Assembly: GCF_001017435.1 (NCBI RefSeq)
Contig: NZ_CP011371.1
Span: 4,464,001-4,528,000, forward strand
Origin: Caldimonas brevitalea
GTDB lineage: Bacteria > Pseudomonadota > Gammaproteobacteria > Burkholderiales > Burkholderiaceae_C
Length of the DNA: 64,000 nt
Reading direction: 5' to 3'
How positions within the stretch are numbered: the first letter of the stretch is position 1; each line of letters starts with the position of its first letter. The notes below the pieces were generated by a model. It was not told where the DNA came from. It saw only the letters and a list, made by a program, of their open reading frames with translations, and searched no databases. Shown piece by piece: positions 1-64,000 of the stretch. Both the position numbers and the translations under genes were made by a program.

Positions 1-695
1 GGCGAAATCGGCGCTGCCTGACGCATCGAGCCGTCGCCAAAAAACTCGCGCGCGCCGGCCAACGGCAGCGGCACCGCGGGAAACACGAAGGGAATGGCCG
101 ACGAGGCGAGCAGATGCTCACGCGTGATACGGTCGCGGACCGCGAGGCGCTGGGAACGGGTCCACGGCAGGATGTCGTCGCTGCTCTGGTAGAAGGTGAC
201 GTGTTGCCCGGACGAGTAGCTGGAGGCCGTGACGGCAAGGGCCTGCAAGTGGCCCTCGTCCATCAGACCATCGAGCCGCTCGAACGGGATCATCTCGTCG
301 AGCAGTGTCGCCAGCGGCGTGTTGTCGAGCAAGGAACGCGGCCGCGCCCGCCGCCACCGGGCGATCACCCACCCGAGCGACAGCATCGACAACCAGCGCG
401 CCCCGCTGCGCATCACGCCCACCGAGTCGGCCCGGTAGACCTGTTCGGCACGGAAGTTCGACCACACCTCTCGCAGGTTGTGCACCGCGCCGAGGAAGTT
501 GTCGGCCTTGCATGCCAGCGCGGAGCCGATGATGGCGCCCGCCGAGGTGCCGGCGATGATCGGGAAAGGATTGCCGCGGTCGTGGGCACCGCAGTCGCGG
601 CAGATGTCGGCAATGGCTTCGAGCACGCCGACCTGATACGCCGCACGGGCACCGCCGCCCATCAGCACCAGTCCCGTGTTGGTGTGGTTGTGCAT
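1..695 (-). CDS. Patatin-like phospholipase (partial, C-terminus outside window)
   Basis: Predicted serine lipid acyl hydrolase of the bacterial patatin family, which cleaves phospholipid or other acyl esters with a Ser-Asp dyad. The N-terminus begins MHNHTNTGLVLMGGGGARAAY, which carries the glycine-rich oxyanion-hole motif, and the nucleophile elbow GTSAG follows at about residue 51. The frame stays open to the left edge of the window, so about 230 residues are visible; the catalytic Asp motif (FFGDGSMRQ, read as DG) is just inside the edge. The ATG at 695 is the first in frame and precedes the glycine loop by only eight or so residues. No signal peptide is seen, so a cytoplasmic or membrane-associated enzyme is likely. 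Substrate unknown. Confidence 0.88.
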   Translation of the reverse strand, partial: MHNHTNTGLVLMGGGARAAYQVGVLEAIADICRDCGAHDRGNPFPIIAGTSAGAIIGSALACKADNFLGAVHNLREVWSNFRAEQVYRADSVGVMRSGARWLSMLSLGWVIARWRRARPRSLLDNTPLATLLDEMIPFERLDGLMDEGHLQALAVTASSYSSGQHVTFYQSSDDILPWTRSQRLAVRDRITREHLLASSAIPFVFPAVPLPLAGAREFFGDGSMRQAAPIS

Positions 696-741
696 GGCCG
701 GCCTTCAGCAGCAACAGAGGTGGAGCGTCGCGCTACGCCCT

Positions 742-1221
742 TCAGTCGTGCTTGTGATGTCCGTGTTTGTGATGACCGTGTTTGTGGCCGTGATGGCCGT
801 GGTCATGCCCGCCGCGTCCGTGATCATCACCGCCGCGGCCATGACCGCGGTCGTGGTCGCGATCATGATCCCGATCGCGGTGGTGATGATGGTGGTGCCC
901 ACCGTGGTGCTGGCGGTAGCGATCGTAGTCTTTCACGAAGTAGACCGGCGTGCCGCACGCGTCGTACTTCCTGCAGTGCTTGCCCCAGTTCTTGGCATGC
1001 CCGGGGGGCACGTGCATGTAGATCGGCTGTGGCGCCACCCGGGGGCGCTGGATGATCACCGGCTGCGCGTAGATCACCGGCGGCGGCGGCGCATGGCCGA
1101 TGTCGATGCGGCCGTACAGGCCCGGCTGGCTGACGCTCACCGACACACCGACATCCGTCGCTCCAGCCACGCCGGCGGCACCGGCCAGGAAGAGAACGAC
1201 GAGGGCTGATCTTGCTTTCAT
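742..1221 (-). CDS. Histidine-rich exported protein, possible metal binder
   Basis: Small protein of 159 residues that I cannot assign to a named family. It starts with a typical signal peptide (MKARSALVVLFLAGAAGVAGA), followed by a Pro-rich central part and a C-terminal tail of about 55 residues with 24 histidines mixed with Asp, Arg, Gly and Lys in HGH, HKH and DHD patterns. Such tails bind divalent metals in other proteins, so periplasmic metal storage or chaperoning is an inference. An upstream in-frame ATG at 1326 exists, but the ATG at 1221 has a good GGGAG ribosome site and gives the signal peptide directly. No metal transporter gene is adjacent. The tail could also be disordered without a metal role. 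Confidence 0.75.
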   Translation of the reverse strand: MKARSALVVLFLAGAAGVAGATDVGVSVSVSQPGLYGRIDIGHAPPPPVIYAQPVIIQRPRVAPQPIYMHVPPGHAKNWGKHCRKYDACGTPVYFVKDYDRYRQHHGGHHHHHHRDRDHDRDHDRGHGRGGDDHGRGGHDHGHHGHKHGHHKHGHHKHD

Positions 1222-1370
1222 AAAGGCTCCCGGGAAGGGCACCGGTCTGTGACGGCGGCCCTGCATGACTCTGGAAGCCCAGATCTTAGTGCCCCGGCGC
1301 GCTCGGAAAGGGAACAGTTTCCACAATCGGACACCTCACCCTGCCAAGCGGCGCGAGAAGCACGAATCCG

Positions 1371-4300
1371 TCACAACCGCGGCGCCGGTTCCTCGTACAC
1401 CACGCTCGCCACCCCGGCCTGGGCATCCTGGCGCCACCGCAGCAGCGCTTCGTCAGTGGGGTAGAAACGCGCGTCCTCGCCCAGGTCGAGCTCGCCGTAA
1501 GCCATCGCCCGGTGCAGCAGCAACCGCACCGTCAGGCCCTGCAGCAGTTCCCCGTGCTCGGTCGCCGTGCGCTTGGGCGGAAACTGCCGCACCAGCTCGG
1601 CCACCGGCGGTGTCGTGCCGTTGACCGCGACACGGAGGTATTTGCCGAAACGGCAGCGTGCGCTGGTCAGGTCCCAGACCTGCTGCACGTTGAGCCGCAG
1701 GCCACCCGAAAAGCGGTCGGGCTGCACCTTGCCCTGCACCACCAGCAGTTCGTCGTCGCGGAACAGCTCGCGGTTGGCGTCGAGCAGCTCTTCGTTGGCC
1801 ACCGCCTCGATCACCTCGCTCTTGTCGTCGAGCTTGAAGATCGCGACGCGACCCCGCTGGCCGTTGACCACGCGCAAGTCGCTGACGATGCCCACCAGCA
1901 GCTGCGGCTCGCGGCTGTCGATCAGGTCGGCGATCTTGCGCTTGGCGAACTGGCGCACCTCGGGCTCGTATTCGTCGAACAGATGGCCCGACAGGTAGAA
2001 GCCGATGGCGATCTTCTCGAACCCCAGCCGTTCCTTGATGCTCCACTCTGCGGCGGCGACCAATTCGGGCTCCTGCGCTGACGACGCATGCGAATCGCCG
2101 AAGTCGAACAAGCCGCCCTGGTCGGCATTGGCTGCCTGCGCGTCGGCATATTCAAACGCCAGCGGGATGCTCGCGACCAGCGCCGCGCGGTTCGGCTCCA
2201 TTGCGTCGAACGCGCCGGCCTTGATCAGCGCCTCGACCGTGCGCTTGTTGATGCGGCTGCGGTCGACGCGCGCGCAGAAGTCGAACAGGCTTTTGAACGC
2301 CCCACCCTCCTCGCGCGCCTGCACGATGGCTTCGATCGCGCTTTGGCCGGTGCCCTTGACCGCACCCAGACCGTAGCGCACCACCTTGTCGGCCACCGGC
2401 TCGAAGCGGTAGGTGCCGGTGTTGACGTTGGGCGGCTCGAAGCGGATGCCGAGCTGCACCGCGTCGTCGTAGAAGATCTTCAGCTTGTCGGTGTCGTCGA
2501 GCGCGACGCTCATGTTGGCCGCGACGAATTCGGCCAGGTAGTGCACCTTGAGCCAGGCCGTGTGATAGGCCAGCAGCGCATAAGCGGCGGCGTGCGACTT
2601 GTTGAAGCCGTAGCCGGCGAACTTCTCCATCAAGTCGAAGATCTCGTTGGCGAGGTCCGGACCGATGCCGTTCTTGGCCGCACCCTCGGCGAAGATCAGC
2701 CGGTGCTTGGCCATCTCTTCGGCCTTCTTCTTGCCCATCGCGCGGCGCAGCAAGTCGGCGCCGCCGAGCGAATAGCCGCCCAGCCGCTGGGCGACCTGCA
2801 TCACCTGCTCCTGGTAGACCATGATGCCGTAGGTCTCCTCCAGCACTTCCTTCATCAAGGGGTGCGGGTAGGCCACTTCTTCGCGGCCGTGCTTGCGGGC
2901 ACAGAAGCTGGGGATCAGGTCCATCGGGCCCGGGCGGTACAAGGCGACCAGCGCGATGATGTCCTCGAACACGCTGGGCTTGGCGTCGCGCAACATGCCC
3001 TGCATGCCGCGGCTTTCCAGCTGGAACACGGCCACCGTCTTGCCTTCGGACAACAGCTGGTACGACGCCCGGTCGTCCAGCGGGATGGTCTCGAACGCGA
3101 AATCGCGTTGGTCCGGATGGCGCTTGACGATGAATTCCTTCGCCGTCTCCAAAATGGTCAACGTCGCCAGCCCCAAGAAGTCGAACTTGACCAGGCCGAT
3201 CGATTCGACGTCGTCCTTGTCGTACTGCGACACCGCCGAGTCGCTGCCCGGCTGCATGTAGAGCGGGCAGAAGTCGGTGATCTTGCCCGGGGCGATCAGC
3301 ACGCCCCCGGCGTGCATGCCGATGTTGCGCACCATACCCTCGACCCGCTCGGCCAGCGCCAGCAGTTCGGCCACCTCTTCTTCGTTCTTCTCGCGCTCCT
3401 CGATCTCGGGCGCTTCCTTGCGCGCATAGATGATGCCGCTGTCGGGCTTGTCGCCCGGCCGCTTGAGCGTGACCGTCTTGCCCGGCGGGGCGGGGATCAG
3501 CTTGGCGATCCCGTCCACATGGCCGTAGCCCATGCCGAGCACGCGACCCACGTCGCGCAAGGCGGCCTTGGCCGCCATCGTGCCGAAGGTGGCGATCTGC
3601 GAGACCGCCTCGCGACCGTACTTCTCCTTCACGTAGTCGATCACGCGGTCGCGGTTGGCCTGGCAGAAGTCGATGTCGAAGTCGGGCATCGACACCCGTT
3701 CGGGGTTCAAAAAGCGCTCGAACAGCAGGTTGTAGCGCAGCGGGTCGAGGTCGGTGATCTTGAGCGCATAGGCCACCAGCGAGCCGGCGCCGGAGCCCCG
3801 GCCCGGCCCCACCGGGCAACCGTTGTTCTTGGCCCAGTTGATGAAGTCGGCCACGATCAGGAAGTAGCCGGGGAAGCCCATCTTCAAGATCGTGTTGATC
3901 TCGAAGTCGAGCCGCTCCACGTACCGCGGCATTTCCTGCTCACGCTTGGCGGGGTCGGGAAACAGCAGCTCCATCCGCTCCTTCAGCCCCTCGTGCGAGG
4001 CGTAGCGGAAGTACTCCTCCATCGGCAGGCGTCGGCCGTCGACCTCGGGCGTCGGGAAGTCGGGCAGCTGCGGTTTGCCGAGCACCAGCGTCAGGCTGCA
4101 GCGCTTGGCGATCTCGACGGTGTTGGCGAGCGCCGACGGAATGTCGGCGAACAAGGCCTCCATGTCGGCCTGCGGCTTGAAGTACTGCTCCCGGGTGAAG
4201 CGCTTGACGCGCCGCGGATTGGTCAGCGTTTCGCCTTCGGCGATGCACACCCGCGCTTCGTGCGCGTCGAAATCGTCAGGGGTCTGGAACTGCACCGGGT

Positions 4301-4895
4301 GGGTCGCCACCACCGGCAGCCCCAACTCGGCGGCCAACGGCACTGCGGCGCGGACATGGGCCTCGTTGCCGGGCTGCCCAAAACGTTGCAGTTCGATGTA
4401 GAAGCGTTGCGGAAACAGGCCGGCGAGACGCCGCGCCAGCGCTTCGGCGCGTTTCGGGTCACGCGCCATCAACGCCTGGCCCACGGCCCCCTGCTCGCCG
4501 CCCGACAGCGCGATCAAGCCGCCGCCCAGCGCCTCCAGCCACTCCCACCTGAGGCAGGCCTGGGCGCGGTTGACGTTCTGCGTCCAGCCCCGCGCCAGCA
4601 GCTCGCACAGGTTCAGATAGCCTTGCTTGTCCTGGATCAGCAGCAGCAATCGGCTGGGCAGCTTGTCGCCGGAGCCGGGCTCCGGCTCCAGCCAGACATC
4701 GGCGCCGATCACCGGCTTCACCCCCTTGCCGCGCGCTTCCTTGTAGAACTTGATCGCGCCGAACAGATTGTTCAGGTCGGTGATTGCCAGGGCGACTTGT
4801 TGGTCGGCGGCGGCAGCGGCCACCAGCTCGTCGATGCGCAAGGTGCCGTCCACCACCGAGAACTCGGTGTGGGTGCGTAGGTGTACGAAGGCCAT
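1371..4895 (-). CDS. dnaE: DNA polymerase III subunit alpha
   Basis: Catalytic subunit of the replicative DNA polymerase III, 1174 residues, close to the 1160 of Escherichia coli DnaE. The N-terminal PHP domain opens with [13 protein letters not shown]. The polymerase active-site acidic motif PDFDIDF lies at residues 404-410, and the [16 protein letters not shown] block precedes it. The helix-hairpin-helix region and C-terminal OB-fold follow. The ATG at 4895 faces a -10-like TAAAAT only six bases upstream, which suggests a leaderless message shared symmetrically with the divergent trhO. Housekeeping enzyme; identification is secure. Confidence 0.98.
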
Positions 4896-4900
4896 GCCGG

Positions 4901-4928
4901 GATTTTAGGAGGCGACCTCCCTAAAATC
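4901..4928. promoter_or_regulatory. Divergent dnaE/trhO promoter dyad with two -10 elements
   Basis: The gap between the two divergent start codons is only 39 bases and is almost wholly occupied by an inverted repeat: left arm GATTTTAGGAGG (4901-4912) and right arm CCTCCCTAAAATC (4916-4928). Each arm contains TAAAAT, a good -10 hexamer, at 4902-4907 on the minus strand and 4922-4927 on the plus strand. Each -10 ends six (dnaE) or seven (trhO) bases before its start codon, so transcription would begin at or next to the first codon. No convincing -35 is visible. The same dyad could also be a repressor site. Confidence 0.6.
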
Positions 4929-4934
4929 GCCGGC

Positions 4935-5681
4935 GTGACTGACGTTCTGAACATTTCCGCCTATAAGTTCGTGACCCTGCCGGATGCTGCGGCGTTGCGC
5001 GAGAGCATCCACTCACGCGCGGCAGCGTTGGGCTTGAAGGGCACCGTGCTGCTGGCCGAAGAAGGCCTCAACCTGTTCCTTGCCGGCCCCGTCGACGGTG
5101 TGCGCGACTTCGTCTCGTGGTTGCGCGAGGACACACGTTTTGCCGACCTGGCACCCAAGGAGAGCTGGTCGGCCGAGGTGCCCTTTCGCAAGCTGCTGGT
5201 CAAGGTCAAGCGCGAGATCATCCGCATGAACCACCCGACCATCCGGCCGCAGGCCGGCCGCGCGCCGGCGGTCGACCCGCGCACGCTGGCCCGCTGGCTC
5301 GACCAGGGGCACGACGACGAGGGCCGGCCGGTGGTGACGCTCGACACCCGCAACGCGTTCGAGGTCGACTACGGCAGCTTCGACGGTGCGATCGATTGGC
5401 GCCTCGGCAAGTTCAGCGAGTTCCCCGAGGCCGTGCTGGCACACCGCGACGAGCTGCAGGGCAAAACGGTGGTGAGCTTTTGCACCGGCGGCATCCGCTG
5501 CGAGAAGGCCGCCATCTTCATGCAGGAAGCCGGTGTGGAACACGTCTTTCAACTCGAAGGCGGCATCCTCAAGTACTTCGAGGAGACCGGCGGCGCCCAC
5601 TACCACGGCAGCTGTTTCGTCTTCGACGAGCGCGAGGCGCTGGGCGCCGAGTTGGCGCCGCAAACACTCGTCAGGACTTGA
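4935..5681 (+). CDS. trhO: tRNA uridine(34) hydroxylase, rhodanese family
   Basis: Oxygen-dependent hydroxylase (formerly YceA/UPF0176) that makes 5-hydroxyuridine at the wobble position of tRNA, a step toward cmo5U/mo5U. The 248-residue protein has the N-terminal UPF0176 domain and a rhodanese domain whose cysteine, in [12 protein letters not shown], is residue 183. I chose the GTG at 4935 ([13 protein letters not shown]) rather than the in-frame ATG at 4881, because the latter lies inside the dnaE start region and the GTG is placed seven bases after a TAAAAT element. The 3' end overlaps the convergent DUF599 gene by about 11 bases. Confidence 0.93.
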
Positions 5682-6381
5682 GCACGGCCAGCACCTCGGA
5701 CTGGAACTCGCGCTGGAACAGCACGTAGACCACGCCGGCGCTGCCGACGGCGAACACCAGCGGTGAAAAGAACCAGCCGATCACCGCGAACGACATGTAA
5801 TAGGCCCGCAGGCCGTCGTTGAAACTCTCGGCCGCCAGGCCCAGGACACGCCCTGCCCGGTCGGCGAACTCCTCGCGCGACGCCTCGCCCCGCTCGAACA
5901 CGCGGAAGTCGGGCGCGGCCGCCACCATCAGCGCGCCGAAGGTGTATTGCCGCAGCGACCAGGTGAAGCGGAAAAAGGCGTAGACGAACACGCCGGTGAG
6001 CACCAGCAGCTTGAAATCGAACACCGCCGCCGACGTCCGCGCTGCGAAGGGGATCTCCTGCACCAGCGCGTTGGCCCGCTCTGAGGTGCCCAACAGTGCC
6101 AGCAGACCGCCGATGATCAGGATGGTGGTCGAGGCAAAGAACGACGGGCTGGTGGACAGGTTTTGCAGCACCACACCATCGACCACCCGCACGTCGCGCC
6201 AGGTCGTCTGCACCATCCACAAGTGCCGATAGTGGTTGGTGGTCGCCAGCAGCGACATCGACGACACGCTGCGCCGTCGCGCGAACACGGCGTAGCCGAT
6301 CCAGGCGACGAAAAACCCGGCCAGCGCGAGCCAGTCGGGCCACGGCAACAGGGTGAGGATCTTGAGTGGGGTGACAGCCAT
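5671..6381 (-). CDS. DUF599 family membrane protein
   Basis: Integral membrane protein of 236 residues in the DUF599 family, whose function is not known. Hydrophobic segments are visible at the N-terminus ([16 protein letters not shown]), around residue 100 ([16 protein letters not shown]), in the middle ([25 protein letters not shown]) and near the C-terminus ([23 protein letters not shown]). The ATG at 6381 is preferred over an ATG at 6423 that falls inside a long inverted repeat. It lies downstream of the pirin gene on the same strand, but the large inverted repeat between them argues for separate transcription. Confidence 0.85.
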
Positions 6382-6398
6382 GACCTGGCACTGTATCA

Positions 6399-6438
6399 AG
6401 GCCGTCGCCCCCTGCGCGCTCACAGGGGGCGACGGCCT
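6399..6438. terminator. Perfect 16-bp inverted repeat between pirin and DUF599 genes
   Basis: Arms at 6399-6414 and 6423-6438 are perfectly complementary (core GGCCGTCGCCCCCTG) around an 8-base loop CGCGCTCA. The outermost pair touches the stop codon of the pirin gene. Its position directly behind a stop codon suggests a transcription terminator for the pirin gene, although no clear run of T follows on the minus strand (CTTGATA). It could also act as an mRNA 3' stabiliser. Confidence 0.6.
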
Positions 6439-7139
6439 CAGGCGGCCAGCTCGAACACCAGCACCTCCGCCTGCTGCCCCTGCGCCAGGCTCAGCACGCT
6501 CTCGCCCTGCAGCTTGGCGGCGTCGCCGGCGTCCAGCGGCGTGCCGTTGACGCTGATCGAGCCGCGTGCGACGTGCACATACGCCAGCCGCGCCGGGTCG
6601 AGCGCAAGCCGGGCCTGCTCGGCGCCGTCGAACAGCCCCACGTACATGCGCGCGTCGGCGTGGATCTTGACCGAGCCGTCGGCCGCGTCGGGCGACGCCA
6701 CCAGGCGCAACCGGCCGCGCTTTTCTGCTTCCGAAAAGTTCTTCTGCTCGTAACCCGGTTCGATGCCGAGCACGTTGGGCTGGATCCAGATCTGCAGGAA
6801 ATGGGTGGTGGCCTGCGGCGCATGGTTGTATTCGCTGTGCAGGATGCCCCGCCCGGCGCTCATGCGCTGCACCTCACCGGGCTTGATCGCAGCGCCCGTG
6901 CCCAGCGAGTCCTTGTGCGCCAGCTCGCCTTCCAGCACATATGAAATGATCTCCATGTCGCGATGCCCGTGGGTGCCGAAGCCGGTGCCCGGCGCGATGC
7001 GGTCTTCGTTGATCACCCGCAGCGGCCCGAAGCCCATGTGCGCCGGGTCGTGGTAGTCGGCGAACGAAAAGCTGTGGAAGCTCTTGAGCCAGCCATGGTC
7101 GGCATGGCCGCGTTGGTTGGATTTGCGCAAGGAGATCAT
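6438..7139 (-). CDS. Pirin family protein (bicupin, YhaK/YhhW type)
   Basis: Pirin-like bicupin of 233 residues; some members have quercetin 2,3-dioxygenase activity and bind an iron in the N-terminal cupin. The metal ligands are visible as HGHRDMEI and, further on, HSEYNH. The start MISLRKSNQRGHADHGWLKS matches the usual N-terminus of the family. An upstream in-frame ATG at 7226 would run through the divergent promoter region and is rejected. The gene is divergent from a LysR regulator, 98 bases apart, a common arrangement in which the regulator controls the pirin gene. Confidence 0.92.
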   Translation of the reverse strand: MISLRKSNQRGHADHGWLKSFHSFSFADYHDPAHMGFGPLRVINEDRIAPGTGFGTHGHRDMEIISYVLEGELAHKDSLGTGAAIKPGEVQRMSAGRGILHSEYNHAPQATTHFLQIWIQPNVLGIEPGYEQKNFSEAEKRGRLRLVASPDAADGSVKIHADARMYVGLFDGAEQARLALDPARLAYVHVARGSISVNGTPLDAGDAAKLQGESVLSLAQGQQAEVLVFELAA

Positions 7140-7237
7140 TCGCGTGTGCCTCTTCGTGGTGGGAGACTTGAATCTACGGCCTGGTGGCGCCCCTACCGAT
7201 GGGGCTCGCTTGATGGCATCATTCAATTCCCTTGAAC

Positions 7238-8230
7238 ATGCCTGAGCGCCGCAACGTCCTCACCCCCGAAGCGCTGGCGATGGTCGACGTCATCGCCCGC
7301 ACCGGCAGCTTTGCGGCCGCGGCGCGCGAGCTGGGCAAGGTGCCGTCCGCGCTGACCTACAGCGTGCGCCAGCTCGAGGAAGCCCTCGACGTGCTGCTGT
7401 TCGACAGGCGTTCGCGCCAGGCCCGCTTGACCGCCGCCGGCGAAGAGCTGCTGCAAGAAGGCCGACGCCTGCTGCAGGAAATGGACGCGGTCGCCAACCG
7501 GGTGCGGCGCGTCGCATCGGGCTGGGAGACGCAGCTGTGCATCGCAGTGGACGCGATCTTGTCCAACCTGACCGTGTTCGAGCTGTGCGAGGCCTTCTAC
7601 GCCCTCAATCCGCCCCACGGGCCCGGCACCCGGTTGCGGCTGCGCTCGGAAGTGCTGGCTGGCACCTGGGAGGCGCTGGTCAGTGGCGTCGCCGACCTCG
7701 CCATCGGGGTGTCGCCGGTGCAGACGCTGCCGCCCGGCATCTCGATGCAGCCGCTCGGCGAACTCGACATGGTGTTCGTTGTGGCGCCGCACCATCCGCT
7801 AGCAGGCGCCGGCGAGCCGCTCAGCGACGCCGAGCTGGTGCATCACCGCGCGGTCGCGGCCGCCGATTCGGCGCAGCGGCTGGCGCCGCTGACCGTCAAC
7901 CTGCTGCCCGGCCAGGACGTGTTCACCGTCCCGAGCGTCGGCGCCAAGCTGGAGGCCATCCTGCGCGGGCTGGGCTGCGGTTTCCTGCCCGAAAGCTTGG
8001 TGCGAGGGCATGTCGAGGTGGGGCGCCTTGTGATCAAGCCCGTCACACGGCCGCGGCTGACCGGGCGTTTGTCATATGCCTGGCGGTCGGCGCCGTCGCA
8101 TGCAGTGCCGCGCGGGCGCGCCCCGCTGGGACTGGCGCTGTCGTGGTGGCTGGAACAGCTGGAGCGCCCGGCCACGCGCACCGCGCTGCTGGAGCGCCAC
8201 ATCGGCTGGCAGCCCGGCGTGATCGGCTGA
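7238..8230 (+). CDS. LysR family transcriptional regulator
   Basis: LysR-type regulator of 330 residues. The winged helix-turn-helix is at residues 10-70 ([21 protein letters not shown] and [15 protein letters not shown]), followed by a substrate-binding effector domain of periplasmic-binding-protein type. I use the ATG at 7238 rather than the TTG six bases upstream. Its divergence from the pirin gene suggests it regulates that gene and itself from the 98-base gap, but the inducer is unknown. Only four bases separate its stop from the GTG of gluQ, so the two may be co-transcribed. Confidence 0.93.
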
Positions 8231-8234
8231 GGCG

Positions 8235-9155
8235 GTGAGCGCCGGTCGCTACATCGGGCGTTTCGCCCCGTCGCCCACCGGGCCCCTGCATGCGGGCTCG
8301 CTGGTCGCCGCGCTGGCGAGCTGGCTGGACGCGCGGGCGCAAGGGGGACGCTGGCTGGTGCGCATCGAGGACGTCGACACGCCGCGCTGCGTGCCCGGTG
8401 CCGACCGGCTGATCCTGCAGCAGCTGTCGGCCTCCGGCCTGCAGCCGGACGAGACGCCGGTGTGGCAGTCGCAGCGCGGCGATCGCTACCGACAGGCACT
8501 CGACCGGCTGGTCGACGCCGGCTGGGCCTACCCCTGCGGCTGCACGCGCAAGGACATCGAATCGGCCTGGGCAGCCGCCGGACTGGTCCGCTCGCGCCAC
8601 CACGAGCTGGTCTACCCCGGCACTTGCCGCAGCGGGCTGCAGGGCAAGCCGGCCCGGTCGATGCGGCTGCTGTGCGCGGCCCGAGCTTCAGGTGGAGGTT
8701 ATGCCGACCTGCAGATCGACTGGCACGACCGGCGGCTCGGCGCGCAGCGGCAGAACCTCACGCAGGAGGTCGGCGACATCGTGCTGCGGCGCGCCGACGG
8801 GCTGTGGGCCTACCAGCTGGCGGTGGTGGTGGACGACGCCGAGCAAGGCGTGACCGATGTGGTGCGAGGAGCCGACCTGGCCGACAACACGCCGCGCCAG
8901 ATCCACCTGCAGCGGGTGCTGGGCCTGCCCACCCCGCGTTACCTGCACACCCCGCTGGTGTTGGGTGCCAACGGCGAGAAGCTGTCGAAACAGAACGGCG
9001 CCACGGCCTTCGACATGACGCACCCTCTGCAGGCGTTGCAGCAGGCCGGCGCGGCACTGGATCTGCAACTGCCGCCGTCCACCCCCGCGACCACCGCCGA
9101 GTGGCTGGCCCAGGCCGTGGCGCACTGGCGCCGACGTTATCCGGTGGTGTGGTGA
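8235..9155 (+). CDS. gluQ: Glutamyl-Q tRNA(Asp) synthetase
   Basis: Paralogue of the catalytic half of glutamyl-tRNA synthetase that attaches glutamate to queuosine at position 34 of tRNA(Asp). The HIGH-like motif is in [16 protein letters not shown] (about residues 8-22), the zinc ligands are in [10 protein letters not shown] and a later TCRS, and the KMSKS-like motif is EKLSKQNGA. At 306 residues it lacks the anticodon-binding domain, as the family does. Translation starts at a GTG four bases after the LysR stop. Its end is convergent with orn. Confidence 0.95.
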
Positions 9156-9189
9156 ACCACCGGGCGGGGCCGCAGCCCGTCAGGGCTGC
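9141..9189. terminator. Two adjacent hairpins at the gluQ/orn convergence
   Basis: The first hairpin has perfect 8-bp arms CCGGTGGT (9141-9148) and ACCACCGG (9156-9163), with the gluQ stop codon in its loop. The second has 7-bp arms GCAGCCC (9172-9178) and GGGCTGC (9183-9189) around GTCA, overlapping the orn stop codon. They could end transcription from both sides, but neither is followed by a T run, so Rho-dependent termination or mRNA end protection is as likely. Confidence 0.45.
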
Positions 9190-9752
9190 AGCAGGTGCTG
9201 CCGGTAATACAGCAGCTCGTCGATCGACTCGTGGATGTCGGCCAGCGCGGTGTGCTTCTGCGCCTTCTTGAAGCCGCTCATCACCTCGGGCTTCCAGCGA
9301 CGGGCCAGTTCCTTCAGCGTGCTCACGTCCAGGTTGCGGTAGTGGAAGAAGGCTTCCAGCTTGGGCATGTCCTTGGCCAGGAAGCGCCGGTCCTGGCAGA
9401 TCGAGTTGCCGCACATCGGCGAGGTGTTCTTGCTCACGTACCGCTTCAGGAACTCGATCACCTGCTGCTCGGCCTCGGCCTCGTCCACGGTCGACGCCTT
9501 GACCCGGTCGATCAGGCCCGAGCGCCCGTGCGTGCCCTTGTTCCAGTTGTCCATCTTGTCGAGCGTTTCGTCGCTCTGGTGGATTGCGAACACCGGCCCT
9601 TCGACACGCACCGTGAGCTGGGGATCTGTGACCACCACCGCAATTTCGATGATGCGGTCGCGGTCGGGGTACAGGCCCGTCATTTCGAGGTCGATCCAGA
9701 CCAGGTTCTGGTCGTTGAACGGCAGTGCGGGGGCGGCGGGGGCGTCGGTCAT
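9180..9752 (-). CDS. orn: Oligoribonuclease
   Basis: DEDDh 3'-5' exoribonuclease that degrades two- to five-nucleotide RNAs and nanoRNA; it is also the usual final step of c-di-GMP breakdown through pGpG. The 190-residue length fits the family. The first motif is WIDLEMTGL near residue 20, the second lies around [15 protein letters not shown], and the third is [14 protein letters not shown] near the C-terminus. It is convergent with gluQ and single in its orientation. Confidence 0.96.
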
Positions 9753-9925
9753 GAATTCTCCTGCGGCAGCCGTCGGGCAGTCGCGCGATGGCGGTCAAAC
9801 CTCGATTCTCGGCGATCCCGCGGGCCGGTGCTGCCGCCTCGCGCTGGGGCCCTCGACAGTGCCGTCGACGCGGTTTAGCGCAGCCACCGGGAGCCAAGGG
9901 CGCCGCCCGCCTACACTTGCGCCTT

Positions 9926-11200
9926 ATGCAAGAGTCCTCCACGCTGACACTGGCCTTTGCCGCCGCCATGCTGGCGTCGCTGGCCGTCAAGTTCTGGCTG
10001 GCGAGCCGCCAGATCCGTCATGTCGCACGGCACCGCGACGAGGTGCCCGCGGCGTTTCGCGACACCGTCACGCTGCACGCGCACCAGCGCGCCGCCGACT
10101 ACACCATCGTCAAGACGCGTTTCGGCCTGCTGACGACCGCCTTCTCGAGCGCCGTGCTGCTCGCCTGGACGTTGCTCGGCGGGCTCGACACCCTCAATGT
10201 CGCGGTGCGCGACGCCGTGCTGCCCGCCTGGGGGCCGCTGGCGTATCAACTGGCCCTGCTGGCCGCCTTCACGCTGGTGTCCAGCGCGCTGGAACTGCCC
10301 TTCGAAGTGTGGAGCACCTTCCGGATCGAGCAGCGCTTCGGTTTCAACCGCATGACCTGGAAGCTGTTCGTCGCCGATCTGCTCAAGGGCGCCGCGGTCG
10401 GCACCGTGCTCGGCCTGCCGCTGGCGGCGCTGATCCTGTGGCTGATGGGGGCCGCCGGCGGCCTGTGGTGGCTGTGGGCCTGGGGCGTGTGGGTCGGCTT
10501 CAACCTGCTGATGCTGGTGATCTTCCCGACCGTCATCGCACCGCTGTTCAACAAGTTCCAGCCGCTCGACAACGACAGCCTGCGCCAGCGCGTCGAAGCC
10601 TTGATGGCGCGCTGCGGCTTCGCGGCCAAGGGTTTGTTCGTGATGGACGGCTCGCGCCGGTCCGCGCATGCCAATGCGTATTTCACCGGTTTCGGCGCCG
10701 CCAAGCGGGTGGTTTTCTTCGACACCCTGCTCAACAAGCTGTCGCCCGAGGAGGTGGAAGCGGTGCTGGCGCACGAGCTGGGCCATTTCAAGCACCGCCA
10801 CATCGTGAAGCGCATGGTGGCGATCTTCGGCGTCAGCCTGGCCGGCTTCGCGCTGCTCGGCTGGCTGTCGAACCAGACCTGGTTCTACACGGGGCTCGGG
10901 GTCGAGCCCAACCTGGCCGCGCCCAACGACGCCGTGGCGCTGCTGCTGTTCCTGCTCGCCGGCCCGGCCTTCATGTTTTTCGTCTCGCCCTGGATGGCGA
11001 GCGTCTCGCGCCGGCACGAGTTCGAGGCCGACGCGTATGCCTGCGCACAGGCCAGCGGTCGCGACCTGGCCGGTGCACTGCTCAAACTCTACGAAGACAA
11101 TGCCTCGACGCTGACGCCCGACCCGGTCTACGTCCGCTTCTACTATTCGCATCCGCCGGCCTCACAACGGCTGGCGGCCATGCAACCTTCAGGCGCTTGA
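9926..11200 (+). CDS. M48 family metallopeptidase (Ste24/CAAX prenyl protease type)
   Basis: Zinc-dependent integral membrane protease of 424 residues. The zinc-binding HEXXH motif is HELGHFKHRH, with the third ligand in RRHEFEADAYA. At least six hydrophobic segments surround it, including the N-terminal AFAAAMLASLAVKFWL. In eukaryotes such enzymes process prenylated proteins; in bacteria they are thought to act in membrane protein quality control. The ATG at 9926 matches the usual start of the family, and in-frame sequence upstream to 9788 looks non-coding. It precedes phhB by four bases and is probably co-transcribed with phhB and rsgA. Confidence 0.93.
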   Translation: MQESSTLTLAFAAAMLASLAVKFWLASRQIRHVARHRDEVPAAFRDTVTLHAHQRAADYTIVKTRFGLLTTAFSSAVLLAWTLLGGLDTLNVAVRDAVLPAWGPLAYQLALLAAFTLVSSALELPFEVWSTFRIEQRFGFNRMTWKLFVADLLKGAAVGTVLGLPLAALILWLMGAAGGLWWLWAWGVWVGFNLLMLVIFPTVIAPLFNKFQPLDNDSLRQRVEALMARCGFAAKGLFVMDGSRRSAHANAYFTGFGAAKRVVFFDTLLNKLSPEEVEAVLAHELGHFKHRHIVKRMVAIFGVSLAGFALLGWLSNQTWFYTGLGVEPNLAAPNDAVALLLFLLAGPAFMFFVSPWMASVSRRHEFEADAYACAQASGRDLAGALLKLYEDNASTLTPDPVYVRFYYSHPPASQRLAAMQPSGA

Positions 11201-11204
11201 GACG

Positions 11205-11534
11205 ATGAACACCAACCCCTTGCTGCAACAGAAATGCCAGCCGCTGGAAGGCGGCAAGCCGATGCCGGCCGCCGAGATCGAGGCCCGCTTGCGGGAGGCG
11301 CCCGGGTGGGCGCTTCAGGACGGCGCGATCGAGAAGACCTACCGTTTCGAGAACTACCACCAGACCATGGCCTTCGTGAACGCACTGGCCTGGATCGCCC
11401 ACGCGGAAGACCACCATCCGGACCTGCTCGTCACCTATGGCAGCTGCCAGGTGCGCTTCAACACCCATTCGGTCGGCGGCATCTCGATCAATGACTTCAT
11501 CTGCGCGGCCAAGGCCGACGCACTGCTGGGCTGA
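11205..11534 (+). CDS. phhB: 4a-hydroxytetrahydrobiopterin dehydratase (PCD/DCoH)
   Basis: Pterin-4a-carbinolamine dehydratase of 109 residues, which regenerates dihydropterin after aromatic amino-acid hydroxylation. The signature AWIAHAEDHHPDLLVTYGSCQVRFNTHSVGG-type segment is present (active-site histidines in EDHHPD and NTHS). No phenylalanine hydroxylase gene is in the window, so the physiological partner is not visible. It sits between the M48 protease gene (4 bases) and rsgA (4 bases), suggesting one transcript. Confidence 0.9.
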   Translation: MNTNPLLQQKCQPLEGGKPMPAAEIEARLREAPGWALQDGAIEKTYRFENYHQTMAFVNALAWIAHAEDHHPDLLVTYGSCQVRFNTHSVGGISINDFICAAKADALLG

Positions 11535-11538
11535 CCCG

Positions 11539-12456
11539 TTGGGCAAGCACGCCGAGTTGGACGTCGGGTTGGTGGTGGCCGGCTATGGCCGCCACTACGT
11601 GGTCGAAACACCGGAAGGCCGGCGTTTGAACTGCCACCCGCGGGGCAAGAAGAGCGATTGTGTGGTGGGCGACCGGGTGCGCTGGCAGCCTGCCGGCTCC
11701 AACGCCGGCGGCGAGGGTGTGATCGAGAAGATCGAGCCGCGGCGCAACCTGCTGTACCGCCAGGACGAATGGCGCACCAAGTCGTTCGCGGCCAACCTCG
11801 ACCAGCTGCTCGTGCTGGTCGCGGCCGAGCCGGTGTTCAGCGAGTCGCAGCTGAGCCGCTCTTTGATCGCCGCCGAGCATGCCCGCATCCCCGCCTGCCT
11901 GGTCCTCAACAAGGTGGACCTGCCGCAGGCCGATGCCGCCCGCGCCCGCCTCGCGCCCTACCGCGCGATGGGCTACGAGATGCTCGAGCTGGCGCTCAAG
12001 GCGCGCCCGGACGAGTCACGGGAGCGGTTGAGCCCGCGCCTGGAGGGGCGCAGTACGCTGGTGCTGGGCCCGTCGGGCACCGGCAAGAGCACCTTGATCA
12101 ATCTGATGGTGCCCGAGGCGCGAGCGCAGGTCGGCGAGGTGTCGCAGGCCCTGAATTCGGGCCGTCACACCACCACGGCGACGCAGTGGTACTGGCTGGA
12201 TGCGGAGCGCACCACGGGCCTGATCGACTCGCCGGGTTTCCAGGAGTTCGGGCTGCGCCAGGTGGAGGCGGCGCAGCTGCCCGCCTACATGCCCGACCTG
12301 CGCGAATACGCGGGTCAGTGCCGCTTCTACAACTGCACCCACCTCCACGAGCCTGGCTGCGGCGTGCGGGCCGCGGTCGAGGCAGGGGCCATCAGCCCCT
12401 CGCGCTACCGCATCTACGGCGAAATCTATGCGCAGCTGACGCAGCCGGCCTATTGA
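11539..12456 (+). CDS. rsgA: Ribosome small subunit-dependent GTPase A
   Basis: Circularly permuted GTPase that checks late 30S ribosome assembly. Motifs appear in permuted order: NKVD (G4), then GPSGTGKST (G1, P-loop), then DSPGF (G3). An N-terminal OB-fold precedes them, and the C-terminal zinc motif is visible as CRFYNCTHLHEPGC. The best start is a TTG at 11539 (MGKHAELDVGLVVAGYG), four bases after the phhB stop, giving 305 residues; there is no in-frame ATG at the right place. Convergent with the CobD/CbiB-like gene. Confidence 0.94.
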   Translation: MGKHAELDVGLVVAGYGRHYVVETPEGRRLNCHPRGKKSDCVVGDRVRWQPAGSNAGGEGVIEKIEPRRNLLYRQDEWRTKSFAANLDQLLVLVAAEPVFSESQLSRSLIAAEHARIPACLVLNKVDLPQADAARARLAPYRAMGYEMLELALKARPDESRERLSPRLEGRSTLVLGPSGTGKSTLINLMVPEARAQVGEVSQALNSGRHTTTATQWYWLDAERTTGLIDSPGFQEFGLRQVEAAQLPAYMPDLREYAGQCRFYNCTHLHEPGCGVRAAVEAGAISPSRYRIYGEIYAQLTQPAY

Positions 12457-12473
12457 GGGGGGCCGGCGACGCC

Positions 12474-13463
12474 TCAACCCACTAGGTTGGCGAGCGAGAG
12501 CAGCGCCAACAACAGCATCCACAGCACGACAGAGCGCCACACCAGGCCGACGACGCTGCGCAAATGGCCGAACTCCGGCGGCATGCCGGCGGTGGAGCCT
12601 TCAGCATCGGCGGCCTCGGCCGCCGCGCCGATTTCAAACGTCTTGGAGCGGTCGGGCGTCACCGCCGGGGCGCTGCTGCCCCCCAGGCGCACACCCACCG
12701 CGCCGGCAGCGGCCGCGAGGATGATGCCGTCGTTCGCGAAGCGCCACAAACGCGCATGGCGGCGCCAGCTGTCCACCGCCTCCTCGAAGTTGCCGACCAC
12801 CGCAAAGCCGAAGGCGGTCAGCCGGGCAGGAAGGTGATCCAGGATGCCGAACAGCTGCTGCGCCAGCTCCATCAGCCTCGGATTGGTCGGCACGCCGACG
12901 GTGCGGCTCTTGTAGGCCCAGTAGCGGCTCGAGAACTCGGCCATGCGATAGAGCACCGCGCCGGCCGGCCCCAGCCCGAAGCTGGCCAGCAGCACGAACC
13001 AAAAGAACACGCCGAAGACGTGCCGGTGGGCCGCCAGCAACGAGTGTTCGATCACGTGCCGCAACAGCTCGGAACGCGGTAGCTCGCTGGCATCGAGATG
13101 CCGCCACTCCGCCAGCAGCGCGCGCGCGGCGGTCTCGTCACCACGCTCCAGTGCGTCGCGGATGTCGGTGAAATAGTGGCTGAACTGCCGGAAGCCGAGC
13201 GTCACGTAGAGCACCACCACGTTCCAGGCCAGCGCCAGCAACAGGTTGACCTCTCCGAGCCCGCGATACAGCGCCCAGGTCAGCAGCGACGGCACCAGCA
13301 CCGTGATGCACCACACCACCCAGGCGTGGACGGCCTTGCCCGCGTCGAAGTTGCGCCCTGTCCAGCGCACCCACGCCATCAGGGACTGGTGCACGAAGTT
13401 GCCTCCGCGCAGAGGTTTCAGCTGCTCGATCAGCAGCGCGAGGAGTACCGAGAAAAAACTCAT
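12474..13463 (-). CDS. CobD/CbiB family membrane protein
   Basis: Membrane protein of 329 residues related to CbiB/CobD (adenosylcobinamide-phosphate synthase). Hydrophobic segments occur at the N-terminus (SFFSVLLALLIEQL), around residues 55-95, around 165-185 and at the extreme C-terminus. No other cobalamin gene is in the window, and in Burkholderiales this stand-alone form is usually annotated only as family member, so a role in cobamide synthesis is not safe. ATG codons at 13463 and 13475 are both possible; I prefer 13463 (MSFFSVLL). The C-terminal third is Ala-rich and poorly conserved. Confidence 0.8.
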   Translation of the reverse strand: MSFFSVLLALLIEQLKPLRGGNFVHQSLMAWVRWTGRNFDAGKAVHAWVVWCITVLVPSLLTWALYRGLGEVNLLLALAWNVVVLYVTLGFRQFSHYFTDIRDALERGDETAARALLAEWRHLDASELPRSELLRHVIEHSLLAAHRHVFGVFFWFVLLASFGLGPAGAVLYRMAEFSSRYWAYKSRTVGVPTNPRLMELAQQLFGILDHLPARLTAFGFAVVGNFEEAVDSWRRHARLWRFANDGIILAAAAGAVGVRLGGSSAPAVTPDRSKTFEIGAAAEAADAEGSTAGMPPEFGHLRSVVGLVWRSVVLWMLLLALLSLANLVG

Positions 13464-13524
13464 GGCCGGCATCATAGCGGCCGGGCGCCAGGGCCTGCTG
13501 TGCCGGCGCCGCCCGCCGGCCCCG

Positions 13525-14205
13525 TCAGGCGGCCAGAAACCGGTACAGATTGCGCAGCATCGCCGCCGTCGCGCCCCAGATGAAATAGGGTTCGGCCGGT
13601 GCGGGCGTGCCGCCCTGCCACGGCATGGCGAAGAATTCGCGACGCTCGCCCTCGAACTCGAAGGCGTGCCGCTGGTGGTGCGCCGGCTTCATCAGGAAGG
13701 CGAGCGGCACTTCGAAGACGTCGGCCACTTCGTGGGGGTCGGGCCGCAGCTGGAAGCCGGGCCGCACCAGCCCCACCACTGGCGTGACCAGGAAGGCGGT
13801 CACCGTCTTGTAGATCGGCAGGTGGCCGATCACTTCGACATGGTCGGGCGGCAGGCCCACCTCTTCTTCCGCCTCACGCAGTGCCGTCGCGGCCGCGTTG
13901 GCATCGTGCGCTTCGGCTCGTCCTCCAGGAAAGCTGATCTGGCCGGCGTGGTCGCGGAGGTGGTCGGTGCGCCGCGTCAGCAGCACCGTCAGCTGATCCC
14001 GCATCACGAGCGGGATCAACACCGAAGCGTGCGCTGGCGCCCGGGTGGCCAGCGGTCGCTCGGTCTGCACCTCCGGCTCCCAATGGGGTGGCGCACGGAA
14101 GCGCTCGCGCAGCGCCTGCGGCTGCAACCGCTCGGTGGGCACCTCCGGCAGGTGGTGGTCGACACCGATGACGGGCAGTTCCTGAGGGTTGAAGATCAAG
14201 GACAT
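13525..14205 (-). CDS. Nudix hydrolase, CoA pyrophosphatase type (NudL-like)
   Basis: Nudix enzyme of 226 residues, most like the CoA/acyl-CoA pyrophosphatase subfamily. The Nudix box is readable as GGRAEAHDANAAATALREAEEEVG at about residues 97-120 (G-x5-E-x7-REUXEE-x-G pattern, key residues R-E-A-E-E-E), preceded by the LTRRTDHLRDHAGQISFPG block typical of CoA diphosphatases. The ATG at 14205 lies just downstream of the rplS terminator hairpin, so the gene follows the ribosomal operon but probably has its own transcription start or depends on read-through. Confidence 0.88.
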   Translation of the reverse strand: MSLIFNPQELPVIGVDHHLPEVPTERLQPQALRERFRAPPHWEPEVQTERPLATRAPAHASVLIPLVMRDQLTVLLTRRTDHLRDHAGQISFPGGRAEAHDANAAATALREAEEEVGLPPDHVEVIGHLPIYKTVTAFLVTPVVGLVRPGFQLRPDPHEVADVFEVPLAFLMKPAHHQRHAFEFEGERREFFAMPWQGGTPAPAEPYFIWGATAAMLRNLYRFLAA

Positions 14206-14248
14206 CGGGCGGTGGCAGACAACTGGGGCAGTGTGCAGCGAGCGGCAA

Positions 14249-14285
14249 AGAAAAAAGCCGCCTGGCGTGATGCGGCAGGCGGCTT
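14249..14285 (-). terminator. Intrinsic terminator of the rpsP-rimM-trmD-rplS operon
   Basis: On the minus strand a perfect 10-bp stem AAGCCGCCTG/CAGGCGGCTT (14276-14285 with 14255-14264) encloses an 11-base loop and is followed by a run of six T (14251-14256), then CTTTG. It starts about 26 bases after the rplS stop codon. This is a textbook Rho-independent terminator. Confidence 0.9.
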
Positions 14286-14311
14286 CGGCTGGATCGCGGC
14301 AGCGCCGCCGA

Positions 14312-14665
14312 TCAGGACAGCTTTTCCTTGATACGCGCCGACTTGCCGCTGCGCTGACGCAGGTAGTACAGCTTGGCGCGGCGCACGTCGCCACGGCGCT
14401 TCACTTCGATCGACGCGATCAGCGGGCTGTAGAGCTGGAAGGTCCGCTCGACGCCTTCGCCGCTCGACACTTTGCGGACGATGAAGCTGGAGTTCAAGCC
14501 GCGGTTGCGCTTGGCGATCACGACACCTTCGTAGGCCTGCACGCGCTTGCGGGTGCCTTCGACGACGTTGACGTTGACGATCACGGTGTCGCCGGGCGCG
14601 AACGCCGGCACGGTCTTGTTCAGTCGAGCAATCTCTTCTTGCTCGAGTTGGGCGATCAAATCCAT
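14312..14665 (-). CDS. rplS: 50S ribosomal protein L19
   Basis: Ribosomal protein L19, 117 residues, located at the 30S-50S interface. The N-terminus [15 protein letters not shown] and the conserved core [20 protein letters not shown] and [17 protein letters not shown] are present, as is the basic C-terminus [15 protein letters not shown]. The ATG at 14665 has a CCAGGAGAACCC ribosome site. It is the last gene of the rpsP-rimM-trmD-rplS operon and is followed by an intrinsic terminator; 197 bases separate it from trmD. Confidence 0.98.
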
Positions 14666-14862
14666 GGGTTCTCCTGGTGATCGTGCCGGCGGCCCTGAAA
14701 TTGGCACGCGGCCCACTCAGGGTGGGTGCGTGTCGCAGCAGGTTTCTGACGCCTTCAAACGCCGCCCGAAAGCGCCGCGCATGGGTGAGCAAAAGCCTGT
14801 TGCGCCCAGGCCGTCATGGCTGACGACCTGGTATCCCCGGCAGAGGATCGAAAAGCCGATGA

Positions 14863-15627
14863 TTATAGCCCAAACGCGGCGAGGTAGCGCTCGTCCGCCT
14901 GCGTCAGCTCGCCCCGTGCGCGCGCCTGGGCGATCAGCTCGGGCCGCCGCTCTGCCGTCAGGCGCAAGGACTGCTCGCGGCGCCAGCGCGCAATCGCGGC
15001 GTGGTGCCCCGACAGCAGCACCGGCGGCACCGGCACCGCGCCGTCCTCGGCCGCCAGCACCTCGGGCCGGCTGTAGTGCGGGCAGTCGAGCAGGCCGGCG
15101 CTGAAGCTGTCCTGCTGGTGCGACTGCGCGTCGTTCAGCACCCCTGGCTGCAAGCGGGCAACACCGTCGAGCACCGCCAGGGCCGGCAGTTCGCCGCCCG
15201 ACAGCACGAAGTCGCCGAGGCTGAGCTCGAGGTCGACGTGGCGGTCAACGAAGCGCTGGTCGACACCTTCGTAGCGGCCGCACACGAATATCGCCCCGGG
15301 CCCCTGCGCCCACTCGCGCAGCAACGGCTGGTCGATACGACGTCCGGTGGGCGTGAACAAGATCACGGGGGCTACCGGCGCCTCGGCGGCGCGACGCGCC
15401 TCGACGGCCGCGGCCAACGCCCGCTCCAGCGGCTCGACCAGCATCACCATGCCGGGGCCACCGCCGTAGGGGCGGTCGTCGACACGACGGTAGTTGTCTT
15501 CGGCGTAGTCGCGCAGCTGCCAGAAGTGAACGTCCACTTGCCCGCTCTCATAGGCGCGGCGGGTCACGCCTTGCGTCAGAAAGGGCTGGAACAGTTCGGG
15601 GAACAGCGTCAGGACGTCGAAACGCAT
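14863..15627 (-). CDS. trmD: tRNA (guanine(37)-N1)-methyltransferase
   Basis: SPOUT-class methyltransferase that makes m1G37 in tRNAs reading CNN codons, preventing +1 frameshifts. The 254-residue protein starts [16 protein letters not shown] and shows the knot-forming SAM site as [11 protein letters not shown] and [18 protein letters not shown]. The GTG/ATG ambiguity does not arise: the ATG at 15627 is directly downstream of rimM (15 bases). Third gene of the ribosomal operon. Confidence 0.97.
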
Positions 15628-15642
15628 CGACCCGTGGCGGAC

Positions 15643-16230
15643 TCAGTAGTCCAGCCCCCAATCCACGGTGATCACACGTTCGGTCTGGTCGACCTTGTCG
15701 ATGTAGGCGGCGACGAAGGGGATCAGCCGCTCCACCGGCTCGGCCTGCGTCTCGTCGAGCACCCGCAACACGGAATGGGCCCCGGTGTCGAGCAGGTCGG
15801 CGACGGCGCCGAGTCGCTCACCCTGCCGGTTGACGACGGCCAGGCCGATCAGGTCGACCCAATAGAACTCGTCGGCATCGGCGGTCGGAAAGCTGGCGCG
15901 CGAGATGAACACCGCCCAGCCCTTGAGCGACTCCGCGCCGTTGCGGTCGTCGATGTCCTGCACGGCAGCGACCACCACGTCGCCGTGGTCCTTGGCCTGC
16001 GTGATCTTCAGGAGCCGGGGCGCGCCGGTGCGCACCTTGCCCGTGCCGGGGCTCGGGCCCTCGGACGGTTTGATGAACCAGCGACGCGAGGAAAAGAGGG
16101 CCTGGGGATCGGAGGAATAAGGCTGGACCTTGAGCCAGCCCTTGATCCCCCAGGCGTCGACGATGCGCCCCACTTCGACCGCGTCTTCCGGCCACACCAC
16201 GTCGTCAGCGGACGAGGTCGGCAGGTTCAC
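15643..16230 (-). CDS. rimM: Ribosome maturation factor RimM
   Basis: 16S rRNA processing factor that binds ribosomal protein S19 and helps mature the 30S head. The 195-residue protein has the N-terminal RimM domain (VEVGRIVDAWGIKGWLKVQPYS) and the C-terminal PRC-barrel (DEFYWVDLIGLAVVNRQGERLGAV). It is slightly longer than the E. coli protein because of a charged insertion near residues 50-70 (PSEGPSPGTGKVRTG). Second gene of the operon, 34 bases after rpsP. Confidence 0.96.
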   Translation of the reverse strand: MNLPTSSADDVVWPEDAVEVGRIVDAWGIKGWLKVQPYSSDPQALFSSRRWFIKPSEGPSPGTGKVRTGAPRLLKITQAKDHGDVVVAAVQDIDDRNGAESLKGWAVFISRASFPTADADEFYWVDLIGLAVVNRQGERLGAVADLLDTGAHSVLRVLDETQAEPVERLIPFVAAYIDKVDQTERVITVDWGLDY

Positions 16231-16264
16231 GGGCGTGGAGCGTGTCGGCGAGACAATGACTGTC

Positions 16265-16519
16265 TCAGGCGGGCGTGGCGGCCTTGGCCTGCTTGATCAG
16301 GCGGGCCACGGTCGGCGACACCTGAGCGCCGTTGCTGACCCAGTGGTCAACGCGGTCGTGCGCGACGCGCAGCGACTCGGCAGCGCCCGAGGCCACCGGG
16401 TTGTAGAAGCCGACGCGCTCCAGGAAGCGGCCGTCGCGGCGGTTGCGCGAATCGGTGGCGATGATGTTGTAGAAGGGGCGCTTCTTGGAGCCGCCGCGTG
16501 CGAGTCGAATCACGACCAT
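16265..16519 (-). CDS. rpsP: 30S ribosomal protein S16
   Basis: Ribosomal protein S16, 84 residues, starting [19 protein letters not shown], the universal N-terminal signature. The C-terminus is the Ala-rich KQAKAATPA. The ATG at 16519 is preceded by AAAGGAAACATC. An in-frame ATG at 16564 is rejected because it would add residues before the invariant MVVIRLAR start. First gene of the operon; a strong extended -10 promoter lies about 120 bases upstream. Confidence 0.98.
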
Positions 16520-16640
16520 GATGTTTCCTTTGAATCTCTTGTTGTCCGCCGCACCAGGAGACACTCAGGCGCAAAGCATCCGGGGGTCGACGCCGTAGAT
16601 ACGTGCCAGCCACCCGGCCAGCCGACGTCGAGAACCCGAA

Positions 16641-16649
16641 AGTATAGCA
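16641..16649 (-). promoter_or_regulatory. Extended -10 promoter of the rpsP operon
   Basis: The minus strand reads TGCTATACT (16649 down to 16641), a TGn-extended -10 with hexamer TATACT. No good -35 lies at 16-18 bases, as expected for an extended -10 promoter. The same nine bases occur in front of rpsT in this window. The predicted leader before rpsP is about 115 bases, long enough to hold a regulatory structure, but I see no specific one. Confidence 0.6.
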
Positions 16650-16738
16650 ATATGAGACTTGCGTGGCGAGGCAACCGGTCACGCCCTGCGTCGCATGGCA
16701 GCGCCGTTACCCGGCCGCGCCGTTACAGTACCGCTGCG

Positions 16739-17194
16739 ATGAAACCTCCCTCCCCCGGCTACAAATCCAAGACCCTCGCCACCTGGACTGCACTGATCGG
16801 CGGCAGCCTCGGCCTGCATCGTTTCTATCTGCACGGCTTCGGGGACCTGCTCGGCTGGCTGCACCCGTGGCCCACGCTGATCGGGCTGTACGGCGTGCAG
16901 CGCATGCGCGAGCTGGGGCAGGACGACCAGCTGAGCTGGCTGCTGATTCCCGTGCTGGGGCTGATGCTGTCGATGACGATGCTGCGCGCCATCCTCTACG
17001 GACTGATGCCCGACGAACGCTGGAACGCCCACTACAACCCGGACGGTCCGGCCCACCAGACGGGCTGGGGCGCCGTGCTCGGCGTCGTCGTCGGCCTGAT
17101 GCTCGGCGCCGGCATCCTGATGGCGACGATCGCCTTCGGGATGCAGCACTTTTTCGAATTGCAGATCGAGGCGGCGCGGCAGATCAGCCAATAG
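16739..17194 (+). CDS. TM2 domain-containing membrane protein
   Basis: Membrane protein of 151 residues. The TM2 motif is visible near the N-terminus as IGGSLGLHRFYLHGFGDLLGWL, with the HRFYLG-like core. Two further hydrophobic segments lie at WLLIPVLGLMLSMTMLRAIL and AVLGVVVGLMLGAGILMATIAFG. TM2 proteins are widespread but their bacterial function is not established. The ATG at 16739 is preferred because the in-frame sequence before it overlaps the rpsP operon on the other strand. Convergent with the phosphate transporter gene. Confidence 0.85.
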   Translation: MKPPSPGYKSKTLATWTALIGGSLGLHRFYLHGFGDLLGWLHPWPTLIGLYGVQRMRELGQDDQLSWLLIPVLGLMLSMTMLRAILYGLMPDERWNAHYNPDGPAHQTGWGAVLGVVVGLMLGAGILMATIAFGMQHFFELQIEAARQISQ

Positions 17195-17212
17195 CGCGGC
17201 GACGCGCTGCGG

Positions 17213-18223
17213 TCACAGCAGCTGGCGCCCGAGCCAATAGGACACCGCGGCCACGAAGGCGGATGCCGGGATCGTGAACACCCAGGCCCAGACGATATTG
17301 CCCGCCACGCCCCAGCGCACCGCCGACGCCCGCTGCGTCGACCCGACGCCGACGATGGCACCGGTGATGGTGTGCGTGGTCGAGACCGGAATGCCCAGCG
17401 CCGTGGCCAGGAACAAGGTAATCGCACCCCCCGTTTCGGCGCAGAAGCCGCCCACCGGCTTGAGCTTGGTGATGCGCTGACCCATGGTCTTGACGATGCG
17501 CCAGCCGCCGAACATCGTGCCCAGCGCAATCGCCGCATAACAGGCCCAGATGGTCCAGCTCGGCGGTTGCGCGTCACCCGCCGCGGCATACCCGGAGGCG
17601 ATCAGCAGCATCCAGATGATGCCGATCGTCTTTTGTGCGTCGTTGCCGCCGTGCCCCAGCGAATAGAGCCCGGCCGACACCAGTTGCAGCCGGCGGAACC
17701 AGTTGTCGACCCGCAGCGGCGAGGTGCGGCGACACAGCCAGGCCACGATCACCATCAGCATCGAGCCGAGCAGAAAGCCCAGCAAGGGCGACACGAAGAT
17801 GAAGGCCAGCGTCTTGGCGATGCCGGCGGCGACCAGGGCACTCGCGCCGGCCTTGGCCATCGTCGCGCCGACGATGCCGCCGATCAGCGCATGCGACGAA
17901 CTCGACGGGATGCCGTAATACCAGGTGATCAGATTCCAAGTGATGGCGCCGATCAGCGCGCCGAACACGACGTAGTGGTCGACCACGCCGGGCACCACGA
18001 TGCCCTTGCCGATGGTCTTCGCGACGCTCAGGTGGAACACCGCGATCGCGACGAAATTGAAAGCCGCCGCGAACACCACCGCATGCTGGGGTTTCAGCAC
18101 GCCGGTGGACACCACGGTGGCGATGGAGTTGGCGGCGTCGTGGAAGCCGTTCATGAAGTCGAACGCAATTGCCAACAACACGAGCAGAACCACCACCCAA
18201 AAACCGACCTGTACCGCTTCCAT
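17213..18223 (-). CDS. pit: Inorganic phosphate transporter, PiT family
   Basis: Low-affinity, proton- or cation-coupled phosphate (metal-phosphate) transporter in the inner membrane, 336 residues with about ten hydrophobic segments. The two PiT signature repeats are seen as MNGFHDAANSIATVVSTG near the N-terminus and LGHGGNDAQKTIGIIWML in the second half, with STTHTITGAIVGVG near the C-terminus. It lies 28 bases downstream of a DUF47 (PhoU-like) gene on the same strand, the usual PitA accessory pairing. Confidence 0.94.
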   Translation of the reverse strand: MEAVQVGFWVVVLLVLLAIAFDFMNGFHDAANSIATVVSTGVLKPQHAVVFAAAFNFVAIAVFHLSVAKTIGKGIVVPGVVDHYVVFGALIGAITWNLITWYYGIPSSSSHALIGGIVGATMAKAGASALVAAGIAKTLAFIFVSPLLGFLLGSMLMVIVAWLCRRTSPLRVDNWFRRLQLVSAGLYSLGHGGNDAQKTIGIIWMLLIASGYAAAGDAQPPSWTIWACYAAIALGTMFGGWRIVKTMGQRITKLKPVGGFCAETGGAITLFLATALGIPVSTTHTITGAIVGVGSTQRASAVRWGVAGNIVWAWVFTIPASAFVAAVSYWLGRQLL

Positions 18224-18251
18224 GCGTTGAGTCTCCGGAACAGCGCGCGGC

Positions 18252-18899
18252 TCAGGAATTCTCGAGGACGATGCCCTCGATCAGGTTGGCAACGTCTTCG
18301 CACCGATCCGAGATCGACTCGAGTTGCTCGTAGATGGCCTTCAGCTTGATCAGCTCGCGCACGTCCTCCTGCTCGCGAAACAGCTTGGACATCGCAGCGC
18401 GCATCACGCGGTCTGCGTCGGACTCGAGCTGGTCGATCTCCTCGCAGGTCTTGATCGCCGCCTCCGCCGCGTCGTGCTTGCTGAGCTGGTTCAACAGCGA
18501 CACCGCATGCACCACCCGTTCGCAACACTTCACGCTCAGATGCGTCAGCCGCACGACCTCCGGTGTCATCGCCTGCACGTCGTAGAGCGACATGGTTTCG
18601 CTCGAGTCCTGCAGCAGATCGAGGATGTCGTCCATCGCGTTGATCAGCGAGTGGATCTGCTCGCGGTCGATCGGCGTGATGAAGGTCTTGTGCAGCAAGC
18701 GGTTGACCTCGGCGGTCACCTTGTCGGCCTGCCGCTCGGCATGGATCACGGCCGACGCATGGCGCTCACGCTCCTCGATGTCGGCATAGTTCTCGACCAT
18801 CGCCGTGAAGGCGCGCGCCCCTTCGACGATCCTCGCGCCGTGTTCGTTGAAGAGTTCGAAGAAGTTGCCCTCCCGGGGCAGGAGCTTGCGGAAGATCAT
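18252..18899 (-). CDS. DUF47 family protein, PiT accessory (PhoU-like)
   Basis: Helical, PhoU-like cytoplasmic protein of 215 residues in the DUF47 family, which is almost always encoded next to PiT transporters and is thought to tune them. The N-terminus MIFRKLLPREGNFFELFNEHG and the motifs HAERQADKVTAEVNRLLHKTFITPIDREQ (metal-contacting E/H/D residues) and DDILDLLQDSSETM are typical. The ATG at 18899 gives the standard N-terminus; an in-frame ATG at 18956 adds an atypical Cys-rich stretch and is rejected. Probably one operon with pit. Confidence 0.92.
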   Translation of the reverse strand: MIFRKLLPREGNFFELFNEHGARIVEGARAFTAMVENYADIEERERHASAVIHAERQADKVTAEVNRLLHKTFITPIDREQIHSLINAMDDILDLLQDSSETMSLYDVQAMTPEVVRLTHLSVKCCERVVHAVSLLNQLSKHDAAEAAIKTCEEIDQLESDADRVMRAAMSKLFREQEDVRELIKLKAIYEQLESISDRCEDVANLIEGIVLENS

Positions 18900-18949
18900 G
18901 GGAAAGACCTCGGTCGCCGCTGGCACGCCGTCAAAGCAGGCACAGCGGC

Positions 18950-18967
18950 ACGTCACGAAATTGTCAA
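18950..18967. promoter_or_regulatory. Weak Pho-box-like direct repeat upstream of DUF47-pit
   Basis: Plus-strand sequence ACGTCAC-GAAA-TTGTCAA has the 7-4-7 layout of a PhoB box (two TGTCA-like repeats 11 bases apart with an A-rich spacer). It lies 51-68 bases upstream of the DUF47 start. The repeats point against the direction of transcription, which is unusual for PhoB activation, and one repeat is degenerate (CGTCA). Treat as a weak candidate only. Confidence 0.25.
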
Positions 18968-19030
18968 AAGGCCTGCATTGTGACAGCAGGGGGCATGCCC
19001 GGTCTGCCGCTGGCCCGGCGGGCCACTCTG

Positions 19031-19693
19031 TCAGCGGTGCGCCGCGAGCCGGGCCGAGAAGAATGCGCGGGGCCCCTGGAAGGACTCGAGTTCCTGCATT
19101 AGCCGCGTGAAATCCGCCTCACGGTGAATCGGGTTGAAACCTTCGGTGTCCACCGCCAGCAGCGGCGCACCCTGGTAGACCTGAAAGTACTCATGGTAGG
19201 CGTCGGACAACGCCTGCAGGTAGGCCGCGTCGATGGCGCGCTCCATCCCGATGCCGCGCCGGCCAATGCGTTGCAACAAGGTCGGCGGCTCGGCCTGCAG
19301 CCAGATGACGAGGTCAGGCTCGGGTATCTGGGGCGCGAGATGCTGGTACATCTGTGAATAAAGCCGGTATTCGTCGTCGCTGAGGGTCAGCTTGGCGAAC
19401 AGCGCGTCCTTGGCAAACAGGAAGTCGCTCACCACCGGCCCGCCGAACATGCCCGGCTGCGCCAGCTCGCGGTACTGCTCCAGCCGCTGGAACAAAAAGT
19501 ACATCTGGGTCTGGAAGGCATAGCGGCTGCCATCGGCGTAGAAGCGTTCGAGAAACGGGTTCTCTTCGGGCTTCTCCATCATCAGCTCGGCGCCCAGCAC
19601 CGGGGCCAGCTTGCGCGCGAGCGAACTCTTGCCCACGCCGATCGGACCCTCGATCACGATGTGGCGGCACTGTGCAAAAGAAAATGAACTCAT
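19031..19693 (-). CDS. Deoxynucleoside kinase (dGK/dCK family)
   Basis: P-loop kinase of 220 residues that phosphorylates a deoxynucleoside; substrate preference cannot be read from sequence. The P-loop is EGPIGVGKSSLARKL at about residues 15-29. EKPEENPFLERFY and YAFQTQMYFLFQRLEQYREL are typical of the family, and the lid region is RIGRRGIGMER. Its start overlaps the stop of the DUF486 gene by four bases (ATGA), so the two are translationally coupled. In related genomes it sits with folK and pcnB, as here. Confidence 0.9.
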   Translation of the reverse strand: MSSFSFAQCRHIVIEGPIGVGKSSLARKLAPVLGAELMMEKPEENPFLERFYADGSRYAFQTQMYFLFQRLEQYRELAQPGMFGGPVVSDFLFAKDALFAKLTLSDDEYRLYSQMYQHLAPQIPEPDLVIWLQAEPPTLLQRIGRRGIGMERAIDAAYLQALSDAYHEYFQVYQGAPLLAVDTEGFNPIHREADFTRLMQELESFQGPRAFFSARLAAHR

Positions 19694-20049
19694 GCAGAGC
19701 GAAACATGAAATAGACGGCGCCCACCAGGCACAGCCCGGCCCACACGAAGTCGAGCTTGAACGGCATCTTCATGTAGACCATCGCGAACGGGATGAACAC
19801 CGACAGCGTGATGACCTCCTGCAGGATCTTCAGCTGCGCCAGCGTGAAGGCGCCACTGGCGAAACCGATGCGGTTGGCCGGCACCTGCAGCAGATACTCG
19901 AACAAGGCGATACCCCAGCTCACCGCGGCCGCGACGTACCAGGGCTTGGTGGCCAGGTTCTTCAGGTGCCCGTACCACGCGAAGGTCATGAAGACGTTGG
20001 AGGCGACCAGCAGCAAGATGGTCTGCAGGGAAACAGGCAGGACATTCAT
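19690..20049 (-). CDS. DMT superfamily small membrane protein (DUF486)
   Basis: Membrane protein of 119 residues with four predicted hydrophobic helices (VSLQTILLLVASNVFMTFAW, YVAAAVSWGIALFEYLL, ILQEVITLSVFIPFAMVYM, FVWAGLCLVGAVYFMF). It belongs to DUF486, a small drug/metabolite transporter-like family of unknown substrate. It overlaps the deoxynucleoside kinase start by four bases and lies 57 bases after folK, on the same strand. Confidence 0.9.
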   Translation of the reverse strand: MNVLPVSLQTILLLVASNVFMTFAWYGHLKNLATKPWYVAAAVSWGIALFEYLLQVPANRIGFASGAFTLAQLKILQEVITLSVFIPFAMVYMKMPFKLDFVWAGLCLVGAVYFMFRSA

Positions 20050-20106
20050 GGCGATGGGCGCCCTTCGCGAGCGGCGCGGTTCAAGACAGGACTCACAACA
20101 CAGGCT

Positions 20107-20601
20107 TCACGCGAGCAACGGGTCGTCGGTGCGCACGATGGCCTGCTCCCGCACCGGCGTAAGCAGCTCGGCCACCGGCCCCTGCCCCGGCACGCACAGT
20201 CCCGGGGCGAGCTCGGCCAACGGCAGCAACACGAAGGCTCGTTCATGCAGCCGCGGATGCGGCAGCGTCAGCGTCGGCAGTGCCAGGCACTGCTCGTCCC
20301 ACAGCAGCAGATCGAGGTCGAGCGTGCGTGGCGCATTGCGATAGGGACGTTCACGCCCATGGGCCAGCTCGATCGCTTGCAGGTGGGCCAGCATCGCCAA
20401 CGGCGTGCCCTCGTCGGCCTCGAACCCCACCACCGCATTCAGGTAGTCGGGCCCTGCGGCGCCCACCGGCGCACTGCGGTAGACCGACGACGCGCGCAGC
20501 GTGTGCACCCCGGGCAGCGCCCGCAGTGCTCGCACCGCGGCACGCAAGGCCGACAGCGGCTCGCCGAGATTGGCTCCCAGGCCGACGTAGACCGCCGCCA
20601 C
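20107..20601 (-). CDS. folK: 2-amino-4-hydroxy-6-hydroxymethyldihydropteridine diphosphokinase
   Basis: HPPK of folate biosynthesis, transferring pyrophosphate from ATP to 6-hydroxymethyl-dihydropterin. The 164-residue protein shows VYVGLGANLGEPL near the N-terminus, RTLDLDLLLWDEQ (metal-binding aspartates) and LPHPRLHERAFVLLPLAEL. I chose the GTG at 20601, 23 bases after the pcnB stop; an in-frame ATG at 20682 would overlap pcnB and add an Arg-rich, non-family stretch. Part of a pcnB-folK-DUF486-kinase string. Confidence 0.93.
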   Translation of the reverse strand: MAAVYVGLGANLGEPLSALRAAVRALRALPGVHTLRASSVYRSAPVGAAGPDYLNAVVGFEADEGTPLAMLAHLQAIELAHGRERPYRNAPRTLDLDLLLWDEQCLALPTLTLPHPRLHERAFVLLPLAELAPGLCVPGQGPVAELLTPVREQAIVRTDDPLLA

Positions 20602-20623
20602 ACAGACTCCGCGGCGCCCAGGC

Positions 20624-22174
20624 TCAGTCCGACTCGCCGGCCGATTCGGGCGCGCTCTCCCCGCCCGTGTCGGCCGCCCCACCTTCTTCGCCGGTCGGCT
20701 TGCGCCGGCGGCGGCGGCGCTTCTTGGCCGGCGCGGCGCCTTCGGCCTGGCCGCGCGCGCCGCTGCTGCTGCTGCGGCGCGTTTGCTCCTGCTCGCGCGC
20801 CTGGTCGACCAGATCGCGGCGTTCGTCGGCGTCGGCCAACGAAAAATCTTCCCACCAACGGGCCAGTTCGGCGTCGATCTCGCCCGCGTCCGCGCGCAGC
20901 CGCAAAAAGTCGAACCCGGCCCGGAAACGCGGCTGCTCGACCAGCACCGACGGCCCGTTGCCCGAGCGCTTCTCGAAGCGCGGCTGCATCATCCAAATCT
21001 CGCGCATGTCGGCGGCCAGCTTGCCGCGGCCCGAGATGTCGCCGATGCGGGCGTCGAACACCTCGTCGATCGCCGCTTGCAGCGACGGGAAGGGATGTTC
21101 ACCCTGCTGGCGTCGGCGGGCCCAGCCGTCGAGCACGTCGTGCCACAGCATGCAGGCCAGCATGAAGCTGGGCGCGACCGGCTTGCCTTCGGCCACCCGG
21201 CGGTCGGTGTCGGCCAAGGCGAGCTGCACGAACTTCTCGCGCCCGTCGTGGCGCTGCTGCTCGTCGAGCACCACGTCCAGGATGGGGAACACACCGCGGT
21301 GCAGCCCTTCCTTGCGCAGCTGTTCCAGCGAGGCCAGCGCGTGGCCGGTCTGCAGCAGCTTGATCATCTCGTCGAACATGCGCGACTGCGGCACGTTGTC
21401 GAGCAGGTCGGCCATGCGCTTGATCGGCTCGCGCGTCTTGGGCTCGATGTCGAACCCCAGCTTGGCCGCGAACCGCACCACACGGATGATGCGCACCGGG
21501 TCTTCGCGGTAGCGCGTTTCCGGGTCGCCGATCATGCGCAGCACACGCTGCTTGGCGTCGCGGATGCCGTGGTGGTAGTCGACCACGATCTCGGTCTGAG
21601 GGTCGTAGTACATGCCGTTGACGGTGAAGTCCCGGCGGGCCGCGTCTTCGATCTGGGGCCCCCAGACGTTGTCGCGCAGCACCCGGCCACTGGCGTCGAC
21701 CACATGGGTCTTGCCCACCAGGTCGGCCTTGGAGGTCTTCTCGTTGCCTTCGACCTGCTGCGCCGCGGCGTTGTCGAGGTAGGCGCGGAAGGTCGACACC
21801 TCGATCACCTCGTGCTCGCGGCCGCGGCCGAACACCACGTGCACGATGCGAAAGCGCCGCCCGATGATGAAGGCGCGCTTGAACAGGGCCTTCACCTCCT
21901 CCGGCGTGGCGTTGGTGGCGACGTCGAAATCTTTCGGCCGCAAGCCGAGGATCAGGTCGCGCACCGCACCGCCGACGATGTAGGCCTCGTGGCCCCCGTC
22001 CTTGAGCGTCTGCACCACCTTCATTGCCCGGTCGTCCACCAGCGAGCGATCGATGCCGTGCTCGCTTTTCGGCACTTCGACACGTTTGCCGATCTGGTGC
22101 CCGGCCTTGTCTGGCTTGGCCGCGCCCGCCGGGGCGGTCTTGCCGAGCAGCCTATCGATGAATTTCTTGATCAT
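20624..22174 (-). CDS. pcnB: Poly(A) polymerase I
   Basis: Adds 3' poly(A) tails that promote RNA decay. The 516-residue protein has the class II nucleotidyltransferase signature YIVGGAVRDLILGLRPKDFD with catalytic aspartates in DFDVATNATPEEV, the neck RRDFTVNGMYYDP, and a C-terminal highly basic tail (KKRRRRRRKP) followed by an acidic end. These tails are typical of beta/gammaproteobacterial PcnB and differ from CCA-adding enzymes. The stop of the HAD gene upstream overlaps its start by about 20 bases. Confidence 0.95.
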   Translation of the reverse strand: MIKKFIDRLLGKTAPAGAAKPDKAGHQIGKRVEVPKSEHGIDRSLVDDRAMKVVQTLKDGGHEAYIVGGAVRDLILGLRPKDFDVATNATPEEVKALFKRAFIIGRRFRIVHVVFGRGREHEVIEVSTFRAYLDNAAAQQVEGNEKTSKADLVGKTHVVDASGRVLRDNVWGPQIEDAARRDFTVNGMYYDPQTEIVVDYHHGIRDAKQRVLRMIGDPETRYREDPVRIIRVVRFAAKLGFDIEPKTREPIKRMADLLDNVPQSRMFDEMIKLLQTGHALASLEQLRKEGLHRGVFPILDVVLDEQQRHDGREKFVQLALADTDRRVAEGKPVAPSFMLACMLWHDVLDGWARRRQQGEHPFPSLQAAIDEVFDARIGDISGRGKLAADMREIWMMQPRFEKRSGNGPSVLVEQPRFRAGFDFLRLRADAGEIDAELARWWEDFSLADADERRDLVDQAREQEQTRRSSSSGARGQAEGAAPAKKRRRRRRKPTGEEGGAADTGGESAPESAGESD

Positions 22175-22862
22175 TGAACAGTTTCAGGATGCGCCAGCCG
22201 CGCTGTTCCGCCGTTTGTTGCAGCGCGGGAGAGGGGTTGGTGGCCACCGGATCGTTGGCACGTTCCAGCAGCGGCAGGTCGTTGGGAGAGTCGCTGTAGA
22301 ACGTGGTGCGCCCGAAGTCTTCCCAACGCGCCCCGAGCGACTGCAACCACTGGTCGACCCTCGTGATCTTGCCCGCCTGGTAGGACGGCACCCCAAGGAT
22401 CCCTCCCGTGATGTTACCGGACGCGTCGCGTTCGAGTTGCAGTGCCAGCAGGTGCTCGACGCCGAACGCCGCCGCGATGGGGGCCGTGACGAACTCGTTT
22501 GTCGCGGTCACGATCGCGACCAGATCCCCCTGCGCCTGGTGACGGCGCACCAGGTCGACGGCGGGCGGCAGGACGCGGGGCTGCACCACCTCGGCCAGGA
22601 ACTTCTGCTGGGCCCAGGCCTGCTCGGCAGCGCTGCGGCCGCGCCACGGCGCGGTGGTGAAACGAATGTAGGCCTCGACGTCGAGCCGCCCGGCCAGGTA
22701 CTGGGCATAGAAGGCATCGTTGCCGCGCCGGAACTCCTGCGCGTCGGCCCAGCCGATCTGCACCATGAACTCGCCGAAGGCATGGTCGGAGTCAATCGGC
22801 AGCAGGGTGTGGTCGAGGTCGAACAAGCACAGGTTGCGAGGGCCCGGGCGCACCGTCGTCAT
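22152..22862 (-). CDS. HAD-IB family hydrolase (phosphoserine phosphatase-like)
   Basis: Haloacid dehalogenase-type phosphatase of 236 residues. Motif I is LFDLDHTLLPIDSDHAF (nucleophile Asp in DLDHT) near residue 14, motif II TATNEF in the middle, and motif IV YSDSPNDLPLL. The all-helical cap between motifs I and II fits subfamily IB (SerB/GPP type). Substrate unknown; in Burkholderiales this gene regularly lies between pcnB and hda. Its start overlaps the hda stop by four bases. Confidence 0.92.
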   Translation of the reverse strand: MTTVRPGPRNLCLFDLDHTLLPIDSDHAFGEFMVQIGWADAQEFRRGNDAFYAQYLAGRLDVEAYIRFTTAPWRGRSAAEQAWAQQKFLAEVVQPRVLPPAVDLVRRHQAQGDLVAIVTATNEFVTAPIAAAFGVEHLLALQLERDASGNITGGILGVPSYQAGKITRVDQWLQSLGARWEDFGRTTFYSDSPNDLPLLERANDPVATNPSPALQQTAEQRGWRILKLFNDQEIHR

Positions 22863-23533
22863 TGCCGCTCCTCGGCCAGCATCTGCTTCAGCAGCGGCAC
22901 CGTCACCGCGCGCTGGGCGGCCAGCGCGAAGCGGTCGAGCCGGTCGAGCAGGCCCATCAGGCTGCCGAGGTCACGCGAAAATCGAGTCAACAAATAGCTC
23001 ATCACATCGTCCGAAAGAAAGATGCCCCGGCGGTCGGCCGCCTGCCGCAGCACGGCTCGGCAATCGCTTTCCGAAAGCGGCTGCAGGTGGAACACATGGC
23101 CCCAGCCGAGGCGGGTGCGCAGGTCGTCGCGCAGCGGCAGGTCTACCGGCGGCCAGCGCCCGGCCGAGGCGATCAACTGCCCGTGGGTGGTGGCCTGCAC
23201 AAACAGCGCAAAGGCGCGCTGCTGCTGGTCGGGGCCGTAGCGCTCACTATCGTCGAGCACCAGCAAACGCCAAGTGTCGTCGAAATCCATCTCCGGCGAC
23301 GCGCCAGCGTCGTACCAGCCGACCCGCCCGCCGAGCGCCTTCACTTCCAGCGCGAGGCTCTGCAGCAAATGGGTCTTGCCGGCGCCGGCCTCGCCCCACA
23401 GGTAGACCGGCGCCGGCCGTTGGTGCGAGTTCAAAGCATGCAGGTGGGCGACCACCGCGGCGTTCGGGCCGGGAAAGTAGTTGTCGAAACTGTGTGGCTC
23501 GTCGGGCCCCAGCCCCAGCGGTATCTGCCTCAT
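22859..23533 (-). CDS. hda: DnaA regulatory inactivator Hda
   Basis: DnaA-homologous AAA+ protein that, bound to the sliding clamp, stimulates hydrolysis of DnaA-ATP after replication starts. The 224-residue protein begins MRQIPLGLG, containing the QxPLxL clamp-binding motif. The P-loop is GEAGAGKTHLL and the Walker B region is LLVLDDSERYG. No DNA-binding domain follows, which separates it from DnaA. The ATG at 23533 is chosen because the in-frame extension to 23794 is Arg-rich and would displace the clamp motif. Divergent from purM. Confidence 0.94.
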   Translation of the reverse strand: MRQIPLGLGPDEPHSFDNYFPGPNAAVVAHLHALNSHQRPAPVYLWGEAGAGKTHLLQSLALEVKALGGRVGWYDAGASPEMDFDDTWRLLVLDDSERYGPDQQQRAFALFVQATTHGQLIASAGRWPPVDLPLRDDLRTRLGWGHVFHLQPLSESDCRAVLRQAADRRGIFLSDDVMSYLLTRFSRDLGSLMGLLDRLDRFALAAQRAVTVPLLKQMLAEERQ

Positions 23534-23783
23534 GTCGCCCGCCGTTCGGGACCGCACCACGAGGACCGGCAGGTGTCGACCGGCCGGCCTGTCACCGCGC
23601 GCTGAGGCACGGCGTCGCCAGCGACAGCCGACGGCCGCGGCGCGGCGCGGCGCCGCAGGGGCAGACCTGGTTTTGGCGCAGTGCAGAGGGTCATGGGGCA
23701 ATGAAAGAAGCCGCGTCGCGGGACGAGGCCGGTAAAATCGCGCAAATTCTATAGGCCGGCCGTTTTGCCCCGGCATCCTGAAC

Positions 23784-24818
<1,035 letters not shown>

Positions 24819-24832
24819 GCGGCCTGCCGCAA

Positions 24833-24856
24833 GAGCGCCCACTGACGCGGGCGCTC
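24833..24856. terminator. Hairpin between convergent purM and SirB1-type gene
   Basis: Perfect 8-bp arms GAGCGCCC (24833-24840) and GGGCGCTC (24849-24856) around an 8-base loop, placed midway in the 50-base gap between convergent stop codons. Only weak T content follows on either side (minus strand CTCTTGC), so it is a moderate candidate for a bidirectional terminator. Confidence 0.5.
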
Positions 24857-24868
24857 ACCCTCCCACCA

Positions 24869-25726
24869 TCAGTGCAGCCGCGGCGGCCCGGTGCGTCGCA
24901 GTTCTTCGAGGCGGTCGGCCATTGCCAGGCGATCGTCGGCTTCGTCGGCCTGGTGGACGTAGGCCGCCAGATCCGAGATCGCTTCGTCGCGCCGGCCCAA
25001 CTCCGCATAGGCCAGGCCGCGATCGCGCCGCTCCTCCAGCGCGTGCGGCAGCAAGATCACCAGACGTTGCGCGATCGCCAGCAAGTGCGGCCAGTCTTCG
25101 CGCGCGCGGTAGATCTCCTTCAGGTTGCGCAGCATGCGGGCCACCACTTCGCGCGGCGTGGCCGATTGCAAAAACAAGCCGAGCGGCACGTCGAATTCGC
25201 CCACCAGGCCCTGCTGGCGCTTGTAGGGGTCGAGCCGCTCGTCCAGCTCTTCGCGTGACAGTGACGCACCCGAAAACGGGTCCATCACGACCTCACCTTG
25301 CGGCATCTTCAGCTTGACGAGAAAGTGGCCCGGGAACGACACCCCGCGCGCCGTCAGCCCGACCTGACCCGCCAGCTCGATGTACAGGATCGCAAGCGAA
25401 ATCGGGATGCCGCGCCGCGTGCGCAGCACTTCGTTGAGGCAGCTGTTGTGCGGGTCGTAGTAGTCGTTGACGTTGCCGCCGAAGCCCAGCTCTTGGAAGA
25501 AGTAGCGGTTGAGCATGCGCAGACGCTGCATCGGCGAAGCGTCGGCCGCCAGCCGGCGGGCGAGCCGCTCGCCCAGAGCGTCGATCTCGGCCAGGGCGGC
25601 CTGCATGTCGAGGTCGGGGAACTCATCCTGCGCCAGCGACAAGGCCACCTCGGTGAGCGAGAAGCTGGCATCGTCGGCGACGAGCGAAGAAAAATACTCG
25701 ATGGCGGAGGGGACCGCGAAGTGCAT
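24869..25726 (-). CDS. SirB1/YchA family protein (transglutaminase-like plus TPR)
   Basis: Protein of 285 residues in the SirB1 family. The N-terminal transglutaminase-like fold contains NDYYDPHNSCLNEVLRTRRG (catalytic-type Cys) and RGVSFPGHFLVKL (His), and the C-terminal part is a TPR-like helical region (AIAQRLVILLPHALEERRDRGLAYAELGRRDEAISDL). Function is not well established. The ATG at 25726 is the family start (MHFAVPSAIEYFSSLV); a much longer in-frame extension to 26587 overlaps murJ and is rejected. Confidence 0.88.
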   Translation of the reverse strand: MHFAVPSAIEYFSSLVADDASFSLTEVALSLAQDEFPDLDMQAALAEIDALGERLARRLAADASPMQRLRMLNRYFFQELGFGGNVNDYYDPHNSCLNEVLRTRRGIPISLAILYIELAGQVGLTARGVSFPGHFLVKLKMPQGEVVMDPFSGASLSREELDERLDPYKRQQGLVGEFDVPLGLFLQSATPREVVARMLRNLKEIYRAREDWPHLLAIAQRLVILLPHALEERRDRGLAYAELGRRDEAISDLAAYVHQADEADDRLAMADRLEELRRTGPPRLH

Positions 25727-25839
25727 ACCCGCAGTGTAGTCCTCCCTGCCGCGGCGGTTCAAACCGCGGTGTCGAACGCGGGCGAGGCGCACCGACACTG
25801 CCGGCGCAAGGCCGGCCCGGTCGCGGTCGTGTGCTTTCC

Positions 25840-27396
25840 CTACCCCCGCCTCACGAACTGGCGCACACGCAGGCCCAGCAGCATCAACACCGCGAAATAC
25901 AGCGCGCCGGCGGCGCCGACGGCCAGCGCCATCCAGCCCGCACGCCACCACGGTGAGGCGCCCAATGCGACCCAATCCAGGGTGTACGCCAGATACGCGA
26001 GCCCGCCCCCCAGCAGCGCCGAGGCGAACCCCACGCGGGCGAGAAAAGCCCACCACCCGGGCGCGGGCTGGTAGGAGCCGCGCCGCTTCAGCCCCCACAA
26101 CAACCAGCTCGCGTTGACCAAGGCGGCCAGGCCGATCGACAAGGCCAGGCCGGCATGCCCGATCCACGGCACGAACACGAGGTTCATCAGCTGCGTGAGA
26201 CACAACACGACGACGGCGATCTTGACCGGCGTGCGGATGTCCTGCTTCGCATAGAAGCCCGGCGCCAGCACCTTGACCGCGATCAGCCCCAGCAGGCCGA
26301 CACCGTATCCCATCAGCGCGACCACGGTTTGCTGCACGTCGCGCGGCGTGAAGGCGCCGCGGTGGTACAGCACCGCGACCAGCGGCTCGGCAAACACCAC
26401 CAGCGCCACCGCGCACGGCAAGGCCAGCAGCACGACCAGGCGCAAGCCCCAGTCGAGCAGATCTGAATAACGCGCATCGTCGCCCAGCGCGCGCGCCGAC
26501 GACAGCTGAGGCAGCAGCACGACACCCAGCGCCACGCCCAGCAAGCCGGTGGGGAACTCCATCAGCCGGTCGGCATAGGTCAGCCACGAGACGCTCCCCG
26601 GGCCGAGGTGCGAGGCGATCTGGGTGTTGATCAGCAGCGAGAGCTGCGCGACCGACACGCCCAGCAACGCCGGCGCCATCTGGCGCAAGACGCGGTGCAC
26701 GCCGGGATGGCGCCAGGCGGCCGAGGGTTTGCGCAGCCGGGGCAGCATGCCGATGCGAGCCAGCGCCGGGAACTGCACGCCCAACTGCAGCAGGCCACCC
26801 ACCACAACACCGGCGGCCATCGCATAGATCGGCTCGATGTCGTACACGGCGAAACGCGGCGCCAGCCAGGCGGCCGCGGCGATCATCGCGACGTTCAGCA
26901 GCACCGGCGTCGCGGCCGGGACGACAAAGCGCTTCCAGGTGTTCAGAATGCCCGCCGCCAGCGCCACCAGCGACATGAACCCGATGTAGGGGAACATGAA
27001 GCGGGTCATCACCACCGCGGCGTCATACCCCTGCGGTGTGCTGCGCAGGCCCGCCGCCATCAGCCAGACCAGCACCGGCGCGCCGACCACCCCTAGCACG
27101 CAGGTGACAACCAGGGCCCAGAACAACACGGTGGCGACCGCGTCGACCAGATCGCGCGTCGCGGCGTCGCCGTCGCGGGCCCGCGTCTCGGCCAGGATGG
27201 GCACAAACGCCGCCGAGAAAGCGCCTTCGGCAAACAAGCGGCGCAGCAGATTCGGAATGCGGAACGCGACGTTGAAGGCGTCGGTCCAGGCGCTGGCGCC
27301 GAAACTGGCCGCGATCAGCAGTTCGCGCACCAACCCGGTGACGCGTGACGCGAGGGTGAACAGCGAGACGGTGGAGGCGGCGCGTAGCAGGTTCAT
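25840..27396 (-). CDS. murJ: Lipid II flippase MurJ
   Basis: MOP-superfamily flippase that moves lipid II across the inner membrane for peptidoglycan synthesis. The 518-residue protein has about 14 hydrophobic segments and the family N-terminus MNLLRAASTVSLFTLASRVTGLVRELLIA, with FRIPNLLRRLFAEGAFSAAFVPI following. A clear TATAAT lies 58 bases upstream. It is divergent from rpsT, a standard arrangement in Burkholderiales. The GGCGGTGTG-type start alternatives upstream add a non-family stretch. Confidence 0.96.
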   Translation of the reverse strand: MNLLRAASTVSLFTLASRVTGLVRELLIAASFGASAWTDAFNVAFRIPNLLRRLFAEGAFSAAFVPILAETRARDGDAATRDLVDAVATVLFWALVVTCVLGVVGAPVLVWLMAAGLRSTPQGYDAAVVMTRFMFPYIGFMSLVALAAGILNTWKRFVVPAATPVLLNVAMIAAAAWLAPRFAVYDIEPIYAMAAGVVVGGLLQLGVQFPALARIGMLPRLRKPSAAWRHPGVHRVLRQMAPALLGVSVAQLSLLINTQIASHLGPGSVSWLTYADRLMEFPTGLLGVALGVVLLPQLSSARALGDDARYSDLLDWGLRLVVLLALPCAVALVVFAEPLVAVLYHRGAFTPRDVQQTVVALMGYGVGLLGLIAVKVLAPGFYAKQDIRTPVKIAVVVLCLTQLMNLVFVPWIGHAGLALSIGLAALVNASWLLWGLKRRGSYQPAPGWWAFLARVGFASALLGGGLAYLAYTLDWVALGASPWWRAGWMALAVGAAGALYFAVLMLLGLRVRQFVRRG

Positions 27397-27453
27397 GGCA
27401 AGCGGCCGCCCGGCTGAAGGCAGCGCGGGCGGCCGGGACGTGGAAAACGCGGG

Positions 27454-27459
27454 ATTATA
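27454..27459 (-). promoter_or_regulatory. -10 element for murJ
   Basis: The minus strand reads CTATAATCCC with a consensus TATAAT hexamer 58 bases before the murJ start. The -35 region at the expected distance is poor (CAAGAG). The element points away from the rpsT promoter, 37 bases further right, so both genes are transcribed divergently from one short gap. Confidence 0.55.
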
Positions 27460-27490
27460 GAAAGCACCCACTCGCGCTCTTGCCACACCT

Positions 27491-27520
27491 TTGCCTTGAC
27501 ATCCGAGAAACTGCTATACT
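27491..27520 (+). promoter_or_regulatory. rpsT promoter with extended -10
   Basis: TTGCCT (27491-27496), an 18-base spacer, and TATACT (27515-27520) preceded by TGC, so a TGn-extended -10. A TTGACA at 27496-27501 is only 13 bases from the -10 and is probably not the -35 in use. The TGCTATACT is identical to that before rpsP. The message leader to the rpsT start is about 60 bases. Confidence 0.7.
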
Positions 27521-27586
27521 CTTCGTCTTTCGTCTATGCCACCCGGGGCCTATCGATCAGGCCCAGCTCAACCGGAAAGCACCCGC

Positions 27587-27880
27587 ATGGCCACCTCTTC
27601 CAAAGCCAAGAAGACCGTTCGCATCGCGTCGGGCCGCAAGCGCGCCCGCCAAGACGTCAAGCTGAACGCCGCGAACACCGCACTTCGCTCCAAATTCCGC
27701 ACGGTCATCAAGAACGTGCAAAAAGCCGTGGTTGCCGGCGACAAGGCCAAGGCAACCGAGCTGTATACCAGCGCCCAGAAGGTCATCGACTCGGTGGCCG
27801 ACAAGGGTCTGTTCCACAAGAACAAGGCCGCTCGCCACAAGAGCCGCCTGTCTTCCGCCATCAAGGCGCTGTCCGCCTGA
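27587..27880 (+). CDS. rpsT: 30S ribosomal protein S20
   Basis: Ribosomal protein S20, 97 residues, binding the 5' domain of 16S rRNA. It begins [21 protein letters not shown] and has the helical core [15 protein letters not shown] and the conserved [13 protein letters not shown]. The ATG at 27587 follows CCGGAAAGCACCCGC, a modest ribosome site. Monocistronic: own promoter upstream and two terminator-like hairpins downstream. Confidence 0.98.
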
Positions 27881-27906
27881 TACGGCAGACCGGGCTGGCA
27901 CAGACC

Positions 27907-27933
27907 AAGGGGTCCGCATCGCGGGCCCTTTTT
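27907..27933 (+). terminator. rpsT terminator, first copy
   Basis: AAGGGGTCCGC, loop ATC, GCGGGCCCTT followed by TTT: a stem of ten pairs with one G-T pair and one bulged G, ending in five T in all. It starts 27 bases after the rpsT stop. This is a standard intrinsic terminator and the first of two near-identical units. Confidence 0.85.
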
Positions 27934-27937
27934 CATG

Positions 27938-27962
27938 AAGGGCTCGCATCGCGGGCCCTTTT
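27938..27962 (+). terminator. rpsT terminator, second copy
   Basis: AAGGGCTCGC, loop ATC, GCGGGCCCTT followed by TT: a near-exact copy of the preceding hairpin, about 30 bases downstream, sharing GCATCGCGGGCCCTTTT. Tandem duplication is the likely origin. As a hairpin it can also stop the convergent DUF3579 transcript. Confidence 0.8.
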
Positions 27963-28010
27963 GCATTGCGCCGTCGTCATCGACGGGCGGGCGCCGCCTC
28001 AGCAAGCGCG

Positions 28011-28334
28011 TCAGGCCTTCTTGGCGCCGTCAGGCAGCAAACAGGCCTCCGCCACCTGCAGGTTGTTGTCGCGCGCGAAATTCATCACGAAGTCCCACGC
28101 CATCGGCTCGATCGAGCGCACCGCTTCGTTCACGACCACACACTTGATGCCGTTGACCACCATCGGCACGCAGTAGGGCGAATAGCTGATGTGGCCGCCA
28201 CGACGCGCGACGCCGTCCGGCCTGAAACACGACATGACCCCGGCCAGCCGTTCGGCCCAGTCGCTGGGGCGGAAGGTGCGGCCGTCTTGAGTGATCCCCT
28301 GTATGAAGATCTCGCGGGGTTTGGCTGTCGTCAT
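28011..28334 (-). CDS. DUF3579 domain-containing protein
   Basis: Small soluble protein of 107 residues in DUF3579, a family largely restricted to betaproteobacteria and without known function. It starts MTTAKPREIFIQGITQDGRTF and contains the conserved FRPSDWAERLAGVMSCF and SYSPYCVPMVVNGIKCVVVN blocks. An in-frame ATG at 28499 is rejected because the sequence between is not family-like. It is divergent from argD across a 357-base gap and convergent with rpsT. Confidence 0.88.
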   Translation of the reverse strand: MTTAKPREIFIQGITQDGRTFRPSDWAERLAGVMSCFRPDGVARRGGHISYSPYCVPMVVNGIKCVVVNEAVRSIEPMAWDFVMNFARDNNLQVAEACLLPDGAKKA

Positions 28335-28445
28335 GCGGTGGTGACAGGTGAAAAGTCGCTTGTGGCGGGGAGCGCGAAGTGTAGTGGGCCGCCGCGCGGT
28401 ATCCGTCGGTGGGAACGGTATCTTATTAAAGAGTTCCTGAGTAAC

Positions 28446-28467
28446 GGCATAGACCGGGCATAGACCG
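28446..28467. repeat. Perfect tandem 11-bp repeat in the DUF3579/argD gap
   Basis: GGCATAGACCG occurs twice with no spacer (28446-28456 and 28457-28467). The 11-base period matches one DNA helical turn, so both copies face the same side. It lies 112 bases upstream of DUF3579 and about 225 bases upstream of argD. An operator for a repeat-binding regulator is possible; a chance duplication is the alternative. The rest of the 28335-28691 gap shows an A+T patch (TCTTATTAAAG, 28421-28431) but no gene. Confidence 0.5.
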
Positions 28468-28587
28468 CTCACATGGCCGACATAGCGCGGCATGGGCAAA
28501 GGCCGAGGCCCAAGATCGTCCTTCCTAGTCGCCCTTCCTAGACGACGCTCCTATGATGGCAGGTCACGCTGTCAGTTTGCTTTCCAT

Positions 28588-28603
28588 GCCCGCACGTGCG
28601 GGC
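28588..28603. promoter_or_regulatory. 16-bp perfect palindrome next to a -10-like element, upstream of argD
   Basis: GCCCGCACGTGCGGGC is a perfect palindrome immediately followed by CTATAGAATG, in which TATAGA (28605-28610) resembles a -10. If that -10 is used, the palindrome fills the spacer and would block or modulate RNA polymerase when bound. The predicted transcription start is about 75 bases before the argD ATG. The sequence does not resemble an ARG box. It could alternatively form an RNA hairpin if transcription starts further left. Confidence 0.5.
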
Positions 28604-28691
28604 CTATAGAATGAAATCCCAACGCGGAGTTGGGCCTCGCTGGTGCACGGCAGGCTGCCTCCGCGATTTTCGTTTTTGGAGCGAGCCCGCG

Positions 28692-29903
28692 ATGAACGCA
28701 CCCGACCAATCGATGCACCCTCAAACCCACGTGATGAACACCTACGGCCGCCTGCCGATCGCGCTGTCGCACGGCCGAGGCTGCTGGGTCTGGGACACCG
28801 AAGGGCGCAAGTACCTCGACGCGCTGGGCGGCATTGCCGTCAACACGCTGGGGCATGGCCATCCCAAGCTGGTGCCTGCCCTGCAGGACCAGGTAGCCAA
28901 GCTGATCCACTGTTCCAACTACTACCAGAACCCGCTGCAAGAGCAACTGGGCGCCAAGCTGGCGGAGTTGTCCGGCCTGAGCAATGCCTTCTTCTGCAAC
29001 AGCGGGCTGGAAGCCAACGAAGGCGCGATCAAGATCGCGCGCAAGTATGGCCACGACAAGGGCATCGACCTGCCCGAGATCGTCGTCTACGAAAAGGCCT
29101 TCCACGGCCGCTCCATCGCCACGCTCTCGGCCACCGGCAACACCAAGGTGCAAAAAGGCTTCGAGCCCCTGGTGACCGGGTTCGTGCGGGTGCCGTTGAA
29201 CGATGTGGCGGCACTCGAGGAAATCGCCCGGACGCGGCCCAACGTGGTGGCGGTGTTTCTCGAGACCATCCAGGGTGAAGGCGGCGTCAACCCAGCCCGC
29301 GCCGACTACCTGCAGGCGGTGCGCCGGCTGTGCGACGAACGCGACTGGCTGCTGATGATCGACGAAGTGCAGTGCGGCCTCGGGCGCACCGGCAAATGGT
29401 TCGCACACCAATGGGCCGGCATCAAGCCCGACGTGATGCCGCTGGCCAAGGGCCTCGGCTCGGGCGTGCCGGTCGGTGCCATCGTGGCCGGGCCCAAGGC
29501 CGCGGGCGTGCTGCAGCCGGGCAACCACGGCACCACCTTCGGCGGCAACCCGCTGGCGATGCGGGCCGGCGTCGAGACGCTGCGCATCATGGAAGAGGAA
29601 GGTCTGCTGAAGAACGCTGCCGATGTGGGCGCCGTGTTGCGCTCGGGGCTGGAGCGTGAACTGTCGGGCGTCGCCGGCGTGCAGGAAATCCGTGGCCAGG
29701 GCCTGATGCTGGGCATCGAGCTCGACCGGCCCTGCGGCGTGTTGCTGAACCGCGCAATGGAGGCCGGCTTGCTGATCAGCGTGACGGCCGACAAGGTGAT
29801 CCGCCTGGTGCCGCCGTTGATCCTGAGTGCGGCCGAGGCCGAGCAGATCGTGGCCACCCTGTGCCCGCTGATCAAGCAGTTCCTGGCCGAGCCAGCGGCT
29901 TGA
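28692..29903 (+). CDS. argD: Acetylornithine aminotransferase
   Basis: PLP-dependent class III aminotransferase, 403 residues, that makes N-acetylornithine in arginine synthesis and often also serves lysine synthesis. The N-terminal MNTYGRLPIALSHGRG, cofactor region CNSGLEANEGAIKIAR, and the Schiff-base lysine in MPLAKGLGSGVPVGA are visible. The ATG at 28692 follows GGAGCGAGCCCGCG and gives the family start. It is 10 bases from argF and co-transcribed with it; no ARG box is recognised upstream. Confidence 0.94.
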   Translation: MNAPDQSMHPQTHVMNTYGRLPIALSHGRGCWVWDTEGRKYLDALGGIAVNTLGHGHPKLVPALQDQVAKLIHCSNYYQNPLQEQLGAKLAELSGLSNAFFCNSGLEANEGAIKIARKYGHDKGIDLPEIVVYEKAFHGRSIATLSATGNTKVQKGFEPLVTGFVRVPLNDVAALEEIARTRPNVVAVFLETIQGEGGVNPARADYLQAVRRLCDERDWLLMIDEVQCGLGRTGKWFAHQWAGIKPDVMPLAKGLGSGVPVGAIVAGPKAAGVLQPGNHGTTFGGNPLAMRAGVETLRIMEEEGLLKNAADVGAVLRSGLERELSGVAGVQEIRGQGLMLGIELDRPCGVLLNRAMEAGLLISVTADKVIRLVPPLILSAAEAEQIVATLCPLIKQFLAEPAA

Positions 29904-29913
29904 GGAGTCTGCG

Positions 29914-30846
29914 ATGAAGCCCGGACACTCGCTGATCAGGCACTACCTGCAGTTCAAGGACTTCCGCGCCGAGGAATACGCCTATCTGTTCGACCGCGCC
30001 GCCATCATCAAGCAGCGCTTCAAGAACTACGAGAAGTACACGCCGTTGAGCGACCGCACGCTGGCGATGATCTTCGAGAAGGCGTCGACACGCACTCGCG
30101 TCAGCTTCGAAGCGGGCATGTACCAGATGGGCGGCTCGGTGGTGCACCTGACCACCGGCGACAGCCAGCTCGGCCGCGCCGAGCCGGTCGAAGACAGCGC
30201 CCGCGTGATCTCCCGCATGGTCGACCTGGTGATGATCCGCACCTATGAGCAGGCCAAGCTGGATGCTTTCGCGGCGCATTCGCGGGTGCCGGTGATCAAC
30301 GGCCTGACCAACGAGTTCCACCCCTGCCAGATCCTGGCCGACATCTTCACCTACATCGAGCACCGCGGCTCGATCGAGGGCAAGACGGTGGCCTGGGTCG
30401 GCGACGGCAACAACATGGCCAACACCTGGCTGCAAGCCGCCGAAGTGCTGGGCTTCAAGGTGCATGTCAGCACGCCGACCGGCTACGAGGTCGATCCGCA
30501 TCTCGCCGGCATCGACGACCGCCGCTGCTACCAGACCTTCCGCAACCCGATGGATGCCTGCCGTGACGCCGACCTGGTCACGACCGACGTCTGGACCAGC
30601 ATGGGCTTCGAGGCCGAAAACGAAACGCGCAAGAAGGCGTTTGCCGACTGGTGTGTCGACGCCGAGATGATGGCGGCGGCCAAGCCGGGCGCGCTGTTCA
30701 TGCACTGCCTGCCAGCGCACCGCGGCGAAGAAGTCGCCGCCGACGTGATCGACGGCCCGCAATCGGTGGTCTGGGACGAGGCCGAAAACCGCATGCACGT
30801 CCAAAAGGCCTTGATGGAGTATTTGCTGCTCGGCCGCATCGGCTGA
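29914..30846 (+). CDS. argF: Ornithine carbamoyltransferase
   Basis: Makes citrulline from ornithine and carbamoyl phosphate. The 310-residue protein carries the carbamoyl-phosphate site EKASTRTRVSFEAGM, the HPCQILAD motif and the ornithine loop MHCLPAHRGEEV. A GGAG ribosome site lies directly before the ATG at 29914. Second gene of the argD-argF unit; convergent with the UbiE-like methyltransferase gene. Confidence 0.97.
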   Translation: MKPGHSLIRHYLQFKDFRAEEYAYLFDRAAIIKQRFKNYEKYTPLSDRTLAMIFEKASTRTRVSFEAGMYQMGGSVVHLTTGDSQLGRAEPVEDSARVISRMVDLVMIRTYEQAKLDAFAAHSRVPVINGLTNEFHPCQILADIFTYIEHRGSIEGKTVAWVGDGNNMANTWLQAAEVLGFKVHVSTPTGYEVDPHLAGIDDRRCYQTFRNPMDACRDADLVTTDVWTSMGFEAENETRKKAFADWCVDAEMMAAAKPGALFMHCLPAHRGEEVAADVIDGPQSVVWDEAENRMHVQKALMEYLLLGRIG

Positions 30847-30897
30847 GCAGCCGCCCGCCTGCCGCCCGACGGCGGCGGGCACCCGCGCCGCTCAGCC
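30841..30897. terminator. Nested inverted repeats between argF and methyltransferase gene
   Basis: Outer arms GGCTGAGC (30841-30848) and GCTCAGCC (30890-30897) enclose an inner GC-only stem GCCCGCC (30853-30859) / GGCGGGC (30874-30880). Each outer arm includes a stop codon of the convergent genes, both of which end GGC-TGA. No T run follows, so intrinsic termination is uncertain; an end-protecting hairpin for both messages is possible. Confidence 0.4.
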
Positions 30898-31665
30898 GCG
30901 CGCGCGGTACTCCGAGAAGATGCCCAGTTCGACGTGCCGCTCGACCTGCAGCAGTCCGTTGCCGGCGAGCGTGCGCAACACGTCGGCCGGGGCCGCGCAG
31001 GCCTCGATGGTGTCCCAGTAGTAACGCCACAGCATCGGTGTGGCCGGCGCACGCGAGACGACCCGGGCCAGCAAAGGCACGACGCCCCGCATGTAGGCCT
31101 TCAGCAGCGCATTCGACAGCCGCCCCTCGGCGCGCGTGATCTCGAGGATCAGCAGCGTGCCACCCGGGCGCAGCACACGCCGGAATTCGGCAAACGCCGC
31201 CGACAGGTCGGCGATGTGCCGCAAGGCGTAGCCCATGACGATGAAATCGGCACTCGCATCGGGCAGCGGGAGCGCTTCGGCGCGCCCCTCTCGGCACACC
31301 ACCTCGGGCGGCAATGCCGCCTCGCGCATCATCCCCGGGCTCGGGTCGACGCCCACCAGGCGCTGGGGCTGCCCGGTCACCCGCAGGATCTCGCGCGACA
31401 CCAGCCCGGTCCCCATGCCGACGTCCACCACGTCCATGCCCGGCCGCAAGCCGGCCCGCTGCAAGGCCTGGCGGCGGTACCAGGAGCCGGTGCCGAGACC
31501 GAGGATACGTTCAAGCCGGTTGTAATCGACCGCGGTGTCGTCGAAGGTGCGGCGCAGAAAACGCTCGCGCTCCTCGCTGTCGCCGCTCGGGTAATAGTCG
31601 GGCAGTGGCCGGTGCGGCAGGTGCACCAGCGAGTCTGAAGCCGGGGGGGTGGGGGGGTTCGCCAT
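30892..31665 (-). CDS. Class I SAM-dependent methyltransferase (UbiE-like)
   Basis: Methyltransferase of 257 residues with the UbiE/COQ5-type arrangement: VDVGMGTGLVSREIL (SAM motif I), VGVDPSPGMM, YALRHIADLSAAFAEFRRVLRPGGTLLILEI. The N-terminal extension is Pro-rich and encoded by C7-A-C7 just behind the start codon. It is divergent from the aryl polyene operon, 301 bases away, and may supply a methyl group to the product, as methylated head groups are common there; alternatively it is an unrelated quinone-type enzyme. The ATG at 31665 is the first before the Pro-rich stretch. Confidence 0.85.
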   Translation of the reverse strand: MANPPTPPASDSLVHLPHRPLPDYYPSGDSEERERFLRRTFDDTAVDYNRLERILGLGTGSWYRRQALQRAGLRPGMDVVDVGMGTGLVSREILRVTGQPQRLVGVDPSPGMMREAALPPEVVCREGRAEALPLPDASADFIVMGYALRHIADLSAAFAEFRRVLRPGGTLLILEITRAEGRLSNALLKAYMRGVVPLLARVVSRAPATPMLWRYYWDTIEACAAPADVLRTLAGNGLLQVERHVELGIFSEYRARG

Positions 31666-31715
31666 GGCGCTCGCTCCGTGGGCGCACGGTCTCGGCGCCC
31701 TTTTTGAGCCGGTCA

Positions 31716-31786
31716 TGGTACTCCTTCACATTCCCCCTAAGGAGCGGGAGATCCTGAATGGTAGCGTTTGGTAAACTCCTTCAGAT
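31716..31786. promoter_or_regulatory. Imperfect direct repeats in the control region of the polyene operon
   Basis: TGGTACTCCTTCACAT (31716-31731) and TGGTAAACTCCTTCAGAT (31769-31786) share TGGTA and ACTCCTTCA and start 53 bases apart, about five helical turns. Between them AAGGAG (31739-31744) forms inverted repeats with both CTCCTT cores. They lie in the 301-base gap between the divergent UbiE-like gene and the ACP gene, so they are candidate sites for a shared regulator. I see no convincing -35/-10 pair. Nothing else is recognisable in the gap. Confidence 0.4.
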
Positions 31787-31966
31787 GATCGCCGATGCGG
31801 CCGCCGGTCACATCCTTCGCCCGGCCCGGTCCGTTGCACCCACCGGAAAAGGTGCTCGCGCGATGTGCTGCCGCCGTCCCAGCCGAGGCTCGGACCCGGG
31901 CGTCGGCCACCCGACAACGCCCGAGGGGGGCGACACAACAAACGCCACGAGACAGGACAGGCAAGC

Positions 31967-32236
31967 ATGACTTCTGCCGACGAGAATTTGCAGCGGGAGG
32001 TCGCGACGCTCCTGGTTGAAAGCCTCAACCTCGAGATCGCCCCCGAGGCCATCGATCCGCACGCGGCGCTGTATGGCGAAGGACTGGGCCTGGATTCCAT
32101 CGACATCCTCGAACTCGCCCTGGTCGTCTCGAAACGGTACGGCTTCCAGTTGCGCTCGGACGATGAGAACAACGCCCGCATCTTCGCGTCGCTCGCCAGC
32201 CTGACCGAGCACATCGCGGGACACCGCACGCTCTGA
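31967..32236 (+). CDS. Acyl carrier protein of the aryl polyene cluster
   Basis: Carrier protein of 89 residues that would hold the growing polyene as a phosphopantetheine thioester. The attachment serine is S44 in GLGLDSIDILELAL, the usual DSID/DSL motif at the start of helix 2. It is the first gene of the rightward operon and precedes the COG4648 membrane protein by two bases. Typical aryl polyene clusters encode two such carriers; only this one is visible here. A phosphopantetheinyl transferase is not encoded in the window. Confidence 0.9.
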   Translation: MTSADENLQREVATLLVESLNLEIAPEAIDPHAALYGEGLGLDSIDILELALVVSKRYGFQLRSDDENNARIFASLASLTEHIAGHRTL

Positions 32237-32238
32237 CC

Positions 32239-32877
32239 ATGGAAACGCGCGTCCGCTACCTGCTGGCAGCGGCTGGTGGCTTGGCCTATGCGGTCGTGTC
32301 ACACCAGTTGATGACGCGCGCGCCAAACCAACCGCTGGTACCGCTGGCGCTGTTGGGGCCGTTTCTGATCTGGTGGATCATCAGCCTGTGGCGCAACGGC
32401 AAGATCGCCTCCGCCTGCGCCGTCGGCGCCTTTGCGGCGGGCCTCGCGGCGCTGGTCGGCTGGGGCAATGCGGTATCGCCGCAAACCTTGTACCTCGGGC
32501 AGCATGCCGGCATCCACCTCGGCCTCGGCCTGCTGTTCGGCAGTTCGCTGCGCCCCGGGCAGCAACCCTTCATCACCCGGATTGCCGAGCGGGTGCACCG
32601 CACCTTCCCACCGGTCATGCGGGTCTACACCCGGCAGGTGACGGTGGCGTGGACGGTCTATTTCGTCGTGATGGCCTCGCTGTCGCTGCTGCTGTACTGC
32701 TACGCGCCGTTCTCCGCCTGGTCGGTGTTCGCCAACTTGCTCACGCCTTTGTCGCTGGCCGCGATGTTCGCCGGCGAACACGTCCTGCGCTACCGGTTGC
32801 ATCCCGACTTCGAACGGGTCGGCATCACCGAAGCGATCCGGGCCTACACCACCTACCAAGACGACGGGCGCACGTGA
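32239..32877 (+). CDS. COG4648 family membrane protein of the aryl polyene cluster
   Basis: Integral membrane protein of 212 residues with about six hydrophobic segments (for example PLALLGPFLIWWIISLW, ACAVGAFAAGLAALVGW, VYFVVMASLSLLLYCYA). It resembles the predicted membrane proteins of COG4648 that occur in most aryl polyene clusters; their biochemical role is unknown. Its stop overlaps the GTG of the ligase gene by four bases (GTGA), so expression is coupled. It probably helps place the synthesis or export machinery at the inner membrane. Confidence 0.82.
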   Translation: METRVRYLLAAAGGLAYAVVSHQLMTRAPNQPLVPLALLGPFLIWWIISLWRNGKIASACAVGAFAAGLAALVGWGNAVSPQTLYLGQHAGIHLGLGLLFGSSLRPGQQPFITRIAERVHRTFPPVMRVYTRQVTVAWTVYFVVMASLSLLLYCYAPFSAWSVFANLLTPLSLAAMFAGEHVLRYRLHPDFERVGITEAIRAYTTYQDDGRT

Positions 32878-34259
32878 GCCGACACGACCTTCCCTTGCTT
32901 GGCGGCGACACCCTCGACGCGCCGCTCGCCTGGCGCCGTGGGCGCCCGATCAGCCGCGCCCACTATTTGCAGGACCTGCGCCGGGTCGCCGCCGCGCTGC
33001 CGGCGGCAGGCCCGGTGCTCGCGATGACCGGCGACCGTTACCGCTTTGCGCTGGCGCTCGGCGCGGCCCTGTTGCGCGGGCAAAGCAATCTGCTGCCGCC
33101 CAACCACACACCGGACACGGTCGCCCGGCTGCGTGACCTGTTTCCCGGCGCCTACGCCTTGGTCGAAAGCGGCGCGCCGGCCGTCGCACTGCCCCAGCAC
33201 ACCTTCCCCGAGCTGCTCGAGCCTGGCGACGTGCCCGGCGCCGTGCCGGCAAGCACCCCGGCCATCGCCGCCGACGCCGAGGTGGCCCACGTGCTCACCT
33301 CCGGCTCGACCGGCGCCCCCAGCGTGCACCCGAAACGCTGGGATCTCCTGGTCGAAAACATCAGTGCCGAAGCCGAACGCATCGCCGAACACCTGGGCCG
33401 GCCCGACCTGCGCGGTGTCACGCTAGTCGGCACGGTGCCGCCGCATCACATGTACGGCTTCGAATCGACCGTGCTGATCGCGATGCTCGGGGGCGCCGCC
33501 TTCACCGCCGAGCGGCCCTTCTTCCCGGCCGACATCGTGCAGGTGCTGCAACAGCTGCCGGGGCCGCGGGTGCTGGTCACCACACCGTTCCACCTGAAAA
33601 CCCTGCTCGACGCCGGCCTCGACCTGCCCCCCGTCGACCTGTGCGTGTGTGCCACCGCCCCGCTGTCGCCGCAGATGGCGGCGCGGGCCGAAGCCGCGCT
33701 CGGTGCGCCCTTGATGGAGATCTACGGCTGCACGGAAGCCGGCCAGGTCGCCACGCGCCGCACCACCGAGGGGCCGGAATGGCGCACCTACCGTGGCCTG
33801 ACGCTGCGCGGCGACGCCGAACGGGCGGTGGTGCAAGGCGGCCACGTGCCCCAACCGACGCCGTTGGCCGACGTGCTCGAGGTCGTGTCGCCGACACGCT
33901 TCCGGCTGCTCGGCCGCTCCAACGACCTGATCAACGTGGCCGGCAAGCGCAGTTCGCTGTCCCACCTCAACTACCACCTCAACAGCATCCCCGGCGTGCT
34001 CGACGGTGCCTTCTGGCTGCCGCCGGCGGCGCAGGTCGAGGATGTCGCGCGGCTGGTGGCCTTCGTGGTCGCCCCCGGCGTGACGCGCGAGCGCTTGCTG
34101 GCGGAACTGCGGCAGCGGGTCGACCCGGTGCTGCTGCCACGGCGCATCGTCCACCTCGACGCCTTGCCGCGCGACCCGACCGGCAAGCTGCCCGCGTCGC
34201 GGCTGGCCGCGCTGGCCGACAAATGGCTGGCGCGCGACACGGCGGCCGAACGCGCCTGA
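32874..34259 (+). CDS. ANL-superfamily aryl:ACP ligase of the aryl polyene cluster
   Basis: Adenylate-forming enzyme of 461 residues expected to activate a hydroxybenzoate starter with ATP and load it onto the ACP. Motifs seen: LTSGSTGAPSVHPKRW (phosphate loop), EIYGCTEAGQVATRR, GRSNDLINVAGKR, and DPTGKLPASRL carrying the C-terminal catalytic lysine. It is shorter than acyl-CoA synthetases of about 550 residues, as in the cluster-type ligases. The GTG at 32874 overlaps the preceding stop. The nearby chorismatase gene suggests 3- or 4-hydroxybenzoate as substrate. Confidence 0.9.
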   Translation: MSRHDLPLLGGDTLDAPLAWRRGRPISRAHYLQDLRRVAAALPAAGPVLAMTGDRYRFALALGAALLRGQSNLLPPNHTPDTVARLRDLFPGAYALVESGAPAVALPQHTFPELLEPGDVPGAVPASTPAIAADAEVAHVLTSGSTGAPSVHPKRWDLLVENISAEAERIAEHLGRPDLRGVTLVGTVPPHHMYGFESTVLIAMLGGAAFTAERPFFPADIVQVLQQLPGPRVLVTTPFHLKTLLDAGLDLPPVDLCVCATAPLSPQMAARAEAALGAPLMEIYGCTEAGQVATRRTTEGPEWRTYRGLTLRGDAERAVVQGGHVPQPTPLADVLEVVSPTRFRLLGRSNDLINVAGKRSSLSHLNYHLNSIPGVLDGAFWLPPAAQVEDVARLVAFVVAPGVTRERLLAELRQRVDPVLLPRRIVHLDALPRDPTGKLPASRLAALADKWLARDTAAERA

Positions 34260-34276
34260 CCCAGAACCGCCGCATC

Positions 34277-34597
34277 ATGCCCAGCGTCTCCCTGCGCATT
34301 CCTGTCGACCACCCCAGCTTCGTCGGCCACTTTCCGGGCCAGCCGCTGCTGCCGGGCGTGGTGCTGCTCGCCGAAGTGCTGGAAGCCCTGCTGGGCGATC
34401 CGGAGATCGCCGTCCGGCTCGGCTCGGCGCCCCGCCTGGGCGCGGTGAAATTCCTCGCCCCTGTCGGCCCGGGGGCCGGCTTGCGCGTTGTCTGGGAGGC
34501 CGCCGGCGCGCGCGTGCGTTTCGACGTGCTGCGTCTCGATACCGACGTCGAGACGCCCGCGGCCACCGGACACTTCGAAGCTGGAGCAACACGCTGA
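34277..34597 (+). CDS. FabZ/ApeI-like hotdog dehydratase
   Basis: Single hotdog-domain protein of 106 residues, like the ApeI-type 3-hydroxyacyl-ACP dehydratases. The catalytic histidine lies in HPSFVGHFPGQPLLPGVVLLAEV, the FabZ signature, about residues 11-33. It would remove water from the 3-hydroxyacyl-ACP in each cycle together with the ApeP-like dehydratase at 42438. The ATG at 34277 is 17 bases after the ligase stop; its stop overlaps the acyltransferase start (TGATG). Shorter than FabZ of about 150 residues. Confidence 0.85.
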   Translation: MPSVSLRIPVDHPSFVGHFPGQPLLPGVVLLAEVLEALLGDPEIAVRLGSAPRLGAVKFLAPVGPGAGLRVVWEAAGARVRFDVLRLDTDVETPAATGHFEAGATR

Positions 34598-35640
34598 TGA
34601 ACGGCAAGGCCGCCGCACGGGGGACTGATACCCCCGCCGACTCCCCCGCCGCCGCCGACTGGACGGCGCAGCGCGAGCGCAGCAACCTGCTCACGCTGCG
34701 GCTGATGGCCTGGATCGCCACCACGCTGGGCCGGCGTGTGGCGCGCGCCGTGCTGCATCCGATCACGCTGTATTTCCTGTGCTTCGGCGGCGCCGCCACG
34801 CGCCACTCGGCCGCCTATCTCGAGCGCGTGCTCGGGCGCCCACCCCGCTGGGCCGAGCGCTACCGCCACATTCACCATTTCGCCGCCACGGTGCTCGACC
34901 GCGTCTACCTGCTGCAGGAACGCTTCGACAACTTCCAGTTCGAGGTGCGCGGGGCCGAGCACCTCGACCCGGTGCTGGCCGAGGGCCAGGGTGCCCTGCT
35001 GGTCGGCGGCCACCTCGGCAGCTTCGAGGCGCTGCGCGCGCTCGGGCAGGGGCGCCATGGCGTGCGCGTGGCGATGCTGATGTACGAAGACAACGCGCGC
35101 CTCATCAACGCCACCTTGCACGCCATCGCGCCGAAGGCCGAGCTGCACACCATCGCCCTCGGCCGGCTCGACGCGATGCTGACGCTGCAGCAGTGGCTCG
35201 ACGGCGGCGGTGTGGCCGGGCTGCTGGCTGACCGCACCTTGCCGGCGCAAGGACAGCGCTCGGGCGCCCAGTCGCTGCCGTTCCTGGGAGACCCCGCGGC
35301 CTTCTCGGACGGCCCGTTCCGACTCGCCGCGCTGCTGCGCCGCCCCATCGTGTTCATGGCCGGCCTCTACCACGGCGGCAACCGCTACGAACTGCGCTTC
35401 CTGCCGGTGGCCGACTTCCGCGACCGGCCGCGCGGCGCCGCACTCGACGCCGCCGTGCGCGACGCGATGGCGCGCTACGCCTCGATCCTCGAAGGCCTGT
35501 GCCGCGAATCGCCCTACAACTGGTTCAATTTCTTCGATTTCTGGGCGCCCCCCGCGGCCCCCGCCCCGACCCATGCCCCAACTGCCTCCCCTGCCCCGGC
35601 TGAAGACGGCGACCACGACGCCGAACGCCTTGCCGCCTGA
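34597..35640 (+). CDS. LpxL-like lipid acyltransferase of the cluster
   Basis: Membrane-associated acyltransferase of 347 residues in the LpxL/HtrB family. The active-site HX4E-type motif is VGGHLGSFEALRAL in the middle of the protein. LADRTLPAQGQ and GDPAAFSDGPFRLAALLRRPIVFMAGLYHGGN are typical later blocks. In aryl polyene clusters such enzymes are thought to transfer the polyene or a fatty acid to a lipid carrier. The last 30 residues are Ala/Pro-rich and overlap the start of the LolA-like gene by 68 bases. Confidence 0.85.
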   Translation: MNGKAAARGTDTPADSPAAADWTAQRERSNLLTLRLMAWIATTLGRRVARAVLHPITLYFLCFGGAATRHSAAYLERVLGRPPRWAERYRHIHHFAATVLDRVYLLQERFDNFQFEVRGAEHLDPVLAEGQGALLVGGHLGSFEALRALGQGRHGVRVAMLMYEDNARLINATLHAIAPKAELHTIALGRLDAMLTLQQWLDGGGVAGLLADRTLPAQGQRSGAQSLPFLGDPAAFSDGPFRLAALLRRPIVFMAGLYHGGNRYELRFLPVADFRDRPRGAALDAAVRDAMARYASILEGLCRESPYNWFNFFDFWAPPAAPAPTHAPTASPAPAEDGDHDAERLAA

Positions 35641-36244
35641 GCGCAGCCGCCGTGCCGCCACGCTGCTGGCAGCGCTGTGCCTGGGCCTCGGCTTGGCGCT
35701 CGGCTCACCAGCGGCACGCGCGTCCACCCCGATCAACCTCGAGCAGTTGATGCGCACGCTGGCCGAGGTGAAGGCCGGCGAAGCCACCTTCACCGAACGC
35801 CGGCAGGTCGGCGAACTGCAGCAGACGCTGACGTCGTCGGGCCGTTTGTCGTTCAGCGCGCCCGACACCTTCGTGCGCGAAACCCTCAAGCCGCGGCCAG
35901 ACCGGCTGGCGGTCACCGGCAACACCCTGACGATGAGCCAGGGCAGCCGCAGCCGCACCGTCGCCCTCGACAGCGCCCCTGAGGCGCAGGCCATCGTGGA
36001 GGCCGTGCGCGGCACGCTGACCGGCAACGCAGCGGTGCTGCAGCGCCACTTCACGACCGAGTTGGCCGGCACGCTGGACCGCTGGACGCTCGAACTGATC
36101 CCGAAGGAAGCACGTTTGCGCGGTCAGGTCGCACGCGTCACCGTGGCGGGCCAGCAGGCGGTGGTGCGCGAGTTGCGCATCCTGCTGAGCGACGGCGACC
36201 TGTCGGTGATGACGATCGAACCCGTGTCCCCGGGCGCGCGATGA
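35573..36244 (+). CDS. LolA-like outer membrane carrier of the cluster
   Basis: Periplasmic protein of 223 residues resembling LolA, the lipoprotein chaperone, and the LolA-like member of aryl polyene clusters. A signal-type segment RRAATLLAALCLGLGLALGSPAARA lies at about residues 24-48. The mature part shows INLEQLMRTLAEVKAGEATFTERRQV, typical of the family. It likely shuttles the hydrophobic product or its lipid conjugate to the outer membrane. The first ATG at 35573 gives a long n-region before the signal; a downstream non-ATG start is possible. The stop overlaps the exporter ATG (ATGA). Confidence 0.82.
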   Translation: MPQLPPLPRLKTATTTPNALPPERSRRAATLLAALCLGLGLALGSPAARASTPINLEQLMRTLAEVKAGEATFTERRQVGELQQTLTSSGRLSFSAPDTFVRETLKPRPDRLAVTGNTLTMSQGSRSRTVALDSAPEAQAIVEAVRGTLTGNAAVLQRHFTTELAGTLDRWTLELIPKEARLRGQVARVTVAGQQAVVRELRILLSDGDLSVMTIEPVSPGAR

Positions 36245-38625
36245 CACGCGCCCTGTGGCGCCGCCCGGCCCTCTGGGCCTGGCTCGCGTTGATGCTGCTG
36301 GGCGCGCTGGTCGCCAGCCGCACGCACTACGTCGCCGACCTGTCGGCCTTTTTGCCGCAGGCGCCCACCGGCGAACAGCGGGTGCTGCTCGAGCAGCTCA
36401 AGCGCGGCGGCACCGCCCGGGTGATGTTGATCGGCCTGCGCGGCGGTGACGCCGCGGTGCGTGCCGAAGGGTCGCGCACGCTGGCCGCGGCGCTGCGCCA
36501 GAGCGGCGAATTCGACGCCGTGCACAACGGCGACAACGCGGCCTGGGAAGCGGCCGGCCAGTTCCTGGTCGATCACCGCTATCTGCTCAGCCCCGCCGTC
36601 GATGCCCACCGCTTCACCGTGGACGGCCTGCGCGAAGGCCTGGCCGACACGGTTTCCCTGCTCGGCACCCCGACCGGCAGCCTGATCAAGCCGCTGCTGT
36701 GGCGCGACCCGACCGGCGAGACGGTGCGCATGGCCGAAGCCATGCTGCCGCCGGCCGCGCCGCGGGTCGAAAACGGCGTCTGGGTCTCGCGCACCGAGCC
36801 ACGCGCCGTGCTGGTAGCCACCACCCGCGCCGAAGGCGCCGACCTGGACGGGCAGGAACGTGCCATCGCCGCCGTGCGCAAGGCCCATGCGCCGCTCGCC
36901 GCGCGCGGGCTGCAGCTCGAACTGTCCGGCCCCGGTGTGATGGGGGTGCAGTCGCGCAGCCAGATCCAGGGCGAAGTCGAACGCCTGGCCACGCTCGGCA
37001 CGGTCGCCATGCTGGTGCTGCTGGTGGTGGCCTTCGGCTCGCTGCGCGCGGTCGGCATCGCGCTGTTACCGGTCGCCAGCGGCGTGTTGGCCGGCATCGC
37101 CGCGGTCAGCCTCGGTTTCGGTCAGGTGCACGGCATCACGCTCGGCTTCGGCACCACCTTGATCGGCGAGGCGGTCGACTACGCAATCTACTACCTGATC
37201 CAGGCCCGCCCGGCGCCCGGCGCGGCCCCCGGCACCGGGCACCTGGGCTGGCGGCAGCAGAGCTGGCCGACCGTGCGCCTGGGCCTGTGGACCTCCATCG
37301 CCGGCTTTGCCGCGCTGGCGTTCTCCGGCTTCACGGGGCTGGCCCAGTTGGGCGTGTTCTCGATCGCCGGGCTGGTTGCAGCGGTGCTGACCACCCGCTA
37401 TCTGCTGCCGGCGCTGGCGCCGGACGGCGCTGCCGGCACCGGCCTGCGGCGCCCGCTGGGCCGCGCCGTCGCCACCCTGACGCTGTGGCTGCCGCGCCTG
37501 CGCTGGCCGCTGGCGGCCTTGTGCGCCGCGGCAGCGCTCGCGCTCGCGTTGCAACCCAGCGCCTGGCGCGGCACCCTGGCTGCGCTCAGCCCCGTCACCC
37601 CCGCCACGCTGCAGCTCGACGCCTCGCTGCGCGCCGATCTGGGCGCGCTCGAAGCCGGCACGCTGGTCGCCGTCGAGGCGCCGGACGAAGCACAAGCCCT
37701 GCTGCGCGCCGAACAGGCCGGGGCACGCCTGGCGGCATTGGTCGAGCAAGGCCGGCTGCTCGGCTACAGCTCGCCCGCCCAACTGTTGCCCAGCCCCGCG
37801 ACCCAGGCGGCGCGCCAGGCCGCATTGCCCGACGCGCCGACCTTGCGCGCCCGGCTGGCCGAAGCGACCGAGGGCGGCCCGCTGCCGGCCGCACGGCTGC
37901 AGCCATTCATCGACGACGTGCAGGCCCAGCGCCGCGCCCCGTTGGTCACCCGCGCCGACCTCGCGGCAACGCCGCTCGCCAGCGCCCTGCAGGCCCAGCT
38001 GCTGCCCGGCCACGACGGTGGCCCGTGGATCGCGCTGCTGAGCTTGCAACTGCCCGCTCAGGGCGCGGCGACGGCGCAAGACTTGAGGGCCGCCCTGGCC
38101 GGCCTGCCCGACACCCGGGCGGTGCAGATCCAGGCCGAGTTGGACGCCCTCTACACCCACTACCTGCACGAGGCCACCTGGCAAGCCGCGCTGGGCGCCG
38201 TGGCCGTGCTGCTGCTGCTGTGGGCACATCTGCGCTCGGCCCGCCGCCTGCTGCAGGTGGCGCTGCCGCTGGCCGGCAGCGTGCTGCTGGTGCTCGCCGC
38301 GCTGTCGCTGGCCGGCACGGCCCTCGGGGTGCTGCACCTGGTCGGCCTGCTGCTGGTGGTCGCCGTCGGCTCGAACTACGCCTTGTTCTTCGATTACCTG
38401 CGCCATCACGGGCAGCCCGACACCGAAACCCTCGCCTCGCTGGCAATGGCCAACCTGACCACCGTGGTCTCGTTCGCGCTGCTCGCCAGCTCCGGCGTGC
38501 CGGCCCTGTCGGGCATCGGCGAGGTGGTTGCGCCCGGCGCCCTGCTGGCCCTCGTGCTCGCGGCGGCCTTCGTTGCCGCGCCGGGTGCCGTGGGCGCGAG
38601 CCGCCCACTGGCGGGACGCTCCTGA
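36241..38625 (+). CDS. MMPL/RND-type exporter of the cluster
   Basis: Inner membrane transporter of 794 residues in the MMPL branch of the RND superfamily. It shows two similar halves: an N-terminal helix, a large periplasmic loop, then a block of hydrophobic helices (ATLGTVAMLVLLVVAFGSL, VGIALLPVASGVLAGIAAVSLGF), repeated in the second half (AALGAVAVLLLLWAHL, LLLVVAVGSNYALFFDYLRHHG). It would flip or export the polyene-lipid, with the LolA-like carrier upstream. Its ATG overlaps the preceding stop. A 186-base gap follows before the deacetylase gene. Confidence 0.88.
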   Translation: MTRALWRRPALWAWLALMLLGALVASRTHYVADLSAFLPQAPTGEQRVLLEQLKRGGTARVMLIGLRGGDAAVRAEGSRTLAAALRQSGEFDAVHNGDNAAWEAAGQFLVDHRYLLSPAVDAHRFTVDGLREGLADTVSLLGTPTGSLIKPLLWRDPTGETVRMAEAMLPPAAPRVENGVWVSRTEPRAVLVATTRAEGADLDGQERAIAAVRKAHAPLAARGLQLELSGPGVMGVQSRSQIQGEVERLATLGTVAMLVLLVVAFGSLRAVGIALLPVASGVLAGIAAVSLGFGQVHGITLGFGTTLIGEAVDYAIYYLIQARPAPGAAPGTGHLGWRQQSWPTVRLGLWTSIAGFAALAFSGFTGLAQLGVFSIAGLVAAVLTTRYLLPALAPDGAAGTGLRRPLGRAVATLTLWLPRLRWPLAALCAAAALALALQPSAWRGTLAALSPVTPATLQLDASLRADLGALEAGTLVAVEAPDEAQALLRAEQAGARLAALVEQGRLLGYSSPAQLLPSPATQAARQAALPDAPTLRARLAEATEGGPLPAARLQPFIDDVQAQRRAPLVTRADLAATPLASALQAQLLPGHDGGPWIALLSLQLPAQGAATAQDLRAALAGLPDTRAVQIQAELDALYTHYLHEATWQAALGAVAVLLLLWAHLRSARRLLQVALPLAGSVLLVLAALSLAGTALGVLHLVGLLLVVAVGSNYALFFDYLRHHGQPDTETLASLAMANLTTVVSFALLASSGVPALSGIGEVVAPGALLALVLAAAFVAAPGAVGASRPLAGRS

Positions 38626-38811
38626 CACCACCACAGTGGCTCACTGCTCGCTCACCTGCCCCGGCGCCCGGCAATTGTTGGCTCGGAACGACCCTTTTAG
38701 GGGGATCGCGAAACAACGGCCTATGGGAAAATCGGTCACCGCCGGTCCTTCCCGTCCCGCCGCCCGGCGGGCCGCCACCATAGGCGCTGCCGCCCGCCTT
38801 GCCACCGCAAC

Positions 38812-39687
38812 ATGAGCCCCACGCCGCCCTTGCCCCGCGCGACACGCTGGCCGCTGCCGACGTTCGTCAAGCTCACCCTCGTGTGCCACGCGCTGGCCGT
38901 GCTGCTGCTGTTGGCCCTCCCCTCGGCGTGGCGCTGGTCGGTCGGGCTGCTGCTGCTCAACCATGCCGCGATCACCGCCATCGGGCTGTGGCCCCGCTCG
39001 CACTGGCTGGGTGAGAACGTGACCCGTTTGCCGGCACCGGCCGTCGCGCGCGGCGAAGTGGCCCTGACCATCGACGACGGCCCTGACCCCGAGGTCACGC
39101 CGGCCGTGCTCGACCTGCTCGACGCCGCCGGCGCCCGGGCCACCTTCTTCTGCATCGCCGAACGGGCGGTCGCCCACCCCGAGCTGCTGCGCGAGATCGT
39201 GCGACGCGGCCACAGCGTGCAGAACCACACTCAGCGCCATGACCACCGCTTCTCGCTGCTCGGCACACGCGGCTACGTGCGCGAGATCGGCGCCGCACAG
39301 GCCAGCTTCGAACGCCTGACCGGCACCCGCCCCACGCTGTTCCGCGCCCCGGCCGGGCTGCGCAATCCCTTTTTGGCCCCGGTGCTGCACCGTCTGGGCC
39401 TGACCCTGGTGAGCTGGACCCGGCGCGGCTATGACACCCGCGAACGCGATCCCGAGCGTGTGCTGGCACGGTTGTGCCACGACCTGCGCGCCGGCGACAT
39501 CCTGCTGCTGCACGACGGCAATGCCGCACGCACCCACGCCGGGCGCCCGGTGGTGCTGGAGGTCCTGCCGCGCCTGCTGCGCCGCTGCGCCGACGCCCAC
39601 CTGCGCCTGGTGACACTGCCGCAGGCCCTCGAGACGCCACCGCTGCCGGCCCTGCCAGCCCGCTACGAGAGCTTGACCCCTTCGTGA
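38812..39687 (+). CDS. Polysaccharide deacetylase family protein (NodB domain)
   Basis: Protein of 291 residues with two N-terminal hydrophobic segments (LVCHALAVLLLLALPSAW, VGLLLLNHAAITAIGLW) and a NodB-type deacetylase domain. Metal ligands appear as LTIDDGPDPEVT and HSVQNHTQRHDH, and the later ILLLHDGNAARTHAG carries another conserved His. Carbohydrate esterase family 4 enzymes remove N-acetyl groups from sugars. Its place in this cluster, with a glycosyltransferase in the facing operon, suggests it modifies a sugar on the product or carrier; this is inference. The stop overlaps the next start. Confidence 0.85.
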   Translation: MSPTPPLPRATRWPLPTFVKLTLVCHALAVLLLLALPSAWRWSVGLLLLNHAAITAIGLWPRSHWLGENVTRLPAPAVARGEVALTIDDGPDPEVTPAVLDLLDAAGARATFFCIAERAVAHPELLREIVRRGHSVQNHTQRHDHRFSLLGTRGYVREIGAAQASFERLTGTRPTLFRAPAGLRNPFLAPVLHRLGLTLVSWTRRGYDTRERDPERVLARLCHDLRAGDILLLHDGNAARTHAGRPVVLEVLPRLLRRCADAHLRLVTLPQALETPPLPALPARYESLTPS

Positions 39688-40442
39688 TGACCATCGTTTC
39701 CTCCGACGCGGCCTGGCGCCGCCTGCTCGACACGGCCAGCGCGCCCTACCGCGCCGCCGGTCGCTTCGCCTGGCATTTCGCCCGCGGCAAGCTGGGCATG
39801 GACCCGGTGTTCCGCCACCTGCTCAGCCAGGGGCAGATCCCGCCCGGCTCGCGCGTGCTCGACATCGGCTGCGGCCAGGGTTTGCTCGCCAGCCTGCTGC
39901 TGGCGGCCGGCGCCACCGAGCCGAGGCCCGAGCTGTGGCCCCAGGAGTGGCCAGCACCGCCGCGCGGCACCCGGGTCACCGGCATCGAGCTGATGTCGCG
40001 CGATGTCGAGCGCGCCCGCGCGGCCTTGGGCGCCGCCGGCGACGCGGCCCGCTTCGTCTGCGGCGACATGCGGCAGGCCGAGTTTCCGCCGTCCGACGTG
40101 GTGGTGATCCTCGACGTGCTGCACTACGTCAACCACGCCGAGCAGAACCGCGTGCTGGAGCGTGTGCGCGATGCGCTGTCGCCGGGCGGGCGTTTGCTGC
40201 TGCGGGTCGGCGATGCCGAGTCGCGGCGCGGCTTCGCGATCAGCCAGTGGGTCGACCGCCTGGTGACCTGGACCCGCGGCCACCGCGTGCCGCCCACCTT
40301 CGGCCGCCCGCTGGCCGCCTGGATCGCCCAGCTGCAGTCGCTCGGTTTCGACGTCGAGCCCCGGCCGATGAGCCAGGGCACACCCTTCGCCAACGTGCTG
40401 CTGGTGGCCCAGCGGCGCGCCGCCCCCGGAGCGCCCGCCTGA
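39687..40442 (+). CDS. SAM-dependent methyltransferase of the cluster
   Basis: Methyltransferase of 251 residues. SAM motif I is VLDIGCGQGLLASLLLAAG, followed by the acidic motif VTGIELMSRDVERAR and VVVILDVLHYVNHAEQNRVLERV. It is probably a small-molecule O- or C-methyltransferase acting on the aryl head group or another cluster intermediate. The ATG overlaps the deacetylase stop and its stop overlaps the ketosynthase ATG, so all three are coupled. Confidence 0.83.
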   Translation: MTIVSSDAAWRRLLDTASAPYRAAGRFAWHFARGKLGMDPVFRHLLSQGQIPPGSRVLDIGCGQGLLASLLLAAGATEPRPELWPQEWPAPPRGTRVTGIELMSRDVERARAALGAAGDAARFVCGDMRQAEFPPSDVVVILDVLHYVNHAEQNRVLERVRDALSPGGRLLLRVGDAESRRGFAISQWVDRLVTWTRGHRVPPTFGRPLAAWIAQLQSLGFDVEPRPMSQGTPFANVLLVAQRRAAPGAPA

Positions 40443-41626
40443 TGAAACAACCCCTGGCCATCACCCACTACACGCTCACGACTGCGCTCGGCGCCGGCAT
40501 TGCCGCGCACCGGGCCGCGCTCGAAAGCGGGCGCAGCGGCCTGGCCCCCTGTGCCTTCGCCGACGTCGACCTGCCAGGCTATGTGGGCGAGGTGGCGGGC
40601 GTCGATGCCGTGCAGCTGCCGCCCAGCCTGAATGAATTCGACTGCCGCAACAACCGGCTGGCCTGGCTGGCGCTGCAGCAGGACGGGTTTGCCGAAGCGG
40701 TGCAAGCGGCACGCTCCCGCTGGGGCGCCCACCGGGTGGCGGTGCTGGTGGGCACCAGCACCTCCGGCATCCTGCAGACCGAGCTGGCCTACCGCCGTCG
40801 TGGTGCCGACGGCGCGCTGCCGTCCGACTTTCATTACGAAGCGACCCACAACACCGGCTCGCTGGGGAGCTTCATCGGTGCGGCTTTTGGGCTGACCGGC
40901 CCGAGCATGGTGGTGTCGACCGCCTGCTCGTCGAGCGCCAAGGTGTTCGCCAGCGCGCGGCGTCTGCTCGAAGCCGGCTGGATCGATGCCGCCGTGGTGG
41001 GCGGCGTCGACAGCCTGTGCCTGACCACGCTGTACGGCTTCAACTCGCTCGAACTGTTCTCGGCCGACATCTGCCGACCCTGGGATGCACACCGCAAAGG
41101 CCTGTCGCTCGGCGAGGCCGCCGCTTACGCGCTGATCGAGCGCAACGCCGACAGCGCCCAGGGCTGGCTGCTGGGCAGCGGCGAAAGCAGCGACGGCCAC
41201 CACATGAGTGCGCCGCATCCGGAAGGCGCAGGTGCCGTCGCCGCGATGCGCCAGGCGCTGGCCGAAGCCGGGCTGGCGCCGTCGCAGATCGACTACATCA
41301 ACCTGCATGGCACCGCCACGCCAGGCAATGACGCCGCCGAGGACCGCGCGGTGTGCAGCGTGTTCGGCACCGAAACACCTTGCAGCTCAACCAAAGGCGC
41401 CACCGGCCACACCTTGGGGGCTGCCGGCGCGGTCGAGGCCGCGCTGTGCCTGATCGCCCTCGAACAGGGCTTGATGCCGGGCGGCTTGCATCTGCAGCAG
41501 CGCGACCCTGCGCTGCAGGCCCACTACCTGACCGAGAACCGCCATGCGCCGCTGCGCGCGGTGCTCAGCAATTCCTTCGGCTTCGGCGGCTCCAACGCCA
41601 GCCTGGTGCTGGGAGCCGCACGATGA
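40442..41626 (+). CDS. Beta-ketoacyl-ACP synthase of the cluster (FabF/ApeO-like)
   Basis: Condensing enzyme of 394 residues for polyene elongation. The Cys-His-His triad is readable: C162 in VSTACSSSAKV, H289 in INLHGTATPGND, H323 in KGATGHTLGAAG. In aryl polyene systems the catalytic synthase pairs with an inactive chain-length factor, which follows here directly with an ATGA overlap. Only one complete ketosynthase is present in this cluster, whereas E. coli-type aryl polyene clusters have two. Confidence 0.93.
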   Translation: MKQPLAITHYTLTTALGAGIAAHRAALESGRSGLAPCAFADVDLPGYVGEVAGVDAVQLPPSLNEFDCRNNRLAWLALQQDGFAEAVQAARSRWGAHRVAVLVGTSTSGILQTELAYRRRGADGALPSDFHYEATHNTGSLGSFIGAAFGLTGPSMVVSTACSSSAKVFASARRLLEAGWIDAAVVGGVDSLCLTTLYGFNSLELFSADICRPWDAHRKGLSLGEAAAYALIERNADSAQGWLLGSGESSDGHHMSAPHPEGAGAVAAMRQALAEAGLAPSQIDYINLHGTATPGNDAAEDRAVCSVFGTETPCSSTKGATGHTLGAAGAVEAALCLIALEQGLMPGGLHLQQRDPALQAHYLTENRHAPLRAVLSNSFGFGGSNASLVLGAAR

Positions 41627-42441
41627 GCGCGGTCAGCGTCAAGCTGCTGGGGATCGGGCTGATCGGTCCCGGGCTCACCGGCTGGGCGGCGGCGCGTGAG
41701 GTGCTGGCGGGGCAGACGGCCCATCTCAGCGCGCCCACCGCGGTGCCCTCGCCCCAGCGGCTGCCGGCCGCCGAGCGGCGCCGCGCCGGTGTGGCGATCA
41801 AGGTCGCCATGGCGGCAGCGGAAGAAGCCTGCGCCGACGCCGGGCTGGCGCCGCAGACGCTGCCCACCGTGTTCACCTCGTCGAGCGGCGACGGTGTCAA
41901 CTGCCACACACTGTGCGAGGCCCTGGCCGGCAGCGACCGCCTGATCTCGCCCACCCGTTTCACCAACTCGGTCCACAACGCGGCCGCCGGCTATTGGCAC
42001 ATCGGGGTGGCCGGGCAGGCGCCTTCGACCAGCTTGTGCGCTTACGACGCCAGCTTCGGCGCGGGACTGGTGGAGGCCGTCACCCAGGTGCGGCAGCATG
42101 CGACGCCGCTGCTGCTGGTGGCCAGCGACACACCCTATCCGGAGCCCTTGCAGTCGGCGCGGCCCTTGCCCGACAGCTTCGGGCTCGGCCTGGTGTTCGG
42201 GCCTGCCGACGGCGCCGGCCTCACGCTGAGCGTCAACCTCGTGCCGGCCAACCCCGCCACCCGACCGACACCTTGCGCCGACCCCGGGCTCGAAGCGATG
42301 CGCCGTGCGCTGCCGAGCGCCCGCGCCCTGCCGCTGCTGGAGGCGGTCGCACGTGGCGGTGCCGTGGAGCAGGTGGTGTTGCTGGAGTACCAGGCCAGCT
42401 TGCACCTGCGCGTCGAAATCTCCGGTCAAGGCCCGACATGA
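41623..42441 (+). CDS. Beta-ketoacyl synthase chain-length factor (ApeC-like)
   Basis: Truncated ketosynthase homologue of 272 residues, matching the chain-length-factor partners of aryl polyene synthases. The nucleophile elbow TACSSS of active synthases is replaced by SLCAYDASFGAGL, in which the only Cys is one position off the expected site, and the two catalytic histidine motifs are absent. The family is thought to form a heterodimer with the upstream ketosynthase and set chain length. Overlaps by ATGA on both sides. Confidence 0.85.
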   Translation: MSAVSVKLLGIGLIGPGLTGWAAAREVLAGQTAHLSAPTAVPSPQRLPAAERRRAGVAIKVAMAAAEEACADAGLAPQTLPTVFTSSSGDGVNCHTLCEALAGSDRLISPTRFTNSVHNAAAGYWHIGVAGQAPSTSLCAYDASFGAGLVEAVTQVRQHATPLLLVASDTPYPEPLQSARPLPDSFGLGLVFGPADGAGLTLSVNLVPANPATRPTPCADPGLEAMRRALPSARALPLLEAVARGGAVEQVVLLEYQASLHLRVEISGQGPT

Positions 42442-42917
42442 CCCAAGGCCCGAACGCGCCGACACTCGACCACCGCGGTATCGAGGCGCTGATCCCCCAC
42501 CAGGGCCGCATGTGCTTGCTCGACGGTCTGCTGAGCTGGGACGCCGAGCGCATCGAGTGCCGTGCGCTCAGCCACCTCGACGCCGACAACCCCTTGCGCA
42601 GCGCCAGCGGCCTGTTGGCCACCGCGGCGATCGAATACGCCGCCCAGGCGATGGCACTGCATGGCTCGCTGCTGGCCCAGGCCGATGGTGGCGCTGCGAG
42701 CCCCGGCTTCCTGGCCAGTGCGCGTGGCGTGCAGTTGCACCGTCTGCGCCTCGACGACCTCGACGGCCCTCTGCAGGTGCAGGCCCTCCGCCAGGCCGGC
42801 GATGCGCGCCAGATCCTCTATGCCTTCACGGTGAGCGACGCCACCGGCGCCCCCGTGGCCGAGGGCCGCGCCGCGGTCGTGCTGGACACGCCGCTGGCAG
42901 CGCCTGTGGCCCCCTGA
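42438..42917 (+). CDS. ApeP-like hotdog 3-hydroxyacyl-ACP dehydratase
   Basis: Hotdog-fold protein of 159 residues. It starts MTQGPNAPTLDHRGIEALIPHQGRMCLLD, where the conserved IPHxG(R)MxLLD block with its active-site His is the family signature. It is distinct from the FabZ-like protein at 34277, so the cluster has two dehydratases, as aryl polyene systems usually do. The ATG overlaps the stop of the chain-length factor; 28 bases separate it from the ketoreductase. Confidence 0.85.
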   Translation: MTQGPNAPTLDHRGIEALIPHQGRMCLLDGLLSWDAERIECRALSHLDADNPLRSASGLLATAAIEYAAQAMALHGSLLAQADGGAASPGFLASARGVQLHRLRLDDLDGPLQVQALRQAGDARQILYAFTVSDATGAPVAEGRAAVVLDTPLAAPVAP

Positions 42918-42945
42918 AGGCCATCCCCACCGCCAGGACACTGCG

Positions 42946-43683
42946 ATGACCCTCCCCCTTGCCCAAAAGCGCGCCCTCGTCACCGGCGCCAGCGGAGAAC
43001 TCGGCAGCGCGATCGCGCGGCGCTTGGCCCGCGAAGGTGCGCACGTGATCGTCCATGCCAACTCGCGGCTGGCCGCCGCGCAGGCCCTGGCCGCCGAGTT
43101 GGTCGACAGCGGCGGCTCGGCCGAGGCGGTCGCCTTCGACGTGACCGACCGCGGCGCCGCGCACACGGCCATCGAAGCCTTGTTGCAGGCCGGCCCGGTG
43201 CAGATCGTCGTCAACAACGCCGGTCAGCACGACGATGCGGTGTTCCCGGCCTTGCGCGAAGAGCAGTGGAGCCGTGTCATCGACATCTCGCTGAACGGCT
43301 TTTTCAACGTCACGCAGCCGCTGATGATGCCGATGATCCGCACCCGCTGGGGCCGGGTCATCAACATCTCGTCGGTTGCCGGCATCGCCGGCAACCGCGG
43401 GCAGGTCAACTACGCGGCAGCCAAAGGCGCCATCAACAGCGCCACCAAGGCGCTGTCGCTCGAGGTCGCGAGCCGCGGCATCACGGTCAATGCGGTGGCG
43501 CCCGGCATCATCGCCTCGCCGATGGCCGACGCCGTGTTCGACGCCAAGACCATCCAGCAACTGGTGCCCGCCAAACGCGCCGGCACGCCCGACGAGGTCG
43601 CGGCCCTGGTCGCCTTTCTCGCCGGCCCGGAAGCCGGCTACATCACGGGACAGATCCTGTCCATCAACGGGGGCATGGTCTGA
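42946..43683 (+). CDS. 3-ketoacyl-ACP reductase of the cluster (FabG/SDR)
   Basis: Short-chain dehydrogenase of 245 residues that reduces the 3-keto group with NADPH. The catalytic set is present: NNAG, Ser in NISSVAGIAG, and YxxxK in YAAAKGAINSATKAL; the C-terminus GYITGQILSINGGMV is typical of FabG. The nucleotide loop is odd: TGASGELG instead of TGASRGIG, with the middle glycine moved by one and Glu in its place. A Shine-Dalgarno-like AGGAC lies before the ATG. In aryl polyene systems this enzyme completes the cycle with the dehydratases, leaving double bonds unreduced. Confidence 0.9.
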   Translation: MTLPLAQKRALVTGASGELGSAIARRLAREGAHVIVHANSRLAAAQALAAELVDSGGSAEAVAFDVTDRGAAHTAIEALLQAGPVQIVVNNAGQHDDAVFPALREEQWSRVIDISLNGFFNVTQPLMMPMIRTRWGRVINISSVAGIAGNRGQVNYAAAKGAINSATKALSLEVASRGITVNAVAPGIIASPMADAVFDAKTIQQLVPAKRAGTPDEVAALVAFLAGPEAGYITGQILSINGGMV

Positions 43684-43823
43684 TGCGCCGCGCTTCGGCA
43701 CGCCAGCGGCCGAAGCACTCCTGTTCTTGACGCTGCAGCCGGGGGGCCGCCCTCGCGCCCCCGGTGCACGGCACAAAACACACGATACCGACAACATCTT
43801 CAACGACCGGAGGGGTCTCTCAC

Positions 43824-44405
43824 ATGCATCAAAAAACACCGTCGCGCCGACTGCTGGGTCCGGCCTTCCTGCTCGCCGCCACGCTGGGCGCCGGCTGTGC
43901 CAACCAGCCGTCGAACACGTCTGCGGCGCCCGCCGACAGTGGTGCGACCACGCCGGCGGGGAAGCCCGCCTCGGGCGCTCAGGCGACCGTCAAGCCCGGC
44001 ACGCCGGCGGCGGCGGCAGGCAAGGCTGCTGCGGGGATGAACAGCCAGGGAGAGGTGGTCGACTCGTCCAAGGTCGAAGCCGGCCAGGGGCGCAAGGTCA
44101 AGGGTTTGAACGACTGGGAAGGCGAGATCACCGGCAAGCCCGCGCCGCGCAGCAAGTTCACCAAGCTGCAAATCGGCATGACGATGCGCCAGGCGGTCAA
44201 CATCGCCGGCCAGCCGAGCGACGAAGGCGCCTACATCACCGGCAAGGCCTGGATTCCGTTCTATTTCGGCGGCGACCGTCACCGCTACGAGATGGTCTAC
44301 AAGGGCCAGGGACGGCTGGTGTTCGCCGGCGGATCGCTGGGCGACTACACCGGCGGCAACCTGATCTGGATCATCCACAACGCCAACGAGCCGGGCACCC
44401 GCTGA
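43824..44405 (+). CDS. Predicted lipoprotein, weakly BamE/SmpA-like, end of polyene operon
   Basis: Lipoprotein of 193 residues, not recognised with confidence. The signal peptide ends in the lipobox LGAGC, so it is probably anchored in the outer membrane. A disordered Ala/Pro/Thr/Gly-rich linker follows to about residue 75. The C-terminal domain (FTKLQIGMTMRQAVNIAGQP, then WIPFYFGGDRHRYEMVYKGQGRLVF) looks like the BamE/SmpA fold, where IGMT and V-x-x-x-G-x-P are recurrent. It is 140 bases after the ketoreductase on the same strand and may help anchor the pigment or its carrier. AGGGGTCTCTCAC before the ATG is a fair ribosome site. Confidence 0.75.
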   Translation: MHQKTPSRRLLGPAFLLAATLGAGCANQPSNTSAAPADSGATTPAGKPASGAQATVKPGTPAAAAGKAAAGMNSQGEVVDSSKVEAGQGRKVKGLNDWEGEITGKPAPRSKFTKLQIGMTMRQAVNIAGQPSDEGAYITGKAWIPFYFGGDRHRYEMVYKGQGRLVFAGGSLGDYTGGNLIWIIHNANEPGTR

Positions 44406-44480
44406 GGTGATGCCCCTCGCCGGGCCGGCCCTGCGCATCGCCGCGGGTGCCGGCCTGCCTGCGGGGCTAGTGACGGGCCA

Positions 44481-45251
44481 CTAGGGTTGGAACGGCGGAC
44501 GCCGGCGCACCCGGCGCAGCGCCAGCAGTGGCAAGCGCAGCAAGAACTCGAGCATCAGCCGGGTGTGCATCCAGGTCAGCAGCACGTTGTCGCGTCCGTA
44601 GCGGAAATGCGAAACGCCGCCCTCCTCGGCCTTCAGGTACTTGACCGGCGCGTCGAGGTTGACCGGTTTCACGCCCCGCCACGCCAGGCGCACCACCGCT
44701 TCGGTGTCGAAGTCGAAGCGGCGCATCCACGGCTGGCCCTGCATCACCGCGATCAACTCGGCGATCGGATAGACACGAAAGCCGTAGAGCGAATCGCCGA
44801 TGCCGGCCCCCAGCGTTTCGAGGTTGGTCCACCAGTTGGAAACACGCCGCCCGCGCACGCGCAGCAAGGGCGCGCTGGCGTCGAAGACCGGACGCCCCAG
44901 CACCATCGTGTCGGGCCGCTCGGCCGAGGCCTGCATGAAGTGGGGAATCAGCTCGGCCGGATGTTGCCCGTCCGAATCCATCGTCAACGCGTGGGTGTAG
45001 CCCTCGGCCAGGGCGGCGTGCAGCCCGAGCAGCACGGCCGCGCCCTTGCCGCGGTTTTGCGGCAGCAGCAGCACGCGCAGCCGCTGGTCTTCGGCCGCCA
45101 GGCGTTGCAGCCCTTCGGCGGTGCCGTCGGTGCTGCCGTCGACCACTACCCACACGTCGTGCCACTGGGCGAGCGCCGCGCGCACGGTTTCGTAGACCTT
45201 GGGGCCGGTGTTGTAGCTGGGGATCAGCACCAGGTGCCGGGCGGCGGTCAT
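44481..45251 (-). CDS. Family 2 glycosyltransferase of the cluster
   Basis: GT-A fold glycosyltransferase of 256 residues. It begins MTAARHLVLIPSYNTGPKVYET and has VVDGSTDGTAEGL and the metal-binding MDSDGQHPAEL, both typical of family 2. No membrane helices are obvious apart from the hydrophobic C-terminal stretch MLEFLLRLPLLAL. It may add a sugar to the polyene or make a dolichol-type glycolipid carrier. Its ATG overlaps the acyltransferase stop by four bases. Last gene of the leftward operon, convergent with the lipoprotein gene. Confidence 0.88.
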   Translation of the reverse strand: MTAARHLVLIPSYNTGPKVYETVRAALAQWHDVWVVVDGSTDGTAEGLQRLAAEDQRLRVLLLPQNRGKGAAVLLGLHAALAEGYTHALTMDSDGQHPAELIPHFMQASAERPDTMVLGRPVFDASAPLLRVRGRRVSNWWTNLETLGAGIGDSLYGFRVYPIAELIAVMQGQPWMRRFDFDTEAVVRLAWRGVKPVNLDAPVKYLKAEEGGVSHFRYGRDNVLLTWMHTRLMLEFLLRLPLLALRRVRRRPPFQP

Positions 45252-46033
45252 TGCGTCACCTCCTCCGTGCTGTGCACCGCGGTGCGAGCGCCTTCGGACG
45301 GCCGCACCACGCTCAGCTCCCGCCTGAAATAGTCCTCCAGCTCGGCCAGGGCGGCTGCATGGTCGGCACGCGGCTCGAAGCGCTGCCCCAGCCGCACCTT
45401 GAAGACGATGGGCAACTGCGGCAGGCGCCAGATCGGCCAGCCCTTGCCGAGGTAGGGCGTGTCGGTTTCGATGAACACGGTCTGGATCGGGACGCGGGCC
45501 TTGTGGGCGATCATCGTGATGCCGGGGCGGAAGGCGTTCAGCGGCCGCCGCTCGGTGCGCGTGCCCTCGGGGAACAACACCAGCTGGCCGCCCTCCTGCA
45601 GGCTCGCGATGGAGCGGCGCACCAGTTTGCGCGGCGAATCGTTGCGGATGTAGCGCGCCAGGCGCGCCCCCGCTCCCAGGAACACATTGCGCATCAGCGA
45701 GGCCTTCATGATGCAGACGCTGCGCGGCAAGCGGGCCACGATCAGCAGCGCATCGAGCATGGTGGGGTGGTTGGCGGCGATGATCAAGCCGCCCGGCTCG
45801 TCCCGCAAGGCGTCGAGCGTGCTCGCGTCGATGCGCATCAGGCCGCTGGCCCGCGCGCAGGCCCAGTACCAGCGATAGGCGTAGGCGATGGCGGCGCGGC
45901 CGATCACCCGGCCACGTTCGCGCGGCAACAACGGATACAGCACGAACGCCACCGTGTTCCAGCTCAGCGACAGCAGGCCCAGGCACAGCAGCAGCAGGTA
46001 CAGCCAGGCAGTGAGCAGCACGTGCATGAACAT
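45248..46033 (-). CDS. PlsC-type 1-acylglycerol-3-phosphate acyltransferase of the cluster
   Basis: Acyltransferase of 261 residues with an N-terminal membrane helix (LLTAWLYLLLLCLGLLSLSW). Motif I is ANHPTMLD (HX4D) and motif III is LFPEGTRTE. IRNDSPRKLVRRSI and AFRPGITMIAHKARVPIQTVF follow. Such acyltransferases are regular in aryl polyene clusters, where they are believed to attach the polyene to a lipid or to a glycerol-phosphate acceptor. With the LpxL-like protein there are two acyltransferases in the locus. Coupled by ATGA overlap to the glycosyltransferase. Confidence 0.9.
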   Translation of the reverse strand: MFMHVLLTAWLYLLLLCLGLLSLSWNTVAFVLYPLLPRERGRVIGRAAIAYAYRWYWACARASGLMRIDASTLDALRDEPGGLIIAANHPTMLDALLIVARLPRSVCIMKASLMRNVFLGAGARLARYIRNDSPRKLVRRSIASLQEGGQLVLFPEGTRTERRPLNAFRPGITMIAHKARVPIQTVFIETDTPYLGKGWPIWRLPQLPIVFKVRLGQRFEPRADHAAALAELEDYFRRELSVVRPSEGARTAVHSTEEVTQ

Positions 46034-46051
46034 CGCAGCCAGGACCCGCGG

Positions 46052-46963
46052 TCAGTCGTCGACCAGGACCATCTCGCCCGAGGTGGCGAACACCCACGAC
46101 ACGGCGATGCCGGCCGTGAAGTGCTGGCGCCGCTGCACCAGCGGGCTGTCTTCGAAGGTGGCGCCGTCGAGGTGGTCGTAACGCACGAAGGCGCCCATCC
46201 AGGTGCGCTCGAAGCGCCGCGACACGGACGCCAGCGCCTGCCAGCCGGCGAAGCCACCGCTGGCGCGATAGGCCGGGCGTTGTGCCGTGGCGTCCGCGGC
46301 GTCGACGCCGTAGAAGTGTTGGTGGTAGTGGCGCGTCGCGAACATCGGGCCGCCCAGCAGGCCCACGTGCCAGCCGCCGGCCACACCGTCCAGGTCGAGG
46401 TTCAGGTTGGGGGTGAACACGGTGCCGATGCTGCGCGGCGAGCGCTCGAGCGTGATGGCGGTGCGCACCGGCAGGCGCAGGTCCAGACGCGCGCCGCGCG
46501 ACCCGGAGCGCCACAGCGTGACGTTCAGATTGGGACCGATCTCGACCGTGGCGGGCAGGTCGTCCATGCCGGCCCGGGCACCGTCGTCGCGGTTGCGACT
46601 CGGCGGTGAACCGTTGACGCTCAGATCGATCTCGACATTGCGCGCATCCAGCAGCACGGCTCGCGCGCCCTCGCGATCCGCGCGCAGCCATTCGCCACGG
46701 TAGGCCACGTACGGCACCGGCAACACGTGGTTGCTGCGCTCGGCCGCCCCCCGGTAGTCGGGCAGGCTCAGCCCGCCGACGCCCAGGCCCAGTTCCCACA
46801 GGGGCCGCGCGACGCGCCGGCGGTCGGGCTGGGGGCTGGTGGTATCAGATGACACGACCACATCGGACGGCGCCACCGGTTCGGCCGTCGGTGCCGCCCA
46901 CGTGGCACCCGTCCAGCCGAGGCCCAGCGCCAGCGCCAGGGGGAGCAAAGGATTGCGGTTCAT
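46052..46963 (-). CDS. MipA/OmpV family outer membrane protein
   Basis: Outer membrane beta-barrel protein of 303 residues. A signal peptide (LLPLALALGLGWTGATWA) precedes a Pro-rich stretch and then ELGLGVGGLSLPDYRGAAERSNHVLPVPYVAYRG, the MipA/OmpV signature. The C-terminus has alternating beta strands, ending GIAVSWVFATSGEMVLVDD. MipA was described as a scaffold for MltA and PBP1B, but many homologues have other roles. Here it overlaps the chorismatase gene by four bases, so it belongs to the leftward pigment operon and may provide the outer membrane site. Confidence 0.88.
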   Translation of the reverse strand: MNRNPLLPLALALGLGWTGATWAAPTAEPVAPSDVVVSSDTTSPQPDRRRVARPLWELGLGVGGLSLPDYRGAAERSNHVLPVPYVAYRGEWLRADREGARAVLLDARNVEIDLSVNGSPPSRNRDDGARAGMDDLPATVEIGPNLNVTLWRSGSRGARLDLRLPVRTAITLERSPRSIGTVFTPNLNLDLDGVAGGWHVGLLGGPMFATRHYHQHFYGVDAADATAQRPAYRASGGFAGWQALASVSRRFERTWMGAFVRYDHLDGATFEDSPLVQRRQHFTAGIAVSWVFATSGEMVLVDD

Positions 46964-48024
46964 CGGCGGCCCCCTGCCCCGGTGTCGATCACGCTCTGGG
47001 CTTCGATCTCGACCAGCAGGTCGGCGCGGCAGATGTCGGCGCGCAGGTAGACGGCGTCGCGTGCCGCGGGCGACGCCGGGCCGACGCGCTGCTCGAAGGC
47101 CGTGCGCACGGCCTCGAGGTCGGCTCGGTCGCGCACATAGACGGTGTAGTCGAGCCGGTCGAGCCGGTGCCCGGACGCGGCGTCAACCGCCCGGGTATGC
47201 GGCGCGGCGGCTTGCAGCACCGCCTCGATGTTGTCGAGCGTCTCGATGGTCTGACGTCGCACGTCACCCAGATGCAGCGTGGCATGCCCGACGATGCTCG
47301 CGGTGCCGGAAATGAACAGCGCCTCGCGGTCGCCGCCAAGCGGCGCCACCGCGGCACGTGAGAAGGTGGGGCTGCGCGGGCCGTATTCCTTGGGATAGTG
47401 GTAGGCGCTCACCTGACGGGGATTTTCGATCGCCTGCGGCGGCACCTGGCCGGCCAGGAAATGCACGGTCAGCGGGCCCCCTTCGGTGCCCAGCGCGCAG
47501 GCCGCCGGCGCACCGGCAAAAGCGGGGCGACGTGCCGCCAGGAAGGCCTGCTGGCGCCCGACGTTGAAGTGCCGGTAACGCTCCAGGCCGTCGCACGGCT
47601 GGTTGATGCCGGCGACGTAATTCCACAGCCTCAGCAAATGCGGGCAGCCGCTGTTCTCGAGCAGTTCGAACAGCTCGGCGTAAGCCCGCAGTGCGGCGGC
47701 CTGCAGCCCGCCCGGCTCGCGCCGGTCGTCGATGCAGGCGGTCCCGTAGAGCCACTGCCCGTTGGTGCTGTAGCTCAAGCAACCGCGCTGGAAGTGACGC
47801 ACCTCGCCCGTCACCCACCAGGCTTCGCCCACCGGTCGGGCGGGCAGCAGCAAGGCCGGCGCGGCCTGGTCGACCCCTTCCTGCGGGAGGTGCCAGCGCT
47901 GCGACAACAATCCGTTCGTCGCATTGGCGCGACCGGGCTGGGCGGTGTCGCCATCGGCACGCAGGCGCCGGAACGACAGGGGATGCGCGGCCGACACGGC
48001 CGACTCGGACAATACGGCCGTCAC
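46960..48024 (-). CDS. XanB2/FkbO-type chorismatase
   Basis: Chorismatase-like protein of 354 residues in the trimeric RidA-like fold family (FkbO, Hyg5, XanB2). The characteristic blocks are LWNYVAGINQPCDGLERYRHF, SAYHYPKEYGPRSPTFSRA and FISGTASIVGHATLHLGDV. XanB2 of Xanthomonas converts chorismate to 3- and 4-hydroxybenzoate for xanthomonadin and ubiquinone. Which isomer this protein makes cannot be told here. I chose the GTG at 48024, overlapping the halogenase stop by four bases (GTGA), giving 354 residues; the in-frame ATG upstream at 48273 would overlap that gene by 250 bases. Confidence 0.9.
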   Translation of the reverse strand: MTAVLSESAVSAAHPLSFRRLRADGDTAQPGRANATNGLLSQRWHLPQEGVDQAAPALLLPARPVGEAWWVTGEVRHFQRGCLSYSTNGQWLYGTACIDDRREPGGLQAAALRAYAELFELLENSGCPHLLRLWNYVAGINQPCDGLERYRHFNVGRQQAFLAARRPAFAGAPAACALGTEGGPLTVHFLAGQVPPQAIENPRQVSAYHYPKEYGPRSPTFSRAAVAPLGGDREALFISGTASIVGHATLHLGDVRRQTIETLDNIEAVLQAAAPHTRAVDAASGHRLDRLDYTVYVRDRADLEAVRTAFEQRVGPASPAARDAVYLRADICRADLLVEIEAQSVIDTGAGGRR

Positions 48025-49349
48025 GAACTGCTCACCTCGACGTCGCGGATGTTCATCCTGCGCTGCTTCCAGGCGCGGAAGGTGCGCCCGAAATTGCGCA
48101 GCGATTCCATGTAGTACAGGCCCTTGAGCACCCGCAGCGCGCCCCAGATCGGCGTCTTGCCATAGATGTCGCCGGCCAGCAGCGACAGCAGCGCCTCCTT
48201 GACCCGCCACGGATTGGCCGGGTACATGAAGAACTCGCGCATCGTCGGGTTGGTGACGCGGAAGATGAACCACGAGAATTCGCGCGGCCCGAATCGCATC
48301 ATCGACTCGAAGCGTTTGCGCGCGGCCGCCGCTTCACGCGGGCGGTCCAGCGTGGTGGTGACCACCTCCACGCCGGCAAAGGCGCTTTGCATCGCGAGGT
48401 AGACGCCGGACGAGAACACCGGGTCGATGAAGGCGAAGGCGTCGCCCAGCATCATGTAACGCTCGCCGGTGCAATGGCTGGCGCTGTAGGAATAGTTGCC
48501 GGTGGCGTGCACCTGGTCGTCGACCAGCTCCGCGTCTTTCAGGCGGTCGGCCAGCTCGGGGCTCATCGCGATGGTGTCGCGGAAGAACTCGACCAGCGGC
48601 TTCTGGCGCGACTTCAGGTAGTAGGGCCAGCAGACCGCCCCGACGCTGGTGGTGCCGTCGGCGAGCGGAATGAACCAGAACCAGCCGTGCGGAAACCACA
48701 AGATGCTGATGTTGCCTTCGAGCTTGCCCTCGAGCCGGCGCGCGCCGCGGAAGTGCCCGAACAGCGCCGAGCTGTTGTGCTTGGGGTTCTTCTGCTTGCA
48801 CTTGAAGTGGTTGGCCAACAGCGTGTCGCGGCCCGAAGCGTCGACGAGGAAGCGGGTGCGCCAGGTCTGGCGCGCGCCGTCGTCGAGTTCCACCAGCACC
48901 GTGGCACCGTCGTCGTCGAAGCTCACATCGCGCACGCGATGGCCTTCGAGCGTGCGGGCGCCTGTTTTCGTCGCGTGGCGGAACAGCAGTTCATCCAGTT
49001 CCGAACGGCGGACCTGCCAGGCGTACGGCATGGATTTGTCCCAGGCGTCGCCAAATTCGAGGTAACTGCGGTGCTGGTGCTGCGGCGAGACGAATTCGAC
49101 CCCCCACTTGGCCATGCCGATGCGCTCCACCTCCTCGCGCAGCCCGAGCTGATCGAACAGCTGGACGTTGGCCGGCAGCAACGATTCGCCGATGTGGAAG
49201 CGCGGGTGGTGTGCCTTCTCCATCACCACGACGTCGCGGCCTTGGCGCGCCAACAAGGTGGCAAGGGTGGAACCGGCGGGGCCACCGCCAACGATGAGCA
49301 CCTCGCAGGACAAGGTGTCAGAAGGCTGGGATGCGGTGTTGGATTCCAT
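48021..49349 (-). CDS. Flavin-dependent halogenase-like oxidoreductase
   Basis: FAD-dependent enzyme of 442 residues in the tryptophan-halogenase-type superfamily. The FAD loop is VGGGPAGSTLATLLARQG (residues 20-38), GESLLP (54-59) is present, and the halogenase motif WFWFIP lies at 223-228. The lysine that hypohalous acid would use is K81 in GMAKWGVEF, in the position seen in phenol halogenases. GDAFAFIDPVFSSGV is the second FAD motif. Xanthomonadins are brominated aryl polyenes, so head-group halogenation is a reasonable proposal; a non-halogenating monooxygenase role is the alternative. First gene of the leftward operon; ATTCTA at 49433-49438 reads TAGAAT on the minus strand as a possible -10. 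Confidence 0.85.
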   Translation of the reverse strand: MESNTASQPSDTLSCEVLIVGGGPAGSTLATLLARQGRDVVVMEKAHHPRFHIGESLLPANVQLFDQLGLREEVERIGMAKWGVEFVSPQHQHRSYLEFGDAWDKSMPYAWQVRRSELDELLFRHATKTGARTLEGHRVRDVSFDDDGATVLVELDDGARQTWRTRFLVDASGRDTLLANHFKCKQKNPKHNSSALFGHFRGARRLEGKLEGNISILWFPHGWFWFIPLADGTTSVGAVCWPYYLKSRQKPLVEFFRDTIAMSPELADRLKDAELVDDQVHATGNYSYSASHCTGERYMMLGDAFAFIDPVFSSGVYLAMQSAFAGVEVVTTTLDRPREAAAARKRFESMMRFGPREFSWFIFRVTNPTMREFFMYPANPWRVKEALLSLLAGDIYGKTPIWGALRVLKGLYYMESLRNFGRTFRAWKQRRMNIRDVEVSSS

Positions 49350-49503
49350 GGATCGGGACGGCTGTCTCGGCCGGTGCAGCGCCGTCTGCTAGTGCGTCTG
49401 TCGGGGCGTGCCGGGGGTCGACACGAGGCGCGATTCTAGCCCGGGGTCTCCCCTTGCCCTGTCGCCTGTTTGGGGGATAACTCGGTGATTCCCGGCATAT
49501 TTC

Positions 49504-49875
49504 TCAGCTGCGGCGTCGGCGGTGTCGTGAAAGAACTAATGCATATGCGAAAAGGTTCACGACCAGCACGACCGCCCCGAGCCAGGCCTGGATCGAGGCG
49601 GTCAGCCCGACCGGGTAGAGGATGGGCATCAGGTAGTGCTCGACGAACGACCCCTGGTACCCCGCCTCGCCCCCCAATGCCCGCAACCGGTTCTCGAACG
49701 GCGTGAGGGGGCAGATGCCGGCGCTGAACTCGATCCAGATGCCCCAGGCGACGGCCGGCAGATGCAACCACGCCAGCCGTGGCCACCGCCACACCAGCAG
49801 CCCGCCGAGCATCACGAACACGACAAAGGCGAGATGGGCAGTGACCAGCGCGTCGGCGAGCAGGCGATAAATCAT
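49504..49875 (-). CDS. DUF2784 domain-containing membrane protein
   Basis: Membrane protein of 123 residues with three to four hydrophobic segments (LVTAHLAFVVFVMLGGLLVW, LHLPAVAWGIWIEF, AWLGAVVLVVNLFAYALVL) and the DUF2784 core GICPLTPFENRLR and GSFVEHYLMPILYP. Function unknown. The ATG at 49875 is the family start; the in-frame extension to 50070 is rejected as it overlaps the divergent HD gene. It lies 154 bases from the halogenase gene and is probably not part of the pigment cluster. Confidence 0.9.
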   Translation of the reverse strand: MIYRLLADALVTAHLAFVVFVMLGGLLVWRWPRLAWLHLPAVAWGIWIEFSAGICPLTPFENRLRALGGEAGYQGSFVEHYLMPILYPVGLTASIQAWLGAVVLVVNLFAYALVLSRHRRRRS

Positions 49876-49969
49876 GGACGAAAGCGGTATCGGTGAAAAC
49901 GCGAAACCGAGGTCTTGCGGCCGGCAGCAGCGGCCTCGTCGCACCGCCGGCAGTGGTAGCCTGCGCGGC

Positions 49970-50632
49970 ATGCGACTGCGCACTGAACAGCAACAGGAAC
50001 TCCTCGGCGAATGGCAGGCCTTGTGCGAGCGGCTGGGCCTCGCCGGCCGTGCCGGCGTCGGCGTCGGCACGGCCTTGCTGCAGGCCTGGAGCCGCTGGCC
50101 GCGCCGCTACCACGACACGCGGCACTTGCTCGCCTGCATCCGCCATTGGCGCGAGTGGGCCGGCCACACCGAGGACCCGGACGCCGTGGCGCTCGCATTG
50201 TGGTTCCACGACGCAGTCTACTGGCCCTGGGCACGGGACAACGAAAGGCGCAGCGCCGACTGGGCGCGGCGCTTCATCGTGCAGGCCGGGCTGCCGGCGT
50301 CGCGGGCCGGCGAGCTGGCCGAGCGCGTCGACCGGCTCGTGATGGCCACGCTGCATCACGACGGGCCGCTCGAGGGCGACGCCCGCTGGGTGGTCGACAT
50401 CGACCTCGCCATCCTGGGCCAAGCGCCGGCCGTCTATGACGGTTTCGAGGCGGGCGTGCGCAGCGAGTACCGGTGGGTGCCGGCGCGCGCGTATGCGCAT
50501 GGCCGCAGCAAGGTCCTGCGCGGCTTTCTCGCGCGGCCGCGCATCTATGCCACCGACGTCTTTCATCAACGCTATGAGCAAGCCGCCCGCGCGAACCTTG
50601 AACGCGCCCTCGCCGCGCTGCAGCCCTCCTGA
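49970..50632 (+). CDS. HD-domain protein (predicted metal-dependent phosphohydrolase)
   Basis: Soluble protein of 220 residues. The HD-type metal motif is visible as RRYHDTRHLLACIRH near residue 45 and ALWFHDAVYWP further on. The family is widespread in proteobacteria and eukaryotes under misleading names, and no substrate is known. The ATG at 49970 begins MRLRTEQQQELLGEW; an ATG at 49874 would overlap the DUF2784 start. No functional link to the neighbours is evident. Confidence 0.85.
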   Translation: MRLRTEQQQELLGEWQALCERLGLAGRAGVGVGTALLQAWSRWPRRYHDTRHLLACIRHWREWAGHTEDPDAVALALWFHDAVYWPWARDNERRSADWARRFIVQAGLPASRAGELAERVDRLVMATLHHDGPLEGDARWVVDIDLAILGQAPAVYDGFEAGVRSEYRWVPARAYAHGRSKVLRGFLARPRIYATDVFHQRYEQAARANLERALAALQPS

Positions 50633-50696
50633 GCATGAGCCATACACCACGGGCCGAAGCGGCATGCACCGCAGCACGCCGCACGGAGGTCAAGCC

Positions 50697-51050
50697 ATGA
50701 GCACCACCCTCACCGCCGCCCCCTCTCCTGCCAATCCCTGCGTGCGCTGTGGCGCCTGCTGCGCCAGCTTTCGCGTCGACTTCGCGCGCGAAGAACTCGA
50801 CGAAGCCGGCGGCCATGTGCCGGCCGGCTTGACCGTCGACGTGACCGAGCACACCTGCCGCATGCGCGGCACCGACCACGCACGCCCGCGATGCGCGGCC
50901 CTCGTCGGCACGGTGGGGCAGCAGGCGCACTGCGGCATCTACGAATGGCGCCCGTCGCCTTGCCGGGAATTCGCCCCCTGGGCGCCGGCCGGCGTGGGCG
51001 ACGACGCCTGCACGAGGGCGCGGGCACGCCACGGTTTGCCACCGCTGTAG
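50697..51050 (+). CDS. YkgJ family cysteine cluster protein
   Basis: Protein of 117 residues with the Cys pattern of the YkgJ/CxxCxxCC family: PCVRCGACCASF near the N-terminus, then CRMRG, RCAALVG, CGIYEWRPSPCREF and DDACTRARARHG. Eight cysteines suggest a zinc or iron-sulfur site. Function unknown. The ATG at 50697 is preceded by GGAGGTCAAGCC, a strong ribosome site that supports this start. Confidence 0.9.
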   Translation: MSTTLTAAPSPANPCVRCGACCASFRVDFAREELDEAGGHVPAGLTVDVTEHTCRMRGTDHARPRCAALVGTVGQQAHCGIYEWRPSPCREFAPWAPAGVGDDACTRARARHGLPPL

Positions 51051-51132
51051 CGGCCTCCGGGCTGCCCAGCGCCGCGCCGATCGGAAATGCGTGGCACGTT
51101 GGAAATAACCGACACCACACGTTTTTTGCCGG

Positions 51133-51141
51133 TGCTACTGT
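51133..51141 (+). promoter_or_regulatory. Extended -10 of the kynBUA operon
   Basis: TGCTACTGT (51133-51141) is a TGn-extended -10 with hexamer TACTGT, ending six bases before the kynB ATG at 51148. This spacing predicts a message starting at or next to the start codon. No clear -35 is present. In Pseudomonas and Burkholderia the operon is induced by kynurenine through the Lrp-type KynR, which is not encoded here. Confidence 0.45.
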
Positions 51142-51147
51142 CCTGTC

Positions 51148-51780
51148 ATGAAACGCCTGTGGGACATCTCGCCGCCTCTGGCGGCCGGCAGCCCGGTCTT
51201 TCCCGGCGACACGCCGTATCGGCAGCAATGGACAGCCACGATGGGGCCAGGCTGCCCGGTCAACGTGAGCCAGATCACCACGTCGCCCCACGCTGGCGCG
51301 CACGCCGATGCTCCGCTGCACTATGCCGAGGGCGCGGCGGCCATCGGCGCGGTCGACCTGCATCCCTATCTCGGCCCCTGCCGGGTCGTGCATTGCATCG
51401 GCGTGCGGCCGCTGTTGCGCATCGAGCATCTCGCCGCCGCCTGTGACGACGACACCTTGCCACCCCGGGTGCTGGTGCGCACCTTCCAACAGGCGCCGGT
51501 GCAGCACTGGGTCGACGACTTCGCCGCCTTTGCGCCCGAGACGCTGGAGTGGCTGGCCGACCGCGGTGTGCAACTGGTGGGGCTGGACACGGCCTCGGTC
51601 GACCCGGCCGACAGCAAGACGCTCGACGCGCACCAGGTGCTGCGTCTTCGCGACCTGCGCGTGCTCGAGAACCTGGTGCTCGACGCTGTGCCCGCCGGCG
51701 ACTATGAACTGATCGCGCTGCCGCTCAAGCTGGTCGAGGCCGACGCCAGCCCGGTACGCGCGGTGCTGCGAGAGCTTTGA
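51148..51780 (+). CDS. kynB: Kynurenine formamidase
   Basis: Second step of tryptophan breakdown, hydrolysing N-formylkynurenine to kynurenine and formate. The 210-residue protein has the cyclase-family zinc motif HAGAHADAPLHY (H-x-x-x-H-x-D) around residue 50 and WDISPPLAAGSPVFPGDTPY at the N-terminus. It is the first gene of kynB-kynU-kynA. A polypyrimidine stretch separates it from kynU. Confidence 0.96.
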   Translation: MKRLWDISPPLAAGSPVFPGDTPYRQQWTATMGPGCPVNVSQITTSPHAGAHADAPLHYAEGAAAIGAVDLHPYLGPCRVVHCIGVRPLLRIEHLAAACDDDTLPPRVLVRTFQQAPVQHWVDDFAAFAPETLEWLADRGVQLVGLDTASVDPADSKTLDAHQVLRLRDLRVLENLVLDAVPAGDYELIALPLKLVEADASPVRAVLREL

Positions 51781-51814
51781 GCTTTTTTCTTTTTCTCTCT
51801 CTCTCCCTCTCTCT
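51781..51814 (+). repeat. Polypyrimidine tract between kynB and kynU
   Basis: After the kynB stop the plus strand has 33 consecutive pyrimidines (starting CTTTTTTC and ending in CT repeats such as CTCTCTCTCTCC). It is directly followed by GAGGAG, the kynU ribosome site, 8 bases before the ATG at 51829. Such tracts can bind ribosomal protein S1, and CT repeats can vary in length by slippage. Confidence 0.7.
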
Positions 51815-51828
51815 GAGGAGCTGTCTCG

Positions 51829-53100
51829 ATGACGAGTCGTGAAGACTGCCTGGCGCGAGACCAGGCCGACCCCCTGGCGTGTTTGCGCGGGTTGTTCGAC
51901 CTGCCCGACGGCACGCTGTACCTCGACGGCAATTCGCTGGGTGTGCTGCCGAAGGCGACAGCGGCGCGGGTGCAGGAGGTGGTGCGACACGAATGGGGTG
52001 TCGACCTGATCAAGAGCTGGAACAGCGCCGGCTGGATGGACCTGCCGCGCCGCGTGGGCGACAAGATCGCGCAGCTGATCGGCGCCGGGCCCGGCGAGGT
52101 GGTGGTGGCCGACTCGACCTCGGTCAACCTCTACAAGGTGCTGATGGCGGCCGCGCGCCTGCAGCAGGAACGCTCGCACGAGCGCCGCGTGATCGTCTCC
52201 GAGCGCAGCAACTTCCCCACCGACCTCTACATCGCACAAGGCGTGTGCGAACCGTTGGGCTGGGAGTTGCGACTGCTCGACGCGCACGAGCTCGAAGCCG
52301 GTTTTGCGCCGGACACCGCGATCCTGCTGCTGACCCACGTCAACTACCGCACCGGTCGTATGCACGACATGGCCCACCTGACGCGGTTGGCACACGAGTG
52401 TGGCGCTCTGGCCGTGTGGGACCTGGCGCATTCGGCCGGCGCGGTGCCGGTCGACCTGACGGCATGCGAGGCCGACTATGCAGTGGGCTGCGGCTACAAA
52501 TACCTGAACGGCGGCCCCGGCGCACCGGCCTTCGTCTGGGCCCATCCGCGACATGCCGACCGCTTCGCGCAGCCGTTGTCCGGCTGGCTCGGGCATGTGG
52601 CGCCGTTCGAGTTCTCGCCGCACTACACGCCGGCGCCCGGCATCGCGCGGTATCTGTGCGGCACACCGCCGGTGCTCTCGTTGGCCGCGTTGGAGTGCGG
52701 CGTGGACACGGTGCTGGCCGCCGAGCCACACGGCGGGTTGTCGGCCTTGAGGGCCAAGTCGCTGGCCTTGAGCGAGCTGTTCGTGCAGCTGGTCGACACG
52801 CGCTGCGCCGGGCACGGGCTCACGGTGGTGTCGCCGCGCGACGCAGGACGGCGGGGCAGCCAGGTTTGTTTGAGCCGTGCTGAGGGTGGCTACGCGGTCG
52901 TCCAGGCCCTGATCGCCCGCGGCGTGATCGGCGACTTTCGCGCCGGCGACAGCCGCACGCCCGACATCCTGCGGTTCGGCTTGACACCGCTCTACACACG
53001 TTATGTGGACGTGTGGGACGCAGTCGAACACCTGCGCCAGGTGCTGCAGGACGGCGAATGGCAACGGCCCGAGTTCCACCGGCGCCAGGCGGTGACGTAA
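51829..53100 (+). CDS. kynU: Kynureninase
   Basis: PLP enzyme of 423 residues that splits kynurenine to anthranilate and alanine. The Schiff-base lysine is in GCGYKYLNGGPGAPAFVW, and LYLDGNSLGVLPKAT near the N-terminus and VWDLAHSAGAVPVDL (PLP-binding Asp) are diagnostic. The start is preceded by GAGGAGCTGTCTCG. It joins kynB and kynA to convert tryptophan to anthranilate. Confidence 0.97.
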   Translation: MTSREDCLARDQADPLACLRGLFDLPDGTLYLDGNSLGVLPKATAARVQEVVRHEWGVDLIKSWNSAGWMDLPRRVGDKIAQLIGAGPGEVVVADSTSVNLYKVLMAAARLQQERSHERRVIVSERSNFPTDLYIAQGVCEPLGWELRLLDAHELEAGFAPDTAILLLTHVNYRTGRMHDMAHLTRLAHECGALAVWDLAHSAGAVPVDLTACEADYAVGCGYKYLNGGPGAPAFVWAHPRHADRFAQPLSGWLGHVAPFEFSPHYTPAPGIARYLCGTPPVLSLAALECGVDTVLAAEPHGGLSALRAKSLALSELFVQLVDTRCAGHGLTVVSPRDAGRRGSQVCLSRAEGGYAVVQALIARGVIGDFRAGDSRTPDILRFGLTPLYTRYVDVWDAVEHLRQVLQDGEWQRPEFHRRQAVT

Positions 53101-53202
53101 GGAGTGGTCGCACGACCGTCATTGCACGCCATTCGACCTGCCCAGTCTTGACCTCATCGCATCCGAAGCGACCTGATCTCCGACGACCCATTGGTGCCCC
53201 TC

Positions 53203-54063
53203 ATGGAACCACAACAGCCCCCACCCGCCACGCCCGAGCAGATCGTCCATGCCGAACAGGCGCGGCTCGATTTCGCACGCGAGATGAGCTACGGCGATTA
53301 CCTCCGCCTCGACGAAGTGTTGAGTGCGCAGCACCCGCTTTCGCCGGACCACAACGAGATGCTGTTCATCGTGCAGCACCAGACCAGCGAACTGTGGATG
53401 AAGCTGCTGCTGCACGAACTGCGCGCCGCGATCGAGCATGTGGCACACGACGAGTTGCCGCCGGCCTTCAAGATGCTCGCCCGCGTGAGCAAGATCATGG
53501 AGCAGCTGGTGCATGCCTGGGATGTGCTGGCGACGATGACACCGCCGGAGTACTCGGCGATCCGGCCCTATCTGTCGAACTCGAGCGGCTTCCAGAGCTG
53601 GCAGTACCGCTGCATCGAATTCCTGCTGGGCAACAAGAACGCCGCGATGTTGAAGCCGCACGCGCACAAGGCCGAGCGACTGGCCGAGGTCGAGCAGGCG
53701 TTTCGCTCACCGTCGCTGTACGACGAGTCGTTGCGGCTGCTGCAGCGGCGGGGTCTGCCGGTGCCAGCCAGCCATCTCGAACGCGACTGGACCCAGCCGT
53801 ATGTCGAGAGCGCGGCGGTCGAGCAGGCCTGGCTGCAGGTGTATCGCGACCCGCGGCGTTATTGGGACCTGTACCAGCTGGGCGAAGAGCTGACCGACGT
53901 CGAGGACGCGTTCCGGTTGTGGCGCTTCCGGCACGTGACGACGGTGGAGCGGGTGATTGGGTTCAAGCGCGGGACCGGGGGGACGTCGGGGGTGGGGTAT
54001 CTGCGGAAGATGTTGGAGGTGGTGTTGTTTCCGGAGATATGGCGGTTGAGGACGGATTTGTAG
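53203..54063 (+). CDS. kynA: Tryptophan 2,3-dioxygenase
   Basis: Heme dioxygenase of 286 residues that opens the tryptophan ring to N-formylkynurenine, the first pathway step. Diagnostic segments are [39 protein letters not shown] and [26 protein letters not shown] use the ATG at 53203 rather than the TTG at 53191. A 102-base gap separates it from kynU. The last 60 or so bases are unusually G/T-rich (TTGGAGGTGGTGTTG). Confidence 0.97.
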
Positions 54064-54568
54064 GAGGCTTGGCTTGGTGTTGTCTACACCCCGCACTCCA
54101 ACAACACGAGCAAGAGCATCCACTCAACAAGTGCCCGCGCCCACCCCAAAAAGTAAACCCGACGCAGAGTGTCTCCACTCCGCGCCGGGCAACCGGGCCT
54201 CTGTAGCACAGGGCCCCCGGAAGTCGGTCGCCTCCCTGACGGCCCCTTGCCTAGAAGACAAGGACCGCCCCTATCGACCGCTCCCGAGGAGATGGCCACC
54301 ACCACCAGCAGCAACAACATCAACATCAACTCGAACCATCGCCGATGGCAGTGGTGCTTGGGCGTTGCGCCGAGGCCCCGGTATCTCCCGTGGTGTCCTC
54401 GCCGCGATGACAGCGTGGACGCAAGTGTTGCAGCCTCGGGGTAAACCCACCATCCCCCACGGGAGGGACCTGCAGCCCCTCACCCAAGGGGTTCCCCTGG
54501 CAGATGTACCATCGCGGTCTTGCCCTGATTCATCACACTCCATCAGCACCGCACTGACGCACATCACC
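54064..54568. other. 505-base gap without a recognisable gene
   Basis: Between kynA and ppnP I find no gene I can support. Open frames here lack any family resemblance. Imperfect hairpins are present: GTGTTG with CAACAC just behind the kynA stop, and CCTTG with CAAGG near 54245. A Ser/Asn-coding repeat of AACAACATCAACATCAAC (about 54312-54329) is low complexity. No clear promoter for ppnP is visible. Confidence 0.5.
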
Positions 54569-54886
54569 ATGAGCCAACAGATCGCCAACGTCGCCGTCAA
54601 CACGCAGGCCAACGTCTATTTCGACGGCAAGTGCATCTCGCACACCATCACCTTGCAGGACGGCACCCGCAAGAGCGTCGGTGTGATCCTGCCGTCGACC
54701 CTGACCTTCAACACCGGCGCACCGGAAGTGATGGAGACCGTGGCAGGCGCTTGCGAAGTGAAGCTTGCAGGTCAAAACAACTGGACGCGTTATGCGGCAG
54801 GTCAGCGCTTCGACGTGCCGGCCAACTCGAGCTTCGAGATCAAGGTGGAAGGCGAGCCCTACCACTACATCTGCCACTTCGGTTGA
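54569..54886 (+). CDS. ppnP: Pyrimidine/purine nucleoside phosphorylase (PpnP)
   Basis: Small cupin-like nucleoside phosphorylase, 105 residues, formerly YaiE/DUF1255, that splits several nucleosides with phosphate. Family landmarks are VYFDGKCISHTITLQDGTRKSVGV and EVKVEGEPYHYICHF-type C-terminus (here IKVEGEPYHYICHFG). It is followed by a strong bidirectional terminator and convergent with the CsgG-like gene. Confidence 0.95.
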   Translation: MSQQIANVAVNTQANVYFDGKCISHTITLQDGTRKSVGVILPSTLTFNTGAPEVMETVAGACEVKLAGQNNWTRYAAGQRFDVPANSSFEIKVEGEPYHYICHFG

Positions 54887-54937
54887 ACCACCTGCCGCTT
54901 GCAGCGCAAGACGCAATCAAAGTAGCACAGCAATGCA

Positions 54938-54973
54938 AAGCAGAAGGGCCGCGGATGTGCGGCCCTTCTGCTT
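54938..54973. terminator. Strong bidirectional terminator of ppnP and the CsgG-like gene
   Basis: Perfect 15-bp stem AAGCAGAAGGGCCGC (54938-54952) and GCGGCCCTTCTGCTT (54959-54973) around the 6-base loop GGATGT, centred in the gap between convergent stop codons. On the minus strand it is followed by TGCATTGCTG after CTTT. This is the most stable hairpin seen in the window. Confidence 0.85.
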
Positions 54974-55005
54974 GGTGCTTGCGGGCGCATCACCCGCAAG
55001 CCGCT

Positions 55006-55890
55006 TCAGCGGTTCTTGGAGGCCGGCGTCGTGCCGCCCTGCACACCGAGGCGACCGCCGGTGCCCAGACCACCGCGCACTTCCTGCGCCCTGTAGTTGC
55101 GCACCGCCCGCACCATCTGGTTGTACGAATCCGCAAAGGCGGCGATCACGACCTTGCCCTGCGGCGTGTTGCCATAAGCACTGGCGCCCACCGCAGTGCC
55201 CCTGAAGGCACCCGCCAGCAGACCGAAGTCGGTGTTGCGCGAACTGCCCTCGGCGGCAGCCAACTGCACGCCCGAGCGGTTGTCGATCAGGGTGAGCATG
55301 GTCGACGCTTCGTTGAACTTCATCTGGCCGCCCACCAGCGCCGCGACCGTGCCGACACGCCCGCCCACCAGGCCGCCGAGGCCGCCGGTGTCTTTCTGGC
55401 TGAAGGTGACGCTCGGGCTCATCGTGTAGTCCGCGGCGACCATCTGGCCCTTGGCGAAGTTGCTGCCCTCGCGCAGTTCGCCGCTGTCTTGCAGGCCCCG
55501 CTCCTGGCGCATGTTGTGCATCGCCTGGCCGCGCTCGACCACCACGAAACAATTGGACTGCTGCACCAGCATGCGCAGCACCGGGATGGTGGATTGCAGG
55601 CGATGGCTGCGCATTTCGCTGTACCAGGACGATCCCTGGTCTTCCACCAAGGCCACCGTCCCGAGCGACTCGCTGCAGCGCTCCATCTCGGAATTGGCGT
55701 TTTCGGCCGTCGAGCCGGCCGTGGCGCCGGTGGCCACCGTCTTGGCCCGGCTGTCGCCCATCGTCGGGCTGGTGGCCATGCAACCGGCCAGCGCCAGCGC
55801 CGCCGCAACCGCACCTGCGCTGCGCACCCAAGGCCGATGCATCACGACATCTGCCACACCACCCACTACCGTTTTGGACACCGCTTCCAT
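55006..55890 (-). CDS. CsgG/HfaB family lipoprotein
   Basis: Lipoprotein of 294 residues in the CsgG/HfaB superfamily, which forms outer membrane pores or peptidoglycan-linked accessory proteins. The lipobox is LALAGC. VALVEDQGSSWYSEM, FVVVERGQAMHNMRQERGLQDSGELREGSNFAKGQM and YTMSPSVTFSQ are CsgG-like. Two ATGs are possible: 55890 has the stronger ribosome site (GGAGGGG) but gives a 37-residue leader, and 55842 gives a normal lipoprotein signal. No curli or holdfast genes are adjacent, so the exported partner is unknown. Confidence 0.8.
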   Translation of the reverse strand: MEAVSKTVVGGVADVVMHRPWVRSAGAVAAALALAGCMATSPTMGDSRAKTVATGATAGSTAENANSEMERCSESLGTVALVEDQGSSWYSEMRSHRLQSTIPVLRMLVQQSNCFVVVERGQAMHNMRQERGLQDSGELREGSNFAKGQMVAADYTMSPSVTFSQKDTGGLGGLVGGRVGTVAALVGGQMKFNEASTMLTLIDNRSGVQLAAAEGSSRNTDFGLLAGAFRGTAVGASAYGNTPQGKVVIAAFADSYNQMVRAVRNYRAQEVRGGLGTGGRLGVQGGTTPASKNR

Positions 55891-56237
55891 CTGCACCCCT
55901 CCAGGCAAGTCGGCCCGTCTTGGTCACGCTGCTGCACCTCCGAAAACAGTGGAGATGCGAACAGCCGATGCGGGCCATCGTCATTCATCAAGGTGCGAGA
56001 TGGTAGCCAGCATGGGGGGGTTTGGCTGTCCCTAACACTAGGTACATCCATTCGGGGGGCCGGCCGCCACAGTGCGCCTCCCGATACAACACCGGGCAGG
56101 GCCCACCGCCTGGGCCCCGCCGGCACAAACGCCGCCCCCCTCGTTCTTGTCGTGCTCCCTGTCGTTGTTGTGATGCTGCAGCGCAATATGCCGCGCGCGC
56201 ATGGCGGCCGTGTGACAGCGGGAACGACGCCCCAGCG
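55891..56237. other. 347-base gap upstream of the CsgG-like gene
   Basis: No gene is supported here. The minus strand holds a possible -10 (TACCAT, at about 55998-56003) for the CsgG-like gene. A run of seven G (about 56014-56020) and a palindromic CCTAACACTAGG (56031-56042) lie near the middle. A GC-only inverted GGGCCC pair around 56098-56118 might end murB transcription, but no T run follows it. Confidence 0.4.
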
Positions 56238-57254
56238 TCAGATCACCAGCGGCTCCGGTTCCAGCCGAATGCCGAAGCGCCCGTACACACTTTCCTGGAT
56301 GGCGCGCGCCAGCGTCACCACCTCGGCGCCGATGGCCCCGCCCCGGTTGATCAGCACCAGCGCCTGCTTCTCGTAGACGCCGGCGCGGCCGATGCTCTTG
56401 CCTTTCCAACCGCAGGCGTCGATCAACCAGCCGGCGGCGAGCTTGTAAGTGCCGTCGGGCATCGGGTAGTGCACGATCTCCGGGTCGCGGCCGATGATGT
56501 CGCGGCACTGATCTTCGGTCACCACCGGGTTTTTGAAGAAACTGCCGGCGTTGCCCATCACGGTCCAGTCGGGCAGCTTGGCGCGGCGGATCTCGCAGAT
56601 CCAGTCGTAGACCTGGCGTGCCGTCGGCTGGTGCTGCCCGGTCTCGGCCATCTTGCGCTCCAGGTCGAGGTAGCCCAGCACCGGCTGCCACGGCTTGGGC
56701 AGCCGAAAACGCACCCGCGTGATCAGGCTCTTGCCGGCCAGCGCCTGCTTGAAGATGCTGTCGCGGTAACCAAAGCGACACATCGAGGCGTCCAGCCGGA
56801 CGCTGCGGCCAGTGATCAGGTCGACCGCGTCCAGCGTATCGAATCGGTCTTTCAGCTCCACGCCGTAAGCGCCGATGTTCTGCACCGGCGAGGCGCCCAC
56901 TGTGCCGGGGATCAGCGCCAGGTTTTCCAGCCCGGGCAGGCCCTGGTCGAGCGTCCAGGTGACGAAATCGTGCCAGTTCTCGCCGCCGCCGGCCTCGACG
57001 ATCCAGGCGTCGGCGCGCTCGTCGACCACCCGCCGGCCCGGCACCTCGACCTTTAGCACCAACTGGCTCACGTCGCGCGTCAGCACGATGTTGCTGCCGC
57101 CCCCCAGCACGAACTTCGGCGCCCGGCCCAGGGTGGCATCGCCGAGCACACGGCGCACGTCGGCGTCGGCCTCGATGCGCACCAGGGTCTGGGCCACCGC
57201 CGGCAGGCCGAAGGTGTTATACGGTTTGAGGCTGACGCCCGTCTCGATTTGCAT
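56238..57254 (-). CDS. murB: UDP-N-acetylenolpyruvoylglucosamine reductase
   Basis: FAD enzyme of 338 residues that reduces UDP-GlcNAc-enolpyruvate to UDP-MurNAc. It begins [19 protein letters not shown]. The FAD-binding block is [14 protein letters not shown], with [27 protein letters not shown] later. The catalytic serine is in [13 protein letters not shown] and the C-terminal Glu is in [13 protein letters not shown]. An in-frame ATG at 57281 adds nine non-family residues. Divergent from yajQ; its start is 67 bases from it. Confidence 0.97.
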
Positions 57255-57320
57255 GGCAGAATTTTCGCCTATTCCCTCCAAGGACTGCGTCTACTGACGC
57301 CGCCGCCGACACACAGCACT

Positions 57321-57806
57321 ATGCCCAGCTTCGATACCGTCCTCGAACCCAACCTCGTCGAAGTGCGCAACGCCGTCGACCAGAGCAACAAGGAAATCGG
57401 CACCCGCTTCGATTTCAAGGGCACCGACGCCCGCATCGAACTCAAGGACAAGGAACTGACACTCTACGGCGACAGCGACTTCCAGCTCGGCCAGGTGCTC
57501 GACGTCCTGACCGTCAAAATGACCAAACGCAGTGTCGACGCACGTTTTCTCGACATCGGCAAGATCGAGAAAATCGGCGGCGACAAGGTCAAGCAGGTGA
57601 TCAAGGTCAAGGCCGGCATCGAGTCCGAGCTGGCCAAGAAGATCCAGCAGCTGATCAAGGCCAGCAAAATCAAGGTGCAGGCCAGCATCCAGGGTGACGC
57701 CGTGCGCATCAGCGGCACCAAGCGGGACGACCTCCAGGCCGCGATCGCGCTGCTGCGCAAAGACGTCACCGAAGTGCCGCTGACGTTCAACAACTTCCGC
57801 GATTGA
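57321..57806 (+). CDS. yajQ: YajQ family nucleotide-binding protein
   Basis: Protein of 161 residues with two ferredoxin-like domains; YajQ family members bind nucleotides, and some Xanthomonas and Pseudomonas members bind c-di-GMP. The sequence [21 protein letters not shown] at the start and the [23 protein letters not shown] segment match the family. Cellular role here is unknown. Stands alone. Confidence 0.95.
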
Positions 57807-57881
57807 CCCGCTGATCCTGCCAACGGCCCCGGCCCGCCACGCCGCTCCACGACACGCCCACGGGCAAGAAAACCGACTCCG

Positions 57882-58529
57882 ATGAAGTTCTTTCGCTGCG
57901 GCCTGGCCGTGATGACGGCACTGCTGTGCCAAACCGGGCTTGCCCAGACCGTCGCGCTGACCGGCAGCCTGGGCAGCAACAAGGCCTTGCTGATGATCAA
58001 CGGCACGCCACGCACGCTGGCCGTGGGCGCCAGCGCCGACGGCGTGCGCCTGGTCAGCCTGAGCGGCGGGCAGGCGGTGGTCGAAGTGGGCGGTCAGAAG
58101 CAGACCCTCGCGCTCGGCGGGTCGCCTGTCAGCCTGGGCGGTCGCGGCGGCAGCGGGGGCGGCACCCGCATCGTGCTGACCGCCGGCGCCGGGGGCCATT
58201 TCGTCACACAGGGCCAGATCAACGGGCGCAGCGCGCGCTTCCTGGTCGACACCGGCGCCACCTCGGTGTCGATGGCGGTCAGCGACGCCGAGCGCCTGGG
58301 CGTCAAGTACCAGGACGGCCAGCCCATCTACCTGAACACCGCGAACGGCGTGGTGCAGGGCTATCTGGTGTCGCTGCATTCGGTGCGCGTGGGCGACGTC
58401 GAGCTGTACAACGTACAGGGTGTGGTGGCGGCACGCGAGATGCCCTACATCCTGTTGGGCAACAGCTTCCTCAACCGCTTCCAGATGAAGCGCGAGAACG
58501 ACCAGTTGACCCTCGACAAGCGTTTCTGA
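57882..58529 (+). CDS. Retropepsin-like aspartic protease family protein
   Basis: Exported protein of 215 residues. A signal peptide (CGLAVMTALLCQTGLAQ) precedes an N-terminal Gly-rich region and a single-lobe retropepsin-like domain with the catalytic FLVDTGATSVSMA (Asp-Thr-Gly). It belongs to a clan AA aspartic protease family (TIGR02281) that likely works as a periplasmic homodimer. The ATG follows CGACTCCG, and the natural substrate is unknown. Confidence 0.88.
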   Translation: MKFFRCGLAVMTALLCQTGLAQTVALTGSLGSNKALLMINGTPRTLAVGASADGVRLVSLSGGQAVVEVGGQKQTLALGGSPVSLGGRGGSGGGTRIVLTAGAGGHFVTQGQINGRSARFLVDTGATSVSMAVSDAERLGVKYQDGQPIYLNTANGVVQGYLVSLHSVRVGDVELYNVQGVVAAREMPYILLGNSFLNRFQMKRENDQLTLDKRF

Positions 58530-58652
58530 CGGTGCTCCCCGGGTCTACCCTTATGTCGCCGCTGAGACAGGGTTTTGCGAACGATCGTGCTTAAACTGCT
58601 CCGCTAAGCCTGGCGTGCCGGCAGCGGCAGCCGCAGCGAAGGAGACACAGCA

Positions 58653-59846
<1,194 letters not shown>

Positions 59847-59873
59847 GGCCGGCAGGCAGGAAGGAAGCAGCAA

Positions 59874-61016
59874 ATGGACTTCGATTACACCGACGACCAG
59901 CAACAGTTGCGCGACGCCGTGCAAAAGTGGGTCGAAAAGGGCTACGACTTCGCCCGCCGCCATGCCATCGTCAAGGCCGGCGGCTATTCCGATGAAGCCT
60001 GGCGCGAGATGGCCGACCTGGGCCTGATGGGGCTGGCCGTGCCCGAAGCGCACGGCGGCCTCGGCTTCGGGCCGGTGGAGGCGATGGTCGTGATGGAGGA
60101 GCTGGGCCGCGGCATCGTGCTCGAGCCGTACGCGGCGGTCGCCCTGGTGGGCGCCTCCCTGCTCAGCCGTCACGCCCCGGAGGCGGTGCAATCCGCCTGG
60201 CTGCCGCGCGTGGCCACCGGCGAAGCGAAAGTGGTGCTGGCGCATCAAGAGCGCGACGCCCGCTACGTGCTGCGCCACGTCACCACCGCGGCCCGCCAGC
60301 AGGGCGACGCCTGGACCGTGAGCGGCAGCAAGAGCGTGGTGCCCGTGGGCCATCTGGCCGACGCCTTCATCGTGCCGGCCCGGGTCTCGGGCGCGGTCGA
60401 CGCGCCCCAGGGCATCGCGCTGTTCCTCGTCGAGCGCGGCGCCAAAGGCGTGACCACCCGTCCCTATTCGACGCAGGACGGCGCCCAGGCGGCCGACGTC
60501 GGTTTTGCCGACAGCCCCGCGACCTTGCTGGTCGGCCCTGACGACGGGCTGTACGCGCTGGAGGCTGCGGTCGATGTCGGCATCGCGGCGCTCAGCGCCG
60601 AGGCGGTCGGCGCGATGGACAAGCTGCTTGCCGTGACGGTCGAATACCTCAACACACGCAAGCAGTTCGGCGTCACGATCGGCACCTTCCAGGCCTTGCG
60701 CCATCGCGTGGCCGACATGAAGATGCAGCTCGAACTGGCCCGTTCGATGAGCTACTTCGCGACGCTCAAGCTCGGCGAGGACGCACCGCAGCGCCGCCGC
60801 GCGCTGTCGCAGGCCAAGGTGCAGCTCGGTCAGTCGATGCGCTTCGTCGGCCAGCAGGCCATCCAGCTGCATGGCGGCATCGGCGTGACCGACGAGTACA
60901 TCGCCGGCCACTACTTCAAGCGGCTCACCTGCATCGAGATGACCTTCGGCGACACGATGCACCACCTCGGCGAGGTGTCGGCCCGCATGCAGGACACCGC
61001 GGGCGTTTTCGCCTGA
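59874..61016 (+). CDS. Acyl-CoA dehydrogenase, PimD-like small subunit
   Basis: Acyl-CoA dehydrogenase family protein of 380 residues, distinct from its neighbour. The central domain is shortened, and the C-terminal part shows QLHGGIGVTDEYIAGHYFKRL and EMTFGDTMHHL rather than YEGTxQI. In heterotetrameric dehydrogenases of this type one subunit contributes the FAD site and the catalytic base jointly with its partner. It is the second gene of a two-gene operon and is followed by an intrinsic terminator. Confidence 0.88.
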   Translation: MDFDYTDDQQQLRDAVQKWVEKGYDFARRHAIVKAGGYSDEAWREMADLGLMGLAVPEAHGGLGFGPVEAMVVMEELGRGIVLEPYAAVALVGASLLSRHAPEAVQSAWLPRVATGEAKVVLAHQERDARYVLRHVTTAARQQGDAWTVSGSKSVVPVGHLADAFIVPARVSGAVDAPQGIALFLVERGAKGVTTRPYSTQDGAQAADVGFADSPATLLVGPDDGLYALEAAVDVGIAALSAEAVGAMDKLLAVTVEYLNTRKQFGVTIGTFQALRHRVADMKMQLELARSMSYFATLKLGEDAPQRRRALSQAKVQLGQSMRFVGQQAIQLHGGIGVTDEYIAGHYFKRLTCIEMTFGDTMHHLGEVSARMQDTAGVFA

Positions 61017-61041
61017 CGCGCGGCGCCGCGGCGCGCCATCG

Positions 61042-61075
61042 AAGGCCGGGCCACCCGAGGGTGTCGCCCGGCCTT
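61042..61075 (+). terminator. Terminator of the acyl-CoA dehydrogenase operon
   Basis: Perfect 10-bp arms AAGGCCGGGC (61042-61051) and GCCCGGCCTT (61066-61075), with an inner CACCC/GGGTG stem in the loop, followed by GTTCATTT. It starts 26 bases after the stop codon of the second dehydrogenase. Confidence 0.75.
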
Positions 61076-61170
61076 GTTCATTTCGGGCGAGGCCTGCACA
61101 GCCGCTAGACTTGCGGCCCTCGGCGGGCCCTTCTGCCCCGCGCCCTCGTCATCTGCTGGAGACTCCCCCG

Positions 61171-61881
61171 ATGCGCCTGGCTCAAGTTCTGTTTTCGCAA
61201 GGCTTCGGCACCCGCCGGGAGTGCGAGAACCTCATCCTGGCCGGCGAAGTGCGGCTGCAGGGCCAGGTCTGCGACGACCCCGACCACGACGTCGACACGC
61301 GCGGCCTGGTGTTCACCGTCGAAGGCCGCGACTGGCCCTTTCACGAAAAGGCCTACCTGATGATGCACAAGCCGGCCGGCCATGAATGCTCGCAAAAGCC
61401 GTCGGCGTGGCCCAGCGTCTACACGCTGCTGCCGTCGCCGCTGCGACTGCGCGACGTGCAAGCCGTCGGACGGCTCGACCAGGACACCACCGGCCTGCTG
61501 ATCCTGACCGACGACGGCGCGCTGATCCACCGGCTCACGTCGCCCAAAAAACACGTGCCCAAGGTCTACGAAGTGGGCACGGCCGACCCGATCACCGACC
61601 GGCAGATGGCCCAGCTGCTCGCCGGCGTGGTGCTGCACGACGACCCCAAGCCGGTCGCGGCGGCCGCTTGCGAGCGCGTCGCCGAGCGGCATCTGCGCCT
61701 CACCTTGACGCAAGGCAAATACCACCAGGTCAAGCGCATGCTGGCCGCCGCCGGCAACGAGGTGGTGACGTTGCACCGCAGCCGTTTCGGCGCCCTCGAA
61801 CTGCCGGCCACGCTGGCTCCCGGGCAGTGGTGCTGGCTGGCCGGGCCGCAGGACATCCTGGCGCCGGCCGGGGCATCTTGA
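61171..61881 (+). CDS. rsuA: 16S rRNA pseudouridine(516) synthase family protein (RsuA)
   Basis: Pseudouridine synthase of 236 residues. An S4-like N-terminal RNA-binding domain (MRLAQVLFSQGFGTRRECENLILAGEVRL) precedes the catalytic domain, whose key Asp is in VGRLDQDTTGLLILTDDG. KYHQVKRMLAAAGNEVVTLHR is the conserved C-terminal block of the RsuA/RluE/RluF branch. RsuA is the best match by length and domain layout, but RluE/F-like specificity cannot be fully excluded. Confidence 0.88.
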   Translation: MRLAQVLFSQGFGTRRECENLILAGEVRLQGQVCDDPDHDVDTRGLVFTVEGRDWPFHEKAYLMMHKPAGHECSQKPSAWPSVYTLLPSPLRLRDVQAVGRLDQDTTGLLILTDDGALIHRLTSPKKHVPKVYEVGTADPITDRQMAQLLAGVVLHDDPKPVAAAACERVAERHLRLTLTQGKYHQVKRMLAAAGNEVVTLHRSRFGALELPATLAPGQWCWLAGPQDILAPAGAS

Positions 61882-61895
61882 GCCGCCCAAATCGC

Positions 61896-62492
61896 TCACG
61901 CCGACGGTGATGAGGCGGGTGAAAGCAGTCTCTGGGCCGGAGGACGTTCAAGCCAGCGCGCGACCGCAACGGCAACCGACACCGTCACGACCACCATCCA
62001 CAGCAGCTCCGTCACCCAGAACGCGGGTATGGACTCCCCCACCGCCCACAGCAGCACCACCAGCACCAGCGCCGCGTAGCCCGCGTACATCGACGCCAGC
62101 AACCAGCAGGGCCGCCTGAACAGCACCGCCACGGCAACGCCGTAGACGACACCGACGTAGCCACCGATGAGCGCACCGGAGCGCAACCACAACTGATCCA
62201 CCAGCCACCGCTCGCCCCACCAGCCGCCCAGCGTGTGCACCAAGGCGGTGACCTCGACATACATCGCGGCCACCAGGCTCCCCAACACCGGCAACAGCAG
62301 CAAACGCGTGGACAGCCCGAACTGCAGCGGCACACCGCGGCGACGAAGCACGACGGCGAGACCCACCATGCCGATCACCAGGGCCAACGCCAGCCCCTGG
62401 GCTGACGGCAGGCAGCGGGCCTTGAGCTGGCCCAGCGCCGCGAAGAACAGCGTGAACCAGAACGCGCTCGCGCGCACCCACCGTGGCTTCAT
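61896..62492 (-). CDS. Hypothetical integral membrane protein
   Basis: Protein of 198 residues that I do not recognise. It has six to seven hydrophobic segments, among them SAFWFTLFFAALGQL, GLALALVIGMVGLAVVL, LLLLPVLGSLVAAMYV, GALIGGYVGVVYGVAVAVLF, LLASMYAGYAALVLVVLLWAV and LLWMVVVTVSVAVAVARW. A good ribosome site (GGGAGG) precedes the ATG at 62492. It lies alone on the minus strand between rsuA and ribF and has codon use like its neighbours. Confidence 0.7.
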   Translation of the reverse strand: MKPRWVRASAFWFTLFFAALGQLKARCLPSAQGLALALVIGMVGLAVVLRRRGVPLQFGLSTRLLLLPVLGSLVAAMYVEVTALVHTLGGWWGERWLVDQLWLRSGALIGGYVGVVYGVAVAVLFRRPCWLLASMYAGYAALVLVVLLWAVGESIPAFWVTELLWMVVVTVSVAVAVARWLERPPAQRLLSPASSPSA

Positions 62493-62650
62493 GATCGACC
62501 TCCCTCGTTTTGGTCCGGCGCCCGGGTTCATGGTGCCCCGGTGCAGCGCGCAGTGTAGGCGGGGGACGGCGCTGAGCGACGGAGTCTGTGGCCCGCGCCG
62601 CCCCCGCCCTGGCGACAGCGCGGCCCCCGCCGGCCCGCCATAATCCGCGC

Positions 62651-63649
62651 ATGCACGTCTTTCGCGGTTTTCACCATGCAGCGCTGGCGCCGGCCTGCGC
62701 CCTCACCATCGGCAATTTCGACGGGGTGCACCGCGGCCATCAGGCCATGCTGGCGCTGCTGAAGGTCGAGGCCGAGCACCGCGGATTGCCCAGCTGCGTG
62801 CTGACCTTCGAGCCGCATCCGCGCGATTTCTTCGCCGCCCAGGCCGGCAAGCCCGAGCTGGCGCCCGCCCGCATCGCGACGCTGCGCGACCAGCTGAGCG
62901 AATTGCAGCGCTGCGGCGTCGACCAGGTGGTGGTGCTGCCGTTCGACCAGCGTTTGTCGCGCTTGTCGCCCGACGAGTTCGTGCGCGAGGTGCTGCTCGA
63001 CGGGCTGGGCGCTCGTTACGTGCTGGTCGGCGACGATTTCCGCTTCGGTGCCAAGCGTGCCGGCGACTACGCCACGCTCGACGCCGCCGGAGACCAACTC
63101 GGCTTCGACGTCGCCCGCATGAACAGCTACGAGGTGCACGGCCTGCGCGTGTCCAGCTCGGCCGTGCGCGACGCGCTGGCGCGCGGCGACATGGACGCCG
63201 CCGCCGCACTGCTCGGTCGCCCCTACAGCATCAGCGGCCACGTCATCCACGGGCGCAAGCTGGGGCGCGACCTCGGCTTTCGCACGCTGAACCTGCGCTT
63301 TCATCACCGCAAACCGGCGGCAATGGGCATCTTCGCGGTCCGCACCCATGGCCTGGCCGACAGCCCGCTCGACGGTGTCGCCAGCCTGGGGGTGCGCCCG
63401 ACGGTCGAGGACGCCGGCCGCGTGCTGCTCGAAGTGCACTGCCTCGATTGGCCGGCCAGCCTGGGCGCCGAGGGGGGCTACGGTAAACTCGTGCGTGTGG
63501 AACTGCTGCACAAACTGCGCGACGAGGCCCGCTACGACGGCCTGGACGCATTGACTGCCGCCATCCGTCAGGATGCGGAGAACGCGCGCGCCTTCTTCGC
63601 GTCGCTGCACGTCCAAACCCGGCGCCAAACCACACGCGACCGAATTTAA
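62651..63649 (+). CDS. ribF: Bifunctional riboflavin kinase/FAD synthetase
   Basis: Makes FMN and FAD from riboflavin. The 332-residue protein has the N-terminal FAD synthetase (IGNFDGVHRGHQAML near residue 21; VSSSAVRDAL) and the C-terminal riboflavin kinase (GRKLGRDLGFRTLNL, in which the kinase GxxxGxxLGxPTxN pattern is recognisable). The ATG at 62651 is preceded by TAATCCGCGC; an in-frame upstream ATG at 62588 adds an Ala/Pro-rich stretch. It precedes ileS by 99 bases, the standard ribF-ileS(-lspA) order. Confidence 0.96.
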   Translation: MHVFRGFHHAALAPACALTIGNFDGVHRGHQAMLALLKVEAEHRGLPSCVLTFEPHPRDFFAAQAGKPELAPARIATLRDQLSELQRCGVDQVVVLPFDQRLSRLSPDEFVREVLLDGLGARYVLVGDDFRFGAKRAGDYATLDAAGDQLGFDVARMNSYEVHGLRVSSSAVRDALARGDMDAAAALLGRPYSISGHVIHGRKLGRDLGFRTLNLRFHHRKPAAMGIFAVRTHGLADSPLDGVASLGVRPTVEDAGRVLLEVHCLDWPASLGAEGGYGKLVRVELLHKLRDEARYDGLDALTAAIRQDAENARAFFASLHVQTRRQTTRDRI

Positions 63650-63748
63650 AGCTCGCCGCCCCCCAGCGAGCCCGGCCCGCCGACGCCGACAGATCCACGA
63701 CGCGGCGGCCGCCACCAGCTTTTCTGCGCAGAGCCTGCGCCGCCCATC

Positions 63749-64000
63749 ATGAGCGACACGCCCCAAGACTATCGAGCCACCCTCAACCTGCCCGACACGC
63801 CCTTCCCAATGCGCGGCGACCTGCCCAAGCGCGAACCGGGCTGGGTCAAGGCCTGGGACGAGCAAGGCATCTACAAGAAGCTGCGCGACGCCCGCTGCAA
63901 CGCACCGAAGTTCGTGCTGCACGACGGCCCGCCCTATGCCAACGGCCAGATCCACATGGGGCACGCCGTCAACAAGATCCTCAAGGACATGATCGTCAAG
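63749..64000 (+). CDS. ileS: Isoleucyl-tRNA synthetase (partial, N-terminal 84 residues)
   Basis: Start of IleS, cut by the right edge of the window. The visible part [32 protein letters not shown] leads into the catalytic domain with the HIGH motif in [24 protein letters not shown] (H-M-G-H). It follows ribF on the same strand, as in most proteobacteria, and lspA would be expected next. Confidence 0.95.

What the first reader, a model, noticed from the sequence alone, without database searches (positions are those of the whole stretch)
30892..49349. Predicted halogenated aryl polyene (xanthomonadin-like) gene cluster in two convergent operons
The rightward block provides an ACP, an ANL ligase, two hotdog dehydratases, ketosynthase plus chain-length factor, ketoreductase, LpxL-like acyltransferase, LolA-like carrier, MMPL exporter and accessory enzymes. 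The leftward block adds a halogenase-like flavoenzyme, a chorismatase, MipA, PlsC and a glycosyltransferase. Together these are all the roles of an aryl polyene pathway (family knowledge: ape clusters of Enterobacterales, pig/xan cluster of Xanthomonas). That combination in a Burkholderiales background, with a built-in starter supply and a halogenase, predicts a yellow membrane pigment. The product itself is inferred.
Basis: partly seen in the sequence, partly recalled or inferred. Interest (0 to 1): 0.75.

Follow-up and report, generated by a model that had tools for sequence, protein, structure and literature searches.

The report
Known xanthomonadin-type aryl polyene cluster
This is a complete, ordinary gene cluster for a yellow membrane pigment of the xanthomonadin/arcuflavin type, already listed and deleted as an aryl polyene cluster in this strain; the published growth defect of that deletion may come from neighbouring arginine genes that were removed with it.

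Summary
Of 20 genes at 30,892-49,349, 17 have family matches fitting an aryl polyene pathway that starts from chorismatase-made 3-hydroxybenzoate; two more fit by synteny. The gene set and order match the Azoarcus arcuflavin genes and an annotated Azospirillum plasmid cluster. The genome size is that of Schlegelella brevitalea DSM 7029, whose 'BGC14 arylpolyene' (window 28,695-54,060) is published and was deleted in strain DC5. It is therefore already known. It is not unusual in Burkholderiales: at least 13 of 100 genomes have ketosynthase and chorismatase within about 20 kb. 'Halogenated' is not established: the flavoenzyme keeps family motifs, but arcuflavin, from clusters with the same gene, is non-brominated. 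Most clusters of the strain are called silent, so a visible pigment is uncertain. By-product: the DC5 deletion also removed argD, argF (the only ornithine carbamoyltransferase over the curated cut-off) and three kynurenine-pathway genes. That confounds the paper's attribution of DC5's poor growth to BGC14 loss.

The parts
30892..31716 (-). UbiE-like SAM methyltransferase, divergent from the ACP operon; candidate O-methyltransferase of the aryl head
   Evidence: Pfam PF01209 E 1e-21; homologues in the stretches of related clusters L034, L035 (cut by the stretch end), L038, L043, L049 and L062, L063
31967..32236 (+). acyl carrier protein (ArcV-like)
   Evidence: PF00550 E 5e-7; PRK09184 E 4e-40; DSI attachment site at residue 43
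32239..32877 (+). membrane protein of unknown family (ArcU position)
   Evidence: no Pfam/NCBIfam hit; conserved next to the ligase gene in relatives
32874..34259 (+). ANL-type AMP ligase (ArcT/ApeH role): loads hydroxybenzoate on the ACP
   Evidence: PF00501 E 2e-16; TSGSTG motif
34277..34597 (+). hotdog dehydratase, ApeI/ArcS-like
   Evidence: PF07977 E 2e-4 and PF22818 ApeI-like E 7e-4, both below cut-off; FabZ E 1e-6, below cut-off; synteny
34597..35640 (+). LpxL-like acyltransferase (ArcR-like)
   Evidence: PF03279 E 6e-12; HLGSFE motif
35630..36244 (+). LolA-like periplasmic carrier (ArcQ-like)
   Evidence: PF19574 E 9e-15; flexirubin LolA2 E 5e-14, below cut-off
36241..38625 (+). MMPL/HpnN-like exporter (ArcP-like)
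   Evidence: PF03176 E 6e-10; HpnN E 5e-19, below cut-off
38812..39687 (+). NodB-type polysaccharide deacetylase (ArcN-like)
   Evidence: PF01522 E 9e-28
39687..40442 (+). SAM methyltransferase (ArcM-like)
   Evidence: PF13649 E 2e-14
40442..41626 (+). ketosynthase (ArcK/ApeO-like)
   Evidence: PRK09185 E 1e-166 over cut-off; best solved match 6qsp_A E 7e-79; ACSSS
41623..42441 (+). half-length chain-length-factor-like partner (ArcJ, Lysobacter ORF16 role)
   Evidence: PF13723 E 1e-26; 7f28_A E 3e-9 and 6qsp_B E 2e-5
42438..42917 (+). second dehydratase (ArcI/ApeP position)
   Evidence: no Pfam/NCBIfam hit; homologues next to CLF in relatives, one annotated hydroxymyristoyl-ACP dehydratase in L062
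42946..43683 (+). 3-ketoacyl-ACP reductase, FabG type (ArcH-like)
   Evidence: FabG PRK05653 E 2e-104
43824..44405 (+). putative lipoprotein (signal read by eye) at the operon junction; membership uncertain
   Evidence: no family hit; not found in the fetched stretches of the two congeneric clusters, found beside G083's cluster and the L062 cluster; 4 of 100 genomes, own included, in a search that scored at most 32 candidates per genome
44481..45251 (-). family 2 glycosyltransferase (ArcE-like)
   Evidence: PF00535 E 2e-22
45248..46033 (-). PlsC-type acyltransferase (ArcD-like)
   Evidence: PF01553 E 3e-16; NHPTMLD, FPEGTR
46052..46963 (-). MipA/OmpV outer-membrane protein (ArcC-like)
   Evidence: PF06629 E 1e-45
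46960..48024 (-). chorismatase (ArcB/XanB2-like): chorismate to 3-hydroxybenzoate
   Evidence: PF21168 E 7e-40; TIGR04444 E 3e-71, below its cut-off; solved relatives 5ag3, 5a3k, 4bps
48021..49349 (-). flavin-dependent halogenase-like protein (ArcA-like)
   Evidence: PF04820 E 7e-31; solved halogenases 5buk, 8gu0, 7fco at E below 1e-50; Lys81 and WxWxIP kept in the 13 close homologues aligned, own included

Best explanation
A complete xanthomonadin/arcuflavin-type aryl polyene gene cluster of Schlegelella brevitalea DSM 7029, published as BGC14. The chorismatase makes 3-hydroxybenzoate from chorismate and the AMP ligase loads it on the ACP. The KS/half-CLF pair, ketoreductase and two dehydratases extend it with malonyl units, each reduced and dehydrated to a conjugated double bond. 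One or two methyltransferases methylate the ring hydroxyl. The two acyltransferases, glycosyltransferase, LolA-like protein, MMPL exporter and MipA attach the acid to a lipid and move it to the outer membrane. The flavoenzyme may halogenate the ring. Shown here: gene identities, intact motifs and conserved synteny. Inferred from Azoarcus, Lysobacter and E. coli work: every reaction step. Not shown: expression, product, halogenation.
For: Family matches; intact motifs; KS and CLF match chains A and B of 6qsp. Same gene set and order as Azoarcus arcA-E, H-K and M-V (arcO aside), where insertions in arcK or arcT make the strain colourless and ArcB yields 3-HBA. tblastn homologues (E up to 1e-3) of 19 of the 20 genes in Aquabacterium sp. 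A7-Y L035, of 15 of 20 in the congener G004, whose stretch starts inside the ligase gene, and of 19 of 20 in Azospirillum ramasamyi L062. Independently called arylpolyene BGC14.
Against: No product or expression data seen; most clusters of the strain are called silent. Among the 20 genes there is no thioesterase, second ACP or third KS-type gene as in E. coli (the second ACP is also missing from Xanthomonas clusters). The only PPTase-family (PF01648) matches, two, lie elsewhere in the genome.
Confidence: 0.93

Rival explanations
1. Same pathway, but the product is not halogenated: the flavoenzyme is idle under normal halide supply or does another flavin-dependent step.
For: Arcuflavin is described as a non-brominated aryl-heptaene although arcA is annotated as halogenase. 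No homologue lies in the stretches fetched around the cluster of the congener G004.
Against: Lys81 and WFW[FM]IP kept in the 13 close homologues aligned; closest solved proteins are named halogenases.
Confidence: 0.45
2. The polyene is esterified to a dialkylresorcinol, as in arcuflavin or flexirubin.
For: Closest characterised gene set is arc, whose product is a hybrid.
Against: The PF08545 (KS III) matches in the genome are three, all over cut-off: one strong FabH-like hit, one weak hit beside a gene that reads by eye as a thiamine enzyme, and one weak hit inside a larger KS frame in published BGC11/12. darA and darB themselves were not searched for.
Confidence: 0.07
3. The cluster is defunct or never expressed in this strain.
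For: Most of the strain's 17 clusters are called silent. No sigma-70-like promoter matched between 30,600 and 49,900, but shuffles give only 0.6, so this test has no power.
Against: The frames are open and the motifs checked are intact; gene order is kept in two congeners.
Confidence: 0.2

Closest known systems
Arcuflavin (arc) clusters of Azoarcus sp. BH72 (PMC3949708)
   Same: Every enzyme role is shared: halogenase, chorismatase, MipA, PlsC, GT, KR, two DH, half-KS, KS, methyltransferase, deacetylase, exporter, LolA, acyltransferase, ligase, hypothetical ArcU, ACP, in the same order within each group.
   Different: arc is split over two loci, has arcF, arcG, arcL, arcO and a two-component pair (arcW, arcX), and its pigment contains a dialkylresorcinol from a third gene cluster. 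Here it is one locus, with a second methyltransferase and no assigned counterpart of those genes. Protein identity to arc was not measured (no named Azoarcus sequence was fetched).
Xanthomonadin (pig/xan) cluster of Xanthomonas and the yellow locus of Lysobacter enzymogenes (PMC3691225)
   Same: 3-HBA-type chorismatase (XanB2/ORF5), KS plus half-CLF pair, two DH, ACP, KR, LolA and exporters; halogenase in Xanthomonas.
   Different: Lysobacter lacks the halogenase. Sequence comparison with Xanthomonas or Lysobacter was not made.
E. coli/Xenorhabdus ape clusters (PMC8253772)
   Same: KS/CLF pair (solved pair 6qsp, recalled to be ApeO:ApeC of Xenorhabdus), ligase role, ApeI-like DH below cut-off, KR.
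   Different: ape starts from 4-HBA and has two ACPs and three KS-type genes; here there is one ACP, a KS/CLF pair, a chorismatase and a halogenase-like gene.
BGC14 'arylpolyene' of Schlegelella brevitalea DSM 7029 (PMC8302735)
   Same: It is this locus: same genome length, BGC14 = window 28,695-54,060.
   Different: The published borders also take in argD, argF and three kynurenine-pathway genes.

Membership tests
aryl polyene BGC (APE family) | type II KS of the PRK09185 kind next to a half-length CLF | tested here: met
aryl polyene BGC (APE family) | ACP, AMP ligase, two dehydratases and KR in the same cluster | tested here: met
   the first dehydratase scores below cut-offs and the second has no family match, so both rest on synteny and homologues
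aryl polyene BGC (APE family) | outer-membrane delivery set: LolA-like, MMPL exporter, acyltransferases, glycosyltransferase | tested here: met
aryl polyene BGC (APE family) | yellow polyene product lost on KS deletion | not testable with these tools
   no expression or product data seen
xanthomonadin/arcuflavin subtype | FkbO/Hyg5/XanB2-type chorismatase in the cluster | tested here: met
   Pfam PF21168 over cut-off; NCBIfam TIGR04444 below its curated cut-off, 240 against 325 bits
xanthomonadin/arcuflavin subtype | chorismatase makes 3-HBA rather than a dihydrodiol | not testable with these tools
   PMC3949708 states that sequence alone does not predict this accurately; scores 183 and 179 bits to 5ag3/5a3k (recalled to be Hyg5) against 152 to FkbO 4bps
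xanthomonadin (brominated) | halogenase-like gene with catalytic Lys and WxWxIP | tested here: met
   motif meaning recalled
xanthomonadin (brominated) | brominated product | not testable with these tools
   counter-example arcuflavin
arcuflavin (polyene-dialkylresorcinol hybrid) | darA/darB genes in the genome | tested here: inconclusive
   no convincing DarB candidate among three KS III matches; darA not searched

The most novel reading that the evidence does not exclude
The 'halogenase' that travels with 3-HBA-type aryl polyene clusters (a homologue at 50% identity or more in 12 of 17 locus sets not chosen by it) has a conserved role other than halogenation in Betaproteobacteria, so its presence does not predict a halogenated pigment.
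Probability: 0.2. Interest if true: 0.4.

Novelty: already known. Interest (0 to 1): 0.2.

Why it matters
The pathway itself adds a well-resolved example to a common pigment family. The more useful point concerns DSM 7029 as an expression host. The published 'BGC14' deletion runs from just after the argD start codon to just before the tryptophan dioxygenase stop codon, so it removes argD, argF and three kynurenine-pathway genes with the pigment genes. The growth defect that begins at DC5 therefore cannot yet be read as a function of the aryl polyene.

Tried and rejected
Tried: (1) Does the chorismatase replace UbiC for ubiquinone, as XanB2 supplies 4-HBA in Xanthomonas (passages)? Not needed in this genome: a UbiC-family gene is present at 3,374,453 (E 4e-18). 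Across the sample, 10 of 19 chorismatase genomes have a UbiC match, against 35 of 81 others, so there is no association overall. (2) Is there a dialkylresorcinol cluster? No convincing DarB candidate. (3) A named survey with the chorismatase gave only two loci; one of them, L033, is the same contig as G002:C1 by length (404,379) and position, so L033 and L035 overlap and count once. (4) Promoter scan: uninformative. (5) The ketoreductase reads TGASGELG, like the two congeners; of the 9 other relatives compared, 8 read TGGSG[AGS]IG and one TGASGAIG. I take it as a lineage variant, not damage. (6) Structure prediction was not run, because family and solved-structure matches already answered the question.

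Counts and limits: I fetched 20 stretches from 16 of the 29 genomes with KS over cut-off, the own genome counted in the 29. G034, G085 and G092, which also have a chorismatase, were not fetched, nor were G005 and G006, which have no KS over cut-off. G085 is counted as linked from coordinates on a 6.4 kb contig. G092 has the two genes on different contigs and is not counted. The KS search scored at most 16 candidates per genome and the search at most 32, so their absences are not firm and the counts are lower bounds. The 17 locus sets of the halogenase count are the 16 genomes (G002 together with L033) and L034; the five without a homologue at 50% are G004, G035, G047, G013 (25%) and G026 (30%). 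L040 (G047) ends 1.7 kb after its chorismatase, so a missing halogenase there means little. L062 and L063 were found by the halogenase and are left out. In one search two distant rows (L051, L054) are left out of the 13.
Full report
What is there. Twenty genes lie between 30,892 and 49,349. A rightward block (31,967-44,405) and a leftward block (44,481-49,349) converge, and a methyltransferase gene diverges at the left end. Motifs of the ACP, KS, ligase, acyltransferases and deacetylase are intact. The first dehydratase scores below the curated cut-offs. The second dehydratase (42,438-42,917) and the 32,239-32,877 membrane protein match no family. All three are assigned from neighbours and relatives.

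Which organism. The genome has 6,476,147 bases in one contig, exactly the wild-type size given for Schlegelella brevitalea DSM 7029 in PMC8302735 (section 7 read). That paper lists BGC14, arylpolyene, at 4,492,695-4,518,060, which is window 28,695-54,060. The first deleted base follows an ATG and the last precedes a TAG in the window, so the coordinates agree to the base. The stated sizes of DC4 and DC5 differ by 25,252 bp, 114 less than the 25,366 bp deletion, presumably a residual scar. Searches of the held library listed 20 papers each of 111, 107 and 26, and none of those listed names the product of this cluster by title or abstract start. Supplements were not open to me.

What it is like. 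The gene set and order match the arc genes of Azoarcus sp. BH72 (PMC3949708; I saw the abstract, part 1 of 2 of the results, the discussion and the list of supplements): arcA halogenase, arcB chorismatase, arcC MipA, arcD acyltransferase, arcE glycosyltransferase, arcH-K reductase, dehydratase, half-KS and KS, arcM methyltransferase, arcN deacetylase, arcP exporter, arcQ LolA, arcR acyltransferase, arcS dehydratase, arcT ligase, arcU, arcV ACP. Azoarcus with insertions in arcK or arcT is colourless, and ArcB makes 3-HBA. In Lysobacter the KS, ACP, KR and half-CLF partner are each needed for pigment, while its LolA-like gene is not (PMC3691225, sections 6 and 8 read). The KS and CLF match chains A and B of one solved entry, 6qsp; that this is the Xenorhabdus ApeO:ApeC pair is recalled. 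PMC8253772 (E. coli) was seen in passages only.

How common. Of 100 genomes sampled (own included), 29 have the KS family over its cut-off and 19 have the chorismatase domain. From the coordinates, 13 have both on one contig within about 20 kb: G000, G002, G004, G035, G040, G047, G057, G082, G083, G085, G087, G089, G095. G004's stretch starts inside the ligase gene, so its ACP end was not seen; its halogenase was looked for and not found. Both congeners carry other genes at the junction, including one that reads by eye as a TonB-type receptor (no family search). In a 31 kb stretch of a 645 kb plasmid, Azospirillum ramasamyi has 19 of the 20, without the chorismatase. Caballeronia sp. NK8 has 18 of 20 in its stretch, without the chorismatase and the lipoprotein, also on a plasmid.

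Halogenation. The closest solved relatives of the flavoenzyme are named halogenases. Lys81 and WFW[FM]IP are kept in the 13 close homologues aligned, own included. The loop before the lysine is one residue shorter than in the four solved halogenases whose alignments were shown. Against this, arcuflavin is described as a non-brominated aryl-heptaene although arcA is annotated as halogenase. Of 17 locus sets not chosen by the halogenase, 12 carry a homologue at 50% identity or more. The gene therefore permits a halogenated pigment but does not prove one.

Mechanism. Chorismate to 3-HBA (chorismatase), activation and ACP loading (ligase), repeated malonyl extension by KS/CLF with KR and two dehydratases to a polyene acid, O-methylation, possible halogenation, then attachment to a lipid and transport to the outer membrane. 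Only gene identities are shown here; the steps are carried over from the systems cited. Phosphopantetheinylation would need one of two PF01648 genes found elsewhere. Because a UbiC-family gene is present, the chorismatase need not serve ubiquinone in this genome.

A by-product worth telling. The interval deleted in DC5 also holds argD (acetylornithine transaminase), argF (ornithine carbamoyltransferase), arylformamidase, kynureninase and tryptophan 2,3-dioxygenase. With the curated ornithine carbamoyltransferase model TIGR00658, only this argF of three matches is over cut-off. With the broader Pfam domain PF02729 all three pass. One of the others reads as a degenerate relative without the STRTR and HCLP motifs; the other is presumably aspartate carbamoyltransferase, which was not tested. 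A second transaminase at 1,140,641 scores below the argD cut-off (378 against 410 bits) and might substitute; nadB is present. The paper reports that DC1 to DC4 grew slightly better than wild type and that defective growth starts at DC5, which it attributes to the sequential deletion of BGC14, 16 and 17 (section 8). 'Arginine' and 'auxotroph' do not occur in its main text. The paper calls CYMG 'defined'; its composition was not found in the main text. I recall it as a rich, peptone-containing medium, in which case arginine would be partly supplied and the effect could be small. So this is a confound, not a demonstrated cause.

Verdict. A real, complete and well-formed cluster of a known kind, already published as such in this strain. 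Interest is low for the cluster itself; the confounded deletion is the point a specialist could use.

Noticed in passing
window 28,692-30,846 and 51,148-54,063: argD and argF on the left, and arylformamidase, kynureninase and tryptophan 2,3-dioxygenase on the right, lie inside the published BGC14 deletion (window 28,695-54,060). The growth defect of strain DC5 may come from their loss rather than from the pigment genes.
   Followed up: partly
G005:C1, G006:C36, G013:C34, G023:C1: These four genomes have a chorismatase not linked to an aryl polyene KS over cut-off and no UbiC-family match; there the chorismatase may supply 4-hydroxybenzoate for ubiquinone. G034, with an unlinked chorismatase and a UbiC match, is a counter-example.
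   Followed up: partly
L062 (Azospirillum ramasamyi plasmid, 644,647 bp), L063 (Caballeronia sp. NK8 plasmid): Nearly complete aryl polyene clusters of this type, with no chorismatase in the 31 kb stretches read, sit on large secondary replicons.
   Followed up: partly
window 43,824-44,405: Putative lipoprotein with no family match at the operon junction. A homologue is near the cluster in G083 and L062 but was not found in the fetched stretches of the two congeneric clusters, whose junctions hold other genes.
   Followed up: partly
G002:C1:223,084-223,460: The chorismatase domain of Aquabacterium sp. A7-Y matches in two separate pieces, so the gene there looks frame-shifted or misassembled.
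   Followed up: no
window 42,946-43,683: The ketoreductase has TGASGELG in the cofactor loop, shared with the two congeners among 11 relatives compared; the other nine read TG[GA]SG[AGS]IG.
   Followed up: no
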